From Alcanivorax sp. DG881 (GTDB taxonomy: Bacteria; Pseudomonadota; Gammaproteobacteria; Pseudomonadales; Alcanivoracaceae), in assembly GCF_000155615.1 (NCBI RefSeq), contig NZ_DS989915.1, forward strand, positions 1,412,249 to 1,472,428: a stretch of DNA of 60,180 bases, given 5' to 3'. The first letter of the stretch is position 1, and each line of letters begins with the position of its first letter. The notes beneath the pieces were generated by a model. That model was not told where the DNA came from, did no database searches, and saw nothing but the letters and a program-made list of their open reading frames with translations. Below, one piece after another: positions 1 to 60,180 of this stretch. The position numbers and the translations under genes are program-made.

Positions 1-27
1 AGTGGCGCTCCTACAATGGGTTCGCTG

Positions 28-702
28 TTAGGCTTCAGCCAGCTCGTCGCGCATTTGCTGGATGACGGCGGCGTAGTCGTCTTTGCCGAAGATGGCGGAA
101 CCGGCCACGAAGGTGTCGGCGCCGGCGGCGGCGACTTCGCGGATGTTCTTTTCGGAGACGCCGCCATCCACTTCCAAGCGGATATCGCGGCCGCTGGCGT
201 CGATCAGCTGGCGCACGGCGCGGGTCTTGTCCAGCGTGGAAGGAATGAATTTCTGGCCGCCGTAGCCGGGGTTCACGCTCATCAGCAGGATCATGTCCAG
301 CTTGTCCATCACGTATTCCAGGCAGTCCGGGCGGGTGGCCGGGTTGAGTACCAGGCCGGCCTTGCAGCCGTAGCTCTTGATCAGCTGCAGGGAACGGTCC
401 ACGTGCTGACTGGCTTCCGGGTGGAAGGTGATGTAGCTGGCGCCGGCTTCGGCGAACATGCTGATCAGGTCATCCACCGGGCTGACCATCAGGTGCACGT
501 CGATGGGGGCGGTGATGCCGTGGTCGCGCAGGGCCTTGCAGACCATGGGGCCGATGGTCAGGTTGGGCACGTAATGGTTGTCCATCACGTCGAAATGGAT
601 CACATCAGCGCCGGCCGCCAGCACCGCGTCGCACTCCTCCCCAAGACGGGCAAAGTTGGCGGCAAGGATGGAGGGGGCGATCAGATAGTCCTGCTTGGGC
701 AT
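28..702 (-). CDS. rpe: Ribulose-phosphate 3-epimerase
   Basis: Cytosolic enzyme that interconverts ribulose 5-phosphate and xylulose 5-phosphate in the pentose phosphate pathway. The 224-residue product has the full (beta/alpha)8 length. Seen near the N-terminus are [14 protein letters not shown] and then [19 protein letters not shown], which carries the metal-binding His and Asp. Later come [19 protein letters not shown] and LEVDGGV with a catalytic Asp, closing with the phosphate-binding [13 protein letters not shown]. The ATG at 702 follows a GAGGA ribosome site. It is the last gene read on the minus strand here, 221 bases after murU, and that gap holds a paired heptamer repeat. Identity is secure. 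Confidence 0.97.
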
Positions 703-724
703 GGGGCATCCTCAGTGTAAAGAC

Positions 725-814
725 AGTTGCGAGTGACGAGTTTAGAGTTGCGAAAACCCAAGACCAAAGGCGAATGTTTTGCCTTTCGAAACGCGTTACT
801 CGCAACTCGTCACT
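725..814. repeat. Type 2 heptamer array, facing inverted pair
   Basis: Four 7-base units of the form AGTNNNG run from 725 to 752 (AGTTGCG, AGTGACG and two more). On the other strand four matching units run from 814 back to 787, again beginning AGTGACG, AGTTGCG. The arms could pair into a long hairpin in the murU-rpe gap. A second copy of the same family lies after plsY at 21441-21511. Confidence 0.75.
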
Positions 815-834
815 ATGGTAATCACGCCGCCACC

Positions 835-886
835 GAGCGCAGCGAAGGAACGCCTGCAGGGCGACCCGAAGGGTGAGCGTAGCGAA
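835..886. repeat. Short direct repeat in the murU-rpe gap
   Basis: GAGCGCAGCGAA (835-846) and GAGCGTAGCGAA (875-886) match at 11 of 12 positions, 40 bases apart. The segment resembles the small repetitive extragenic elements common in Proteobacteria. No gene is visible in 703-923. Confidence 0.5.
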
Positions 887-923
887 TAACCGACGCTCCG
901 ACAAAACCATTTTCGGCGCTGGA

Positions 924-1589
924 TCAGGTGCTCTTGAGTAACCGATCCAGTTCGCCCAGGCGTTCCGGGGTGCCGATATCCCACCACTGGCCGCGGTGGT
1001 GTTCACCGCTGGCGGCGTCTTCCGCCATGGCCGCCCGCAGTATCGGCGCCAGTTTCGCTTCGCCGTCGGGCAGGTTGGCGAAGACGACGGGATCAAAGCG
1101 GCCAATGCCGGCATAGGTGAGCCTGGGCTCGGCATTATCGCGCAACCGACCGGCGTCTGTCAGATGAAAATCCCCTTGCGGGTGGTGCGCCGGGTTATCC
1201 GCCAGCACCAGATGCACCGGGTCCGGGCGATCCTCCACCAGCCGGGACAGGTCAAAATCGGTCCAGATATCGCCGTTCACCAGCGCAAAGGGCTGATCGC
1301 CCAGCAACGGCAGCGCGCGCTTGATGCCCCCGGCGGTTTCCAGCGGCGTGCCTTCGTGGGAATAAACGATGGGAATGCCGTAGCGGGCACCGTCACCCAG
1401 CGTGGCCGCCAGCGTCTCGCCCAGCCAGCCAGTGTTGATCACCAGGGACTCGATGCCGGCATCACGCAGTGCCTCGATGTGGTATTCGATCAGCGCCTTA
1501 CCCCCCGCCTGCAGCAGCGGCTTGGGGGTGTGATCGGTAAGTGGGCGCATGCGCTTGCCGTAGCCGGCGGCCAGGATCATGGCCTTCAC
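924..1589 (-). CDS. murU: N-acetylmuramate alpha-1-phosphate uridylyltransferase
   Basis: Makes UDP-MurNAc from MurNAc-1-phosphate and UTP in the peptidoglycan recycling route of Pseudomonas-like bacteria, which bypasses de novo synthesis and its fosfomycin-sensitive step. The nucleotidyltransferase signature is at the N-terminus ([15 protein letters not shown] followed by KPLL), then [11 protein letters not shown] with the metal-binding Asp, and [12 protein letters not shown] near the end. I chose the GTG at 1589 (reading MKAMILAAG, 221 residues) because it overlaps the amgK stop as GTGA and matches the length known for Pseudomonas MurU. The open frame continues upstream inside amgK. Translational coupling to amgK is likely. 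Confidence 0.93.
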
Positions 1590-2590
1590 GCATCGTCCTC
1601 CAGTTGATCGAGCACCCATTCCAGGTCCGCCAGCTCCGGGCGACGGGCAATGACCGTGCGCAGATAGGCAAAGAAACGGGGCACATCGCCCAGGTACTTG
1701 GGCTTGCCATCGCGATGGCAGATACGCGCAAAGATGCCGATAACCTTGAGATGGCGCTGGGCGCCCATCAGGTCGCAGTCGCGCAGGAAATCCTCAAACG
1801 CCGCGGGGACCGGCAGCCCGGCTGCCGTGGCCTTGTCGAAATACTCGCGCAGCCAGCTGAGCACGCGCTCTTCCGGCCAGCTCAGGAAGGCATCCTTGAA
1901 CAGGCTGATCACGTCATAGCTGATCGGCCCGGCCACCGCATCCTGGAAATCGATCACCCCGGGATTCGGGTCGGAAACCATCAGGTTGCGCGGCATGTAA
2001 TCGCGGTGCACAAACACCTGGGGCTGCGCCAGGGCAGAACGCATCAGCACATCGAACACCCGGTCCAGCCGCTGACGCAGCTCCCCGGTGACCACCTTCT
2101 CGCGGTGGCGGAACAGGTACCACTGGGGAAACAGCTCCAGTTCCCGCTGCAACAACGCCTCATCGTACTCCGGCAAGCCGGTGGTATCGGTATGCAATTG
2201 CTGGGTAATCAGGGCATCGATGGCGGCGCTGTACCAGTCGTTGGCATTGGCTTCGGTCAGGGCATTCAGCCAGGTCTGCGTGCCCATATCACTGAGCAGC
2301 AAAAAGCCCTGCTGCAAATCCTGATGGACAATGGCCGGCACGTGCAGGCCAGCCTGTTTCAGGCGCCCGGCGATGTCCACGAAGGGGCGGCAATCTTCCT
2401 GTTCCGGCGGGGCATCCATGGCCACCAGGCTGGTGCCACCCTGAAAATAACGGAAATAGCGACGAAAACTGGCATCCGCCGACGCGGGCTCACCGGTCAC
2501 CGATTCACCCAGGTACGCACTGACCCACTGGTCCAGAGCGTGCTTTCTCGGGTCCGGGGTTACTCCGGATTTACTTTTATCAGGCTGCAT
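1586..2590 (-). CDS. amgK: Anomeric MurNAc/GlcNAc kinase
   Basis: Phosphorylates the anomeric carbon of N-acetylmuramate (and N-acetylglucosamine) to give the 1-phosphate used by MurU. The 334-residue product has an aminoglycoside-phosphotransferase fold. The Brenner motif [10 protein letters not shown] holds the catalytic Asp and an Asn, and [11 protein letters not shown] supplies the second metal-binding Asp. The GTGA overlap with murU supports the paired role in cell-wall recycling. It is divergent from lptD across a 90-base gap, an arrangement known from Pseudomonas. The ATG at 2590 is the first in frame. Confidence 0.93.
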
Positions 2591-2680
2591 TGCCTTCCTT
2601 GTTCGATTACACTGCCGCTTTTGGTGGACGGAAAGTCTCGCCCGCCATAAAGCGGCCTTTTTACCTGTTCTGAGCAGCTG

Positions 2681-4960
2681 ATGCCACTGCCCATACCACG
2701 ATTATTGATTCCTGCCCTGCTGCTTGCTTCAGGGGCCAGCCTTGCGGAAAACGACCTGAACTGGGTTGACCGCGAAGAGATGGCCACGTTCCCTGCCGTG
2801 CAGCAGCGCCCGATACCGGATTGGTGCGGCGGCATTTACTATAACCCCAGTATCGGCACCCCCGTAGCGGGCAGCGATACAGTGGTGACCGCTGATCACT
2901 CCACGCTTACCCAGGACGGCTTGATCAAACTGGACGGCGATGTGCTGATTGAACAGCCCGGCCGTCGCATTACCACCGACATTGCCGAGCTCGATCAAAC
3001 CACCGGCAAATTCGAGCTGGAAAGTGGCATGCGCCTGGAAAGTGACCGCGCCACCTTTATTGCCGACAACATGAGTGGCCAGACTCGCCGCAAGGAAGGC
3101 AGCCTGCAAGGGGTGCGCTACTCCATGTTCGACAATGGCGCCCGCGGCAACGCCGATTATATCTTTCTGAACCAGAACACCACCACCATCACCAACGGCA
3201 CCTATACCACCTGCGCCCCCGGTTCCAACGGCTGGGTGATGCAGGGCGACCGTATTTTTCTGGACCGGGACAAGGGCTGGGGCGAAGCCAACAACGTGGT
3301 GCTGAAGGTCAAGAGCATGCCGATCTTCTGGCTGCCCTGGATGACCTTCCCCATCGATGACCGGCGCAAGAGCGGCCTGCTGTTCCCGACCCTGTCCGTG
3401 GGTGACAGTGGCGGGCTGGATATCTCCCAGCCCATTTACCTGAACCTGCACCCGCAGTTCGACGCCACCATCGCCCCCCGCTATATCGACGGCCGTGGCA
3501 GTGGCGTGGACAGCGAATTCCGCTACCTGTCCCGCTGGGGCGAAGGCAGCCTCAGCTATGGCGTGCTATTCAACGACCGCAAGTTCGACAACGAAAATCG
3601 CCAGGTGGGCCGCTGGACGCATAACGGCAACATCAACCGCTGGAGCCTGGAGACCGATTTCACCTATGTCTCCGATGACTTCTACTTCAAGGATCTGGAT
3701 ACCGGGCTGGAAATCAGCTCCCAGACCCACCTGCCCCGGCTGGCAGAAGCCCGTTACTACGGGCGCACCTGGCAGGTACTGGGCCGGCTGCAATCCTGGC
3801 AGACCATCGATCCCACCCTGGACGACGCCGACCTGCCCTACCGGCGCCTGCCCCAGCTGCAATTGACCGGCGACCCGACACTCTACGGCCCGGTGAAAGG
3901 GCTGTGGCTGTCCGACGTTACCGCCTTCGACCGCAGTGACTCCGACGACAGCGGCAAAGCCACCGGCCTGCGTGGCCACATGGCCCCGGCCCTGAGCATG
4001 CGCCTGCAAAAACCCTGGGGCTACGTGGAACCCCGCACCCGGCTGTACCACACCCAATACCAGCTTGATAACGTGGACGCCAATGCCGAAGACAACCCGG
4101 ACATGACCACCTGGGGCGCCAGCCTGGACTCCGGCCTGTTCTTCGAGCGCCCCGGCAACTGGTTCGGCTCTACCTATACCCAAACACTGGAACCGCGCCT
4201 GTTCCTCAACAAGGTGGCCTACGAAGACCAGAGCGAACTCCCCAACTTCGATTCCGGCGAGCTGACCTTCTCCTACAACTCGCTGTTCCGGGAAAACCGC
4301 TTCATCGGTTACGACCGTATTGGCGACGAAGAAAAATTGGCGGTAGGCCTGACCAGCCGCTTCCTGCATGATGGCACCGGCCGCGAGCAGCTACGCTTGC
4401 GCGTGGCCCAGGGCTTCTATTTTGAAGACCGCAAAGTGATCACCGACCGGGCCGTGGAGGACCCCACCGACGACCAGACCCCGGTTATCGGTGACGCCCG
4501 TTGGAACTTTGCACAGGATTGGTACCTCTACTCAGAAGCCCAGTGGGATACCGAAGAGAACAAGCGCGAACGGTCCAACTTCCAGATTGGCTATAACGAC
4601 CGGGAGCGCCGCGTCGTCAACCTGGGCTATCACGACCGCCCGGCAGACGACATCCGCGAATCGGAAGTCAGCGCTATTCTGCCGGTTCACCGACACTGGC
4701 GGCTGGTTGGCCGCTGGATGTACGACCTGGACAACCAGCGCACACTGGAAACCATGGCCGGTGCCGAATACCGCAATTGCTGCTGGAAGCTGCGACTGCT
4801 CAGCCAGCGCGAGCTGGTAGATGACAACGGCGACGGCAACCTCGAGGCGGACAGCACCATCTGGTTCCAGATCCAGATGATCGGCCTGGGCGGCTTTGGC
4901 GGCCAGGTGGATTCCCTGCTGGAGCGCAGCATTCCGGGATACAGGAGACAGTATGATTGA
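2681..4960 (+). CDS. lptD: LPS-assembly outer membrane protein
   Basis: Outer-membrane beta-barrel that inserts lipopolysaccharide into the outer leaflet, working with LptE and the periplasmic Lpt bridge. The 759-residue product begins with a signal peptide (about residues 1-22, cleaved near SLA/END). An OstA/LptA-like jellyroll covers about 75-190, followed by the large barrel. Four cysteines sit where the structural disulfides are expected: C49, C178 and the adjacent pair C700-C701 (in NCCWKL). LPWMTFPIDDRRKSGLLFPT is a typical LptD stretch. The end overlaps the surA start by 8 bases, as in the conserved lptD-surA-pdxA-rsmA-apaG-apaH order. Confidence 0.96.
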   Translation: MPLPIPRLLIPALLLASGASLAENDLNWVDREEMATFPAVQQRPIPDWCGGIYYNPSIGTPVAGSDTVVTADHSTLTQDGLIKLDGDVLIEQPGRRITTDIAELDQTTGKFELESGMRLESDRATFIADNMSGQTRRKEGSLQGVRYSMFDNGARGNADYIFLNQNTTTITNGTYTTCAPGSNGWVMQGDRIFLDRDKGWGEANNVVLKVKSMPIFWLPWMTFPIDDRRKSGLLFPTLSVGDSGGLDISQPIYLNLHPQFDATIAPRYIDGRGSGVDSEFRYLSRWGEGSLSYGVLFNDRKFDNENRQVGRWTHNGNINRWSLETDFTYVSDDFYFKDLDTGLEISSQTHLPRLAEARYYGRTWQVLGRLQSWQTIDPTLDDADLPYRRLPQLQLTGDPTLYGPVKGLWLSDVTAFDRSDSDDSGKATGLRGHMAPALSMRLQKPWGYVEPRTRLYHTQYQLDNVDANAEDNPDMTTWGASLDSGLFFERPGNWFGSTYTQTLEPRLFLNKVAYEDQSELPNFDSGELTFSYNSLFRENRFIGYDRIGDEEKLAVGLTSRFLHDGTGREQLRLRVAQGFYFEDRKVITDRAVEDPTDDQTPVIGDARWNFAQDWYLYSEAQWDTEENKRERSNFQIGYNDRERRVVNLGYHDRPADDIRESEVSAILPVHRHWRLVGRWMYDLDNQRTLETMAGAEYRNCCWKLRLLSQRELVDDNGDGNLEADSTIWFQIQMIGLGGFGGQVDSLLERSIPGYRRQYD

Positions 4961-6281
4961 TAGAACGCTGCACGCTGCACGTCGCACGCTGCATGCCAGA
5001 CACACCCTGCTTGGCCTGCTGGCCATGGCCGTGCTGATGCTGCCGGCCTGGAGCCAGGCCAAGGTGCAGATGCTTGACCGCATCGTCGCCGTGGTTAACG
5101 ACGGCGCCATCATGGCCAGCGAGCTGGATGAGCGAATCAACACCATCGCCCTGCAGTTTCAGGAAAAAGGCCAGCAACTGCCGCCCCCGGCGGTGATGCG
5201 CGAGCAGGTGCTCGATCGCATGGTGCTGGAGCGCCTGCAGCTGCAACTGGCCGAACGGGGCGGTATCAAGGTCGACGACGCCAGCCTCAACCAGGCCCTG
5301 GCCGGCATCGCCCGCCAGAATGGCATGAGCCTGGAAGACTTTGCCGCCGCCCTGCGCCAGGACGGCTACGACTGGCCCCAGTTCCGCGAACAGATTCGCG
5401 AAGACATGGTGATTTCCCGCCTGCAACAACGCAGCGTGGCCTCACGCATTCAGGTAACCGACCGGGAAGTGGATCGCTTTCTGAGCTCGGAACTGGGCAA
5501 GCAGATGTTCCAGGAAGACTTCCACCTGGGCCACATCCTGGTCCGCGTACCGGCTGAAGCCAGCCCGGAAGACGTCACCCAGGCCCGCAGCAAAGCCGAA
5601 AGCATCGTCAAAAAGCTCAATGACGGTGGCGACTTCCAGCAACTGGCGGTGGCCGAATCCGATGGCCCCAAAGCGTTGGAAGGCGGCGATCTGGGCTCAC
5701 GCCCGGCGGCACAATGGCCCACCCTGTTTGCAGAAAATGCCATCAACCTGCAGAAAGGCGAGATTTCCGAACCACTACGCTCCGGCGCCGGCTTCCATAT
5801 TCTCAAGATGATCGACCGCAAAGGCGGTTCCGAGAAAGTCGTTACCCAGTATCAGGTCCGCCATGTGCTGATTAAAACCGACGCCCTGACCAGCGCCGAG
5901 CAGGCCCACAAGCAGGCGATACGGCTCCACGACGAAATCGCCGCCGGCGAGCGACAGTTCAGCGACACCGCCGCCGAATTCTCCGACGACCCGGGCAGCG
6001 CCCGCAGCGGCGGCGAACTGGGCTGGGTCAACAAAGGGGAAATGGTCCCGGAATTCGAGGACATGATGCTCAACACCCCCGTGGGTGAGCTGTCCCCGGT
6101 GTTCGAAAGCCAGTTTGGCTGGCACTTCCTGCGCGTGGATGACGTACGCGATGCGGACATGAGCGCCGAATTCCGCCGCATGCAGGCCACCCAGGCCCTG
6201 CAGAAACGCCGCTTTGAAGAAGAGCTGGAAACCTGGGTGCAGGAAAAACGCAGCGAATCCTATGTGGATATCAGGCTATGA
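4953..6281 (+). CDS. surA: Periplasmic chaperone / peptidyl-prolyl isomerase SurA
   Basis: Periplasmic chaperone for outer-membrane proteins, including LptD. From the ATG at 4953 (ribosome site AGGAGA, 8-base overlap with lptD) the product is 442 residues. The signal peptide ends near WSQA/KVQ at residue 36, the SurA N-terminal core begins at MLDRIVAVVNDGAIMASELDERI, and two parvulin domains cover about 190-288 and 299-400. The signal peptide is odd: its n-region (RTLHAARRTLHARH) is about 20 residues long and internally repeated because it is encoded by a heptamer repeat array (4965-4999). No later ATG leaves a complete signal peptide. Confidence 0.96.
   Translation: MIDRTLHAARRTLHARHTLLGLLAMAVLMLPAWSQAKVQMLDRIVAVVNDGAIMASELDERINTIALQFQEKGQQLPPPAVMREQVLDRMVLERLQLQLAERGGIKVDDASLNQALAGIARQNGMSLEDFAAALRQDGYDWPQFREQIREDMVISRLQQRSVASRIQVTDREVDRFLSSELGKQMFQEDFHLGHILVRVPAEASPEDVTQARSKAESIVKKLNDGGDFQQLAVAESDGPKALEGGDLGSRPAAQWPTLFAENAINLQKGEISEPLRSGAGFHILKMIDRKGGSEKVVTQYQVRHVLIKTDALTSAEQAHKQAIRLHDEIAAGERQFSDTAAEFSDDPGSARSGGELGWVNKGEMVPEFEDMMLNTPVGELSPVFESQFGWHFLRVDDVRDADMSAEFRRMQATQALQKRRFEEELETWVQEKRSESYVDIRL
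4965..4999 (+). repeat. Type 1 heptamer array inside surA
   Basis: Five consecutive 7-base units start at 4965, 4972, 4979, 4986 and 4993. Three are exactly ACGCTGC, one is ACGTCGC and the last is ATGCCAG. They encode the n-region of the SurA signal peptide. The units match the intergenic ACGCNNN arrays found elsewhere in this window. Confidence 0.8.
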
Positions 6282-6285
6282 AGGA

Positions 6286-6313
6286 ACGCCTGACGCCTAA
6301 CGCCGGATGCCTG
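6286..6313 (+). repeat. Type 1 heptamer array after surA
   Basis: Four 7-base units of the ACGCNNN type start 5 bases after the surA stop (first units ACGCCTG and ACGCCTA, last ATGCCTG). I see no facing partner in this gap. Confidence 0.7.
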
Positions 6314-6371
6314 ACAACGCTTGGCCGTGCTAAAACGCAACGCCATTCCCTCCTGCACAAGGTAGAGGGTG

Positions 6372-6395
6372 CCCTCTCCCGTTTGCGGGAGAGGG
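6372..6395. repeat. Perfect 10-bp hairpin, REP-like
   Basis: CCCTCTCCCG and CGGGAGAGGG are perfect inverted arms around a 4-base loop (TTTG) in the surA-pdxA gap. No T-run follows, so a simple intrinsic terminator is unlikely. Similar CCCTCTCCC hairpins are common as extragenic repeats in Proteobacteria. Confidence 0.7.
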
Positions 6396-6448
6396 ACAGG
6401 GAGAGGGAATTGGCGTCCGGGGCCCGGCCTCAGGCATTCTGCTAACCC

Positions 6449-7456
6449 ATGTCTCTCGCGCCGCCATCACCTATCGCCATCACCTATGGTGACCCGGCAG
6501 GGATCGGGCCGGATCTGGTCCTGACCCTGCCGGATACCTTTGCCGATGCCCCGCTGGTGGTTATCGGCGATCGCCAGGTGCTGACCGAACGGGCGCAGCA
6601 ACTGGGGCTGACGGTGCCGCTGGGCGACTGGCAACCCGGCCAGCCACTCCCCACAGACTGCCTGCCGGTCTGGCATACCCCCGCCGGCGCCAGCGTCACC
6701 GCTGGCCAGCCGAATCCGGCCACCGCCACCACCACACTCACCATGCTCACCCGCGCCGCCCAGGGCTGCCTTAACGGCACCTTCTCGGCCATGGTCACCG
6801 CCCCGGTGGCCAAGAATGTGATTTGTGAGGGTGCCGACCCGGCCTTCACCGGGCACACCGAGTTTCTCGCCGAACAGGCGGGGGTGGCGCAGGTGGTGAT
6901 GATGCTCACCGCCCCGGCCCGGACGCAGGATCTGCGGGTGGCCCTGGCCACCACTCATCTGCCCCTGAGCCAGGTTCCGGCGGCGATTACCCCGGCGGCC
7001 CTGATACGCACCCTGACCATTCTCCGTGACGATCTGATCGGCAAGTACCGGATTGCCGAGCCTCGCATCATGGTACTGGGGCTCAACCCCCATGCCGGCG
7101 AAGGCGGGCATCTGGGGCGCGAAGAGCTGGATGTGATCATTCCCACCCTGGAGCAACTGCGCACGCAGGGCATGGCCCTCACCGGCCCCCTGCCCGCCGA
7201 CACCGCCTTCCAGCCGCACCTGCTGGAGCAGCACGATGCGGTGTTGGCCATGTATCATGACCAGGGCTTGCCGGTGCTCAAATACGCCGGTTTTGGTGAA
7301 GCCATCAATATCACCCTGGGGTTGCCGTTCATTCGCACCTCCGTGGACCATGGCACCGCCTTCGACCTGGCAGGCAGCGGCACCGCCAGCGCCAGCAGCC
7401 TGATCGCCGCCACACGCCAGGCATTGGCGCTGGCCTCAGCGCAATGTGACGCCTGA
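6449..7456 (+). CDS. pdxA: 4-hydroxythreonine-4-phosphate dehydrogenase
   Basis: Oxidises 4-phosphohydroxy-L-threonine in the deoxyxylulose-5-phosphate-dependent route to pyridoxal phosphate. The 335-residue length is typical. Visible motifs are the N-terminal ITYGDPAGIGPDL, TGHTEFLAEQ near residue 135, GLNPHAGEGGHLGREE near 210, and MYHDQGLPVLKYAGF near 268. These contain the His and Asp residues that bind metal and substrate. It lies between surA and rsmA in the conserved order. The last codons and stop overlap the start of a heptamer array (7449-7462). Confidence 0.96.
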   Translation: MSLAPPSPIAITYGDPAGIGPDLVLTLPDTFADAPLVVIGDRQVLTERAQQLGLTVPLGDWQPGQPLPTDCLPVWHTPAGASVTAGQPNPATATTTLTMLTRAAQGCLNGTFSAMVTAPVAKNVICEGADPAFTGHTEFLAEQAGVAQVVMMLTAPARTQDLRVALATTHLPLSQVPAAITPAALIRTLTILRDDLIGKYRIAEPRIMVLGLNPHAGEGGHLGREELDVIIPTLEQLRTQGMALTGPLPADTAFQPHLLEQHDAVLAMYHDQGLPVLKYAGFGEAINITLGLPFIRTSVDHGTAFDLAGSGTASASSLIAATRQALALASAQCDA

Positions 7457-7462
7457 CGCTGC
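7449..7462 (+). repeat. Short type 1 heptamer array at the pdxA stop
   Basis: Two units (ACGCCTG, ACGCTGC), the first covering the pdxA stop codon. The following bases are only loosely similar, so the array may be decayed. Confidence 0.45.
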
Positions 7463-7524
7463 GCTGACTGCGCATTGATAAAACACGATAAGACACACCA
7501 CCCGGCCCCGACCTGAGACCCGCT

Positions 7525-8337
7525 ATGACAGAACACCGCACCCGTAAACGCTTTGGCCAGCACTTCCTGCACGACCGTAATCTGGTCGACCGCATGATTC
7601 GCACCCTGGGCCTGCAGGCGGGCGACACCCTGGTGGAAATCGGCCCGGGCCGGGGCGCGCTGACTTACCCCTTGCTGGAAGAGATCCCGCATTTGCATGT
7701 GGTCGAGCTGGACCGGGACCTGATCGCCCTGCTGCGCCAGGAAAACACCCCCGACCGGCTGAGCATTCACGAAAGCGACGCCCTGCGTTTTGATTTCCGC
7801 GCCCTGAAACCAGCGGACAAGCCCCTGCGAGTGATCGGCAACCTGCCTTACAACATCTCCACCCCGCTGATCTTTCACCTGCTGGCCCAGGCTGACGCCA
7901 TCAGCGACATGACTTTCATGCTGCAAAAGGAAGTTGTCGAACGGCTCACCGCCAGCCCCGGCACCCGCGACTGGGGGCGGCTGTCGATCATGGTGCAGTA
8001 TCACTGTCAGGCGGATTACCTGTTCTTTGTACCCCCGGAGGCATTCAGCCCCCCTCCCCGGGTGGACTCCGCCGTGGTCCGGCTGATCCCCCACGCCAGC
8101 CCGCCGCATCCGGCGGATGACGAAGACCACCTGCGCAAACTGGTGGCCCAGGCCTTCACACAGCGGCGCAAGGCCATCCGTAATGGGTTAAAATCCTGGG
8201 TTAGCGCCGAGCAATTCGAAGCGCTTGGCATTGATGCCGGCCTGCGACCGGACCAGCTGTCCGTGGCCGATTATGTGGCACTGGCCAACATCAGCCGCCC
8301 GAACGCCGACGAAGACAAGGGAGAAAGCACGCCATGA
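7525..8337 (+). CDS. rsmA: 16S rRNA adenine(1518/1519) dimethyltransferase
   Basis: Dimethylates two adjacent adenines in the 3'-terminal hairpin of 16S rRNA during small-subunit maturation (KsgA family). The 270-residue product shows KRFGQHFLHDRNLVDRM at the N-terminus and the SAM-binding loop VEIGPGRGALT at about residues 37-47. The catalytic motif GNLPYNIS is at about 105, and the RRKAIRNGL helix lies in the C-terminal domain. Its stop overlaps the apaG start as ATGA, so the two are probably translationally coupled. Confidence 0.97.
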   Translation: MTEHRTRKRFGQHFLHDRNLVDRMIRTLGLQAGDTLVEIGPGRGALTYPLLEEIPHLHVVELDRDLIALLRQENTPDRLSIHESDALRFDFRALKPADKPLRVIGNLPYNISTPLIFHLLAQADAISDMTFMLQKEVVERLTASPGTRDWGRLSIMVQYHCQADYLFFVPPEAFSPPPRVDSAVVRLIPHASPPHPADDEDHLRKLVAQAFTQRRKAIRNGLKSWVSAEQFEALGIDAGLRPDQLSVADYVALANISRPNADEDKGESTP

Positions 8338-8750
8338 GCGTCACCGAACAAGGCAACAGCGATACCGCCAACGGCGACTCCCGCCACGACATCCGGGTAT
8401 CCGTGGAAACCGAATTCCTGCCAGACCAGAGCGACGCAGAGAGCGAACGCTGGGTCTTTGCTTACCACATCAGCATCCACAATCAGGGCTCCGTCAGCGC
8501 CCGCCTGCTGACCCGTCACTGGGTCATCACCGATGGCGAAGAGCGCGTACAGGAAGTCCATGGCGAAGGCGTCATCGGCGAGCAGCCCCATATCGCCCCC
8601 GGCCAGACCTTCCGCTACACCAGCGGCGCCATACTGGAAACCGAAGTGGGCAGCATGCGTGGCAGTTACCAGATGATTGGCGAAGATGGCATCCACTTTG
8701 ACGCACAAATCCCCGCCTTCACCCTTGCGGTACCGCATGCATTGCATTGA
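8334..8750 (+). CDS. apaG: ApaG domain protein
   Basis: Small protein (138 residues) of the ApaG family, a fibronectin-III-like beta sandwich whose biochemical role is still poorly defined; it is usually found beside apaH. Family features seen are VSVETEFLPDQS at the start, the strand FAYHISIHNQGS, and a glycine-rich run through GEGVIGEQPHIAPGQTFRYTSGA. The C-terminal half has GSMRGSYQM and FTLAVPHALH, close to the family norm. The ATGA junction with rsmA fixes the start. A paired heptamer array separates it from apaH. Confidence 0.93.
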   Translation: MSVTEQGNSDTANGDSRHDIRVSVETEFLPDQSDAESERWVFAYHISIHNQGSVSARLLTRHWVITDGEERVQEVHGEGVIGEQPHIAPGQTFRYTSGAILETEVGSMRGSYQMIGEDGIHFDAQIPAFTLAVPHALH

Positions 8751-8752
8751 TT

Positions 8753-8852
8753 ACGCAGGATGCCTAAGGCCTGACGCCCGACGCATGGCCGTTCCGGCCA
8801 TCATTTTTCAAACCCGCGACAGCGGGAGCGTCAGGCATCAGGCATCCTGCGT
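8753..8852. repeat. Type 1 heptamer arrays, facing inverted pair
   Basis: The left arm has five 7-base units from 8753 (ACGCAGG, ATGCCTA and three more). On the other strand four units run from 8852 back to 8825 (ACGCAGG, ATGCCTG and so on). The 25-base arms 8753-8777 and 8828-8852 are complementary at 23 positions. Two smaller hairpins nest inside: ATGGCC/GGCCAT and CCCGC/GCGGG. The whole fills the apaG-apaH gap. Confidence 0.85.
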
Positions 8853-8876
8853 CCGGCTTATCACCGGAGGCGCCTT

Positions 8877-9683
8877 GTGAGCGACTACGCCATTGGTGAC
8901 CTGCAGGGCTGTCTGGGGGCGTTTGACTGTCTGTTGGAGAAAATCGGCTTCAACGCCGACCGTGACCGCCTGTTTCTCGCCGGGGATCTGGTCAATCGGG
9001 GGCCGGACTCGCTGGGCACCCTGCGCCGCGTTCACGCCCTGCGTGACAACGTGCATACCGTGCTGGGCAACCACGACCTGCATCTGCTGGCGGTGGCCAA
9101 CGGCACCACCCACAGCAAACGCAAGGACACCCTCAGTGAGATCCTCGACGCACCGGATCGCGCCGAACTGCTGGGCTGGTTACAACAACAGCCCCTGCTG
9201 ATTCCCCTGCCGGAACATAACGCGGTGATGACCCACGCCGGCATCCCGCCATTGTGGTCACTGGAGCAGGCCAGCCAGCGGGCGGCAGAAGTGGAAACGG
9301 TGCTCCGCAGCGACTCCGCCGACGCCTTCTTCACCCATATGTACGGCAACACCCCCGCCGGCTGGGACGAACAACTCAGCGGCACGGACCGCTGGCGCGT
9401 GATTACCAACCACTTCACCCGCATGCGTTTCGTGGATCAGGCCGGCGAACTGGACCTGACCAGCAAAGGCGAGCCCGACCAGCCCCCCGCCGGGTTCATG
9501 CCCTGGTTCCAGCACCCCCGCCGGGTACTCACCGACACCCGCATCCTGTTCGGCCACTGGGCCGCCCTGGAAGGTCACAGCGGGGTCGACAAAGTCGACG
9601 CACTGGATACCGGCTGCGTCTGGGGCGGCACTTTGACAGCATTGCGTCTGGACGATCAGGTACGCATCCAGTGCGACTGCTAG
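8877..9683 (+). CDS. apaH: Diadenosine tetraphosphatase, symmetrical
   Basis: Hydrolyses Ap4A to two ADP and, as known from E. coli, can remove Np4 caps from RNA. The 268-residue product carries the metallophosphatase motifs GDLQGC (residues 7-12), GDLVNRG (36-42) and GNHD (64-67), plus MTHAGIPP and the C-terminal FGHWA with a metal-binding His. The start is GTG at 8877, 9 bases after a GGAGG-like ribosome site. It ends the lptD-to-apaH gene run. Confidence 0.96.
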   Translation: MSDYAIGDLQGCLGAFDCLLEKIGFNADRDRLFLAGDLVNRGPDSLGTLRRVHALRDNVHTVLGNHDLHLLAVANGTTHSKRKDTLSEILDAPDRAELLGWLQQQPLLIPLPEHNAVMTHAGIPPLWSLEQASQRAAEVETVLRSDSADAFFTHMYGNTPAGWDEQLSGTDRWRVITNHFTRMRFVDQAGELDLTSKGEPDQPPAGFMPWFQHPRRVLTDTRILFGHWAALEGHSGVDKVDALDTGCVWGGTLTALRLDDQVRIQCDC

Positions 9684-9989
9684 CCCCCTTCACCCGTTAC
9701 CCACTGACGCCCGGATAACACCGGCAAAATCGTCCCGCCCACCCCGACAATACGCCTGATCAACGTTACCGACACCTCGTCATTTTTTTAAAAAAAGTTG
9801 CCCGCTTTTCTTTGACTTGTTCCGCCGTTTGGTTCCATGCTAAAGCCAAGACATGCGTTCAGGCGGCGATGACGCGCAGCCCGTTTCACCCTCTCTTAAC
9901 GCCATAGCCGACTGACTTTTAACGAGAAAGGAAAAACCCTGCATGTAGTTTTGTTGTGACAATGTGCGTTCCGCCAGGAGGAAGCAGGC
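9684..9989. promoter_or_regulatory. 306-base gene-free region upstream of prkA
   Basis: No coding frame is convincing here. A seven-T/seven-A tract (about 9783-9796) lies shortly upstream of a possible -35 element TTGACT (9812-9817), but I see no good -10 at the right distance. No GG-N10-GC sigma-54 element was found. The prkA ribosome site AGGAGGAAG is at the end. Promoter activity is an inference from position only. Confidence 0.35.
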
Positions 9990-11912
9990 ATGAGTATAAT
10001 CAGCCACTACCAGGCCCGGTTTGATGCGACCCAGCAAGAGGAAATGTCGCTGGAAGAGTACCTGGAACTGTGCAAGGACGACCCCAGCGCTTACGCCACT
10101 GCCGCTGAGCGCATGCTGATGGCCATCGGCGAACCGGAAATGGTCGACACCGCCCAGGACCCTCGCCTGTCACGCATTTTCTCCAACAAGATTATCCGCC
10201 GCTACCCCGCCTTCGACGAGTTCTACGGCCTCGAAGAAGTCATCGAAAACATCGTCAGTTATTACCGCCACGCCGCCCAGGGTCTGGAAGAAAAGAAACA
10301 GATTCTCTATTTGCTTGGGCCGGTGGGTGGCGGCAAATCCTCCCTGGCCGAAAAGCTCAAGGCGCTGATGCAGAAAGTGCCCTTCTATGCCCTCAAGGGC
10401 TCGCCGGTAAACGACTCCCCCCTGACCCTGTTCAACCCGGAAGAAGATGGCCCCATCCTCGAAGAGGAATACGGCATTCCCCGCCGTTATATCCGCACCA
10501 TCATGTCGCCCTGGGCGGTCAAGCGTTTGCATGAATTCGGCGGCGACCTGAGTCAGTTTCGCGTGGTAAAACGCTACCCCTCCATTCTCGACCAGGTCGC
10601 GGTGGCCAAAACCGAACCCGGCGATGAAAACAACCAGGATATTTCCGCCCTGGTGGGCAAGGTAGACATTCGCAAGCTGGAAGACTTCTCCCAGGATGAT
10701 CCGGACGCCTACGCCTTTTCCGGGGGGCTGTGCCGGGCCAACCAGGGCCTGCTCGAGTTCGTGGAAATGTTCAAGGCACCGATCAAGGTGCTGCACCCAT
10801 TGCTCACCGCCACCCAGGAAGGAAACTACAACGGCACCGAACACATGGGCGCCATCCCTTTCGATGGCATGGTGCTGGCGCACTCCAACGAAGCCGAGTG
10901 GCATACCTTCCGCAACAATAAAAACAATGAAGCCTTTATCGACCGTGTCTATATCGTCAAGGTGCCTTACTGCCTGCGCGTCACCGAAGAAATGCAGATC
11001 TATGACAAGCTGCTGCGCAACTCAAGCCTGCGTGATGCCCACTGCGCACCGGACACCCTGCACATGCTCGCGCAATTCTCCACACTCACCCGGCTGAAAG
11101 AACCGGAGAATTCCAGCATTTATTCAAAGATGCGCGTTTACGATGGCGAAAATCTGAAAGATGTGGATCCCCACGCCAAATCCATGCAGGAGTACCGCGA
11201 CATGGCCGGCGTGGATGAAGGCATGGCCGGGCTCTCCACCCGCTTTGCTTTCAAGATTCTCTCCAAGGTATTCAACTATGACCACTCGGAGGTAGCGGCC
11301 AACCCGGTTCACCTGATTCATGTGCTGGAGCAGCGCATTGAACAGGAACAGTTCCCCCAGGAAAAATCGGAACAGTACCGCCGCTTCATCAAGGAATACC
11401 TGGTGCCCCGCTACGTAGAGTTCATCGGCAAGGAAATCCAGACCGCTTATCTCGAATCTTACTCGGAATACGGCCAGAACATTTTCGACCGCTACGTAAT
11501 CTATGCGGATTTCTGGATTCAGGATCAGGAGTTCCGCGACCCGGATACCGGTGAAATTTTCGACCGCCAGGCGCTCAATGAAGACCTGGAAAAAATCGAA
11601 AAACCGGCCGGCATTTCCAACCCCAAAGACTTCCGCAACGAAGTGGTCAACTTCGTCCTTCGCGCCCGCGCCAACAACCACGGCAAGAACCCCAGCTGGC
11701 TAAGCTACCAGAAACTGCGCGATGTGATAGAGAAAAAAATGTTCTCCAACACCGAGGACCTGCTGCCCGTCATTTCCTTCAACGCCAAAGGCAGCGAGGA
11801 CGACCAGCGCAAGCACAATAACTTTGTGCAGCGCATGGTATCGCGGGGCTACACGGAGAAGCAGGTAAGGCTGCTATCCGAGTGGTACCTGCGGGTGAGA
11901 AAGGCGCAATAG
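9990..11912 (+). CDS. PrkA family serine protein kinase / AAA+ protein
   Basis: Orthologue of E. coli YeaG: an AAA+ ATPase domain followed by a PrkA kinase-like C-terminal domain, linked in E. coli and Bacillus to stationary phase and nitrogen or sporulation stress. The 640-residue product is full length. It shows YLLGPVGGGKSSLAEKL (Walker A, about residue 109), then HSNEAEWHTFRNNKNNEAFIDR and YCLRVTEEMQIYDKLL. The ATG follows a strong AGGAGGAAG site. It is followed by yeaH and spoVR homologues on the same strand, a conserved trio, although here a 179-base gap with a paired repeat separates it from yeaH. Confidence 0.94.
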   Translation: MSIISHYQARFDATQQEEMSLEEYLELCKDDPSAYATAAERMLMAIGEPEMVDTAQDPRLSRIFSNKIIRRYPAFDEFYGLEEVIENIVSYYRHAAQGLEEKKQILYLLGPVGGGKSSLAEKLKALMQKVPFYALKGSPVNDSPLTLFNPEEDGPILEEEYGIPRRYIRTIMSPWAVKRLHEFGGDLSQFRVVKRYPSILDQVAVAKTEPGDENNQDISALVGKVDIRKLEDFSQDDPDAYAFSGGLCRANQGLLEFVEMFKAPIKVLHPLLTATQEGNYNGTEHMGAIPFDGMVLAHSNEAEWHTFRNNKNNEAFIDRVYIVKVPYCLRVTEEMQIYDKLLRNSSLRDAHCAPDTLHMLAQFSTLTRLKEPENSSIYSKMRVYDGENLKDVDPHAKSMQEYRDMAGVDEGMAGLSTRFAFKILSKVFNYDHSEVAANPVHLIHVLEQRIEQEQFPQEKSEQYRRFIKEYLVPRYVEFIGKEIQTAYLESYSEYGQNIFDRYVIYADFWIQDQEFRDPDTGEIFDRQALNEDLEKIEKPAGISNPKDFRNEVVNFVLRARANNHGKNPSWLSYQKLRDVIEKKMFSNTEDLLPVISFNAKGSEDDQRKHNNFVQRMVSRGYTEKQVRLLSEWYLRVRKAQ

Positions 11913-11921
11913 CAATAGGAG

Positions 11922-12075
11922 ACGCAGCATGCTTCACGTAACACGCAACAACACGACATAACGGTTTTAGCGTTACGCATTGCTCTCTCCGCGCATTAGC
12001 GCGATCGCGGAGACAACGTCAAAAGCCGCTCAAGCCCCACCCGCGTTGTTGCGTCAAGCGTGTCGCGTGAAGCTG
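11922..12075. repeat. Type 1 heptamer arrays, facing inverted pair
   Basis: The left arm has four units at 11922-11949 (ACGCAGC, ATGCTTC, then two more). The right arm, read on the other strand from 12075 to 12048, has four units (CAGCTTC, ACGCGAC, then two more). The arms could pair imperfectly across about 100 bases. A smaller CTCCGCG/CGCGGAG hairpin lies between them. Confidence 0.75.
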
Positions 12076-12091
12076 CTTCCGGAGGAAGCCC

Positions 12092-13372
12092 ATGAGCTAC
12101 ATCATTGACCGTCGCCTGAACGATAAACGCAAAAGCACCGTGAACCGGCAGCGCTTCCTGCGCCGCTATCGTTCGCACATTCGCGATGCCGTCAACGATG
12201 CGGTCAGCCGCCGTTCCATCAAGGACATGGAACAAGGCGAGCGGATAAGCATTCCCCGCAAGGACCTGTCCGAACCCATTTTCCATCACGGCCCCGGTGG
12301 GCAACGCAGCATCGTCCACCCGGGCAACCAGGAATTTCATCAGGGAGACCGCATTCGCCGCCCGGACGGTGGCGGCGAAGGCGGGCCCGGCGAGGGCCAG
12401 GCCAGTGATCAGGGTGAAGGCAATGATGAATTCGCCTTCGAAATCGACAAACAGGAATTCCTGAATTTCCTGTTTGAAGACCTGGAGCTGCCCAATCTTC
12501 TCAAGCGTCACCTGGAAGGGGCACAGATCTTTCAACACCGTCATGGCGGCATCGTCAGCCAGGGCATGCCCGCCAAGATCAATATCGTCCGCTCCATGCG
12601 CCAGGCCTCCATGCGCCGCCGCGCCCTCACCGCCGCCACGCGCAAGAAAATACGCACCCTGAAAGCCGAGCGGGATGCACTGCTGGAACAGGATCAGTCG
12701 CCACAACGGCAAGCACGTTTGCACGAGCTGGATGAGCAGATCGCCCGGCTGGAACGCCGGGTGGAACGCATTCCTTTTCTGGACACGGTGGACCTGCGCT
12801 ATAACCACCACGTCAAAGTCCCGGTACCCGTCAGCCGGGCGGTTATGTTCTGCATCATGGATGTGTCCGGCTCCATGAATCAGGACATGAAAGACCTGGC
12901 CAAACGCTTCTTTCTGCTTCTTTACCTGTTCCTTGAGCGTAACTACGAGCATATCGAGGTGGTCTTTATCCGCCACCACACCAGTGCCAAGGAAGTGAAT
13001 GAAGAAGAATTTTTCTACTCCCGGGAAACCGGCGGCACCATCGTATCCAGCGCGCTGAAGCTGACCCGCGACATCATCGAGGAACGCTACCCGGTTGACG
13101 AATGGAACCTGTATGCCGCCCAAGCCTCGGACGGTGACAACTGGAACGATGACTCACCCGCCTGCGCCAAACTGATCGAAGACGAGCTGCTTCCCAAGCT
13201 GCAGTACTTTTCCTACGTAGAGGTCATGCCACGGGCCCACCAGGCGCTCTGGGACCATTACCAGAACATTATGCAGCGGCACCCGTCTGCCTTTTCCATG
13301 GCCCAGATTGATGAGCCCGGGGAGATTTATCCGGTATTTCGCGAGCTGTTCAAAAAACGCATGGAGACCTGA
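12092..13372 (+). CDS. YeaH/YhbH family protein (DUF444)
   Basis: Homologue of E. coli YeaH and Bacillus YhbH; biochemical function unknown, co-expressed with the PrkA kinase. The 426-residue product has a basic N-terminus ([22 protein letters not shown]), a glycine-rich acidic linker near residues 85-115, and a coiled-coil-like segment around 185-230. A von Willebrand A-like domain carries a MIDAS-type DVSGSMNQ at about residue 257. It ends 2 bases before spoVR. The start follows a GGAGGAAG site immediately after the repeat pair. Confidence 0.92.
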
Positions 13373-13374
13373 GC

Positions 13375-14880
13375 ATGTTTCTTTCAGAGGGCTCTGACTG
13401 GGATTTTGAATTACTGGCCCGCTACGATGAAGCCATTGCGGATCTGGCCCATAACAAATATGGCCTCGACACCTACCCCAACCAGATCGAGGTCATTTCG
13501 TCCGAGCAAATGATGGATGCCTATTCTTCCGTGGGCATGCCGGTAGGCTACAACCACTGGTCATTCGGCAAACAGTTCGTGGAAGTCGAGGGGCGTTACC
13601 GGCGCGGGCATATGGGCCTGGCCTATGAAATCGTGATCAACTCCGACCCCTGCATCGCCTACCTGATGGAGGAAAACAACATCACCATGCAGGCGCTGGT
13701 CATCGCCCATGCCAGCTATGGGCATAATTCATTCTTCAAGAACAACTATCTTTTCAAAACCTGGACGGATGCCTCCTCCATCATTGATTACCTGGTGTTC
13801 GCCCGAAACTATATTGCGGACTGTGAGCAACGCCATGGCGTCAAGGCCGTGGAGGAAACCCTGGATTCCTGCCATGCGCTGATGAACTACGGGGTGGACC
13901 GCTACAAGCGCCCTTCGCCCATTTCCGCCGTGGAGGAAAAACGCCGGCAACGGGAGCGGGAAGCGTCACTGCAGAAACAGATTTCTGAACTCTGGCGCAC
14001 TTTTCCGCAGTTACAGCCTGCCGTTCAATTACGCGAGGAGCCCCCGAACTTTCCGGCTGAGCCCCAGGAAAACCTGCTCTACTTCCTCGAAAAAAACGCC
14101 CCCTTGCTGGCACCCTGGCAGCGGGAAATTATCCGTATCGTGCGCAAAATGGCCCAATACTTTTACCCCCAGCGCCAGACCAAGGTGATGAACGAAGGCT
14201 GGGCCTGCCTGTGGCACTACACCTTGCTCAATGACCTGTACGACCAGGGGAAAGTCACCGACGGCTTCATGCTCGAATTTCTCCAGAACCATAGTCAGGT
14301 CATTTACCAGCCGCCATTCACTGCGCCCTTCTACAGCGGCATGAACCCCTACGCCCTGGGCTTCAACATGTTCCAGGACATCCGCCGCATCTGCGAAAAC
14401 CCTGACGACGAAGACCGGGAATGGTTCCCGGACATTGCCGGCTCGGATTGGTTGAGCACAGTGAAATTCGCCATGGAAAGCTTCAAGGACGAGAGTTTTA
14501 TCCAGCAGTTTCTGTCGCCGCGCCTGATCCGCTATTTCAAGTTTTTCCAGATCGCCGACGATGACCGTAACGACTACGTGGAAGTAGGCGCCATTCATAA
14601 CGAACAGGGTTACCGCAAGGTCCGTGATGCGCTGGCCGAGCAATACAACCTGAGTATTCAGGAACCCAACATCCAGGTAGTCAACGCCAATGTGCACGGC
14701 GATCGCACGCTGACCTTACGCCACCAACGCAACAGCGGCCGGCCACTGGATGAAAACAGTGCCCGGGAGGTACTACGCCATCTGCACCGCTTGTGGAAGT
14801 TCGAGGTCCGCCTGGAAAGTGTTGAGCACGGCAGCGTACTGAACGAATTCAGCATGCCACCGCCCACCGTTATTTCCTGA
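13375..14880 (+). CDS. SpoVR family protein
   Basis: Homologue of E. coli YcgB and Bacillus SpoVR; molecular function not established, consistently linked with prkA and yeaH. The 501-residue product is full length. Typical stretches are MPVGYNHWSFGKQF near residue 58, IAHASYGHNSFFKNNYLF near 112, and NEGWACLWHYTLLNDLYD near 270, all rich in His and Trp. The ATG lies 2 bases after the yeaH stop, so the pair is likely coupled. No signal peptide is visible. Confidence 0.93.
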   Translation: MFLSEGSDWDFELLARYDEAIADLAHNKYGLDTYPNQIEVISSEQMMDAYSSVGMPVGYNHWSFGKQFVEVEGRYRRGHMGLAYEIVINSDPCIAYLMEENNITMQALVIAHASYGHNSFFKNNYLFKTWTDASSIIDYLVFARNYIADCEQRHGVKAVEETLDSCHALMNYGVDRYKRPSPISAVEEKRRQREREASLQKQISELWRTFPQLQPAVQLREEPPNFPAEPQENLLYFLEKNAPLLAPWQREIIRIVRKMAQYFYPQRQTKVMNEGWACLWHYTLLNDLYDQGKVTDGFMLEFLQNHSQVIYQPPFTAPFYSGMNPYALGFNMFQDIRRICENPDDEDREWFPDIAGSDWLSTVKFAMESFKDESFIQQFLSPRLIRYFKFFQIADDDRNDYVEVGAIHNEQGYRKVRDALAEQYNLSIQEPNIQVVNANVHGDRTLTLRHQRNSGRPLDENSAREVLRHLHRLWKFEVRLESVEHGSVLNEFSMPPPTVIS

Positions 14881-14897
14881 TCCGGGCCGGGCTGACA

Positions 14898-15842
14898 TCA
14901 CGGCACCGGATCGGGGGTAGTTTCTGTCTCCGACTCTGCCATTTGCTTCAGCTGGCGGCGCACCTTGTGATCCCCCAGCAAGAAAAGCGACAACGCGAGC
15001 ACAATCAATGCGGCGCCTGCCAGCACCAAGGCACCAAGGCTTTCGCCGTTGAACAGGCTGCCCAGCGACAGCGCCAACACCGGTGTTATCAGCGTCACCA
15101 GCGCCACGGTGGCCGCAGGCAAGCGCGCCAGTACCTGGTAGTAGCAGTAAAAACCCAACAGCGAGCCAAACACCGCCAGATACAGGATGGCGGACAAGCC
15201 CCGATAGTCACCGCTAAAACTCAACGTCTGCCCGGTAATCAACATACCGGCGGCATAGCAGGGTAACGACAACAGCAAGCCGCCCACGGTTTGCTGCATG
15301 GGCTGCAGCCCGGCGGCCACACGTTGCACGGCGATGCCACTGCCGGCAAACAGGGTCACCGCGCTGAGCATCCACAGCAAGCCGACGCCCCGGTCCCCCA
15401 TGCCTTGCCCGGCGACCAGCACCTGCAGGCTGTCATCAAACACCAGTGCCAATCCGGCCAGGCCAATCAGGCAGGCACTCCAATGCCAGCGGTTGAGCCG
15501 TAACCCACCCGGCAAGCCTTGCAGCATCAGCCCGGAAAGTAACGGCGCCAGGCCAAAGATCACCGAGATCAACCCGGAAGGCAGGTGCGCCGCCGCCATA
15601 TAGCTACAGCCCATGGCACCGAAAATACCCGGCAGGGACGCCAGATAGCTGAGCCGCGCCCGGCGATGCAGCGGCAACGGCTGGCGTTTCATCCACAACC
15701 AGCCCAGCCCCAGCAGCGCAGCGATGCCCATACGCACACCGGCTGCCGCCAGCGGCGCCATGGCCTCACCACTCCATTTAATCCCCAACGGCGTGGTTGC
15801 CCACACCGCCACCACGATCAAATACGCTGCCAGGGTTGGCAT
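14898..15842 (-). CDS. EamA/DMT family transporter
   Basis: Inner-membrane protein of 314 residues with about ten hydrophobic helices arranged as two EamA repeats, the drug/metabolite transporter superfamily. The start reads MPTLAAYLIVVAVWATTPLG, and conserved features include PLLSGLMLQG and, in the second repeat, YYQVLARLPAATVALVTLITP. The C-terminal tail after the last helix is polar and acidic (ESETETTPDPVP). The substrate cannot be told from sequence; family members export amino acids, metabolites or drugs. It points away from cca and converges on spoVR. Confidence 0.85.
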   Translation of the reverse strand: MPTLAAYLIVVAVWATTPLGIKWSGEAMAPLAAAGVRMGIAALLGLGWLWMKRQPLPLHRRARLSYLASLPGIFGAMGCSYMAAAHLPSGLISVIFGLAPLLSGLMLQGLPGGLRLNRWHWSACLIGLAGLALVFDDSLQVLVAGQGMGDRGVGLLWMLSAVTLFAGSGIAVQRVAAGLQPMQQTVGGLLLSLPCYAAGMLITGQTLSFSGDYRGLSAILYLAVFGSLLGFYCYYQVLARLPAATVALVTLITPVLALSLGSLFNGESLGALVLAGAALIVLALSLFLLGDHKVRRQLKQMAESETETTPDPVP

Positions 15843-15850
15843 GATTTTCT

Positions 15851-16008
15851 CCGCTTCAAGCTACACGCAACACGCATCAACGCGCTCATCGTTGCCTTTT
15901 GATTTGCCACCTCAGCGCCCGCGCTCAAACATTTGTGCGCGGGCAGTGCTTCAGGACTCCGGCTTGCGTTGATTCGCGTTGTTGCATGGAGCCTGTTGCG
16001 TGAAGCGG
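15851..16008. repeat. Type 1 heptamer arrays, facing inverted pair
   Basis: The left arm has four units at 15851-15878 (CCGCTTC, AAGCTAC, then two more). The right arm, read on the other strand from 16008 to 15981, has four units (CCGCTTC, ACGCAAC, then two more). A perfect inner hairpin GCCCGCGC/GCGCGGGC spans 15917-15944. The element lies between the divergent transporter gene and cca. Confidence 0.75.
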
Positions 16009-16014
16009 CCCCAT

Positions 16015-16053
16015 AAAAAAGGCCGCAGGTCGGGGGACGCTGCGGCCTTTTTT
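16015..16053. terminator. Bidirectional intrinsic terminator
   Basis: AAAAAAGGCCGCAG and CTGCGGCCTTTTTT are perfect 14-base inverted arms around an 11-base loop, giving a GC-rich stem with a T-run on either strand. It lies just before the cca promoter region and would insulate cca from the transporter side. Confidence 0.8.
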
Positions 16054-16193
16054 GCTAACTGAAACTTTCAGTCACACAGCCGTCGTCCCTGCGCACGCCA
16101 TTTGCGTGCACAGCGGTCTGCGACTAGAGAGTTCAGTTTCAGTACGATAGAAAGCATGCGACCATTCTGCTCAAGAACTCACAGGCAAACAAG

Positions 16194-17426
16194 ATGAAAG
16201 TGTATCTGGTGGGCGGTGCGGTGCGGGACTCCTTGCTCGGCCTCCCCGTGACAGAAAAGGACTGGGTCGTGGTTGGCGCCACGCCGGAAGAAATGGAAGC
16301 CAACGGGTTCCGCCCCGTGGGCAAGGATTTCCCGGTATTCCTGCACCCCGACACCCAGGAAGAATACGCCCTGGCCCGCACCGAGCGAAAATCCGGCCAT
16401 GGCTACGGGGGCTTTACCTTCCATGCCGCCAGCGACGTCTCCCTGGAAGAAGACCTGATTCGCCGCGACCTGACCATCAATGCCATGGCCCGTTCAGAAG
16501 GTGGCGAGGTAGTCGACCCTTTCCACGGTAAGATTGATCTAAAAGCCCGCTTGCTACGGCATGTTTCCCCCGCTTTTGCTGAGGACCCGCTACGGGTATT
16601 GCGCGTGGCACGATTCGCCGCCCGTTATCACTGGCTCGGTTTCCGCGTCGCGGACGACACCCTGACACTGATGCGCCAGCTCAGTGACAGCGGCGAACTG
16701 GATTACCTGGTGCCCGAGCGGGTTTGGAAAGAAACCAGCCGGGCCCTCATGGAACCCGCTCCCCAGGTTTTTTTCCAGGTCCTGCATGTCTGTGGCGCGC
16801 TGGAAAAACTGTTCCCCGAATTGGCCGCACTGGATGGCGTTCCCCAACCGGAAGCCCACCACCCGGAAGTGGACACCCTGGTGCACCAATGGCTATGCCT
16901 GGAAATGGCTGCCAAACTCAAGCTGCCGTTGACGGCCCGTTACGCCGTGCTGTGCCACGATCTGGGTAAAGCCAAAACACCACAGGCAGAGTGGCCCCGG
17001 CATATCGCCCACGAAATTCGCAGTGCCCGACTGTCACGCACCCTGTCGAAACGGCTGCGGGTTCCCCGTGACGCCGCTGACACCGCTGCGCTGGTGGCCG
17101 AATACCACACCCACTGCCACCGCGCTCTGGAGCTGAAACCGCAGACCGTGTGGAAACTGTTCAAGGCACTGGATGTGATCCGCCGGCCCGAACGGTTGGA
17201 AGATTTTCTGGGCGCCTGCGAAGCCGATGCCCGTGGCCGTACTGGCTTCGAAGACCGCGACTACCCCCAGGCAAACTACCTGCGCGGTGCGGCCCAGGCG
17301 CTCCAGTCTGTGGACGTGGCCGCCTTGCGCGCTCAGGGTATTGAAGGGCCCGCCCTGGGTGACGCCATCGAAAAAGCCCGCATCCAGGCCATCACCACTT
17401 TCAAACAACAGGAGCTCAATCCCTGA
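16194..17426 (+). CDS. cca: CCA-adding enzyme / multifunctional tRNA nucleotidyltransferase
   Basis: Adds and repairs the 3' CCA of tRNAs without a nucleic-acid template. The 410-residue product is close to the E. coli enzyme. It has YLVGGAVRD (residues 4-12), [13 protein letters not shown], the [10 protein letters not shown] flexible-loop segment, and basic [17 protein letters not shown]-terminal HD domain ([10 protein letters not shown], then [10 protein letters not shown]) gives phosphatase or phosphodiesterase activity in the E. coli type. It is a 1-base TGATG overlap upstream of the pteridine reductase gene. Confidence 0.96.
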
Positions 17427-18163
17427 TGACAGCCCCCGTCGCCCTGGTTACCGGCAGCGCCCGCCGTATCGGCGCACAGATCGTTCGCACCCTGCACCAC
17501 CACGGCATGCGGGTCATCATCCATTACCGTGGCAGCCAGCAGGAAGCCGAAAGCCTGGCCGCGGTTCTCAATCAGACCCGCCCGAACAGCGCCGCCGTGC
17601 TACAAGCCGATCTGGACCAGCCGGCGGCAGTACGCCAGCTGGCCAGCGATGCACTGGCCTGTTTCGGCCAACTGGACCTGCTGGTGAACAATGCCTCCAG
17701 TTTTTACCCCACGCCCATTGATCAGGCCGACGACGCCGACTGGGAAAAATTGATTCACAGCAACCTGCGCGCCCCCTTTATTCTCAGCCAGCAACTGACG
17801 CCGGCCCTGCGCCAACAGCACGGCTGCATTATCAACATTGTCGATGTCTACGCAGAAAAACCGCTGCAAACCCACACCCTGTATTGCATGGCCAAGGCAG
17901 GACTTGCGATGATGACAAAAAGCCTGGCGCGAGAGCTAGGCCCGGAAATTCGCGTCAACGGCGTGTCGCCGGGGCCGATCCTGTGGCCGGAGGCGGGGCA
18001 AATGAACCAGCAGGCCATTCAGGATGCCACCGCGCTGAAGCGCAGCGGCGACCCGGATGACATCGCCAACACGGTTTACTGGCTGGCCACAGCCGCGCCG
18101 TTTATAACAGGTCAGATACTGGCCGTGGACGGGGGACGTTCACTGGCCTTGCAGGGAAGCTAA
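17426..18163 (+). CDS. folM: Pteridine reductase (short-chain dehydrogenase)
   Basis: NADPH-dependent short-chain dehydrogenase that most resembles FolM/PTR1-type pteridine reductases, which make tetrahydromonapterin or tetrahydrobiopterin from the dihydro forms. The 245-residue product has TGSARRIG at 9-16 (the Arg-rich nucleotide loop of this subgroup), LLVNNASSFYPTP, and the catalytic Y153/K157 in YCMAK. VNGVSPGPILWPE replaces the usual PG loop. It starts in the cca stop (TGATG). folB and folK lie 1.6-3 kb downstream on the other strand, which suits a pterin role. The exact substrate is inferred. Confidence 0.8.
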   Translation: MTAPVALVTGSARRIGAQIVRTLHHHGMRVIIHYRGSQQEAESLAAVLNQTRPNSAAVLQADLDQPAAVRQLASDALACFGQLDLLVNNASSFYPTPIDQADDADWEKLIHSNLRAPFILSQQLTPALRQQHGCIINIVDVYAEKPLQTHTLYCMAKAGLAMMTKSLARELGPEIRVNGVSPGPILWPEAGQMNQQAIQDATALKRSGDPDDIANTVYWLATAAPFITGQILAVDGGRSLALQGS

Positions 18164-18194
18164 ACCACACAACACGAGACGGATACTCGGGGGA

Positions 18195-18635
18195 ATGATG
18201 AGATTAATCGGGGGAATAATTCTGTTACTGACGGTCATGTCTGCCAGTGCAGAAATCTATCGCTGGAAAGACGCCAACGGAAACTGGCAATTCGGGGACA
18301 AGGCGCCAAAAGAGCAACATGACACTCTCGACGTGAAAGCTCCCCCAAAAATTGGTCAGGAGGATGCACGCGATATTCATGCCCGCACCCAGCGCCTGCT
18401 GGAAAGCCAGCGCACCCAGGCCCGGGAAAAAGCCCAGGCTGAAGAAGCCGCCCGAAGACAACACCAGGAACGTTTTGCCAAACCCTGCGCGGAAGCACAA
18501 GACCGACTGAAAATGCTCAAAGGCCCTTTCGAATACATTGAAGAAGACGGCTCACGGCGTGGCGCAACGGCAGACGAAGTTGCCGCTGACCAGAAAAAAA
18601 CCCGCAAATGGATTGATGAACATTGCGATTTCTAG
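18195..18635 (+). CDS. DUF4124 domain exported protein
   Basis: Small exported protein of 146 residues. A signal peptide (MMRLIGGIILLLTVMSASA) is followed directly by a DUF4124 motif (EIYRWKDANGNWQFGDKAP), a short envelope-associated domain of unknown role. The middle is a charged, Gln/Ala/Glu-rich helix (about residues 60-100), probably a coiled coil. The C-terminal part has two Cys (in FAKPCAEA and DEHCDF) that may form a disulfide in the periplasm. It overlaps the next DUF4124 gene by 13 bases. Confidence 0.8.
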   Translation: MMRLIGGIILLLTVMSASAEIYRWKDANGNWQFGDKAPKEQHDTLDVKAPPKIGQEDARDIHARTQRLLESQRTQAREKAQAEEAARRQHQERFAKPCAEAQDRLKMLKGPFEYIEEDGSRRGATADEVAADQKKTRKWIDEHCDF

Positions 18636-19549
18636 CGCTTGCTCTCACCCTCAGCCTCCTGCTCGGCGGCATCGCCCGGGCAGAAATTTTCCAGTGGCGT
18701 GACGCCAACGGCAAATTGCATTTCGGTGACCGCCCGCCGGAAGATGCACAAACCCAAACCGTCACCCCGGATATCAGCCCGCAACTCAAAGAACTCGAGA
18801 TCAACGTCAAACGTCAGGACTTCACCCTGTCTGGCGACTTGCAGCAACAAACGCTGGATAACATTAGCAACATCTACCAGCGCTACCGCCGGGACTTCGG
18901 CCTGGACCTGCATGGCACTGCGGAAGTGAACCTGTACCTGATTGAGAAACAGGACGACTTCCAGCAATGGATGGTTGACCGGATTGGTACCAGCAGCCGC
19001 CATTATGCGGGCGTCTTTATTCCTGCCACCAATGAAGTGGCGGTGTGGCAATGGGCCGAGGATGAACGGCAAGTTGCCCAGACTATCCTGCATGAATCCA
19101 GCCACGTTCTGCTCTACCAGTTATCTCCCTCGGCCCCGGTCTGGCTGCAGGAAGGCCTGGCACAATATTTTCAGACCCTGGAGACGCAACCGGACGGCCG
19201 CCTGAAAATCAGTGCGCTGCCGGATGCCCAGCAGCGGGTTCAGACCTGGATCGAACAACAGCGCCTGATTACTCTGCGGCAGTATCTGTCCCTGGACGAT
19301 GCGCAATGGCGAAAAATGGCCCACCAGCTCAACGCCATTCCCTATACGGTTGCCTGGGCCACTACCGCTTTTCTCATGTCCAAACCCGTGGGCCGCGCCA
19401 CCCTGCGACAAATGCTTCAGGACCTGGAAAAAACCCACCAGCGTCCAACATTACAGCGTATCGAGCACCTCTATCCGGGTGGTATTTCGCGGCTGGAATA
19501 CGATTTCTTTCGTTGGGCCCAAAGCGATATGGCACCGCATTGGTATTAA
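18623..19549 (+). CDS. DUF4124 plus gluzincin-like metallopeptidase, exported
   Basis: Exported 308-residue protein: signal peptide ending near ARA/EIF, DUF4124 (EIFQWRDANGKLHFGDRPP), then a peptidase-MA-like domain. The zinc-binding HExxH is H157-E-S-S-H161, and EGLAQYF supplies a likely third ligand, E177. The start is TTG at 18623, inside the end of the preceding gene, with only a weak ribosome site, so translation may depend on coupling. The shared N-terminal module suggests the two genes arose by duplication or are partners. Substrate unknown. Confidence 0.78.
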   Translation: MRFLALALTLSLLLGGIARAEIFQWRDANGKLHFGDRPPEDAQTQTVTPDISPQLKELEINVKRQDFTLSGDLQQQTLDNISNIYQRYRRDFGLDLHGTAEVNLYLIEKQDDFQQWMVDRIGTSSRHYAGVFIPATNEVAVWQWAEDERQVAQTILHESSHVLLYQLSPSAPVWLQEGLAQYFQTLETQPDGRLKISALPDAQQRVQTWIEQQRLITLRQYLSLDDAQWRKMAHQLNAIPYTVAWATTAFLMSKPVGRATLRQMLQDLEKTHQRPTLQRIEHLYPGGISRLEYDFFRWAQSDMAPHWY

Positions 19550-19554
19550 GAGAG

Positions 19555-19582
19555 ACGCAACACGCTTCACGCTACAAGCTGC
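19555..19582 (+). repeat. Type 1 heptamer array after the metallopeptidase gene
   Basis: Four perfectly phased 7-base units start 6 bases after the stop codon: ACGCAAC, ACGCTTC, then two more ending GC-N3. Confidence 0.75.
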
Positions 19583-19630
19583 AACGCAAGCCAGGTAACC
19601 CCTGAAAAACTCCCTGCATCACTGATTTTC

Positions 19631-19708
19631 TGTGGGAAGAGATGCTTGCATCACGAATAACGACGGTGCGCTACAGGCACTTTCGCGATGCGAGCATCGC
19701 TTCCCACA
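19631..19708. repeat. Long inverted repeat
   Basis: Two 26-base arms (19631-19656 and 19683-19708) are complementary at 23 positions around a 26-base loop. The outer arm begins TGTGGGAAG. It lies in the convergent gap before folK. The first bases of the window (AGTGGCGCT) match the sequence immediately after this element, so another copy may end at the window edge. Confidence 0.8.
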
Positions 19709-19754
19709 GTGGCGCTGGAACTCCTTGGGAGAGACGGCATATTAAAAACCGCCG

Positions 19755-20276
19755 TTATTCATCCTCGAACGGCACCACCCACAAATTCTGCCCACTGAAA
19801 TCTGCTGCTTTCAGCAATGCCTGATAAGACGTTTTTGTTTCGGGATGCAGCGCATCCGGGGCCAGATCCACCAGGGGTTTCAACACAAAAGCATGTTTGA
19901 GGATTTCATCGCGGGGCAGCTGGACGCCATCCACTTCCCCCACACAGTCGTCGTAGGTAAGGATATCGATATCCAGGGTTCGGCTGGAAAACTTTTTCTC
20001 GCCTCGCACCCGGCCATGGTCTTTTTCGATGTCCTTCAGGCAAGCCGCCAGGTCCCCGACACTCAGACTCGTCTTCAGCCCCACCACCAGGTTATAAAAA
20101 GCATCGCCGTCGAAACCCACCGCTTCACTTTCGTACACCGGGCTGATTGCCAGCGGTGAAAATACCCGGGCCAGCGCTTTCAGCCCAGAGCGGATATTGT
20201 GCTCACGGTCGATATTGGAGCCCAGGCTAAGGAATACCTGAGCCTGAGACGCGTCACCTTCCAGCGCTTCACCCAT
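19755..20276 (-). CDS. folK: 6-hydroxymethyl-7,8-dihydropterin pyrophosphokinase
   Basis: Transfers pyrophosphate from ATP to the pterin in folate synthesis. The 173-residue product from ATG 20276 shows FLSLGSNIDREHNIRSGL, ISPVYESEAVG, and the catalytic DHGRVRGEKKFSSRTLDIDILTYDD with the two metal-binding Asp. It then has LPRDEILKHAFVLKPLVDLAP. The frame can also start at a TTG (20297), but the ATG has a GGGGTG site at a sensible distance. It overlaps the folB end by 8 bases, consistent with coupling. Confidence 0.95.
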   Translation of the reverse strand: MGEALEGDASQAQVFLSLGSNIDREHNIRSGLKALARVFSPLAISPVYESEAVGFDGDAFYNLVVGLKTSLSVGDLAACLKDIEKDHGRVRGEKKFSSRTLDIDILTYDDCVGEVDGVQLPRDEILKHAFVLKPLVDLAPDALHPETKTSYQALLKAADFSGQNLWVVPFEDE

Positions 20277-20631
20277 CGGGACGTTCACCCCGCTCAATGA
20301 TCACACCCACATCCCGTGCCCCACGCAGAGCGCCCGGTTTGCTGAGCCGCAGCTTCAGCCACGGCACCTGAAATTCCTTGAGGACCAGCTGCGCCACGTT
20401 CTCGGCCAGCGTCTCAACCAGCTGAAACTCGCTGCTTTCGATAAAGGCAATCAACCGCTTGCCGATAGCCTTGTAGTCCAGGGCATCGTCGATGTGATCC
20501 GATGCTGCCCCCCTGCGAATGTCCGCCGCCATTTCCAGGTCCAGACTGACGGTCTGGCGAATACGGCGCTCCCAGTCAAAAATGCCGATCACGGTATCCA
20601 CTTTCAAATCATTGATATAAACAATATCCAT
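20269..20631 (-). CDS. folB: Dihydroneopterin aldolase
   Basis: Converts 7,8-dihydroneopterin to 6-hydroxymethyl-dihydropterin, the substrate of FolK. From ATG 20631 the product is 120 residues, the usual length. It has MDIVYINDLKVDTVIGIFDWER at the N-terminus, DYKAIGKRLIAFIESSEFQLVETLAE with the conserved Glu, and LRLSKPGALRGARDVGV at the end. The longer upstream frame lacks family similarity. It is divergent from plsY. Confidence 0.95.
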   Translation of the reverse strand: MDIVYINDLKVDTVIGIFDWERRIRQTVSLDLEMAADIRRGAASDHIDDALDYKAIGKRLIAFIESSEFQLVETLAENVAQLVLKEFQVPWLKLRLSKPGALRGARDVGVIIERGERPDG

Positions 20632-20822
20632 ACTCGATCTCTTGGCGTGGCATTCACCGGCACCTACGCTGACACAGGGCCTCTGGCGGATGAATCCCAT
20701 TTCAGGTAATCAGATGTTACGCTTGCAGCGCAGGCAATAACGCCCTGCTGTGTACAATGTCACCCCATGTATTACAGGGCGCAAATTTCGCTGCCTCAGC
20801 GATTGAAGGGAGATTATAGCCG

Positions 20823-21437
20823 GTGCAAGCAGGGACATTACAGGACGTCTGGTTTTGGCTGCTGCCATTGTGCGTAGCCGGCTATCTGATGGGCTCCATT
20901 TCCAGTGCCATTCTGGTGTGCCGACTGTTCGGCTACCCGGACCCGCGCACCGAGGGCTCCAACAACCCCGGGGCCACCAATGTGCTGCGCATTGGCGGTA
21001 AACCGGCGGCCGCGCTCACCTTGCTCGGTGATGTACTCAAAGGGGTCATTCCCGTGGTGCTGGCCCGCTCTCTGGATATGGGGCCCTTTGTCGCCGCCCT
21101 GGTGGGAACCTTCGCTTTTCTCGGTCACTTGTACCCGGTGTTCTTCCATTTTCAGGGTGGCAAGGGCGTGGCCACGGCTTTCGGGCTGTTATTCGCCCTG
21201 CACTGGCCCAGCGGGCTGCTTGCCGGTGGCACCTGGCTGCTGGTTTTTGCCCTCAACCGCATTTCTTCCATCGCCTCACTCAGCGCCTTTGTGGTGGCAC
21301 CGGCGTGTATCTTTGCCTGGTTGCCCCAGGCCTTCTGGCCCATGCTGGCCCTGTCACTGGTGATGATCGCCCGGCACCGCAGCAACCTGCAGAAAATCCT
21401 GCGCGGGGAAGAACTGGGGTTCAGAAAGAAAGACTAA
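20823..21437 (+). CDS. plsY: Acyl-phosphate:glycerol-3-phosphate acyltransferase
   Basis: Inner-membrane enzyme that acylates glycerol 3-phosphate at position 1 using acyl-phosphate from PlsX, starting phospholipid synthesis. The 204-residue product has five or more hydrophobic segments and the family motifs GYLMGSISSA, SNNPGATNVLR, GDVLKG and FHFQGGKGVATAFG. The start is GTG at 20823. Adjacency to tsaD and folB is common in gammaproteobacteria. A type 2 heptamer array begins 3 bases after its stop. Confidence 0.96.
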   Translation: MQAGTLQDVWFWLLPLCVAGYLMGSISSAILVCRLFGYPDPRTEGSNNPGATNVLRIGGKPAAALTLLGDVLKGVIPVVLARSLDMGPFVAALVGTFAFLGHLYPVFFHFQGGKGVATAFGLLFALHWPSGLLAGGTWLLVFALNRISSIASLSAFVVAPACIFAWLPQAFWPMLALSLVMIARHRSNLQKILRGEELGFRKKD

Positions 21438-21440
21438 AAA

Positions 21441-21511
21441 AGTGACGAGGTACGAGTTTCGAGTCCCGAAAACCAGACTGTCCCGGGTTTTGACTTTCAT
21501 AACTCGTCACT
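21441..21511. repeat. Type 2 heptamer array with facing partner
   Basis: Four units at 21441-21468 (AGTGACG, AGGTACG, then AGTTTCG and AGTCCCG as the next pair). On the other strand two units run 21511-21498 (AGTGACG, AGTTATG). The outer GTGACGAG/CTCGTCAC arms are perfect. It lies in the plsY-tsaD convergent gap and belongs to the same family as 725-814. Confidence 0.75.
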
Positions 21512-21559
21512 CGCCCATCGTGGCGCCAGCGGCGCGCCCACGGCAAGGCAGCTGGTCGT

Positions 21560-22585
21560 TTATAGAGAGGCCAGTTCCGTCAGCGGCCAGCGCGGGCGGA
21601 TCTTGATGGGCAGGGCGGCCTGCTCACCGGCCTGCAATCGCAAGGCACCGGCAAAGGCGATCATGGCGCCATTATCGGTGCAGTACTGGGGAGCCGGGTA
21701 GTAGACGTCCACGCCACGCTTCTTCATCTGCTCCGCCAGCTTCGCGCGCAACGACTGATTGGCACTGACGCCACCCGCCATCACTAACCGTTTGTGCCCG
21801 GTCTGCTCCACCGCACGGCGGCATTTGATCACCAGGGTATCCACCGCTGCTTCCTCGAAGGCACGGGCAATATCGGCCCGGTCCTGCTCGCCCAACGCGT
21901 CCTTGCCGCCCAGATCATTAATGGTGTTCAGGGTGAAGGTCTTAAGCCCGGAAAAGCTCATATCCAGCCCCGGGCGATCCGTCATCGGGCGGGGAAAACG
22001 AAACCGCCCCGCCGTGCCCTGCTGGGCCAGCGCAGCAATGCGTGGCCCACCCGGATAACCCAGCCCCATCATTTTCGCGGCCTTGTCGAACGCTTCACCT
22101 GCAGCATCATCTACCGATTCGCCCAGAATGGCGTAGTCTCCCAGCCCCTGGGCATCCAGCAGCAGGGTATGCCCGCCACTGACCAGCAGGGCCACAAACG
22201 GAAACGCCGGCGCATTGGGTTCCAGCAACGGCGCCAGCAGGTGCCCTTCCATATGATGCACCGCTACCGCAGGCACATCCCAGCCAAACGCCAGTGAACG
22301 GGCCACGCCGGCGCCCACCAGCAAGGCGCCGGCCAGCCCCGGGCCGGCAGTATAGGCAATACCATCGAGCTGCTCCGCCCGCGTATCGGCGGCATCCATG
22401 ACTTCACGCACCAGCGGCAGAACCCGCTGCACATGGTCACGGCTGGCCAGCTCCGGCACCACCCCGCCATAACGGGCATGCATCTCCACCTGACTATAGA
22501 GCGCCTGGCCCAGCAGGCCCTGCTCGGTGTCATAGATGGCCACGCCGGTCTCGTCGCAGCTTGATTCAATACCCAATACGCGCAT
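21560..22585 (-). CDS. tsaD: tRNA threonylcarbamoyladenosine synthase, transferase subunit
   Basis: Transfers the threonylcarbamoyl group to A37 of ANN-decoding tRNAs with TsaB and TsaE. From ATG 22585 the product is 341 residues and begins [19 protein letters not shown]. The metal-binding HHMEGH lies at about 109-115, followed by [30 protein letters not shown] and [13 protein letters not shown]. The open frame upstream of this ATG has no family similarity. It is divergent from rpsU, as in many gammaproteobacteria. Confidence 0.96.
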
Positions 22586-22637
22586 GGTGCTCAACCCTGT
22601 GAAATTGCGGCGCCATGATAGCGCCAGACGCCCGGAT

Positions 22638-22665
22638 TTGCATTTATTCCCCACTCAGGTAGAAT
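22638..22665 (+). promoter_or_regulatory. Probable rpsU promoter
   Basis: A -35-like TTGCAT (22638-22643) and -10-like TAGAAT (22660-22665) are separated by 16 bases, about 80 bases upstream of rpsU in the divergent gap with tsaD. Confidence 0.55.
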
Positions 22666-22743
22666 CCCCGCCTCGCCGCACCCCGGGACCACCTGAGCCC
22701 GCGGCGAACCCATAAACTCTAATTTCTAGGAAGGTGATTCTTC

Positions 22744-22959
22744 ATGCCTCAGGTGAAGGTGAAAGAAGGCGAACCGTTTGATGTGGCCCTGCGCCGTTTC
22801 AAGCGTGGCTGTGAAAAAGCGGGTATTCTCTCTGAAGTGCGTCGTCGCGAGCAGTACGAGAAGCCCACACAAGAGCGTAAGCGCAAGCGTGCCGCAGCCG
22901 TCAAGCGTCACCTTAAAAAACTGCAGCGTGAGCAACTCGCACGCAAACGTTTGTACTAA
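22744..22959 (+). CDS. rpsU: 30S ribosomal protein bS21
   Basis: Basic 71-residue protein of the small subunit, near the 16S 3' end. [40 protein letters not shown] and the Arg/Lys-rich tail are the standard bS21 sequence. An AGGAAGG-like ribosome site precedes the ATG. yqeY follows after 14 bases. In most gammaproteobacteria dnaG and rpoD come next; here they lie about 21 kb away. Confidence 0.98.
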
Positions 22960-22973
22960 GGTATAGACGTCTG

Positions 22974-23420
22974 ATGAGTGCGCTCAAAGAGCAGCTCACT
23001 GCAGCCATGAAAGACGCCATGCGTGCCAAAGAAAAGGCACGTCTTGGCGTTTTTCGTATGGCGCTGGCAGCGATCAAGCAAATCGAAGTGGACGAGCGCA
23101 TCGAGCCCGATGATGCCCGTGTACTGGCGTTGCTCGACAAGCTGATCAAGCAGCGCAAGGATTCAGCCACACAATACCGTGATGCGGACCGGCCCGAACT
23201 GGCGGAAACCGAAGAAGCGGAAATCGTGGTACTCCAGGAATTCCTCCCCACCCAGCTCAGCGATGCCGAAATCGATTCCCTTATCGATGACGCCATGGCG
23301 CAAACCGGTGCGTCCGGTATGCAGGATATGGGCAAGGTGATGGGCATTCTCAAGCCGCAATTGCAGGGTCGTGCCGACATGGGCGCCGCCAGCGGCAAGG
23401 TTCGCGCCAAACTGGGCTGA
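22974..23420 (+). CDS. GatB/YqeY domain protein
   Basis: A 148-residue protein of the YqeY family, related to the tRNA-binding tail of the GatB amidotransferase subunit. It is usually found between rpsU and dnaG, and its function is not established. Typical stretches are LKEQLTAAMKDAMRAKEKARLGVFRMALAAIKQIEVDERI, DARVLALLDKLIKQRKDSATQY and MQDMGKVMGILKPQLQGRADMG. The intact gene ends just before a 159-base convergent gap. Confidence 0.93.
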   Translation: MSALKEQLTAAMKDAMRAKEKARLGVFRMALAAIKQIEVDERIEPDDARVLALLDKLIKQRKDSATQYRDADRPELAETEEAEIVVLQEFLPTQLSDAEIDSLIDDAMAQTGASGMQDMGKVMGILKPQLQGRADMGAASGKVRAKLG

Positions 23421-23539
23421 GCCAGACTCCAGCAACAACACTTAGGTCTCCCCCCCTTATTCGTCCATTGACGACGAACGCTGTTTCCCTGCGTCTACGA
23501 TACGCACAAACACCGCAGCCTACCTGCGATGCACCGTAG

Positions 23540-23569
23540 GTCGGCTTAGGCCGAAGGCCGTAAGCCGAC
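23540..23569. repeat. REP-like hairpin
   Basis: GTCGGCTTAGGCC and GGCCGTAAGCCGAC form a stem with a single-base bulge around a 3-base loop, 11 bases beyond the stop of the minus-strand operon. No clear T-run follows on the minus strand. Confidence 0.65.
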
Positions 23570-23579
23570 AAGCAGCAAT

Positions 23580-24296
23580 TTAACGATAGCCGCCAGCAAA
23601 GACCGGCTCCGCCACGCCAGCGGCAACCGCATTGGCCTGCATCACCTGAGGAGACGGCAACACCAACAAGCCGCTATCGAACTCACGGATTGCCGTGGGC
23701 CGGTTCTGCTCAGTGGTGGCATCAGCCAGGCGGACGATAGCACTGTCATCTGTGTCCTCCTCCCGGGCCTCATCCTCTTCCGGCGGGTAGGCAATAAAGC
23801 CCTGCAGAAGATGTTTGTCTGCCAGCTCCTGGCGGTGCTCCGCCAGCAGATAGAACCGCACCAGCTGAGTCCCCTCGATCTGGCCCGAATAAGCCTGTCG
23901 CAGCACCGTTTCCTCATCCAGGTAGGTTTTGCCCGGGTCCTTTTCCTGATCCTCGTCGTCCTCGTTATCCAGCGCCACATCCGGCAACCAGACTCCCAGC
24001 GTCAGCGAAAAAGGGCGCGCTTTTGCTTTTTCGGACAAGAAGCCCATCCCCAGATCATCCAGGCTGGACAGGGTAAGAATGCCGTTGGATTTACCGTTGA
24101 TGAACATCCCCGCCGGCTGCTCCACCAACACCACGGTAAAGTCACTGATATCGTCTTGATACAGGTCATAGAGCCCCTGAGACGTGGCAATGCGCAGGTC
24201 TGTGGCTGGCTCGCTGGTTTGGGCCTCGTCGGCACTGGCCACTGCTGCGACGCTCAGACTGGCCAGCAACAGCATATGTTTAAACATTGCAGTCAT
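23580..24296 (-). CDS. Exported protein of unknown function, last gene of the adhesin operon
   Basis: I do not recognise this 238-residue protein. From ATG 24296 (ribosome site AAGGA, 6-base spacing) it has a clear signal peptide (MTAMFKHMLLLASLSVAAVASA/DEAQ). The mature part contains FTVVLVEQPAGMFINGK, FSLTLGVWLPDVAL, a very acidic stretch (about residues 110-120) and a second acidic region near 175-185. No cysteine or membrane helix is seen, so a soluble periplasmic protein is likely. It follows the OmpA-like lipoprotein gene by 26 bases and may help adhesin export or surface retention; that is inference from position. An upstream ATG (24326) would overlap the previous gene. Confidence 0.7.
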   Translation of the reverse strand: MTAMFKHMLLLASLSVAAVASADEAQTSEPATDLRIATSQGLYDLYQDDISDFTVVLVEQPAGMFINGKSNGILTLSSLDDLGMGFLSEKAKARPFSLTLGVWLPDVALDNEDDEDQEKDPGKTYLDEETVLRQAYSGQIEGTQLVRFYLLAEHRQELADKHLLQGFIAYPPEEDEAREEDTDDSAIVRLADATTEQNRPTAIREFDSGLLVLPSPQVMQANAVAAGVAEPVFAGGYR

Positions 24297-24322
24297 CTTG
24301 ATTCCTTTCATCACAGCCTTCA

Positions 24323-24949
24323 TCACTTCACCGCCTTGCGGGTTGCCGCTTCATCCTGCAACTGTTCCGCGTGATAGATATCCCATTGCCTTACCGACTC
24401 GTACTGAGGCGGCCGGGTCACCTGAACAATGGTTCTGCGCTGACGCTTGAACAGGCGGTGACGAACCAGTTCATCCGTAAAGATGTAGTCCTTGAGCTGT
24501 TCACCGTGAACACCTCGATTTAGCAATTCGCCGGAAATGGCTTCGGCCCGGCGCTCACCCAGCCGCTGGTTATACTGGATGGTCCCTTCCGGGCTGGTGT
24601 CCCCGACAATCGCCACCTGGCTGTCCGGTGAACTCAGCACATCACGGGCAATCTCATCCATCACTTCCTGCTGATCATCACGAATCAGCGACTTGTCGAA
24701 GTCGAAAAACACAAAATACAGCTGTTCATACCCTTTCCATTCCCATTCCGTGCAGCCTTGCCCATCGGCGGTGACGCCCGCTGGAGAGTTGGCGCACTGA
24801 TCCCTGGCATCCACCACACCGTCACCATCGGCATCGGCCAGTTTGAATGGCTGCGAGCGCTCCAAAGTCAGGGTTTCCGGAACAGAGGAGCTGCAACCCG
24901 CCAGCACCAGCACGACACTCAACATCATCATTCCGCGCATGCTCATCAT
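24323..24949 (-). CDS. OmpA-like lipoprotein with calcium-binding repeat
   Basis: Predicted outer-membrane lipoprotein of 208 residues. The lipobox VLAGC puts the lipidated Cys at residue 19. A thrombospondin type 3-like calcium loop (DADGDGVVDARDQC) covers about 39-52. An OmpA C-terminal peptidoglycan-binding domain runs from FVFFDFDKSLI to about residue 180. It starts in the tolC-like gene stop (ATGA). Such proteins anchor to the cell wall; in a type I secretion operon it may stabilise the export channel or hold the adhesin. LapA-type operons often carry an OmpA-like gene here. Confidence 0.88.
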   Translation of the reverse strand: MMSMRGMMMLSVVLVLAGCSSSVPETLTLERSQPFKLADADGDGVVDARDQCANSPAGVTADGQGCTEWEWKGYEQLYFVFFDFDKSLIRDDQQEVMDEIARDVLSSPDSQVAIVGDTSPEGTIQYNQRLGERRAEAISGELLNRGVHGEQLKDYIFTDELVRHRLFKRQRRTIVQVTRPPQYESVRQWDIYHAEQLQDEAATRKAVK

Positions 24950-26247
24950 TCTTCCCCTCTCACAAAACCTTCCGGATACGCAACGCGCAACGCATAGCCC
25001 AGCTGCCCGGTGGCGTTCATCAGTCGGTAGGATGAATTGATCTGGTCGTAATTGGCAGCCAGATAATTCTTGCGGGCCAGGAACAACTCCACCTTTGCGT
25101 TCAGAACATCCAGCAAGGTACGGCGCCCCAGCTCATATTGACGGATATAGCCTTCCTCTGCGGCAGTCGCAGCATCCACGGAGGTACGCAGCACGTCCTT
25201 CTGGCTGGCCAGCACCGCACGGGCCCGCCAGGCCAGCTCCACCTCATCCTTGACCTGACGCAGCGTACCTGAGCGCACCGCCTTGGCTTCGTGCAGGCGC
25301 CACTGGGACGATGCAGAACGGGCAGTATCGCGGCCGCCGGCATAGAGGTCATATTCCATCACCAGCAACAGACGGGCATCTTCATCGCGCCCTTCAAAAC
25401 CGCCGATGTCATGGCCTTGCACCGCATCGGCTTCAATGGAAAAACGCGGCCAATAACCCGCCTTGTTTACCACCACTTCCTGCTCAGCTGCCTGAATGTC
25501 CGCTTTCGCTGCATCCAGCTCAGGGTGATTATCAAACGCCCGCTGCAGCGCCAGCTTCGGCGTTGCCGGAATCACGCTTTCATCCGGCACCGGCTGCACC
25601 AAAGTATCGATATCGTGACCGACCAGAGAGCGCAGCTGGGTGCGCTGATCTTCCAGGTTATTGGTCGCGGCCAAAAGCGAGCTACGCGCATTGGCCAGGC
25701 GTGCCGCCACCTGGGCAATATCCGATTCACTGGCCAGCCCCCGCTCAGTGCGGCTGGTAATGAATTCCAGAATATTTTCGTGGTCCTGAACGTTGTTGAA
25801 TGTAAGCTCGGCGATGTCCTTGGCCTTGAGGGTTTCCAGATACACACTGGCCACATCCAGCGCCAGGTTTTCTGCTTCACTAATCAGCCCCAGCCGCTCG
25901 GCTTCCGCTTCCCGATCCAGGCGCTTCATGTTGGCACTGGTGCGAAAGCCGTCAAAAATCAGCTGCGACAACCGCACACCGATTTCATCCTGGGTCAGTT
26001 GCTCATCAATTTCCTGACCGGTCCGGTAATTGGTCCACTCCTCGCCCACTTGCCCGCGAATGGAGAGCTGGGGCAGATAATCCGCCGTGGCCGCACGCTG
26101 ATCCCGGTCCACGGACTGGTAACGGGCAAACCGTTCCTGAATTCTGGGGTGGGTATCGATAGCCTCGGCCACCGCCTGTTCCAGCGACAACGCGCTGACC
26201 GACAACGGTGCGCATAAAAGCGATACAGCAAGCCAAACCGTTCTCAT
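24946..26247 (-). CDS. TolC-family outer membrane channel for type I secretion
   Basis: Outer-membrane/periplasmic tunnel of the type I secretion system. From ATG 26247 (site GGAGAGGAAG) it has 433 residues, with a signal peptide ending at SVSA/LSLEQAV. Two outer-membrane-efflux repeats follow, with long heptad-rich helices and VRLSQLIFDGFRTSAN in the first and VMEYDLYAGGRDTARS in the second. The sequence is of the AggA/LapE adhesin-export type. The gap to the upstream membrane-fusion gene is 39 bases, and it overlaps the lipoprotein gene. Confidence 0.92.
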   Translation of the reverse strand: MRTVWLAVSLLCAPLSVSALSLEQAVAEAIDTHPRIQERFARYQSVDRDQRAATADYLPQLSIRGQVGEEWTNYRTGQEIDEQLTQDEIGVRLSQLIFDGFRTSANMKRLDREAEAERLGLISEAENLALDVASVYLETLKAKDIAELTFNNVQDHENILEFITSRTERGLASESDIAQVAARLANARSSLLAATNNLEDQRTQLRSLVGHDIDTLVQPVPDESVIPATPKLALQRAFDNHPELDAAKADIQAAEQEVVVNKAGYWPRFSIEADAVQGHDIGGFEGRDEDARLLLVMEYDLYAGGRDTARSASSQWRLHEAKAVRSGTLRQVKDEVELAWRARAVLASQKDVLRTSVDAATAAEEGYIRQYELGRRTLLDVLNAKVELFLARKNYLAANYDQINSSYRLMNATGQLGYALRVAYPEGFVRGEE

Positions 26248-26286
26248 TCTTCCTCTCCTTGAAGGCAACAACGTTTTTTCCATCTT

Positions 26287-27588
26287 CTAAGGCTCCCGCA
26301 TGGCAGTCTGTCTGGCGCGCAACAGCGGCTTGAGCCAATAGCTCATCACCGTCCGTTTGCCCGTCATAATATCGATAGTGACCTGCATCCCCGGCATGAT
26401 CGGCTGATCAGGCTGACTCAATCCCTGCAGCGCCACCTTAACCCGGTAATAGGGGTTATCCTCTTCGTCACGCAGCACATCCGCACTGACATATTCCACC
26501 TGCCCAGGCATCCCCCCGTGGCTGGTAAAGTCATAAGCGGAGAATTTCACCTGCGTGTCCAGCCCGGCTTTTACCCAGGCAATGTCTTTCGGGCTGACCC
26601 GTGCTTCGGCGATCAACGCATCCTCAACCGGCACAATTTCCATGATCGCCTCCCCCGGGCGAATCACTCCGCCCAGGGAACGAAAAGCGATGTTTTTCAC
26701 GATGCCACGCAGCGGTGCGACCATGGTGGTACGGGTTAACTGATCCTGCAGGGCCGGCTGCTTTTCCTGGGCCTGAGCCAACCGAGTTTCCACCTCAATC
26801 AGTTCCGCCTGGGACTCGGCCCGGAATTCCGCGGCGATACTGCGACGCTCTGCGATGGCTTGCTGCAGCGCAGCGCCATACTGAGCGATTTGCAATGAGG
26901 CGCGATCCACCTCGCCCTTGAGCGCCACCTGATCCCGCTTCGCCTGACGGAATTCGGAAATCGGCAGCACGCCATCATTCACCGCCGATTCCAGTGCCTG
27001 CAGGTCCTGGCGCTGCAGCGCCAGACTTTGTTGCTGGGTACGCAGGTTGCGCTGGGCTTCCTGCTGAATCTGGCGCTGCTGCTCTACCCGACGATCAGCT
27101 TGAAACAAGCGGCCTTGCAAGGACGCCAGGCGGCCCGCCAACGCAGCCCGCTCCGATTCCCAGCCCGGCGATGGCGTCGCCGGTTCTGCCATGGGAACCG
27201 GGCTCACCAATACATCACCGTTATCAATAGCCACGCTGGCCAACTCGGCCTGCAGGCGTGCCTGGGCAGCCTCCAACCCCCGAATGCTTTGCCCCGCCTC
27301 TTCAACACTGGCCCGAAAGCGGGTGTCGTCCAGTTCCAGCAGGGGCTGGCCCGCTTCCACCATCTGCCCCTCTTCCACCAGCATGCTTTTCAGAATGCCG
27401 CCCTCCAGCGACTGAATTTTCTGAACCGTGCGTGTCGGGATCATCTGCCCCTGGGCCACCACCACCTGGTCCAGTTGCGCGAACACCGCCCACACCAGGA
27501 CACACACGATCAAACCACTGGCCAGCCAGGTAACCTGCCGGGCTCGCCAGGCTTTGCGCAAACGTTCGGTGGGGCTCAATTCGCTCAT
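26287..27588 (-). CDS. HlyD-family membrane fusion protein
   Basis: Periplasmic adaptor that links the ABC transporter to the TolC-like pore. The 433-residue product has a short cytosolic N-terminus and one membrane helix (about residues 19-40). The first half-lipoyl segment (TRTVQKIQSLEGGILKSMLVEEGQMVEAGQPLLELDDTRF) is followed by a long Gln/Ala/Arg-rich coiled coil (about 100-270), and the returning lipoyl and beta-barrel parts (MVAPLRGIVKNIAFRSLGGVIRPGE) come after. It overlaps the ABC transporter gene as ATGA. Confidence 0.94.
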   Translation of the reverse strand: MSELSPTERLRKAWRARQVTWLASGLIVCVLVWAVFAQLDQVVVAQGQMIPTRTVQKIQSLEGGILKSMLVEEGQMVEAGQPLLELDDTRFRASVEEAGQSIRGLEAAQARLQAELASVAIDNGDVLVSPVPMAEPATPSPGWESERAALAGRLASLQGRLFQADRRVEQQRQIQQEAQRNLRTQQQSLALQRQDLQALESAVNDGVLPISEFRQAKRDQVALKGEVDRASLQIAQYGAALQQAIAERRSIAAEFRAESQAELIEVETRLAQAQEKQPALQDQLTRTTMVAPLRGIVKNIAFRSLGGVIRPGEAIMEIVPVEDALIAEARVSPKDIAWVKAGLDTQVKFSAYDFTSHGGMPGQVEYVSADVLRDEEDNPYYRVKVALQGLSQPDQPIMPGMQVTIDIMTGKRTVMSYWLKPLLRARQTAMREP

Positions 27589-29798
27589 TCGCTCCCCTCC
27601 CCGTCTTTATTCGCCGGGTCGCCGGTCTTGTCACCGCAGCTTTCATTTCCTTTGCGCAAGGTAACCCGTGACGCTCTGGCGGCAGAGGCCTTGCCGGCAC
27701 GGGCCGCACCGTCGGCCTGTATCCTGCCCTGATCGAGCATGATGACCCGGTCACACAAGCCCAGTAATGCCGGGCGATGGCTGGCAATTACCACAGTGGC
27801 ATCGGCGGGGAGACGTGCCAGCCCTTTCACGACCTGCTGCTCCAGGGTCTGATCCATGGCACTGCTGGGCTCATCCAGCAAATAGACACGGGCCGGCTTG
27901 AGCAGCGTACGGGCCAGCGCCACGGCCTGACGCTGGCCCCCAGACAAGTGCTGACCAAACTCCCCCACCTGACATTGCAGGCCGTTTTCTATGCGATCCA
28001 GAAAGCTTTCGACGCCACTGTCACGTAACACGCGCAGCAAGGTTTTTTCATCCAGTTGCGACTGCCCGGCAACGATATTTTCCAGCAGGCTACCCCAGAA
28101 CAATCCCGGCGTTTGCCCACAGCAGGCAATCGATTCACGCAAACGCGGCATGGGCCACAGATTACGCTCCACCCCGGAAAACAGGACCCGGCCACTATCC
28201 GGTTCCATCTGCCCGGCCAGCAACGACAGCAAGGTGGATTTGCCGCTACCGGAGGCGCCACACAGTGCCACCCGCTCTCCCGGACGGATCTGCAGATCCA
28301 CGTCCCGCAATGCGGGCGATTGCGCTTCCGGCCAATGGAAGGTGACGTTCTGCAGGCGCATATTGCCGTCGAACCGCTGGGCGCCAAACTCGGTGGCCAG
28401 TTGTCGCTCCTGCGGCAGCGCCATGATGGTATCCAGCGCCGACAGCGCCGTTTTCATGTGCTGGCCGCGCAGTAACAGCATGGACACCTGATTCACCGTG
28501 CCGCCCATGCGACCGGACAACATGACCACCGCAATCAAACCGCCCATGCTCAAGTCACCAGCGGCGATGCGATAGACACCGAAGACAATTAACAGGACGG
28601 TAACCAGCCCCTGAGTCGAGCTGATGGCATGGGAAAGTGCATTGATCGCTTCCCGAGAGTCGATGCTGTTATCTGCCAGCGAGGCCACCAGATTGCGCCA
28701 GCGACGCTTGTGGCTGGCCTGCATGTTGGTTTGCTTGATATCCGGCAGATTTTGCAGGGTTTCCATCAGCATGGCCTGGCGCTGGGAGCTGAACCGCGCG
28801 CCATTTTCGATGGCAATGGCCACCCGCTTGCGTAGCACCCAGGCATAGGCCGTCAGCAGCAACATGGCCCCCAGTGGCACCAGAAACAGCGGCCCGCCCA
28901 GCCAGGCGATCAGTGCGATAAACAAAATACTGAACGGCAGATCCACCAGTGCCACCATGGTCGCACTGGTAAGAAAATCCCGCACCGAATCGAATTCCTG
29001 CACCTGTTTGGCAAACACCGCCGCGGATTGCGGCCGGTTACGCAGCTCCATGCCCAACAGCTTCTCGAACAGGCGCTGGGACACGGTGATATCGATTTCA
29101 CGCCCGGCATAATCGGTAATCCGGGCACGGGCGCCGCGCAGCAGCCAGTCGAACAGCAACACGATCAGCACCACGGACACCAACACCCACAGGGTTTCGA
29201 TGGCCTGGTTAGGCACCACGCGGTCGTAGACATTCATGGTAAACAGCGGCACCACCAGCCCCAGCACATTCACCAGCACCGACGCCAACAGCAGATCCCG
29301 GTACCAGCGACGCTGCCCTGTGAGTAAGCCCCACAGCCAGTGACGTCCCTTGCCCGCGTGCAGTTCTTCGGCCCGCCGGTCGGCCGGATCAAGCACGTGA
29401 ACATTCCATAACTGCGCGATCTGCTCACGCGGCAGCGTAGCCGACTGCGCCTCATCACCCTGCGGCGGCAACAGGCCAGTCTCAGCGGTGAACCCCACCA
29501 ACACATGGGGCAGACCGGCGTTATCCACGACCAGAAAAATACCGCTATGGGTGGCCGCTTTTTCACAACGCGGCGCATCGGTTTCCGTGAGCTGAACACC
29601 ACGCTCCGCCAACAACGCGGCCAGCGCAGGCGCGTTCAACGAGGTCTCACCCGTCTCGGCCCTGACAGAGACAAAATCCTCGCAAGGCAGATCCGGCAGA
29701 GGACAGGCGAGCTCCCTGGCCAGCGCGGCAATCGCCTGCTGCCAAGGGGCCAGCGGTGACGGCGCAACGCCGGGGATGTCTTTCGGTTTTGCAGTCAT
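27585..29798 (-). CDS. Type I secretion ABC transporter (LapB-like)
   Basis: Inner-membrane ATPase that powers export of the giant adhesin. The 737-residue product has three parts. The N-terminal domain (about 1-150) is C39-like but shows no catalytic Cys in the expected place, so it is probably a docking domain. A six-helix membrane domain covers about 165-450. The nucleotide-binding domain has GASGSGKST near residue 513, LSGGQ near 616, VYLLDEPSS near 635 and an H-loop ASHRP near 674. The charged C-terminal tail is unusually long. The start ATG overlaps the adhesin stop (TGATG). Confidence 0.95.
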   Translation of the reverse strand: MTAKPKDIPGVAPSPLAPWQQAIAALARELACPLPDLPCEDFVSVRAETGETSLNAPALAALLAERGVQLTETDAPRCEKAATHSGIFLVVDNAGLPHVLVGFTAETGLLPPQGDEAQSATLPREQIAQLWNVHVLDPADRRAEELHAGKGRHWLWGLLTGQRRWYRDLLLASVLVNVLGLVVPLFTMNVYDRVVPNQAIETLWVLVSVVLIVLLFDWLLRGARARITDYAGREIDITVSQRLFEKLLGMELRNRPQSAAVFAKQVQEFDSVRDFLTSATMVALVDLPFSILFIALIAWLGGPLFLVPLGAMLLLTAYAWVLRKRVAIAIENGARFSSQRQAMLMETLQNLPDIKQTNMQASHKRRWRNLVASLADNSIDSREAINALSHAISSTQGLVTVLLIVFGVYRIAAGDLSMGGLIAVVMLSGRMGGTVNQVSMLLLRGQHMKTALSALDTIMALPQERQLATEFGAQRFDGNMRLQNVTFHWPEAQSPALRDVDLQIRPGERVALCGASGSGKSTLLSLLAGQMEPDSGRVLFSGVERNLWPMPRLRESIACCGQTPGLFWGSLLENIVAGQSQLDEKTLLRVLRDSGVESFLDRIENGLQCQVGEFGQHLSGGQRQAVALARTLLKPARVYLLDEPSSAMDQTLEQQVVKGLARLPADATVVIASHRPALLGLCDRVIMLDQGRIQADGAARAGKASAARASRVTLRKGNESCGDKTGDPANKDGEGSE

Positions 29799-32700
29799 CA
29801 GGTAATCAGCACCTGGTTATCCAGCAATTGTTGAAGCATTTCCGCCTCGGTAAGACCACTCACATCACCACCAAACAACTCAGTTTCCGAAGTGTTATCC
29901 AGGGTAACGACCTGGGACACCGCCTGGCCGTCCGGGGAGATAGTGAACACCACACTGGTGCCGTTATCCTGAATGTCGATCACCGCATCCAGTTCCGTCC
30001 CGTTCGTGGCAGGCGTGCCCGCCAGCAAGTCACTCAGATCCAGGCGATCATTATCCGTGACGGAAAAGTCCGTAATGGTGTCAGAGGCATCGTTGCCCGC
30101 GCCGAGCAAATCGGCCTGGCGGAACACAAAACTGTCCGCCCCGGCACCGCCGGTGAGGGTGTCATCGCCATCACCACCAGCGATCCAGTCGTTCTGGGCC
30201 GTTCCGGTAATCACCGTGGCGCCGGCTCCGTGCACGCTCACATCCAGCGTCTGCGGGTCACCCTCTGCAGCCTCCCCATCCAGCTCGGAACGACCATAGA
30301 CTGTCAATGTGAAGTCCGAGACGGTGCCCGGATTCACCAGTGCCAGCCCGGGCACCTGATCCGCCGGCACTTCCCAATGGCCATCCACCTGGGTACCGGC
30401 GCTGAGCTGTATATTGTCGGGAACACCCTCAACAATAAGCGTGGCCTCTTCACCCGGTGCCGGGTTCAGCGCTTCCATATCGATGGCAAGCGGCACATCG
30501 CCGGCACCGGCTTCCACATAAAAATTATCAAAGCCCAGATCCACATCCGGCGCATCCGGCAAGGCAGTGAGTTGCACACTCACTTGCTGGAGCTGCGGCG
30601 GGCTGATGGCATTGACGGTCTCTCCGTTCACCACCGCCTGATCCGTGCTGGCGATACGGATATTCAGGTCCAGATTGCCGAACGCCAACTGACCGGTGAG
30701 CAGCTCGAAGGAATCCAGTACACGGCCATCCGCCAGCTCCGCCGCGGACAGCGCCATAATCGCCACGGTCACGCCCCCCACCTGCTGGAAAGACACCGTG
30801 CGCTCGCCTACGCGAATACCCTGCAAGCCCAACAGCGCCGTCGCCTGGGAGGTATCCGCCACCTGCACGGTCAGCACCATCCCTTCATTGCCATCACGGG
30901 GGTGGCCATCGGTGACGTAATCCGGCTCCAGGGTTTTCGCATTCACCTCAATGGTGACGTCATCGCCTTCCTGGCCACTGGCAGACACATCCGCCCCGTT
31001 GAACTCCACACCATCTCCCACCGGATTAACGAACACGGTGAAATCCTGGGACGCGGTACGCACGTCGTTGGTCCCGGTCTCGAGGGTTACGGCTTGCAGG
31101 GTTAGCGGAATATCGCCACTGAAATTGGCCGGCGGACGAATCACCGCATTGGCCAGATCCGCCTGGGGCAGACTCCACTGGAACGTCGGTTCGCCAAACA
31201 GGCTGCCGCCATCCGGGCCGTTGTTGGCCACCGGCACACCATCCACCAGAATCACCGCGTCCTTGGGCACCCCTTGCAGCACCACGGTGAGCGTTTCGGA
31301 ACCGTCCTGGTCCACCAGTTCCGCCTGAAGATCGCCAAGGGGAATGTCAGAATCTTCCGCCCCGGTAATATCCGCCGCTGTCACCGTTCCTGGATCGGTC
31401 ACCGGTTCGATTTCAATCTCGATGCTGCCGGGCACGGTCTGGGTGTCAGTATTGCTGACCACCGTCAGGGCGCCGGACACTTCATCCAGAATGGTCAGCT
31501 CCATGTTCACATTGAACGTGCCGGACAGATGCTGCGGAGGCAGGAAATAAATATCGCTGATGCGTGAAGGATCGGACAGGGTAAAGGTGCCGTCGCCGTT
31601 GTCGGCAAGCAGGCCTTCCGGATCCACGAAAGAGCCTTCCGGCAGCGCCAGGAACGTAATACTCTGGACACTCTCAAGCCCCTCGGCGCCATCGGTGGAA
31701 CGGTCCGCCAGCAACGCGTCCAGATCCACGTCCAGTGACGTGGCCACGTCTTCCAGTCCACTGATACCCGGAATCTCGTTGACCTCGTCCACCACCGGCG
31801 CCAGCTCAATGTCCAGGCTGTCCTGGGTGGTGACGGTATCGCCGGAAGGGTCGGTAGAAACGCTGGTCACCGGAATGGAAATCACCCCGGCAATGTCTTC
31901 GTCGATGCCAACCACGGTCAGGTCATTGAGGGTTGCCTGGGTGAAGACGTATTCCACCACGGTCTTGCCGTCGCTGCCATGCAGCACCCGAATATCGGTA
32001 CCGGCCAGCGATGCCCCCGGGGGCAGATCCGCCGCATCCACCCGGAACGACACCTGATCATTGGCATCCCCGGCGGCACCGGTGTTGAGGTGGCCGGCAG
32101 TGTCCACCGTCTCCCCTTCCTGGCCGTCGATGATGGAATCCTGGATTGAGTCCACCGCCTGGGCGGTACCGGCGGCGCCACCGGTGAATTCCACATCCAC
32201 TTCGGCACTGATCATTTCGGCGTCGCTGCCATCCAGTGCACGCGCCTGGACCAGAATGGTTTCCACTCCGGTGGCGGTTTCCGAATAAATGGTGACACCG
32301 GCCAGCAGGTCCAGACCATTTTCCACCGCGGTGTCACTGGTCAGGCCGGCAGCCGGAATCAGCCAGTTGCCATTACCATCGTGAACAGCACCGTCAGGGT
32401 GTTCCACGAACCAGCCATCGGCGGCGGGCATGCGAATAACGATGTAGTCCAGGGTTTCCGAGCCGTCGATATCGTCTTCAACAAACAGCACCGAGCCGCT
32501 CAGGTCGAGCCCGGAACCATCATTGGTCAGCACCGCATCCGGGCCTTCCAGACGGGTCAGGTCGGGCAGGTCTTCACCGTCCACATCCACCTGTGCGGAC
32601 ACATCCACCTGCAGGTTGCCGGTGTAATCGGCCACTGCGGTTTCACCGGTTTCCGAGGTATCGGTGATCTGGTAAGTCACCGGCACACTGAAGGTACCAC

Positions 32701-35700
32701 TGGCATCTTCCGGCGGCCGCCAGGTAAGCCGGCCACTGTTGGCGAGCTCCATCAGGGTGAGGCCTTCATCCGAGGCCAGCTGCCCCAGATCCAGACCGCC
32801 GGGAGGAACGCTGATCGTTTCCCCGTCGAACATGAGCTGGCCCGCCCCCTGGCCGGTAATCACCAGCTCAGTCAGGGTTTCACTGCCGTCACTGTCCAGC
32901 AGGTTCGGTAGCAAATTAAGCGTAACGACTTCGTCTTCCACGCCACTGCTGACAATATTCTCGCCATCCTGGGTATCCACCACCGGCAAGTTATCCAGCA
33001 TCACGTCATGGCTGAAGCTTTCACTGTCACCGTCCGGTTCGGAAATGACCTGGCGAATGGTGAACGCCGGCTCGGCACCGCTGAAATCCGCCTGTGGGCG
33101 CAGGTAGATATTGGCCAGCTGGCTGGCCGAGACCTGGTAGATCAAACCATCGCCGTTCTCACCCACTACCTGCAGGGCAATTGGATCACCGTTCACGTCT
33201 ACCAGGTCGACGTTCGGGTTCAGGTTACCGATCACCAGGTCCGACCGCTCACTGCCGTCGTCATCACTGGAGCCCAGCATAAAGCTCAATGACAGCAGGC
33301 TGTCCTCATCCAGGGTGCCGGTGAGGACACTGTTATCCACGTCGCCGTTCCAGGTCCAGGCGCCATCCTGATCCGGCGTAAACTGTGGATCGTCCACCAC
33401 ACCGGTCAGCTTGATATTCACTGTGGCCGTGTTGGATGTCGCCGTTTCCGGATCCGGGTCCAGGCCATCCTGTGTACTTTCCGTGGCCACCGCTGTCAGG
33501 TTGACCTGGAACAGGCCACCGGGGACAGACACCGAACTGATGTCTTCCTTGGGAATCAGCAGCACATTGCCCGCTTCCACATCGGCCATGTCCGCCAGAT
33601 AACGGCCGGTTTGCGGATTGCTGACCACCGCCCCGTTCTGGCCGATCACGCTCCAGCCTTCCGGCACGTCCAGCCGCAATTGCAGGGATTCAGAACCGTC
33701 CACATCGTTGAGCGACGCGCTGACCAGCCGGGACACATCAATCTGGGCATCTTCCAGTTCGTTCAGGGTGCCGGTGGGGCGCAGGTTCGGCGGATCGGCC
33801 ACCGGGGTCACCGCCACATTCACGGTATGCGCGGTTTCCGCCGTGTCGCCATTTTCCTGTTCGGTGGAAATTGCGGTGACATCAAACTGGTAATTGCCGG
33901 CCACGCCATCCTCGGCGCGCACGGTAAGGTTGGCAAAGTCGGCCCCGCTCAGTGTGGCACCCGCGCTCAGCACGCTGCCATTGAGCTCCAGAATCAGCTC
34001 ATCATCGAAAGAATCCAGACGGTAACTGAGGGTTTCCGAGCCATCCGTGTCGAACAGCTCCGCACTGATGTTCACCGCTGTTGCCGGGTCATCTTCGTGG
34101 AGGGCCACCTCACTGGCAGGCGTATCCCACAGCGGGGCATCCGCCACAGAATGGACAGTGATCGGCTCACTTTCTGTGAACTCCCGGGTAGAGCCGTCGG
34201 ACAGAGACACGTCCACGGTCATGTCCAATTGTGGATCCAGGGTCTGCAAGGAGGAATTGAGCGCCGGCGTGAACGTGAGCACACCATCCGGAATCACTGC
34301 GCCGCTGCCATCAGGCACCAGTGACGACTGATCCAGGTAAGGGTTGCCACTACCATCCACCGGCAGTGGTTGGCCATCCAGCATCAGGGTGCCGCCTTCC
34401 AGGGCGGCATTATCAAAAGTGATGCGGGTAATCGTATCGCCTTGGTCCAGGTCACCAGGATCCGCGCGCAGGTCCACCGTCAGGGCAGTATCTTCATCGC
34501 CTTCAACGGGTTGCACGACCAGGGTGCCATCGGCATCCCGCACATTCAGGGTTAGATCCAGATTGGCGGTATCGCCATCCCCGTCCGTAACCACGGCCTG
34601 CATGGTATCGGTATCAAACGCGCCACCGATATTGAATACATCGTCCGTATCAACAGTGAAATTCCCGTCACTGTGCAACGTCATAACACCGTATTGATTG
34701 TCGGTGACGTCGGTCAGGATAATAGTGACCGGGTCTTGCGCGTCGAAGGTGTAATCCACTCCCCGATAGGTCACCTGGGTCAGTAACCCGCCGTCGGCCC
34801 CGACGGTGTTGGCGTCGGCCAGTAGATTACCTGCGATGTCATCACCTTCAGTGATGGTACGTTCCAGGGTGGCCCCCTCGGGCACATCATCCGCCACATG
34901 AAATGTCAGGTGAGAATCACCGGATACATCGTTATCCGCATCAGTCACCGACACATCAAAAGACACATTGATCGAGTCGCGGGTATTATCCCCTTCCGGG
35001 TGATCCAGCGGGCCCAGCAACTGCATGCTCGCGCTGCCATCAGTTTCCACTCGTACCTGGAACACCGCATCACCCGCCGAGGTGGTCGCTACCCACCAAC
35101 CATTGGCATTAGCGGAAGCCGCCAGCGTCACCGCCAGGCCACCGCTGGTCACCACGGAGGTCATGGCAACGGTCGTCGCCACTACCTGATCACTACCCGC
35201 CTGTACCTCCACCGAGGATGTCCCCTCAGGCGTGGCGCCATTTTCCAGACCATCTTCATCCAGCACCCCAGGCGGGGCGGGGTGCACGGTGGGATCCCGC
35301 CCGTCAGCAATGTCCACGGCCACATCGGCCAAGGCCATGCTGCCATCCGCATCAATGGCCGCCACCGGGATAGTCAGGGACATCAGGTCGCTGTCCAGAT
35401 GATCCACCGGGCCGAGAATCTCCAGATCCAGGGGCACGGTACCACTGGAGCCCGACGCAATTTCCACATCCGACGGCAGCGTAAAACGCAGCACTGTCTG
35501 GCCATTGACCCGGGCTTCCAGGGTCTGGTTGTTGGCCACATACCATTGCAGCTGGACGCCATTCTGGGTAACCGGCTGGCCACCGGCATCCATGACATTG
35601 GTGCCGTTGCCAACCTGGAAGGCCACTTCCACCACCGGATCTTCAGAGGCGGTGATGTCCACATCCACGCTGTCGGTGCCCGTCAGGTGGCTGCCGTTCT

Positions 35701-38700
35701 TGGCCGGCAATTCGCTCACATCCAGCGTATCGATAATCACCGCTGCAGGATCGTCCGCATCGCTGATTTCAATACCCAGGTTCAGGTTCACCACATCACC
35801 GTCGCTGTCTTCCGTACGCAGCCGTAACGGTACGGGCAGCGGGTCCTGCCGGTTACCATTACTGTCGAGCTGATCCAGTGCCTGATACAGGGTGAAATCG
35901 TAGTTGATGGTGCTGTCCGCCTCACCGGCTACCGGGTCCAGTAGCGTGGCCACAAACACCGGGTTGTTCACATCATCGGTATAGGCGGTCAGCGTCTGGC
36001 CATCGGCGCTGAGCTGGTATTGCAACGGTTCGCCGCCACTGGAGAGACCGGGTTGCGAAGAGCCTGCGGCAAACCCCAGTGACTCAATCCGGTCACTGCC
36101 CACGGCCACATCCACCGTTCCCTGAGCAGAGATTGAGGGTTGGCCATCCAGGGAATCTTCGTCCAGAGCCACGCTGGTGGATTCATTCAGGATCGGGTTC
36201 TGGCCATCATCAATTTCCAGCTGGAACAGGCCGGGGTCGACGTCGGTGCCATCGGTATCGGTGGCAATAATGGCGAACGGTAGGTTCAACTGATCGCTGT
36301 TGAGATGATCCAGCGGCCGGCGCAGGTCCATCTCCAGACCAATTGTCAGATCACCGTTTGCCTGCGCCACCGCATCCAGGGTGGCCACAAACACCACCAC
36401 ACCACCGGCCATGGCAGTAATGCTGCTGCCATCCGCCGCCACTTGATAACTGAGCGGCTGGCCCAGGCTGGTGAGCCCCAGATCATTGAGCAGGGATTCC
36501 TGCTGGCCGGCATCGTTGTAGAAGCGGGCCGTATCGGCCACCAGATCATCCGAGCCGGCTTCAATGGTGACAGTGGTTGCCGGCTGGTTGAGTTGGGTGA
36601 TCACCGCTTCCGTGATCATCCCGTTATCGCTGATGGCCACGCCGGCGGCACCATCCTTGATAGTAATCAGCACATCCGCGGAGGAGGAGTCACCATCCCC
36701 GTCGCTGCCGGTATAGCTGAATGCCAACTCCTGCACCACCTGGTGATCCAGGTTGCGAGCCGCGTCCAGGGTCCAGGAACCATCCTGATAGACCGTGAGG
36801 GCTCCCTTGTCGGTATTGACCACCGCCGGGCTATTCAGGGCGACCGCGTAATCCACTCCGTCCAGGGTAATGACGTCCAGCGTAAAGGGCGCTTCCAGCC
36901 CGGTATCGTTATCGAACAGATTGCCACCGGCGGAGGTATCCTCGATCACCTCGGCGGTGTCGTCTTCGGCGAAGGGGCTGGAGTCATTCACGACCAGCTG
37001 GATGTTGGCAGCAATGGTTTCCGAGGTCCCGTCCGCATCATTCTGGGTGGCATTAATGGCCACCTGGAACAGGGACTTGTCCAGCGCCGGACGCTGATCC
37101 ACCGGCAACAACAAGGAGGCATTCACGCTATCGCCGGCCGCGTTCAGGGCCAGCGTCATCACCGTCTGCCCGTCGCTGTCGCGGATCACACTCAGGGACT
37201 GACCGTCCGGGGCCACCACCACCGTGACCGCACTGCTTTCCGAGGTCATTGCCGCCAGGCTGTCCTGGGTCGCAGAGAAGGTAACCTCATCCGCCTCCTG
37301 AATGCGGATATCCCCGGAATCCTGATCGATCCCTCCTGTTTCCAGCTGGGTTTCCGACAGGACCACCGCCTCCGGCTCAATCAACGTGGGCGTGGAATCC
37401 GCAGTGGTGTTACCCGCCAAATCCGTCACCTGGGCATTGAGAGTCCACTGGGTTTGCAGGCTCAGGCCGGAGGCATCCACCGGCACCGTCCAGGCTCCGC
37501 CGGACACGGTGCCGGTGAAGGTATTGGTGGTGGTGCCGTCAGACAGGGTCACGGTCACGATCTGGCCATCTTCCGCATCCGTGGTGCCAGTCAGCTCATC
37601 CACCGCCCGCAGCAGGAAAGGGGTCAGCGGCAAACCATCGGGGCCGGTATCAATGTCGATAAAGACGCCCAGGTCGATATCCGCCTGGGTGGATGCCGTG
37701 GCCGGGTTACCGGCCTGGTCTTCGGTGCTCACTTGCGCCGTCAGGCCACCGTCCACAAAGCCGGTCAGGTCCACCGGCCCGGCACTCCAGGTGCCACCAC
37801 TGACGGTGGCATCCGGCACCGTGATCTGGTTGCCGGCACTGTCGGTGAGCACAATGCTGACAGTCTGTCCGTCTTCCACGCCGGTGACGGTGCCCTGCAA
37901 CTGCACCTCGCTGACGCCGGCGGCGTTGTAAACGATTTCCCCGTTCGGCCCCAGGGTGGTGTCCGCATCATCCAGAAATTCCACGGTCACCTGGGCCAGG
38001 GTGTCCTTGTCCACGGTGTCCGACGCCGTGGCCGGGTTACCGGCGCGATCGTCACTGTTGAGGGTGACGGTGAGGGTGCCATCATCCAGGCTGGACAGGT
38101 CCAGATTGGTCAGCGTCCAGGAACCGTCGCTGGCCACCGTGGTATTGAACGTCAGGGTAGACGTTCCATCATTGAGGGTGACTTCAAGGGGCCGGCCCTG
38201 CTCAATCTCTGCGGTGGTGCCGGACAGGGTAACGCTGGTGGCTTCGGCCGCGTTGATCACCACGCCCGCGGACACCTGTACGGTATCGTCGATACTGGCA
38301 AGCGTGTCGTGAATGATATCGTCGGAGGCCGACACCGGGTTGCCGGCCTGGTCCGTCACCGTGGCGGAGACCGTCAGCGGCCCCTCTTCCAGGCCAGACA
38401 AGTCCAGATTATCCAGCGACCAGGCTCCGCCAGCGACCATGGCTGATCCAGTCACTTCGATGCCGGCAGAATCGGTGATCACCACCTCCACGGTCTGGCC
38501 GTCTTCCACATCGGTGACCGTGCCGGACACGGTGGTGGTGTCGTCTTCATCCGCGTTGAGGTAACCGCCAAAGCCGTCATTGATGAAATCGTCCTCGAAC
38601 ATGACGGTGATTTCAGCGGTGGCGTCCTTGGTCGCCGGATAGCTGTTGGTGGCTTCGTTGCCAGCATTATCGAAGACGCTGACATTGATGGTGATCGGCC

Positions 38701-41700
38701 CATCCGCCAGACCACTGAGGTCCGCCGGGTCCGCCGACCAGGACAGGTCGCCCTGTACCTGGGCCGTGGTGGTGACCGTGGTCACCCCATCAGTGATTTC
38801 CACCTGAACGGTACGGCCAGGCTCCACATCGGTCACGGTGCCGTTAACCACCGTGGCCAGCGATTCATCCGCGTTGATCACATCGCCTTGGTCCAGGGAG
38901 ATGACCGTAATAACGGCATTGGGGTCGTGCTCAATGGTGGCGGTCGCGCTGGCCGGGTTACCGGCGTTGTCCACGGTGTCTGCGGTCAGGGTGAGCGTGC
39001 CCGGCGCCAGACTGCTCAGGTCCTCGGTGGTGGACCAGGTGCCATCGCCCTGCACCTGGGTGACAAAGGTAAGCTGCCCGCCCTGGGTATCGGTGACCGT
39101 CAGGTTCACGTCGTCCCCGGCCTCCACATTACTCACCGTGCCGGACAGCACGGTGGCGTCATCTTCCGCGTCATTGAGAATGCCGGTGTTGCCTTCGAAT
39201 ACCTGCGCATCTTCAAAGCGGGCAGTGATGGTGGCCTCGGTATCCTTGTCGAAGGTGAAGGTCTGGGTCGCTTCATTACCGGCGATGTCGGTACCGGTGA
39301 GCGTCATGGTCAGCTCACCGTCGGCCAGGGTCGTCAGGTCCACGCCATCCAGGGCCCAGTTATTCACGCCGTCCAGGCTCTGGTCACCATTGACCGTGAC
39401 CGTGGTGGTCACGCTGTTGCCGCTCTGGTCGGTAATCTCCACATCCAGAACCCGGCCACCCTCAATACCGGTGACTGTGCCGGACAGGTCCACCCCGGCG
39501 GCGACTTCAGCGGCATTCAGCACGCCATCGTCCAGTGCCGGGCTGGCCAGATCAGCATTGATGCTGGCCACCGGATCGTAGATGAAGTTGTCTGTGGCCG
39601 TGGCGGTGTTACCGGCCTGGTCGGTGACCGTGGCGGTGAGGGTCAACTCGCCCAGCTGCAGGGACGACAGGTCCACATCCGCTGCCGACCACAACTCACC
39701 GCTCACCGTTACGCCCGGCACGTTCACCGTATTGCCGAATGCGTCTTCCACGGTGACGGTCACCGTCTGGCCGTCTTCCACCAGCGGCGCCGTGCCCTGC
39801 AGGGTCACGGTGGGGAATTCCGTGGCGTTGTAGTAACCGCCCACGCCGTCCGGCACCTGTTCGTCCACGAATTCGGCGGTGATTTCCGCCTGGGTATCCT
39901 TGGTAAAGGTAGCCGTCTGGGTGGCCGGGTTGCCGGCTTCGTCGGTGGTGCTGGCTTGCAGCGTCAGCGAGCCATCATCCAGCCCGGACAGATCCACGTC
40001 AGCCAGCAGCCAGGTGCCATCTGCCGCAATGGTGGCGGTGCCTTCGACACTATTGCCGCCGCTGTCGGAAATCGTGATGGCCACATCCCGGCCGCTTTCC
40101 ACGTCGAACACGGAACCGGTGAAATCCACGTCACCCTGTTCCGCCGTGTTGATGCTGTTACCGGCATCGGACGCGATGTCCGCCACCAGCTGCGCCACCG
40201 GATCGTACTCGATGGTGTCGCTGGCGGTGGCCTCATTGCCGGCCACGTCCTGAGCCACTACTGCCAGCACCAGCGCCCCTTGCGCCAGCGAGGACAGATT
40301 GGCACCGCTGACTTGCCAGGCACCGCCGGTGACGGTGGCCGAGAAGGTCAGGGTGTCATCGTTGATATCGGTAATGGTGATGTCGACAGTCTGGCCGTCT
40401 TCGATACCGGTGACCGTACCGCCGAAGCTGGCGCTCTGCCCTTCCACCGCGTTCAGGTAGCCGGTGATGCCCTCAGGCTGCTGGGGGTCGTCGTACAGCG
40501 CGGTGATTTCCGCACTGGTGTCCTTGAGCACCGTATCGGTAATGCTGGCCGGGTTACCGGCCTGGTCCACGGTGTCGGCGGTGAGCGTCAGGTCGCCATC
40601 ATTAAGACTGCTCAGATCTGCGTTAGGCACGGACCAATTGCCGGCGGCATCCAGCGTTGCCTGAAACGTCAGATCCGAGTTCACCCCATCGCTGACGGTG
40701 ATATCCACCACCGCGCCGGGCTGCACGAATTCGAAGCTGCCGGAAAGAATCGTGTCCGGGGACTCATCGTTGTTGAGCACATCATCGGCCCCGGTGTCGG
40801 CGGTAATGCTGATACCGTTGGCCAGGGTGTCTTTCAGGAAAGTGTCGGTGCGGGAGGCATCGTTGCCGGCAATATCGGTACCGGTCAGGGTCACCGTCAG
40901 GGTGCCGTCTTCCAGGGCAGACAGGTCCGCGTTGGCCAGCGTCCAGCTGCCATCGGCGGCAATGGTCACCGTATCCGTAAAGGTACCGCCAAGGCTGTCC
41001 TCGATGAGGACATCCAGCGTGCGTCCGGGCTCGATATCGGTGACGGTACCGGATAATTCCACGCCCGCCGCCACTTCGGCGGCATTGACGGTATCGTCGC
41101 CAGGCTGCGGCACTGAAAACGCCGGGCTGGTGATGTCATCATTGATGATCGCCACCGGATCATAAATGAAGGTATCGGTGGCAGTGGCCGTGTTTCCCGC
41201 CTGGTCAGTCACCGTGGCAGTGAGCGTAATATCGCCCTGCTGCAAGGCCGACAGATCCACATCCGGTGCCGACCAGGTTTCGCCACTGACGGTGACACCC
41301 GGCACATTCACCACATTGCCGAATGCGTCTTCCACGGTGACGGTAACCGTCTGGCCGTCTTCCACCAGCGGCGCCGTGCCCTGCAGGGTGACGGTGGGGA
41401 ATTCCGTGGCGTTGTAGTAACCGCCCACGCCGTCCGGCACCTGTTCGTCCACGAACTCGGCGGTGATTTCCGCCTGGGTATCCTTCACGAAGGTAGCGGT
41501 CTGGGTGGCCGGGTTGCCGGCTTCATCGGTGGTATCAGCAGTGAGAGTCAGGGTGCCTTCATCCAGGCCGCTGACGTCCACATCTGCCAGCAACCAGGTG
41601 CCATCCGCCGCGATGGTGGCGGTGCCGGTCACCGTATTGCCACCGCTATCCTCGATGCTGATGGCCACATCCCGGCCGCTTTCCACATCGAAAACCGAGC

Positions 41701-44632
41701 CGGTGAAATCCACCTCACCCTGTTCCGCCGCATTGATACTGGTTCCTGCATCAGCGGCAATATCCGCCACCAGCTGCGCCACCGGATCATATTCAATCAC
41801 GTCGCTGGCGGTGGCCTCGTTGCCCGCCGTGTCAGACGCAACCACGGTCAGTGTCAGGTCGCCTTGCGCCAGCGAGGACAGGTCTTCACCGTTCACCTGC
41901 CAGGCGCCACCAGTGACAGTGGCCGAGAACGTCAGAGTGTCATCGTTGATATCGGTAATGGTGATAGCGACGACCCGCCCGTCTTCGATGCCGGTAACGG
42001 TACCTCCGAAGCTGGCGCTCTGGCCTTCCACCGCGTTCAGGTAACCGGTAATGCCTTCCGGCTGCTGCAGATCGTCGTAGAGTGCGGTGATCTCTGCACT
42101 GGTGTCTTTAACGACCGTGTCGGTAATAGACGCCGGGTTGCCCGCCTGATCCACAGTCTCGGCGGTCAGCGTCAGGTCGCCGTCATTGAGGCCACTCAGA
42201 TCCACATTGGGCACGGACCAGTTGCCGCTGGCATCCAGGGTCGCCTGAAACGTCAGCGCCGGGTTCACCCCATCGCCAACGGTGATATCCACCACCGCGC
42301 CTTCCTGTACGAAGTCGAAACTACCGGACAGGACGGTGTCGGGGGCTTCCTGGTTATTCAGTACCGCATCGGCGCCGGTATCAGCCGTGATGCTGATACC
42401 ATTGGCCAAAGTGTCTTTCAGGAAATTGGTGATCTGGGTCGCTTCGTTGCCCGCGATATCGGTGCCGGTGAGCGTCAGGGTCAGCGGGCCATCCTGGAGC
42501 GTGGAAAGGTCAGCGCCGGTGAGACTCCAGCTACCATCAGCGGCAATGGTGACGGTATCGGCAACACTGCCACCGGCCCCATCCTCAATCAGCACATCCA
42601 GTGTGCGACCGGCTTCGATATCGGTGACCGTACCGGAAAAATCCACACCCGACGCCACTTCGGCGGCATTGACGGTGTTGTCATTCACCACCGGCACAGA
42701 AAACGCCGGGCTGGTCACATCATCGTTGATGATGGCAATGGGGTCATAAATAAAGCTGTCTACCCCAAACGCCGGGTTACCGGCAAAATCCGTGGTGCTG
42801 GCCAGCACAAAAATCTGGCCCGGTTCCAGGCCGGACAGATCAACGTTATCCGCCTGCCAGGTATTGCCCGAAATCGTGACCCCGCTCACTACCACCACGT
42901 TGCCGAGAATGTCGCGAACCTGGATATCCACCGGAAGCCCGTCACTGATGAAGTTGGCACTCCCCTGCAGGGTCACCCCATCGGAGGCCTCATCGGCATT
43001 GTAGTAGCCGCCGACACCATCCGGGGTCTGCTCATCGACGAACTCGGCGGTCAGGTCGTTAAGGGTATCCTTGAAATAAAAGGTCTCACGGGTGGCTTCG
43101 TTACCGGCCAGATCCGTGGTGGTCACCGATAACGTCAGCAGGCCCTCCTCCAGCCCGGTCACATCTACACCGGTGAGAGACCAGCTGCCATCAGACTGCA
43201 CCGTTGCGGAACCGCTGGCACTGTTGCCGTTGCCGTCCTCGATGACGATGTCCAGCTCACGGCCGGGTTCCACGTCGTTGACCCGGCCATTGAAGTCCAC
43301 GTCGGCGACTTCAGCGGCATTCAGAATGCGTCCCACATCGGACGTAATCGGACGCGGAATTTCGGCGACGGGATCGTAAATAATGGTGTCGCTGGCGGTC
43401 GCCGGGTTGCCGGCCACGTCTTCCACGCTGGCTTCCAGCGTCAGCTCACCAGGCGCCAGTGAAGACAGGTCCTGATTGTCGAGCTGCCAGGCGCCACCGC
43501 TGACCTGGGCAGTAAAGGTAAGACTGTCGCCGGCTTCATCAGTGATGACCAGAGTCACCGTCTGGCCATCTTCAACCTCCGTGACCGTGCCGGTGAAACC
43601 GGCCATCTGGCCTTCCGCGGCATTCAAATAACCGCCCACGCCATCCGGCTGCACCGCATCGACAAACTCGGCGGTGATGGCCGCCTGGGTATCCAGGTCC
43701 ACGGTATCGGTGATGGTCGCCGGGTTGCCGGCCTGGTCCACGGTGCTGGCGGTGAGGGTTAGCGTACCGTCGTCGAACACGTCCAGATCCACGTCGGGGA
43801 TCGACCAGTTGCCACTGGCATCCAGCGTGGCGGTCAATACCAGATCCGCGTGCCCGGCGCCGCTGACAGTCACCTCCACGTCGGCTCCCGCCTGCACATC
43901 GGCAAAGGTACCGCTAAGGGTGTTATCCACCGCTTCCACCGCATTGACCACATCATCAGTGCCGGTGGCGGCTTCCACATCCACACCACTGGCCAGCGTA
44001 TCCTTGATGCTGTCGTCGGTGCCGGTAACCCGGTTGCCGTAAGGGTCCTGATAGGTAGCGACCACGGTGAGCGGCCCTTCCGCCAGTGAACTCAGGTCTG
44101 CATCGGGCACCGAGAAGCGGCCATCCTGCACCACGGCCGTAAAGGTGACAGAACCGCCCTGGCCATCCAGAACGATCACATTCACCACGGTGTCATCGAG
44201 AATATCGGTGGTGGTGCCCACCAGATCCACCGCATCCTGCTCAAAACGGTTTACGTAACCATCGCCGCCATCCTGAATCTGGATACTGATAGCGGCATCA
44301 TTGGGGAGCAGGTCCGGGGGCGGACCCTGCCTGGTATCACGGGAATGGTCCCCGGCATCGACCACGCCACGGGTCTGGTACCCGGAAGCCGGGATATCAC
44401 CTGCACCATCACGGGAAACATTGGTGAAGAAAGACGCCAGTGAGGACTGGCTTGAAGAGGACGCCAGATCGGCTTCCGGGCTGCTGCTCTCCGGAAATTC
44501 CAGCAAGGGGACATCGGGAAGAACCGCTTCTCCAGGTTCCAACGGAACCAGAGAACCATCCTCCATCAACTTCCATACGACCCCATTCAGGTTCAAATAC
44601 GCCTGAATAGCCACTGCACTTCCTTCTGCCAT
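29798..44632 (-). CDS. Giant type I-secreted RTX/Ig-like adhesin (LapA-like)
   Basis: Surface adhesin of 4,944 residues in one uninterrupted frame, likely used for biofilm formation or attachment to surfaces or oil. N-terminus (1-100): a short retention-like segment (GVVWKLMEDGSLVPLEPGEAV) and a Ser/Pro-rich linker. About 111-2421: roughly 22 Ig-like modules of about 105 residues with the recurring DLSxLxDGxLTLT and DxAGNxA motifs. The first 15 are arranged as three copies of a five-module block. About 2550-3370: VCBS-like segments around four T1SS-143 repeats of about 150 residues. About 3370-4700: modules with DxDGSExL. About 4818-4838: RTX nonapeptides (GGDGDDTLTGGAGADSF), then a C-terminal type I secretion signal. 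It is highly acidic, and I noticed no cysteine. Confidence 0.95.
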   Translation of the reverse strand: MAEGSAVAIQAYLNLNGVVWKLMEDGSLVPLEPGEAVLPDVPLLEFPESSSPEADLASSSSQSSLASFFTNVSRDGAGDIPASGYQTRGVVDAGDHSRDTRQGPPPDLLPNDAAISIQIQDGGDGYVNRFEQDAVDLVGTTTDILDDTVVNVIVLDGQGGSVTFTAVVQDGRFSVPDADLSSLAEGPLTVVATYQDPYGNRVTGTDDSIKDTLASGVDVEAATGTDDVVNAVEAVDNTLSGTFADVQAGADVEVTVSGAGHADLVLTATLDASGNWSIPDVDLDVFDDGTLTLTASTVDQAGNPATITDTVDLDTQAAITAEFVDAVQPDGVGGYLNAAEGQMAGFTGTVTEVEDGQTVTLVITDEAGDSLTFTAQVSGGAWQLDNQDLSSLAPGELTLEASVEDVAGNPATASDTIIYDPVAEIPRPITSDVGRILNAAEVADVDFNGRVNDVEPGRELDIVIEDGNGNSASGSATVQSDGSWSLTGVDVTGLEEGLLTLSVTTTDLAGNEATRETFYFKDTLNDLTAEFVDEQTPDGVGGYYNADEASDGVTLQGSANFISDGLPVDIQVRDILGNVVVVSGVTISGNTWQADNVDLSGLEPGQIFVLASTTDFAGNPAFGVDSFIYDPIAIINDDVTSPAFSVPVVNDNTVNAAEVASGVDFSGTVTDIEAGRTLDVLIEDGAGGSVADTVTIAADGSWSLTGADLSTLQDGPLTLTLTGTDIAGNEATQITNFLKDTLANGISITADTGADAVLNNQEAPDTVLSGSFDFVQEGAVVDITVGDGVNPALTFQATLDASGNWSVPNVDLSGLNDGDLTLTAETVDQAGNPASITDTVVKDTSAEITALYDDLQQPEGITGYLNAVEGQSASFGGTVTGIEDGRVVAITITDINDDTLTFSATVTGGAWQVNGEDLSSLAQGDLTLTVVASDTAGNEATASDVIEYDPVAQLVADIAADAGTSINAAEQGEVDFTGSVFDVESGRDVAISIEDSGGNTVTGTATIAADGTWLLADVDVSGLDEGTLTLTADTTDEAGNPATQTATFVKDTQAEITAEFVDEQVPDGVGGYYNATEFPTVTLQGTAPLVEDGQTVTVTVEDAFGNVVNVPGVTVSGETWSAPDVDLSALQQGDITLTATVTDQAGNTATATDTFIYDPVAIINDDITSPAFSVPQPGDDTVNAAEVAAGVELSGTVTDIEPGRTLDVLIEDSLGGTFTDTVTIAADGSWTLANADLSALEDGTLTVTLTGTDIAGNDASRTDTFLKDTLANGISITADTGADDVLNNDESPDTILSGSFEFVQPGAVVDITVSDGVNSDLTFQATLDAAGNWSVPNADLSSLNDGDLTLTADTVDQAGNPASITDTVLKDTSAEITALYDDPQQPEGITGYLNAVEGQSASFGGTVTGIEDGQTVDITITDINDDTLTFSATVTGGAWQVSGANLSSLAQGALVLAVVAQDVAGNEATASDTIEYDPVAQLVADIASDAGNSINTAEQGDVDFTGSVFDVESGRDVAITISDSGGNSVEGTATIAADGTWLLADVDLSGLDDGSLTLQASTTDEAGNPATQTATFTKDTQAEITAEFVDEQVPDGVGGYYNATEFPTVTLQGTAPLVEDGQTVTVTVEDAFGNTVNVPGVTVSGELWSAADVDLSSLQLGELTLTATVTDQAGNTATATDNFIYDPVASINADLASPALDDGVLNAAEVAAGVDLSGTVTGIEGGRVLDVEITDQSGNSVTTTVTVNGDQSLDGVNNWALDGVDLTTLADGELTMTLTGTDIAGNEATQTFTFDKDTEATITARFEDAQVFEGNTGILNDAEDDATVLSGTVSNVEAGDDVNLTVTDTQGGQLTFVTQVQGDGTWSTTEDLSSLAPGTLTLTADTVDNAGNPASATATIEHDPNAVITVISLDQGDVINADESLATVVNGTVTDVEPGRTVQVEITDGVTTVTTTAQVQGDLSWSADPADLSGLADGPITINVSVFDNAGNEATNSYPATKDATAEITVMFEDDFINDGFGGYLNADEDDTTTVSGTVTDVEDGQTVEVVITDSAGIEVTGSAMVAGGAWSLDNLDLSGLEEGPLTVSATVTDQAGNPVSASDDIIHDTLASIDDTVQVSAGVVINAAEATSVTLSGTTAEIEQGRPLEVTLNDGTSTLTFNTTVASDGSWTLTNLDLSSLDDGTLTVTLNSDDRAGNPATASDTVDKDTLAQVTVEFLDDADTTLGPNGEIVYNAAGVSEVQLQGTVTGVEDGQTVSIVLTDSAGNQITVPDATVSGGTWSAGPVDLTGFVDGGLTAQVSTEDQAGNPATASTQADIDLGVFIDIDTGPDGLPLTPFLLRAVDELTGTTDAEDGQIVTVTLSDGTTTNTFTGTVSGGAWTVPVDASGLSLQTQWTLNAQVTDLAGNTTADSTPTLIEPEAVVLSETQLETGGIDQDSGDIRIQEADEVTFSATQDSLAAMTSESSAVTVVVAPDGQSLSVIRDSDGQTVMTLALNAAGDSVNASLLLPVDQRPALDKSLFQVAINATQNDADGTSETIAANIQLVVNDSSPFAEDDTAEVIEDTSAGGNLFDNDTGLEAPFTLDVITLDGVDYAVALNSPAVVNTDKGALTVYQDGSWTLDAARNLDHQVVQELAFSYTGSDGDGDSSSADVLITIKDGAAGVAISDNGMITEAVITQLNQPATTVTIEAGSDDLVADTARFYNDAGQQESLLNDLGLTSLGQPLSYQVAADGSSITAMAGGVVVFVATLDAVAQANGDLTIGLEMDLRRPLDHLNSDQLNLPFAIIATDTDGTDVDPGLFQLEIDDGQNPILNESTSVALDEDSLDGQPSISAQGTVDVAVGSDRIESLGFAAGSSQPGLSSGGEPLQYQLSADGQTLTAYTDDVNNPVFVATLLDPVAGEADSTINYDFTLYQALDQLDSNGNRQDPLPVPLRLRTEDSDGDVVNLNLGIEISDADDPAAVIIDTLDVSELPAKNGSHLTGTDSVDVDITASEDPVVEVAFQVGNGTNVMDAGGQPVTQNGVQLQWYVANNQTLEARVNGQTVLRFTLPSDVEIASGSSGTVPLDLEILGPVDHLDSDLMSLTIPVAAIDADGSMALADVAVDIADGRDPTVHPAPPGVLDEDGLENGATPEGTSSVEVQAGSDQVVATTVAMTSVVTSGGLAVTLAASANANGWWVATTSAGDAVFQVRVETDGSASMQLLGPLDHPEGDNTRDSINVSFDVSVTDADNDVSGDSHLTFHVADDVPEGATLERTITEGDDIAGNLLADANTVGADGGLLTQVTYRGVDYTFDAQDPVTIILTDVTDNQYGVMTLHSDGNFTVDTDDVFNIGGAFDTDTMQAVVTDGDGDTANLDLTLNVRDADGTLVVQPVEGDEDTALTVDLRADPGDLDQGDTITRITFDNAALEGGTLMLDGQPLPVDGSGNPYLDQSSLVPDGSGAVIPDGVLTFTPALNSSLQTLDPQLDMTVDVSLSDGSTREFTESEPITVHSVADAPLWDTPASEVALHEDDPATAVNISAELFDTDGSETLSYRLDSFDDELILELNGSVLSAGATLSGADFANLTVRAEDGVAGNYQFDVTAISTEQENGDTAETAHTVNVAVTPVADPPNLRPTGTLNELEDAQIDVSRLVSASLNDVDGSESLQLRLDVPEGWSVIGQNGAVVSNPQTGRYLADMADVEAGNVLLIPKEDISSVSVPGGLFQVNLTAVATESTQDGLDPDPETATSNTATVNIKLTGVVDDPQFTPDQDGAWTWNGDVDNSVLTGTLDEDSLLSLSFMLGSSDDDGSERSDLVIGNLNPNVDLVDVNGDPIALQVVGENGDGLIYQVSASQLANIYLRPQADFSGAEPAFTIRQVISEPDGDSESFSHDVMLDNLPVVDTQDGENIVSSGVEDEVVTLNLLPNLLDSDGSETLTELVITGQGAGQLMFDGETISVPPGGLDLGQLASDEGLTLMELANSGRLTWRPPEDASGTFSVPVTYQITDTSETGETAVADYTGNLQVDVSAQVDVDGEDLPDLTRLEGPDAVLTNDGSGLDLSGSVLFVEDDIDGSETLDYIVIRMPAADGWFVEHPDGAVHDGNGNWLIPAAGLTSDTAVENGLDLLAGVTIYSETATGVETILVQARALDGSDAEMISAEVDVEFTGGAAGTAQAVDSIQDSIIDGQEGETVDTAGHLNTGAAGDANDQVSFRVDAADLPPGASLAGTDIRVLHGSDGKTVVEYVFTQATLNDLTVVGIDEDIAGVISIPVTSVSTDPSGDTVTTQDSLDIELAPVVDEVNEIPGISGLEDVATSLDVDLDALLADRSTDGAEGLESVQSITFLALPEGSFVDPEGLLADNGDGTFTLSDPSRISDIYFLPPQHLSGTFNVNMELTILDEVSGALTVVSNTDTQTVPGSIEIEIEPVTDPGTVTAADITGAEDSDIPLGDLQAELVDQDGSETLTVVLQGVPKDAVILVDGVPVANNGPDGGSLFGEPTFQWSLPQADLANAVIRPPANFSGDIPLTLQAVTLETGTNDVRTASQDFTVFVNPVGDGVEFNGADVSASGQEGDDVTIEVNAKTLEPDYVTDGHPRDGNEGMVLTVQVADTSQATALLGLQGIRVGERTVSFQQVGGVTVAIMALSAAELADGRVLDSFELLTGQLAFGNLDLNIRIASTDQAVVNGETVNAISPPQLQQVSVQLTALPDAPDVDLGFDNFYVEAGAGDVPLAIDMEALNPAPGEEATLIVEGVPDNIQLSAGTQVDGHWEVPADQVPGLALVNPGTVSDFTLTVYGRSELDGEAAEGDPQTLDVSVHGAGATVITGTAQNDWIAGGDGDDTLTGGAGADSFVFRQADLLGAGNDASDTITDFSVTDNDRLDLSDLLAGTPATNGTELDAVIDIQDNGTSVVFTISPDGQAVSQVVTLDNTSETELFGGDVSGLTEAEMLQQLLDNQVLIT
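39566..41149 (-). repeat. Adhesin higher-order repeat, copy 3 (five Ig-like modules)
   Basis: 1,584 bases encoding residues 1162-1689, from IINDDITSPAFSVP to the next FIYDPVA. It is closely similar to copy 2 at a fixed offset of 1,584 bases. For example 39781-39901 and 41365-41485 differ at only 2 of 121 positions. Confidence 0.9.
41150..42733 (-). repeat. Adhesin higher-order repeat, copy 2 (five Ig-like modules)
   Basis: 1,584 bases encoding residues 634-1161, from IINDDVTSPAFSVP to FIYDPVA. The same order of five distinguishable Ig-like module types occurs as in copies 1 and 3. Confidence 0.9.
42734..44300 (-). repeat. Adhesin higher-order repeat, copy 1 (divergent)
   Basis: The N-terminal block of about 1.57 kb encodes roughly residues 111-633 and carries the same five module types in the same order as copies 2 and 3 (for example DTLASGVDVEAATG matches DTLANGISITADTG). 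It is clearly more diverged. The upper boundary is approximate. Confidence 0.75.
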
Positions 44633-44998
44633 GGCCCTACCCTTTATTGTGGTGACGTCATTGCATTATTCACGCATGAATTCAGTTCTGCCAGTGATGT
44701 CAGCCTTAACATCGTGCATAAATTGTTGCGCAACAACAGCAACCTGGTATCAAATCCAGCAGCCCGTCGACTCTGTCACAACGCCCCAGTTTCTGGTTGA
44801 ATACCGTCCCTTTCTGGCAGAAACCACCCGGCCTGTCTACACTACTATTGCTGCTGTGCCGGAAGAGTTTTTCTGAACCTGTTCGACGGGGCACACGTCC
44901 AGCCACGCCGTTTTTTGTTATCCGCCCACTTAACCGTTGCGCGCGAACGCCTGGCCAGGATTCGGCAGGGCGATTGAGATCACTTAACAGACCCTTAT
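44633..44998. promoter_or_regulatory. 366-base divergent control region, adhesin operon / dnaG
   Basis: No gene is visible. The region must carry the adhesin operon promoter (minus) and probably a dnaG promoter (plus), because rpsU is no longer upstream. Notable sites are the perfect 14-base palindrome at 44723-44736 and a TGACGTCA palindrome at 44653-44660. I found no convincing -35/-10 pair on either strand. Confidence 0.5.
44723..44736. promoter_or_regulatory. Perfect 14-base palindrome, candidate operator
   Basis: TTGTTGCGCAACAA lies about 90 bases upstream of the adhesin start. The length and symmetry suit a dimeric regulator, but I cannot name one from the sequence. Confidence 0.45.
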
Positions 44999-46948
44999 AT
45001 GGCACGCATTCCGGAAAATTTCACACATGATCTGTTGGCCCGTACCGACCTGGTAGAGCTGATTGATGCCCGCGTGCCCCTGAAGAAAACCGGCCGCAAC
45101 TACAGCGCCTGCTGCCCCTTCCACCAGGAAAAAACGCCCTCCTTCACCGTGGCTCCAGACAAGCAGTTCTATTATTGCTTCGGTTGCGGCGCCTCCGGCA
45201 ATGCGGTGGGCTTCCTGATGGAATACGAGCACCTGAGTTTCCCGGAGGCAGTCAAACAGCTGGCCAGCCGGGCCGGCATGGAAGTGCCCGAATCCCGGCC
45301 GGAAACCGCCGCCGACCGGCAAAAGAAGGACCGGCTACAATCGCTTTACGACCTGCTCAGCCGCGCCGAAAAGTTCTACGCGCAGCAGCTGCGCCAGGCG
45401 CCAGAGCGACAAAAAGCAGTAAACTACCTTAAAAATCGGGGATTGAGCGGCGAAATTGCAAAAAAATTCGCGATTGGGTTTGCACCACCCGGTTACGATA
45501 ATTTGATCAACGGCCTGTCACTCACCGAAACCAGCCTGGAGCACGCCCTCACCGGCGGGCTGCTGGTACGCAAGGACGACACCGGCCGCACCTACGACAA
45601 ATTCCGCGATCGCATCATCTTCCCGATCCGCGATAGCCGCGGGCGCACCATCGGCTTCGGTGGCCGGGTGCTCGGCGACGGCAAACCGAAATACCTGAAC
45701 AGCCCGGAAACCCCCGTTTTCCACAAGGGCCAGGAGCTTTACGGGCTGTGGGAATGGCGCCAGAGCCGCGACCGCAGTGACCGTCTCTATGTGGTGGAAG
45801 GCTACATGGACGTGATCGCCCTGACCCAGCACGGCGTCCCCAATGTGGTCGCCACCCTGGGCACTGCCACCACCGAAGATCACGCCCGCAAACTGTTTCG
45901 CCAGGTCAACGAAGTGATTCTCTGTTTCGACGGCGACAAGGCCGGCGTCCGCGCCGCCTGGCGGGCTCTCGAATCACTGCTGCCGGCGCTGGATGACGGC
46001 AAACAAGTGCGCTTCCTGTTCCTGCCAGACGGCGAGGACCCGGACACACTCGTGCGCCAGCAAGGCCCCGAGGCGTTGCGAGCACTTACTGACAAGGCCG
46101 ACACCCTGTCCACTTACCTGTTCCGGCACCTGTCCGAAGGGCTCGACCTGGACACCGTGGACGGCCGTGCCCGGCTGGCCCGACTGGCCCTGCCATTCCT
46201 GGACAAACCCGCCGGCCCGGTTTACCGCGCCCTGCTCACCGAAGAGCTCAGTCGCCTTACCCGGCTGGACAAGGAATCGCTGATCCAGCTCAAACCCGCC
46301 CCGGCGGCGCCTCGCCCAACAGCCGCCCCCGCCCCCTCAAAGCCCCCTCAGGATGCCACCGCGTACGGTTACGAGAACGCAGGCTATCCGCCGGCGGAGG
46401 ACGACCCTGGCATGCCCTACCCGGAAGACTTCGGTTTTGCGGACGACGGCAACCAGGGCAATGCCGGCTTCAACGGCGGCAGCCCCAATCGCACACGCCC
46501 CAACCCACGCCAGAACAGCGGCCGCAAAGGCCCGCTCACCCTGGCTGAGCGCCTGGTGTTGGTGCTGCTGGATTACCCTTCACTGATTGACCAACACCCG
46601 CTGCCCGAGGGCATCGACACGCTCCCGCTGCCGCATATCGACCTGCTGGTCCAGGTAGCCGGCCTGTGCCGGCAAAGCCACAGCGCCGCCGCGCTGCTTG
46701 GCGCCCTGATGGCGCTGGAGCAGGGCGAAACCCTGTCTCGCCTGCTCAAGGCCAGCCTCAAGCCGCCCATGGCCGAAGAAATGGCCACCCGGCTATGGCT
46801 GGATGCCCTGTCACAGCTGGAAGTGACCCGGCTGGAGGCCGCCCTGCTGGAAGTGGAACAGGCCGGCATGCCTGACCCGGCACACTGGCAGGCACTGCAC
46901 AAAGCCCTGGCCGAAGCGCGCCAGCACGCCCGCAAACCCTTCGACTAG
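44999..46948 (+). CDS. dnaG: DNA primase
   Basis: Synthesises RNA primers at the replication fork. The 649-residue product has the N-terminal CHC2 zinc domain (CCPFHQEKTPSF, then YYCFGCGASGNAVGF, about residues 38-75). The catalytic core follows, with a TOPRIM domain (VVEGYMDVIAL, TLGTATTEDHARKL, ILCFDGDKAG, about 262-340), and the DnaB-binding C-terminal helical domain. A Pro/Ala-, then Asp/Asn-rich linker (about 435-510) is longer than usual. It is separated from rpsU-yqeY by the adhesin operon but keeps its place just before rpoD. Confidence 0.97.
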   Translation: MARIPENFTHDLLARTDLVELIDARVPLKKTGRNYSACCPFHQEKTPSFTVAPDKQFYYCFGCGASGNAVGFLMEYEHLSFPEAVKQLASRAGMEVPESRPETAADRQKKDRLQSLYDLLSRAEKFYAQQLRQAPERQKAVNYLKNRGLSGEIAKKFAIGFAPPGYDNLINGLSLTETSLEHALTGGLLVRKDDTGRTYDKFRDRIIFPIRDSRGRTIGFGGRVLGDGKPKYLNSPETPVFHKGQELYGLWEWRQSRDRSDRLYVVEGYMDVIALTQHGVPNVVATLGTATTEDHARKLFRQVNEVILCFDGDKAGVRAAWRALESLLPALDDGKQVRFLFLPDGEDPDTLVRQQGPEALRALTDKADTLSTYLFRHLSEGLDLDTVDGRARLARLALPFLDKPAGPVYRALLTEELSRLTRLDKESLIQLKPAPAAPRPTAAPAPSKPPQDATAYGYENAGYPPAEDDPGMPYPEDFGFADDGNQGNAGFNGGSPNRTRPNPRQNSGRKGPLTLAERLVLVLLDYPSLIDQHPLPEGIDTLPLPHIDLLVQVAGLCRQSHSAAALLGALMALEQGETLSRLLKASLKPPMAEEMATRLWLDALSQLEVTRLEAALLEVEQAGMPDPAHWQALHKALAEARQHARKPFD

Positions 46949-47006
46949 GCCGGCCCATGCAACACCCCCAGGGTTGCATTGACTGGCCGTAGCCCCCACA
47001 TCCCGG

Positions 47007-47012
47007 TATAAT
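47007..47012 (+). promoter_or_regulatory. rpoD -10 element
   Basis: A perfect TATAAT about 70 bases upstream of rpoD. A TTGACT occurs further upstream, but the 22-base spacer is too long; no better -35 was found. A perfect ATGCAAC/GTTGCAT inverted repeat (46957-46979) lies just before it. Confidence 0.5.
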
Positions 47013-47083
47013 ACGCCGTTTTCCCACGCCACCATCACGCTGGCCAGCGCAAGCTTCCAGCACGACGTTACGGGCTTTATTGC

Positions 47084-48985
47084 ATGACGACTCAAAAGCA
47101 GCAGCAACAATCTCAGCTGAAGCAGTTGATCGCACTGGGTAAGGAACAGGGCTACCTTACCTACGCCGAAGTGAATGACCACTTGCCGGATTCCATTACC
47201 GACACTGATCAAGTGGAAGACATCATTCAGATGATCAACGACATGGGCATCACCGTGGTGGAAAAAGCCGCCGATGCCGATCAGTTGACGATCGATGAAA
47301 GCGCCGACAGCACCGACGAAGTCGCCGCTGAAGAAGCCGCTGCCGTGCTCGCCTCCGTAGAAAACGAACCCGGCCGCACCACCGACCCGGTGCGCATGTA
47401 CATGCGCGAAATGGGTACCGTGGAGCTGCTGACCCGCGAAGGCGAAATCGAAATTGCCAAGCGTATCGAAGAAGGCACCCGTGAAGTCCTGCACGCCCTC
47501 GCCTTCTGGCCCGGCGCCGTCGACATGGTGATCGACGAATACGCTCGCGTGGAAAACGAAGAACGCAAGCTCACCGACATCATTGCCGGTTACCTGGACC
47601 CCAACGACGATGGCGCTGCGGCAACCAACGTCAACCGGGATCCTGCCTTCGCCGAAAAAGCCAAGAAAGCGGCGGAAGAAAAAGCCAAGGCCAAAGAAAA
47701 AGCCAAGGAAGAAGGCACTGACGACAAAGACAGCGACGACGATGAAGAAGAAGATGAAGGCGGCCTGGATCCTGTTCTGGCGGCAGAGCGTTTCGAGACG
47801 CTGAAAAAGCTGCACGAAAAAGCCGAGCGCTCACTCAAGCGCAACGGTCGCGATCACGCCTCCAGTGCCAAGGCTCTGGAAGCCCTGGCCGAACACTTCA
47901 CCCTGTTCAAACTGGTGCCGCGCATTTTCGACGGCATGCTGGTTGGTGCCCGCGACAACCTGGACCTGGTGCGTAAATTCGAGCGTCAGATCATGTCCGC
48001 CACCATTCGCCGCGGCGGCATGGATCGCAAGGATTTCATCAAGGTATTCCCTGGTAACGAAACCAACATGGACTGGATCGATGGCCAGCTGAAAACCAAA
48101 AAAGGCAAAGCCATCGCCGACAAACTCGGTGCAGTCAAAGAAGATGTTCAACGTGCCCAACGCAAGATCGGCACCATTGAAGACATCATTGGCCTGCCCG
48201 TGGGCGACATCAAGGAAATCAACCGTCGCATTTCCATCGGTGAAGCCAAGGCACGTCGCGCCAAGAAAGAAATGGTGGAAGCCAACCTGCGTCTGGTTAT
48301 TTCCATCGCCAAGAAATACACCAACCGTGGCCTGCAATTCCTCGACCTGATTCAGGAAGGCAACATCGGCCTGATGAAAGCCGTGGACAAGTTCGAATAC
48401 CGCCGTGGTTACAAGTTCTCCACCTACGCCACCTGGTGGATTCGTCAGGCCATCACCCGTTCCATCGCCGACCAGGCGCGCACCATCCGTATCCCGGTAC
48501 ACATGATAGAGACCATCAACAAGATCAACCGGGTACAACGTCAGATGCTGCAGGAAATGGGCCGCGAACCGACCCCGGAAGAACTGGGTGTCCGTCTGGA
48601 AATGCCGGAAGACAAAGTCCGCAAGGTACTGAAGATCGCCAAAGAGCCGATCTCCATGGAAACCCCCATCGGTGACGATGAAGATTCCAGCCTCGGCGAC
48701 TTTATCGAAGACGGCAACATGGAATCGCCGGTGGACTCTGCCACTTCACTGGGCCTGGAAGAAGCCACCCGTGACGTGCTGGCCAACCTGACCGCTCGTG
48801 AAGCCAAAGTCCTGCGCATGCGCTTCGGCATCGACATGAACACTGACCACACCCTTGAGGAAGTGGGCAAACAGTTCGACGTAACCCGTGAGCGTATCCG
48901 TCAGATAGAAGCCAAGGCGCTGCGCAAACTGCGCCACCCGAGCCGCAGCGAACACCTGCGCAGCTTCCTCGACGGCGACCTGTAA
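47084..48985 (+). CDS. rpoD: RNA polymerase primary sigma factor (sigma-70)
   Basis: Housekeeping sigma factor. The 633-residue product has region 1.1 at the N-terminus, [31 protein letters not shown] (region 1.2), and a non-conserved region. Region 2 ([37 protein letters not shown], then [19 protein letters not shown]) and region 3 follow. Region 4 ends with a helix-turn-helix ([31 protein letters not shown]). The non-conserved region holds an extreme charged run at about 186-228: a Lys/Ala/Glu stretch followed by an Asp/Glu-rich tract. The start follows the -10 element by about 70 bases. Confidence 0.98.
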
Positions 48986-48988
48986 AGA

Positions 48989-49016
48989 ACGCCCGACGCT
49001 AGAAGCCGGATGCAAG
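48989..49016 (+). repeat. Type 1 heptamer array after rpoD
   Basis: Four phased 7-base units start 4 bases after the rpoD stop: ACGCCCG, ACGCTAG, then two more. Confidence 0.7.
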
Positions 49017-49020
49017 ACAC

Positions 49021-49047
49021 GACCCGGGCTGCGATGCAGTCCGGGTC
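49021..49047. repeat. Hairpin downstream of rpoD
   Basis: GACCCGG and CCGGGTC form the outer stem and CTGC/GCAG the inner one. On the plus strand it is followed by A-rich rather than T-rich sequence, so it is a weak candidate for rpoD termination. Confidence 0.5.
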
Positions 49048-49090
49048 AATAATAAAAAAGGAACTCCCTTTCCCGGAATCAAATACACGT

Positions 49091-49096
49091 TATAAT
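49091..49096 (+). promoter_or_regulatory. tRNA gene -10 element
   Basis: A perfect TATAAT lies 63 bases upstream of the tRNA, with no clear -35. A near-perfect hairpin (GTCTGGCGT/ACGCCGGAC, 49122-49150) lies between it and the tRNA. Confidence 0.5.
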
Positions 49097-49159
49097 CCGT
49101 GCCCGCGTAACACGCGCGGCACGTCTGGCGTCAAAAATTCAACGCCGGACAACGCTTCA

Positions 49160-49236
49160 GGGCCTATAGCTCAGCTGGTTAGAGCAGTCGACTCATAATC
49201 GATTGGTCCCAGGTTCAAGTCCTGGTGGGCCCACCA
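49160..49236 (+). tRNA. tRNA with CAU anticodon, probably Ile2 (lysidine type)
   Basis: 77 bases including an encoded CCA. The acceptor arm is GGGCCTA with TGGGCCC, the D arm GCTC/GAGC, and the anticodon stem GTCGA/TCGAT around a CTCATAA loop. The T arm is CCAGG/CCTGG around TTCAAGT. The anticodon is CAU. Anticodon-arm and TTCAAGTCC features resemble the E. coli Ile2 tRNA more than elongator Met. Ile2 would need TilS to change C34 to lysidine so that it reads AUA. An Ile2-type gene beside rpoD is known in Pseudomonas, as I recall. Confidence 0.9.
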
Positions 49237-49367
49237 ATTTCCCCGTTCGATTTTCTCCTTGTAGCGTGAAGCATAAGTTGTCTGCAACTGGCGACGTGTA
49301 CTTCACATACCGCACAAAGTGTGCCGCAGCACCTTTATTTTGACAGGTTATAGCCGCCCTGTAGAAC

Positions 49368-49394
49368 GAAAAAGCGGCCCCGCCTGAACCGCTT
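49368..49394 (-). terminator. Probable intrinsic terminator of the lipoprotein gene
   Basis: Read on the minus strand, AAGCGG and CCGCTT form a stem around an 11-base loop and are followed by a short T-run. It starts about 13 bases after the stop codon at 49407. Confidence 0.6.
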
Positions 49395-49406
49395 ACACAC
49401 CTCTGA

Positions 49407-50861
49407 TCACCTTATCGGCTGGAAGCGCATCAGGTCATCAATACTGGGCGGCATCCGGAACTCGGGGAACAGGGGAACGGGTGAAAACAGTTCGGGCCAG
49501 TTTTCTTCGCTGGGCGCAAATTCCATGACAATCCGTGTCTGCAATTCATAACCCTCATTCGCGTCGCCTTTACGTCTCTGCACCGTGATCTTCGCCGGCG
49601 CGCCCTGTCGGTAGGAGACCAGCGTTCGCTCCCAGGGGACCTCGGACTCACCAGAAAATTGGTCGACCTGCTTCAATTTCCCATTGTTGTAGTAACTGTA
49701 CCTAAGCGCTATCGAGCCGGGGTCGCCGACTTCAGAGAGCCTGCCATTGCGATCATAGTGATAACTATCGATGGTTTCATGCTGATCGTCTTCTGTGCCC
49801 CAAATCCCGTCTACACCGTATGAACTCTGCACCTTGGCCGTCACTTGTTCTGACTCATTAAAGAGGTAGGAATCGTAGTACCTCCCAGATTCAGAACCGG
49901 CATCGGCGGTACCGGGATGGACGATCACGCGGTCGGCCAGGCGAGTGGCGGTGTCGGAATACAGGTTTGCGGAATTTGAGCCGTTGTAGCGTTGAACATC
50001 CTGTTCGACGCTATCGCCCAGGTAGCGATAGGAGCGTGTTTGGTGGGCGGACGAGCACCCCCTCAGAAGCTTGATTGAGACGGCAACTGGATGCGCATCC
50101 ATGCAGTACTCATCGAGCACAGCCGTCCAGGAGCTATCCGCAGTGAGATCAATGCTCAGGGGGCGCTGCTCAGCATCGAAGATGACGCTATTGGTTTGCG
50201 TGTGATCGACGATGGCTGGCAGATCAGGCTCATCCACCGTCGTGAGGTCGATATCAGAGGTAAATTCTGACAACGCCAATATCTCGGCAACCGTCGTGTC
50301 CAGGCCATCAAATTCGTAGTCGAGCACCTCCGTTGCGGTCCCACCAAAATGCTCAAGTTCGGCATTAATCAGGTAACTGTAACTAAAGTCCAAACCAGGC
50401 ATGAACAGGCCGGTTACGAAACCGGCCTCTTGCTGAAGTCGTCGGCCGTTACGCACCGGGCATTTCATCGGCCCATTATTCGAAAGACCGAGTACAGCCA
50501 ATCCAGTAGCGCCCGTAGGCGACCCTATCATGCCGAGAAAGTACAGATCCGGATAGCGTAGCAACGGGGTCGGCGCCGACATGTACTGACACTGAAGATA
50601 GGGATGCGACGTATCATCCTCTGTATCCCAGGCCATATCTGGCCCGACAGAGTGCAGCTGCACGTTAATCGTGAGTTCGCCGGGGTATTGGAACTGCATA
50701 CGCGCAACCTGCGCGCCATCAGCGTCATAGAACCAGGCCCGGCTTGGTGCGCTGCTTGTGGTTTCCGTAACGGCGCCGCCACTGGATGAAGAGCCTCCCC
50801 CACAGCCGGCCGCCATCAGGGCGACCAGGCATGCCAGGCTGTTGCGCAGTGTTGTTATCAT
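49407..50861 (-). CDS. Lipoprotein of unknown function
   Basis: I do not recognise a family for this 484-residue protein. The N-terminus is a lipoprotein signal (VALMAAGC, lipidated Cys near residue 20) followed by a Gly/Ser-rich linker. The body is rich in Asp, Tyr and Ser. It contains two related acidic motifs, GPDMAWDTEDD (about 73-83) and GVDGIWGTEDDQ (about 345-356). Between and after them is YD-repeat-like text (YHYDRNGRLSEVGD, then YSYYNNGKLKQVDQF), reminiscent of RHS-type proteins but too short to assign. A surface or periplasmic beta-rich protein is plausible. It stands alone between the tRNA and dbpA. Confidence 0.7.
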   Translation of the reverse strand: MITTLRNSLACLVALMAAGCGGGSSSSGGAVTETTSSAPSRAWFYDADGAQVARMQFQYPGELTINVQLHSVGPDMAWDTEDDTSHPYLQCQYMSAPTPLLRYPDLYFLGMIGSPTGATGLAVLGLSNNGPMKCPVRNGRRLQQEAGFVTGLFMPGLDFSYSYLINAELEHFGGTATEVLDYEFDGLDTTVAEILALSEFTSDIDLTTVDEPDLPAIVDHTQTNSVIFDAEQRPLSIDLTADSSWTAVLDEYCMDAHPVAVSIKLLRGCSSAHQTRSYRYLGDSVEQDVQRYNGSNSANLYSDTATRLADRVIVHPGTADAGSESGRYYDSYLFNESEQVTAKVQSSYGVDGIWGTEDDQHETIDSYHYDRNGRLSEVGDPGSIALRYSYYNNGKLKQVDQFSGESEVPWERTLVSYRQGAPAKITVQRRKGDANEGYELQTRIVMEFAPSEENWPELFSPVPLFPEFRMPPSIDDLMRFQPIR

Positions 50862-51067
50862 AATGCTGTCCGAGAGATGTCAGGCTAAATAGCAGCCCAC
50901 TGATGGCCGCGAGAAGCGATGTCACTTTAATGGCAGCGCCGCCTTATCAATCCGGTGGCGCGTACCCTCATTTATTTTTCCCCGGTCGCATAATAATCCA
51001 GCTTCCCGACACAATCATGCTCACACCCAACGGGATCTGAAGGGAGAGAATGACAGGTGCGGGAAGG

Positions 51068-52447
51068 TTACAACTTCTTAACGCGCCGGTTTTTACCCTT
51101 GATTTTGCCTTTCAATAATCGCTCCAGCGCCAGATCGGCGCTGTCACGATCGATAGCCACATAAGCCTGATAATCCGTGACGGTAATCTTGCCCACTTTG
51201 TTGCCGGCAATCCCCGCATCACCGGTCAGCGCGCCGAGAATATCGCCGGGGCGAAGCTTGTCCTTGCGGCCGGCGCCGATGCACAACGTAATCGTCGGGG
51301 GCTGCAAGGTGTCACCTTCACGGGGCTTCAGACTGCTCACCGGGTGCCAGTTCAGGGGCGCGCCCTGCAATTCTTCAATGGCCATGGCACGACGGGATTC
51401 GCGCGGCGCTACCAGATTGATGGCCAGGCCCTTTTCACCGGCTCGACCGGTACGGCCGACACGGTGAATGTGGGTCTGCGGTTCATGGGACAGTTCTGCA
51501 TTGATAACCATATCCAGGTTATCGATATCCAGGCCCCGCGCTGCCACATCCGTGGCAACCAGCACCGACAGGCTGCGGTTGGCAAACAACGTCAGCACCT
51601 CATCGCGCTCGCGCTGTTCCAGGTCACTGTTGAGCACCATGGCCGACATCCCCTGCCGGCAAAGCTGGTTGACCACGTCCTGGCATTGTTTTTTGGTCAC
51701 ACAGAACACTACGCAGGACACCGGCCGGAAACAGGCAATGGCACGGGCCACCGCCTCTTCCCGCTCAGCAGGGTCTACTTCGTAGTAGCGCTGTTCGATC
51801 TGGCTGTTATCGTGGAGGGCTTCCACCTCTACATGCTGGGGGTTGTTCATGAAGGTTTCCGCCAGCTGCTTGATCCCTGCCGGATAGGTAGCCGAAAACA
51901 ACAGGGTCTGGCGACGGGATGGCGTCTGCCGGATCACCTCGGCAATGCTGTCGTAGAACCCCATATCGAGCATGCGATCCGCTTCATCCAGCACCAGGGT
52001 ATTCAGCCCTTCCAGACTCAACGTGCCCTTGCTCAAATGCTTGAGCACCCGCCCCGGCGTGCCCACCACGATCTGGGCTCCATGTTCCAGCGAGCCAATC
52101 TGCGGGCCGATGGGTTGCCCGCCACACAGGGTCAGCACCTTGATATTGCCGGGGCCACGGGCCAGCCGGCGGATTTCCCCGGCCACCTGATCGGCCAGCT
52201 CCCGGGTGGGGCACAACACCAACGCCTGGCAACCGTAATAGCGTGGATTCAATGGATGCAGCAGGCCAAGACCGAAAGCCGCCGTCTTGCCACTGCCGGT
52301 ACTGGCCTGGGCAATCACGTCATGCCCTTTCAGCACAAATGGCAGGCTTTGTGCCTGCACCGGCGTCATGGTGGCGTAACCCAGGGTATTCAGGTTGGCG
52401 AGCAGTTCCGCAGACAGCGGCAGGGAAGCAAAAGGGGCATCAGTCAC
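51068..52447 (-). CDS. dbpA: ATP-dependent RNA helicase DbpA
   Basis: DEAD-box helicase that acts on 23S rRNA hairpin 92 during large-subunit assembly. Helicase motifs are all visible: TPVQAQSLP (Q motif), ASTGSGKT, PTRELA, TPGR, DEAD, SAT, ARGLD and HRVGRTGR. The C-terminal domain (KLRPGDILGALTGDAGIAGNKVGKITVTDYQAYVAI) is the DbpA RNA-binding domain. I prefer the GTG at 52447 (459 residues), which aligns with the E. coli start. A TTG at 52492 would add 15 residues, and neither has a strong ribosome site. Confidence 0.93.
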   Translation of the reverse strand: MTDAPFASLPLSAELLANLNTLGYATMTPVQAQSLPFVLKGHDVIAQASTGSGKTAAFGLGLLHPLNPRYYGCQALVLCPTRELADQVAGEIRRLARGPGNIKVLTLCGGQPIGPQIGSLEHGAQIVVGTPGRVLKHLSKGTLSLEGLNTLVLDEADRMLDMGFYDSIAEVIRQTPSRRQTLLFSATYPAGIKQLAETFMNNPQHVEVEALHDNSQIEQRYYEVDPAEREEAVARAIACFRPVSCVVFCVTKKQCQDVVNQLCRQGMSAMVLNSDLEQRERDEVLTLFANRSLSVLVATDVAARGLDIDNLDMVINAELSHEPQTHIHRVGRTGRAGEKGLAINLVAPRESRRAMAIEELQGAPLNWHPVSSLKPREGDTLQPPTITLCIGAGRKDKLRPGDILGALTGDAGIAGNKVGKITVTDYQAYVAIDRDSADLALERLLKGKIKGKNRRVKKL

Positions 52448-52617
52448 GGGAGCAGCCTGTGGCAAAGAAAGGTGGCAAGGAAACACTGACAACGCACGGC
52501 CAGCGTATGCCTAGTGTAGCAGTTGTCGCATTGCGGTGAGGATCAAATTGTGCGGCGACTGGGGGCCTCCGACTGACACCTCTGATATAGTACCGGCAAC
52601 CGGGAAATCTGTTGATC

Positions 52618-53310
52618 ATGTCATTATTCCATCGCCCCGCATGCCTGACTCACCTGCACCGCGAAGAACTCGCCACCGGACTGGTGCGCGTGGGTTGCCA
52701 CTACGCCCCTGAGCGTCTCTGCGACGACAGCTTTGCCCAGGCAGACATCCCCCTGCCACCCTCCCTGAGCACGGCGGTGGCCAAACGCCGCAGCGAGTAC
52801 CTGGCCGGCCGATGGTGCGCCCGCGAAGCGCTGGCGATGCTGGGAATCGAGGGCATCCCGGCCCTGGGACCCGACCGGGCACCACAATGGCCCGCAGGCA
52901 GTCTGGGCAGCATTACCCATAGCCAGGGCATTGCTGAAGTGATGGTCGCCGACGCACGCCATTGGCTGACCGTCGGGCTGGACACGGAACAATGGCTCAG
53001 CGCAGAACGGGCAACCCGGCTGTGCCGGGAATTACTGACCCACGAAGAACGGGAACAACTGGAAGGGTTATCGCCTATTCAGCGCGCCAATCGCATCACG
53101 CTGATTTTTTCCGCCAAGGAAAGCCTGTTCAAGGCGCTCTACCCGATCACCGGCAAACGCTTTTATTTCCATGACGCGGAGCGCCGGGATGCCCGTTCAC
53201 TGACCCTGCTGAAAACCCTGTCGCCAGACTGGAAGCTTGGCGCCAGCATTCCTTTTCGCTGGCGCGAACGGCAGCAAGGCGTGCTGAGCTGGATTGCCCT
53301 GCCCCGTTAG
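52618..53310 (+). CDS. 4'-phosphopantetheinyl transferase (EntD-like)
   Basis: Attaches the phosphopantetheine arm of CoA to carrier domains, here most likely those of the neighbouring siderophore NRPS. The 230-residue product from ATG 52618 has the family motifs RRSEYLAGRWCAREAL, SITHSQG, the metal-binding GLDTEQ (D122, E124) and FSAKESLFKAL (K167, E168, K172). The EntD-like subgroup is typical of siderophore loci. It is convergent with the reductase gene, with only 4 bases between the stops. Confidence 0.92.
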   Translation: MSLFHRPACLTHLHREELATGLVRVGCHYAPERLCDDSFAQADIPLPPSLSTAVAKRRSEYLAGRWCAREALAMLGIEGIPALGPDRAPQWPAGSLGSITHSQGIAEVMVADARHWLTVGLDTEQWLSAERATRLCRELLTHEEREQLEGLSPIQRANRITLIFSAKESLFKALYPITGKRFYFHDAERRDARSLTLLKTLSPDWKLGASIPFRWRERQQGVLSWIALPR

Positions 53311-53314
53311 CGGG

Positions 53315-54049
53315 TTACGCTGCCATGCCCTTGCGGCACAGCCTGGGGCAGTCTTCACACAACGCTGTGTCCGGCAAACGAAAGCGAATGCAACAGGTAC
53401 GACGCACGGTGATCACCGTGCCGGTGTTGGCGTTCATCCTGTCCTGGTAGGCTCCGAACAAGGGATTTCTGTCACCGTTTTCAAAGGTGGGCTGATCAAG
53501 CAACGCCTGTCCCGGCGACCAGAGCATCTCCGGCAAACCCGACCCTTTCAGCTCCCCCGTGAACCAGTGGATGTAACGGCTGGCATTACTCCACAGCACC
53601 CGGGTGGATAGCCCCAGTGCCTGCTGCCAGGCAGTGATAACCGGCTGCAGGTTATCCCGCATTATTCCCTCGAAACGGGACAGCGGGTGCGCAGATGCCA
53701 CAATTTGTTGTCCGTCATCCGGCAACACAAAGACACCGGGCAACCCCTGCGCATCCACCTCGACCGCCAGCACGTTCACCGACAAAGGCAATTCACGCTG
53801 CAAGATCAGGTTGGACGCAAGCACCGGCGGCAACAGCCGCAAGAAATAGTATTTACTCCAGATGGAGAGCAGTGCCCGCTCGTCTTCCCCCTTCAAGTCA
53901 GGACGAAATTGATACAACGACTGCCGTAACCGGCCGGCATCAAACAGATCGGTTAACGGGATGGCCACATCGTTCGGCTCGGCCAGGCGTAACAAGCGGC
54001 CATAGGAAGAAAAGCCCCCTTGAAACAAGGGGGCCAGAGCAGAAATCAT
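53315..54049 (-). CDS. FhuF-like ferric-siderophore reductase
   Basis: Cytosolic [2Fe-2S] protein that reduces ferric hydroxamate siderophores after import and frees the iron. The 244-residue product ends in the FhuF cluster motif CC-x10-C-x2-C at C219, C220, C231 and C234. The central part has SNASRYIHWFTGEL and MLWSPGQALLDQPTF. The start ATG overlaps the hydroxylase stop (TGATG). Codons 6-12 contain a perfect 9-bp hairpin (54014-54034), which could affect translation initiation. Confidence 0.9.
   Translation of the reverse strand: MISALAPLFQGGFSSYGRLLRLAEPNDVAIPLTDLFDAGRLRQSLYQFRPDLKGEDERALLSIWSKYYFLRLLPPVLASNLILQRELPLSVNVLAVEVDAQGLPGVFVLPDDGQQIVASAHPLSRFEGIMRDNLQPVITAWQQALGLSTRVLWSNASRYIHWFTGELKGSGLPEMLWSPGQALLDQPTFENGDRNPLFGAYQDRMNANTGTVITVRRTCCIRFRLPDTALCEDCPRLCRKGMAA
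54014..54034. promoter_or_regulatory. Perfect hairpin at the fhuF-like gene start
   Basis: GCCCCCTTG and CAAGGGGGC are exact inverted arms with a 3-base loop. In the mRNA the stem covers bases +16 to +36 from the start codon. Confidence 0.6.
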
Positions 54050-55341
54050 CAGCTTGCACAGGCCGTTTCGAGCGGCCGACTCTGCCGTTCTATCAACGCA
54101 TCCACCACTTCCTGGGAGCGCACTGCCAAGATCGACAACAGGGTGTCACTGAGGCCATGGGTTTCTTCACAACAGCCCTGCAGGAACACATTGGCATGGC
54201 AGCCTGATGCCATGGGCAACCGATAACAGCGCTCCACGCCTTTCTCGGACATCCAGTCCGCCATGGGCGACAGCAACTGCTCATGGCCATTGCGGTTATA
54301 ACCGGTGGCCAGCACCACCCCGTCATAGACTTCAGTCTGCTCCACGCCGGTGTCCTTGTTGCGCAGGGTCAACAGCACACGGGTGCCATCATTCTGCACA
54401 CCAACGATATCGCGGTTGGACAGGAAGCGGTGCTGCACCTTGCCGGTCACTTTCTGCAGGTAAAGACGCTCGTAGATCTGTTCAATTTCCGCCAGGTCCA
54501 CTACCGCGTAATTGGTCTGACTGAAACGTTTGAGAAAATCCTGTCGCTCGGATTCCGGCCGGGCGTAGATAGTATCCGTGAACGATGGATCGAAAATTTC
54601 GTTCACAAAAGCGCTGTCATCGGCCGGGTGCAGGGCCCGGCTGCGACTGACCAGATCCATCTTTCCATCCGGGTACTGGTCCATCAGATCCAGATAGATT
54701 TCAGCGGCACTCTGGCCTGCCCCGATCACCGCAATACGCGGCGTTTCGTGGCGACCAAACCGCTCGTATTCGTGTTTATAGCGCGATGAGTGAACCATGT
54801 TGTCACCCATCTTGCCGGCGAACACGGCCGGGATCTTCGGGTAACCACCAATGCCGATCACCAGGTTACGGGTAAAAATTTCCGTCTCACTGCCATCGGC
54901 GTTCCGTGAGCGAACGCGCACCCACTCCACTTCACCACCCTGCTCCACCGGCTCAATAGCGATCACTTCCTGGCCATAGTGCACATGCTCTTTAAACTGA
55001 TCGGCAGACCAACGCATGTAATCGTTATATTCCACACGGGTAGGAAAGAAGGTGCCCATGTTTATGAAGGAATCCAGACGATTGTTGTCATGCAGGTAAT
55101 TAACAAAGGTGAAACGGCTGGCGGGATTGCGCAGGGTCGCCAGGTCTTTCAGAAATGACACCTGCATGCGAGTGCCTTCCAGCAACATGCCGCCGTGCCA
55201 TTCAAAGCGGGGTTGTTTTTCCAGGAAGCAGTAACGCAGGCCATCCAGGTCTTTCTGCTCGTCCAGTGCAATGGCAATGGCCAGGTTGGCCGGGCCAAAA
55301 CCAATACCAACGACATCGTATTCCTGAGAATGAACGCTCAT
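54049..55341 (-). CDS. L-ornithine N5-monooxygenase (PvdA-like)
   Basis: FAD- and NADPH-dependent enzyme that hydroxylates the side-chain amine of ornithine, the first step to a hydroxamate siderophore. The 430-residue product has the FAD motif GIGFGPANLA and the family stretch FLEKQPRFEWHGGM followed by MQVSFLKDLATLRNP. The NADPH motif VIGAGQSAAEI and the C-terminal ATGYNRN are also present. It resembles ornithine rather than lysine hydroxylases, but the choice is from memory of the families. It lies between the acyltransferase and reductase genes on one strand. Confidence 0.93.
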   Translation of the reverse strand: MSVHSQEYDVVGIGFGPANLAIAIALDEQKDLDGLRYCFLEKQPRFEWHGGMLLEGTRMQVSFLKDLATLRNPASRFTFVNYLHDNNRLDSFINMGTFFPTRVEYNDYMRWSADQFKEHVHYGQEVIAIEPVEQGGEVEWVRVRSRNADGSETEIFTRNLVIGIGGYPKIPAVFAGKMGDNMVHSSRYKHEYERFGRHETPRIAVIGAGQSAAEIYLDLMDQYPDGKMDLVSRSRALHPADDSAFVNEIFDPSFTDTIYARPESERQDFLKRFSQTNYAVVDLAEIEQIYERLYLQKVTGKVQHRFLSNRDIVGVQNDGTRVLLTLRNKDTGVEQTEVYDGVVLATGYNRNGHEQLLSPMADWMSEKGVERCYRLPMASGCHANVFLQGCCEETHGLSDTLLSILAVRSQEVVDALIERQSRPLETACAS

Positions 55342-55494
55342 GGTGATATGTCCTCAATGTGGCGGAGGCCGAACGGCCTCCGGGTTATCCATACACCGAC
55401 CACCGAAGAATTCGGACAGTCAGCCACTTGCTGCCGGATAGTGGTGGGCAGCGCGCCATGGCGGTTCAGAGAAAAAAAATCCGAACCGTGATTT
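55342..55494. other. Gap between acyltransferase and hydroxylase genes
   Basis: 153 bases with no gene. A perfect GGAGGCC/GGCCTCC hairpin (about 55364-55381) lies close to the hydroxylase start. A CGGTT/AACCG stem with an A-rich loop lies near 55464-55487. An internal promoter or processing site is possible, but nothing decisive is visible. Confidence 0.4.
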
Positions 55495-56481
55495 TCAGCT
55501 CAGCTCGCAACGCTCAAAAAACGCATCACGATGCAGCACCATCAGGGCTGCGCGCTTGTGCGGAAAATCAAACTCCTTTGGCTTGGCAAATCGCCTGGCT
55601 TGAAGGTGTTGAATCATCCTGTCGTTATCCGAGCGTGGCTCGGACACAATCCTTGTGGTACGACAATCATCGAGAAACAGGTAATGGCAGAGCGCATTCA
55701 GCCATGCCTTTACCTTGTGCGGGCCACGGTGATGGTCTTCGCCCACCAGCATGTGAATCCCGCGATCAAAATCCTGTGCATCGTAATAGGGTGCGATGCG
55801 ATCTTCCTTGGCCCAATACGCCTCAAAGTAGGCAAAGGGCTCATCATCAATGCAACCGATCAGGTTAAGCACTCGCGGCTCTTTCGCCTGGCTCTCCAGG
55901 TAAGCGCGATGCTCTTCCAGGGTGCCGCTCTGCTCCCAGAAGGCAGCCACACGCTCGCTGTTCTGCCAGCGCATGAAACGGTGTAGGTCTTCCTCAATAT
56001 CCAGCGTGCGCAGAGACACCCACGCCTGAATACCGGTATCAAAACGGCGGTACACTTCCCCCGCCGGCTTGGCGCGGCGTCGTGGGTGACGCCGGCCGGA
56101 TTCATCCATGATCATGGTGACCGGATACGGCAAGGCATCGCCCTGGCTTAACCAGTCACCGGGCAGCTGCCAGAACATGTCGCGTTCCAGCCGTGCTGTT
56201 TGATTCTCTTCCTGAATCATGAAAGCAGCGTTAAAACCGCTCTCAAACTGCAGGGTGTTCATATCCGGCTGCGAGACAAAGAACGCCCAAGCAGCACGCA
56301 GAAGCTGCGTCGGTTCCTGGCAAGACTGCACCACACGGGCGATGCCGTCGGTCAGTTCCACCGTTAACAGATCCTGATCATCCCACTGGCACCGCCACTG
56401 CGGTGCCAGTGCCTGTTCAAACACATCCAGCCGCTGCCCACAGGGCAGCGGAATGGATTGGTAATGACTCTTACCAGGCAT
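55495..56481 (-). CDS. IucB-like GNAT acyltransferase for siderophore synthesis
   Basis: Likely N-acylates hydroxyornithine to form the hydroxamate. The 328-residue product has a variable N-terminal half and a C-terminal GNAT domain of the IucB/RhbD type. Visible stretches are HRFMRWQNSERVAAFWEQSG, AYFEAYWAKEDRIAPYYDAQDFDRGIHMLVG and HRGPHKVKAWLNALCHYLF. It occupies the place where pyoverdine loci have a formyltransferase, so the product probably carries acetyl or longer acyl groups rather than formyl. Its ATG lies inside the end of the receptor gene. Confidence 0.88.
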   Translation of the reverse strand: MPGKSHYQSIPLPCGQRLDVFEQALAPQWRCQWDDQDLLTVELTDGIARVVQSCQEPTQLLRAAWAFFVSQPDMNTLQFESGFNAAFMIQEENQTARLERDMFWQLPGDWLSQGDALPYPVTMIMDESGRRHPRRRAKPAGEVYRRFDTGIQAWVSLRTLDIEEDLHRFMRWQNSERVAAFWEQSGTLEEHRAYLESQAKEPRVLNLIGCIDDEPFAYFEAYWAKEDRIAPYYDAQDFDRGIHMLVGEDHHRGPHKVKAWLNALCHYLFLDDCRTTRIVSEPRSDNDRMIQHLQARRFAKPKEFDFPHKRAALMVLHRDAFFERCELS

Positions 56482-58708
56482 AGGTCACGCTGCCGATAAC
56501 ATTGCGACGGTCGCCGTACCAGCAGTAGTAGTCACAGGTCGCAACGTACTGCTTGTCTTCCAGGTTCTTGGCCGCCACCTGGAACTTGAAATCCTTGTAA
56601 CGGTAACTGACCGTGGCATCCCAAAGAGTATAGGACGGGACTTTCAGGGTTTCGGTGTTATCGCCATACGTATCGCTGACGTAACGCACCCCGGAACCAA
56701 TGGCGAAACCGTTCATCGGGCCACTCAGGAAAGTGTACTTGGCCCAGGCCGAGTACAGGGTATCGGCGATATTCACCGGGCGGTTACCTTCTTCAGCAGG
56801 AGTGCTGTCGGAAACAATTTCCGGATTCATCCAGGTAGCGTTGGCCAGCAGGCTGAAGCTCGGGGTGATATTGGCAACGGCTTCCAGCTCAACACCTTCG
56901 CTTTCCACTTCACCGATCTGCTGAAACGCTGGCGTACCGGCTGCTCCGGAGGCCAAATTTTCCTGGGTGATTTTGAACGCTGCTGCGTTGAGGTAGCCAT
57001 CAATACCTTGTGGCTGGAACTTCATGCCCACTTCGATCTGATCGCCCTCTTGCGGCTTGGCCGCATCACCATTCTGATCCTGCTGCAGAATCGGCTGGAA
57101 GAACTGCGAGTAGCTGGTATACGCAGTGACGTTGTCATTCAGCAGCCAGGCCAGACCGGCGTTGGCAGTCCACTTGTCGTTGTCGATATTTTGCTCGACG
57201 CCAGTGGTTTTATTTTCGATATCGCTACTGGCCCGGTCAAAACGGGCGCCCACAGTCAGCACCAGATTGTTATCGAACTTCATCTGGTCTTGCAGGTAGC
57301 CACCGACCTGATAAGCATCAATGGTAGTTCGCTGGCGGCTGGTCACTTCTGTACACACGAAGGTGGAGAAATTACAGGAAACGGGCGTCAGCTCATCAGC
57401 GTTTCGGTACTGCGGATCAAACGGATTCAGCGTCGCCGGCGCGAAAATGCCCGGCGCAGCTTCGTAACCCATCAGCGGGTCACCAAAGCTCTTTCCGTCG
57501 ATGTGCAAGCTTTGATAATCGATACCCGCCAACAACGTATGCTCAACATTGTTGATAGACCATTTATGGATCAAACGGTTATCCAGATTAATGCCATAGG
57601 CATCACCGTCTTCATCACTGAGGCCGCGAACCGCTTGCGAGTCGCCACTACCCGGCAGATAGCCCAGTGAGTACATTTGCTTCAGATCCACATCGATTTG
57701 CTGATAGCGAGCACTTTGCTGGAAAGTGGTCGAGTCATTGAACGCATGGTCCAGCTGATAACCGAAAGAAACCTGGGTGCGTTCAAACTGCTCGTAATCC
57801 AGATTACCGATGGCAACATCATCGTCGATTTTGCCATTGGGGTTGGCAGAAATCGTGCCGCTGGAAGGCAGGAACTGCAGGTACGGGTCAGAATCATCTT
57901 TCTGGTAGGACGCCAGCAATGTCAGCTCAGTCCGGTCACCCAGACCCAGTTTTAGAGACGGTGCCAGCATCGTGCGTTCGGCTTCCAGATCATCCACCTG
58001 GGTTCCGTTTTCACGACCAAGTGCGACAACACGCCAGGACACATCTTCCGACGGAGCACCGCCCACATCCACCGACAGCTGTTTGCGATCATAGCTGCCG
58101 TATTCTGCAGTCACGGAACCAAAGGAGTAATCCTGAGGGCGCTTGCTGATAACGTTAATCACGCCGCCCGGAGGAGTCTGCCCATACAAAACAGAAGCCG
58201 GGCCACGCATAATTTCTACACGTTCCTGGGCAAAAGGATCCAGCTGCCAGCTGTAAAATCCATAGGAATAAACCCGGGTCCCATCACGGTACAAACCGTT
58301 ATTGGCCTGTTTGAAACCGCGAATAACAAACCAGTCCTGTTTGTTATCTTCGCCGTAAAAATTCGCCTGAATACTGGGCGTGTACTGCAAGGCATCGGCG
58401 ATGCTGACAGAAGCGCGATCATCCATCTGCTCGCGGGTAACAATGGAAACGGCACGCGGCGTTTCTTTCACCGGCGTATCCGTCTTGGTGGCAGTGAGGC
58501 TCCTCTGGCCCACATAACCAAAATCATCACCGCCGTACACGTCGTCTGACTGCTCGGCATTCACCTCGATAGTCTGCAATTCATCAGCGTCCTGCTGCTC
58601 TTCTGCCCAGACAGGTGACGCCGCCATTGTCGCGGCTACCGCCAGCGCCAGCGGATTGCGGCCCCACTTCAGCCCCCGGATCAGCCCGCTCTCGGTCCGA
58701 TTCCCCAT
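56471..58708 (-). CDS. TonB-dependent siderophore receptor
   Basis: Outer-membrane receptor that imports the ferric siderophore using TonB energy. From ATG 58708 (site AGGAG) it has 745 residues with a twin-basic-start signal peptide ending at VWA/EEQ. A TonB-box region follows (ELQTIEVNA), then a plug domain (ETPRAVSIVTREQMDDR, VERVEIMRGPASVLYG-type text) and a 22-strand barrel ending in an aromatic residue (VTYAW). The N-terminus lacks the signalling extension of FpvA-type receptors, so it probably does not drive its own sigma factor. The FhuE/hydroxamate subgroup fits best. Confidence 0.93.
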   Translation of the reverse strand: MGNRTESGLIRGLKWGRNPLALAVAATMAASPVWAEEQQDADELQTIEVNAEQSDDVYGGDDFGYVGQRSLTATKTDTPVKETPRAVSIVTREQMDDRASVSIADALQYTPSIQANFYGEDNKQDWFVIRGFKQANNGLYRDGTRVYSYGFYSWQLDPFAQERVEIMRGPASVLYGQTPPGGVINVISKRPQDYSFGSVTAEYGSYDRKQLSVDVGGAPSEDVSWRVVALGRENGTQVDDLEAERTMLAPSLKLGLGDRTELTLLASYQKDDSDPYLQFLPSSGTISANPNGKIDDDVAIGNLDYEQFERTQVSFGYQLDHAFNDSTTFQQSARYQQIDVDLKQMYSLGYLPGSGDSQAVRGLSDEDGDAYGINLDNRLIHKWSINNVEHTLLAGIDYQSLHIDGKSFGDPLMGYEAAPGIFAPATLNPFDPQYRNADELTPVSCNFSTFVCTEVTSRQRTTIDAYQVGGYLQDQMKFDNNLVLTVGARFDRASSDIENKTTGVEQNIDNDKWTANAGLAWLLNDNVTAYTSYSQFFQPILQQDQNGDAAKPQEGDQIEVGMKFQPQGIDGYLNAAAFKITQENLASGAAGTPAFQQIGEVESEGVELEAVANITPSFSLLANATWMNPEIVSDSTPAEEGNRPVNIADTLYSAWAKYTFLSGPMNGFAIGSGVRYVSDTYGDNTETLKVPSYTLWDATVSYRYKDFKFQVAAKNLEDKQYVATCDYYCWYGDRRNVIGSVTYAW

Positions 58709-58740
58709 GGTCGTTCTCCTAACAATCGTAAAAACTACAG

Positions 58741-58758
58741 TAATAGGAATGATTCGCA
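58741..58758 (-). promoter_or_regulatory. Candidate Fur box upstream of the receptor gene
   Basis: On the minus strand TGCGAATCATTCCTATTA resembles Pseudomonas Fur sites, with 12 of 19 positions like GCAAATGATTCTCATTTGC when extended. It lies about 35 bases before the start codon, just downstream of a TATAAT (58764-58769). This fits iron repression of the receptor operon. Confidence 0.55.
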
Positions 58759-58808
58759 ACTGCATTATACAGATTGCAAACCTTACGACTAGTGCACAAA
58801 AAAAGTGA

Positions 58809-60180
58809 TTAGCCGGGCATTTCAGTCAATGGTTGCTGAGCGTTGCTCCGTTCAAGCCGGTCCGGCAGGCCCTGTAAAAAGGTGGCCTCACGCACAATCG
58901 TCAAATGATCCGCCTGCACGGTGTCGCTGTGAGCGAAATCAACACACGCGGCCAGCCCGTTCTCAAGAGTCCGGGCACGGCCCGCCGGCTCACTGGCCCA
59001 CCAACTGTGTACCGGGGCCTGCAACGTTGGCAGCTGATAGCCCCAACATAAATCCCGCAAATGTTGCTCCACCGCCCAGGCATGCAATAACTGCGCAGCA
59101 CTGTCGGCCACCGCCGGCTCAATGGGTTGCGTGGCCAGCCATTGCGCAAAGTTCTGCGGCCACTGCGCCGGTTTGCTGTCACGCAGGCGCGCAATGCAAT
59201 CATCCAGCGCCATGGACGACGCCGAGGTCAGCAGCATGCCCAGATGTTCCCGTAACGTCTGCTGCGCCTGCGGCGATGACCACTGGTCTTCCGCCACTTC
59301 GTGGCCCGGCACATAGGTATCCAGCAGCCCCACAAAGGCCACGGTTTCGCCAGCCTGCTCCAGCCGGTGAGCCAGCTCCATGGACAAGGCGCCCCCCAAT
59401 GACCAGCCCAGCAAGTAGTAAGGACCTTCCGGCTGCTGCTGGCGCACCGTACGGTAATACCGCTCGGCCATTTCATTCAGTGACGGATCAAACCAGCCAG
59501 GCTCCAGGAAACTGCGCGATTGCAGGCCCCGTACCTGCCACTGCCCTTCCAGGCTGGCGGCCAAGGCCTGATAACCGGTGGTGCGCCCAGTCACCGGATG
59601 CGGGCACCACAGTACTGGCAGATCGCCGGCCCGGTTCAGGCGCGTCACCAGTGCCGGATCGGCGCAGGCTTCACGGGGCGCATCCGCCAGAGCCAACAAT
59701 GCCTGCAAGGCCTGACGGTAACGGCCACACCAATGCGCAATCTGCTGCTCGTCATACACACTGGACGCAAACTCCCAGACCAGCTCCAGCTGCCCGCCGA
59801 CCACCTGACCGTTAATCGCCAGGGGGGAGGCCATGGGATTGTCGTCCGCCTGGGCAGTGCCGCCGCCGCGCAACGGCGTAAAGCCCTGAATCAAGGCATC
59901 GTCGTGGTACTGCCCCAGATAGTTGAACGTGACCGGCGCATCCGGGCTGTCGTTCAGTGCGCTGTCAGCAAGAAAACGCAAAGCGCCATAGCCCACACCG
60001 CCATCCGGTTCGGTTTGCTGTAATTGCTGCGATACCGCAAACAGGTTCTGGCGCGAGTCGTCAGAGAACGGCAGCGATACCGGATACAGGCTGGTAAACC
60101 AACCCAGCGTCCGACTCAGGTCCATGCCCGGCGCCAGGCGGGTTTCCCGGCCGTGCCCTTCCAGATTGATAACCAGGTTT
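58809..60180 (-). CDS. NRPS C-terminal part: epimerisation and thioesterase domains (partial)
   Basis: The gene continues beyond the window end; about 457 C-terminal residues are seen. The first part is an epimerisation domain: EGHGRE near the edge, then LGWFTSLYPV and TFNYLGQY. It is followed directly by a type I thioesterase domain with the nucleophile motif GWSLGG and a late catalytic His in AHSDT or DHLTI. No carrier domain lies between them. The thioesterase would release the finished peptide siderophore, and an epimerase just before it predicts a D-configured last residue. The ATG at 60125 is internal and should not be taken as the start. Confidence 0.9.
   Translation of the reverse strand, partial: NLVINLEGHGRETRLAPGMDLSRTLGWFTSLYPVSLPFSDDSRQNLFAVSQQLQQTEPDGGVGYGALRFLADSALNDSPDAPVTFNYLGQYHDDALIQGFTPLRGGGTAQADDNPMASPLAINGQVVGGQLELVWEFASSVYDEQQIAHWCGRYRQALQALLALADAPREACADPALVTRLNRAGDLPVLWCPHPVTGRTTGYQALAASLEGQWQVRGLQSRSFLEPGWFDPSLNEMAERYYRTVRQQQPEGPYYLLGWSLGGALSMELAHRLEQAGETVAFVGLLDTYVPGHEVAEDQWSSPQAQQTLREHLGMLLTSASSMALDDCIARLRDSKPAQWPQNFAQWLATQPIEPAVADSAAQLLHAWAVEQHLRDLCWGYQLPTLQAPVHSWWASEPAGRARTLENGLAACVDFAHSDTVQADHLTIVREATFLQGLPDRLERSNAQQPLTEMPG

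Follow-up and report, generated by a model that had tools for sequence, protein, structure and literature searches.

The window, a stretch of 60,180 nucleotides from Alcanivorax sp. DG881, carries a series of short arrays with a 7-base unit, many of which are halves of inverted pairs of the same type. Two CGAGTNN-type pairs have their 5' arms at 722..753 and 21438..21474 (+ strand) and their facing 3' arms at 787..814 and 21484..21511 (- strand). An ACGCNNG-type pair between apaG and apaH (8753..8789, +, and 8828..8859, -) contains a 25-nt inverted repeat that is 92% complementary. One ACGCNNC-type pair (11922..11955, +, and 12042..12073, -) contains a 28-nt inverted repeat that is 71% complementary, and its 3' arm ends right before a ribosome-binding site. 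Another (15848..15885, +, and 15980..16008, -) occupies a site that has an AGTTNAA-type pair in the nearest relative. The ACGCNNG-type array just 3' of surA (6286..6318, +) has a weak facing arm at 6412-6435. Single arrays follow stop codons at 19548..19584 (ACGCNNC-type, +), for which no facing arm was found, and at 48989..49017 (ACGCNNG-type, +), upstream of a tRNA at 49160. Lastly, an ACGCNNC-like array (4963..5000, +) lies inside the start of surA as modelled, a frame (4953..6281) that includes the tract at 4965; five of seven Alcanivorax relatives also have an array at the surA start. An Rfam search found no rRNA in the window and one tRNA only. The window's own arrays are not accompanied by a gene of PF05635 (also TIGR02436), the family of the 23S rRNA-intervening-sequence protein, or IVP, also named 'four helix bundle protein'.

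The first-pass annotation of this DNA had reported tracts with an exact 7-base period at 11 coordinates. The observation is real, yet wider than stated. At ten of those coordinates, period-7 self-matching is 12 to 17 of 21 positions; control-lag windows score this high at a frequency of at most 0.0024. At the other, 7449, self-matching is 10 of 21, as it is in 2.1% of control windows, and an array there is therefore unsupported. Facing arms had been recognized near some arrays; the annotation missed that arrays often form inverted pairs with a partner of their own type, and it missed the pairs at 722/787 and 21438/21484.

The period extends well beyond the window. Our genome sample, 860 kb in all, comprised the window and 40 stretches of 20 kb taken systematically. 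Comparison with dinucleotide-shuffled sequence, which had been suggested as a check, favours the claim: 63 intergenic tracts in the sample have at least four GC dinucleotides phased at period 7, versus 5.0 in the shuffles, and the remaining periods from 3 to 15 give 2 to 14 tracts, near chance. A second scan, with a motif-free detector over 1.26 Mb, found 112 intergenic arrays at lag 7 and 54 at lag 14, and 2 to 5 at each of lags 5, 8, 10, 11 and 13. Most gene-less arrays (147 of 174) have 4 to 6 units; because detection needs about four units, only the drop above six is informative. For the same reason we dropped unit counts per arm as support for five protein subunits.

The arrays do not form a single ACGCNNN family. 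About seven types of heptad occur, and in each of them five bases form a core while the other two vary; the consensus given earlier covers two of these types. Phase is indeed held while some bases vary, but mainly two of the seven are free and not three. Among framed arrays, 170 of 171 are non-uniform, with the variation concentrated at two of the seven positions, and they differ in this from STRR repeats, which are tandem copies of one uniform heptamer. One explanation for such arrays is that 7-nt polymerase slippage makes heptamers and mutation erodes them; no protein would be needed, and IVP genes would just share the spacers in which this happens. Slippage has been reported as a hypothesis for heptamers (PMC4692102), and perfect arrays do differ in copy number between species (e.g., L002 17614 and L126 2047). 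However, slippage does not account for the confinement of variation to two positions, for the inward-facing pairing of arrays of the same type, or for a tie to one gene family that is widely above that of control genes (see below). We consider it an unlikely explanation.

Most of the scattered heptad repeats pair up as the inward-facing arms of small hairpin elements located at gene ends. Of 41 neighbouring arrays that face opposite ways, 35 are of the same type, compared to 7.7 expected. Among intergenic regions of at least 60 bp, a typed array is present in 44 of 112 convergent, 66 of 387 co-directional and 8 of 159 divergent regions, bearing out the earlier proposal that the family is found across the genome, close to the 3' ends of genes. 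This placement is what would be expected if the elements were RNA hairpins, similar to REP or BIME sequences, that act in mRNA 3'-end stability or termination, with the heptads making a slippage-tolerant stem where any hairpin would suffice. One site is taken up in other species by REP-type or CACCACAGAG palindromes, and at L014 1388 an intrinsic terminator in this genome corresponds to a heptad pair in the relative. Against this, exact RNA pairing is apparently not selected. On the coding strand, the arms mismatch by G-U 34 times and by A-C 33 times, and agreement at the variable positions is about the same between elements (0.70 and 0.54) as within them (0.70 and 0.61). There is also no clear unit-level covariation between the arms, and we found selection for exact pairing unsupported. 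A hairpin function also leaves both the IVP genes and the period unexplained, and we regard it as improbable. Copying from arm to arm as the cause of matched types was likewise not supported, given the similar agreement between and within elements.

Several arm types enclose an inner AGAGGCCGCG hairpin (10 places by a strict pattern). This hairpin may be just a common terminator, as opposed to a sign of one ancestral element with varied arms. By eye, the interiors of gene-less elements are unlike those of elements with an IVP gene.

The first-pass annotation did not link the arrays to IVP genes. Of 68 IVP loci, 55 have a heptad array on each flank of the gene (45 of 57, then 10 of 11 further ones): 25 of 34 in Alcanivoracaceae, 6 of 9 in other genomes of the class, and 24 of 25 on plasmids, these last spanning five phyla. 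The earlier comparison with cyanobacterial heptamers was apt, as 19 of 20 IVP genes examined on cyanobacterial plasmids have arrays on both sides. At lags 4-6 and 8-13, arrays on both sides were found at 0 or 1 of the 57 loci and at none of the 11. Control genes have them in 5 of 468 cases (genes of 80-170 residues) or 43 of 2237 (all genes), and on three plasmids of the IVP plasmid set in 0 of 117. An inverted reading of the arms beats a direct one in 38 of 45 loci. Thirteen of the 68 loci do not reach the threshold used for arrays on both sides, and no array is present at one plasmid locus, L307. All IVP loci that we read are intergenic; insertion in 23S rRNA was not seen among them. Since like arms flank the IVP gene in several phyla, the repeats probably belong to the IVP protein.

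This genome has four IVP genes, with arms of types ARTNAAT, AGCTNNN, ACGCNNG and ACGCNNC, and each type also occurs here without a gene. CGAGTNN and AGTTNAA elements are also present, though none of the four genes has such arms. In our reading, the window's arrays are relatives of IVP elements that have the arms but lack the gene.

Heptads and IVP genes also co-occur from genome to genome. In two genera, the 24 genomes with an IVP gene between nrdR and glyA have 43-425 matches to its heptad patterns, and the six genomes without it have 0-6. For the AGC and AAGT types of the second genus, there are 12-290 matches with a matching IVP and 0-58 without (p 0.011). Across these comparisons of IVP presence with heptad abundance, descent is controlled only by looking within one genus. 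There are exceptions: G021 has no IVP match, yet 106 ACGC matches; G020 has an ACGC-armed IVP, yet no ACGC match; and G044, with 41 CGAGTNN matches, lacks any IVP match. Agreement between arm subtype and genome-wide subtype is weak (7 genomes for and 4 against, p 0.11; G005 and G008 go the other way). Protein identity correlates with arm similarity (rho 0.29, permutation maximum 0.11). Shared descent alone could give this correlation, and we therefore set it aside as evidence of recognition.

The elements could instead be ordinary MITEs that are moved by an unrelated transposase, with the heptads as its binding sites and IVP as a passenger. They have inverted ends and dispersed copies, and copy number differs widely between species (2 to 549 ACGC matches among genomes having any). 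However, IVP was the sole gene noticed between arms in an unsystematic look, and most sites are common to the nearest relative. We mapped 58 regions in which at least one of the two genomes has an array; 34 of them carry an array in each genome, and a looser test adds 14. Nor are heptads found with RAYT genes. A simple core scan of the genome's five PF01797 (RAYT-type) loci, two of them partly masked, found none within about 1.5 kb; one locus has GCTCCTAC sites, one has TGGGAAG sites, and three have neither. These loci bear out the earlier view that REP sequences are not the explanation, and a RAYT/REP origin is unsupported. We consider ordinary MITEs the least probable of the alternatives.

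We think it fairly likely that the heptad arrays are arms of dispersed palindromic elements that are recognized in trans by the IVP protein. The parent element would be a small IVP gene between two inverted heptad arrays, located between genes or, in certain bacteria, within 23S rRNA in the form of an intervening sequence. Both structures of PF05635 proteins returned by a profile search of solved structures, 2rld and 2gsc (XCC0516), have five chains. Most likely, such a five-chain protein would bind in trans the five-base core of its own heptad type, with about one subunit per heptad and the two variable bases serving as spacer. Recognition of the core only would hold phase and core, let the spacer drift, and keep both arms alike. 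The ligand could be either RNA or DNA. We suspect that the arms would fold and be cut out of transcripts in the way known for rRNA intervening sequences, and that the elements could spread. PF05635 proteins are said to resemble the Avd protein (PMC10053308), although no Avd entry was listed among the solved structures by the search that returned 2rld and 2gsc.

A more far-reaching version is possible, and we hold it tentatively, judging it rather more doubtful than not. A ring of five IVP subunits might read about five RNA heptads per arm and control or propagate gene-less hairpins in trans. Drift in the protein would then rewrite the heptads on both arms at many sites. The heptamers of cyanobacteria, Xanthomonas, Beggiatoaceae and Alcanivorax, together with 23S rRNA intervening sequences, would form one selfish or regulatory class across phyla.

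A tie between heptads and IVP would give the repeats a defined protein and the PF05635 protein a defined ligand, each testable. Structures of PF05635 proteins have been solved, and the portions of the literature searched give no established function. The tie would also give a plain reason why IVP genes are found within defence operons, those of cas included. In Nostoc and in Anabaena, one plasmid each carries a heptad-flanked IVP gene between cas2 and cas1, and 18 IVP genes in cas loci have been listed (PMC3936711).

Known systems share some of these features. As with the elements described here, REP/RAYT systems consist of numerous palindromes that carry no gene and lie at gene ends, together with a protein gene or a small number of them. 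They differ in protein family, and the RAYT gene is flanked by its own repeat, an arrangement that the heptads here do not have with RAYT genes. TRAP is a ring of eleven identical subunits that reads (G/U)AG-NN repeats, short cores with free spacer bases. The mode that we propose for IVP would be analogous, with an unrelated protein, heptads in place of pentads, and five chains in place of eleven.

According to PMC4692102, many bacteria have an excess of heptameric repeats, which as of 2015 had not been treated in detail. Xanthomonas GGGAATC and Nostoc GGGGA(C/T)T are also intergenic heptamers, the former with 70 and 75 convergent pairs, and unlike the Alcanivorax arrays they have one fixed unit and were interpreted by the authors as G-quadruplex formers (PMC4692102). 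X. campestris itself encodes a PF05635 protein, XCC0516. Marine Beggiatoaceae have many short intergenic sets of TAACTGA, and such sets occur in cyanobacteria too; in contrast to the Alcanivorax arrays, this is one fixed heptamer, mostly direct and mostly just upstream of start codons (PMC4679880).

In the portions of the literature searched we found no general link between heptad arrays and IVP genes, and the heptamers of the Coxiella 23S rRNA intervening sequence are the nearest case. That sequence encodes S23p and has tandem heptamers before the gene and a 28-bp terminal stem, and excision by RNase III is known for rRNA intervening sequences (PMC4990558). The intervening sequences with S23p/IVP in Coxiella, Leptospira and others resemble the gene-bearing parent elements, which also have a PF05635 gene between terminal inverted repeats; the Alcanivorax elements differ in being intergenic, mostly gene-less, and present in hundreds of copies. 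If our reading is true, rRNA intervening sequences would be one niche within a wider class of elements.

We conclude with very high confidence that the heptad arrays, intergenic tracts with a period of seven bases, are real and not a product of chance. The 3.80-Mb DG881 genome, which contains the window and whose nearest named relatives are Alcanivorax, was sampled by 60 stretches of 20 kb each, in which genes were called with a simple codon model. The first-pass annotation had described phased heptamer tracts, and these stood up to comparison with dinucleotide shuffles: the first 860 kb contain 63 intergenic tracts with at least four GC at period 7, compared to 5.0 after shuffling. At the other periods examined (3 to 6 and 8 to 15), the same 860 kb yielded 2 to 14 intergenic GC tracts each. 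A motif-free test, with a minimum of 15 matching positions out of 21 at the chosen lag, found 112 intergenic arrays at lag 7 and 54 at lag 14 in 1.26 Mb, and 2 to 5 at lags 5, 8, 10, 11 and 13. Over the whole genome, a strict ACGC pattern has 47 and 55 matches on the two strands and its reversed control has none.

Reading the arrays distinguished about seven types (ACGCNNC, ACGCNNG, CGAGTNN, AGTTNAA, AGTNGAY, ARTNAAT and AGCTNNN). When adjacent units are compared in a common frame (622 comparisons), positions 4 and 5 differ in 52 and 53% and the remaining five positions in 14 to 24%. There are exceptions: the ACGC types have C/T variation at position 1, and the variable positions are 2 and 4 in ARTNAAT, 4 and 7 in AGTNGAY, and 3 to 5 in CGAGTNN. 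Among spacers of at least 60 bp, arrays are present in 44 of 112 that are convergent, 66 of 387 that are co-directional and 8 of 159 that are divergent (Fisher p 2e-9 for convergent and 4e-8 for divergent, computed on slightly different counts). Paired elements fill a median of 63% of their spacer, and their median distance from a flanking stop codon is 10 nt, compared to 20 for random placement.

In the first sample, 78 of 120 arrays face an arm whose score exceeds that of shuffled flanks. Because this score depends on complementarity, the pair test was redone with independently detected, typed arrays. Typed neighbors within 250 bp face inward in 41 of 42 pairs, and both arms are of a common type in 35 of these 41 (permutation mean 7.7, maximum 18). 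Stretches from G009, the nearest relative compared, and other Alcanivorax loci gave 39 of 42 pairs facing inward, 34 of the 39 being of one type. The orientation of each type was fixed from the 5' arms, and thus the polarity count measures consistency within types and provides no independent direction. For many arrays no typed partner is present (42 pairs among 174 typed arrays). Exact arm-to-arm pairing does not seem to be the conserved property of heptad elements.

Other repeats were also seen, some beside the arrays or in their place. Next to the heptad pair at 15848-16008 is a perfect 14-nt inverted repeat (window 16015-16053) that contains A and T tracts and resembles a two-way intrinsic terminator. 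A 28-nt inverted repeat (window 19630-19709) is 89% complementary with TGTGGGAAG ends; TGGGAAG sites near a RAYT-type gene (PF01797) at locus L121 make it look like a separate REP family. In place of the heptads at window 11912-12092, another species has a CACCACAGAG palindrome (L046, 14342-14470), and L044, L045 and L052 have GTAGGAGC palindromes. At L143 (18544-18846), a GTAGGAGC REP pair encloses a CGAGT-type heptad pair in its loop, and part of this inner pair is missing in the relative, indicating that one class of element can nest in another. The window also contains a single open reading frame of 4944 codons on the minus strand (29798-44632), with smaller frames of the same orientation after it.

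Array types change between species. G009 is 91.6% identical to DG881 in long matches, and 266 intergenic regions could be mapped between them: 208 are array-free in both and 34 have an array in both, while 19 have one in G009 only (12 with a looser match in DG881) and 5 in DG881 only (2 with a looser match in G009), a few of these calls being unconvincing by eye. Assigned types differ at 9 of the 34 common regions. For example, window 15843-16193 is ACGCNNC in DG881 and AGTTNAA in G009. Two perfect heptamers, AGCTACG and AAGCTAG, adjoin each other at L002 (17613-17731) and at the corresponding site in G009; their copy numbers differ between the two species, making this an active 7-bp variable-number repeat. 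Another of the nine regions with differing types is L024 (2764-3212), where both arms are ARTNAAT in DG881 and AGTNGAY in G009, although the ~380 bp between them are mostly orthologous.

This inner stretch of L024 is a gene. Its frame belongs to PF05635 (23S_rRNA_IVP; TIGR02436, 'four helix bundle protein'), a family (IVP) found in 29 of 46 Alcanivoracaceae genomes and 3 of 8 genera. We read 68 IVP loci: 34 from Alcanivoracaceae (30 from the profile search plus L024, L141, L211 and L272, with L192 left out as a duplicate of L271), 9 from other genomes of the class, and all 25 plasmid matches, in batches of 14 and 11. Heptad arrays lie within 300 bp on each side of the gene at 45 of the first 57 loci (Alcanivoracaceae 25/34, rest of the class 6/9, plasmids 14/14) and at 10 of the remaining 11. 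Two-sided arrays with other lags (4 to 6 and 8 to 13) occur at 0 or 1 of the 57 and at none of the 11. Control genes have them in 5 of 468 cases (80 to 170 residues) or 43 of 2237 (any size), and in 0 of 117 from three of the plasmids examined. The inverted reading of the arms is better than the direct one in 38 of the 45; several of the remaining 7 carry two or more arrays per side. Of the plasmid records, 20 are from Cyanobacteriota, one each from Spirochaetota, Bacteroidota and Bacillota, and two from Chloroflexota. Several plasmid loci are homologous (L291, L303 and L304; L294, L305 and L306) and two (L285 and L302) match PF05635 without an annotated gene, so the set does not amount to 25 independent intact genes. 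We consider it well supported, and likely, that heptad arrays belong with IVP elements.

Heptad-flanked IVP genes lie between cas2 and cas1 on Nostoc and Anabaena plasmids (L287, L290). An IVP gene directly precedes cas1 in L293, and others are within restriction or DISARM/BREX-like operons (L285, L294, L306).

Comparison of the flanking sequences places 31 of the 34 Alcanivoracaceae loci at four conserved sites (10, 9, 7 and 5 loci) and leaves three singles. Arms at the ten-locus site are of type AGC, AAGT, CAAGT, GAGT or AGGATNC, depending on the species, and the two sides are alike in all 9 loci with both arms read. Thus, IVP genes are mostly inherited in place and the arm type changes on both arms.

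IVP presence is also associated with heptads genome-wide. The nrdR-glyA type of IVP occurs in 24 of 30 genomes of two genera (confirmed by the flanks in seven, and assigned in the rest according to profile position and score). Those 24 have 43 to 425 ARTNAAY plus ARTNGAY matches, overlapping matches included, and the 6 without it have 0 to 6 (Fisher p 1.7e-6, kinship ignored); the second genus alone gives p 0.004 (8 vs 5 genomes). In that genus, AGC plus AAGT matches number 12 to 290 with a matching IVP and 0, 0, 0, 0, 1, 2 and 58 without (p 0.011; 0.021 leaving out G022, in which one of two IVPs was read). ACGC matches range from 0 to 549 where an ACGC-armed IVP was seen and 0 to 106 otherwise (p 0.0014, with part of the IVP flanks read). 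Across the family, a total of 10 or more matches of three patterns is reached by 25 of the 29 genomes that carry an IVP and by 1 of the 17 that lack one, a comparison confounded by genus. The nrdR-glyA arm subtype predicts the subtype of the genome weakly (p 0.11). There are counter-examples: G021 has 106 ACGC matches and G044 has 41 CGAGTNN matches, each without an IVP match, and G020 has an ACGC-armed IVP and no ACGC matches.

For the mode of action of these elements we offer a proposal, in which a ring of IVP would read one five-base core per subunit and leave the two spacer bases free. Such reading would account for the period, for a core that stays fixed beside a free spacer, for the match between arms and for their usual length of four to six units. 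According to PMC4990558, rRNA elements of the same kind are excised by RNase III, and heptad elements in mRNA may share this fate.
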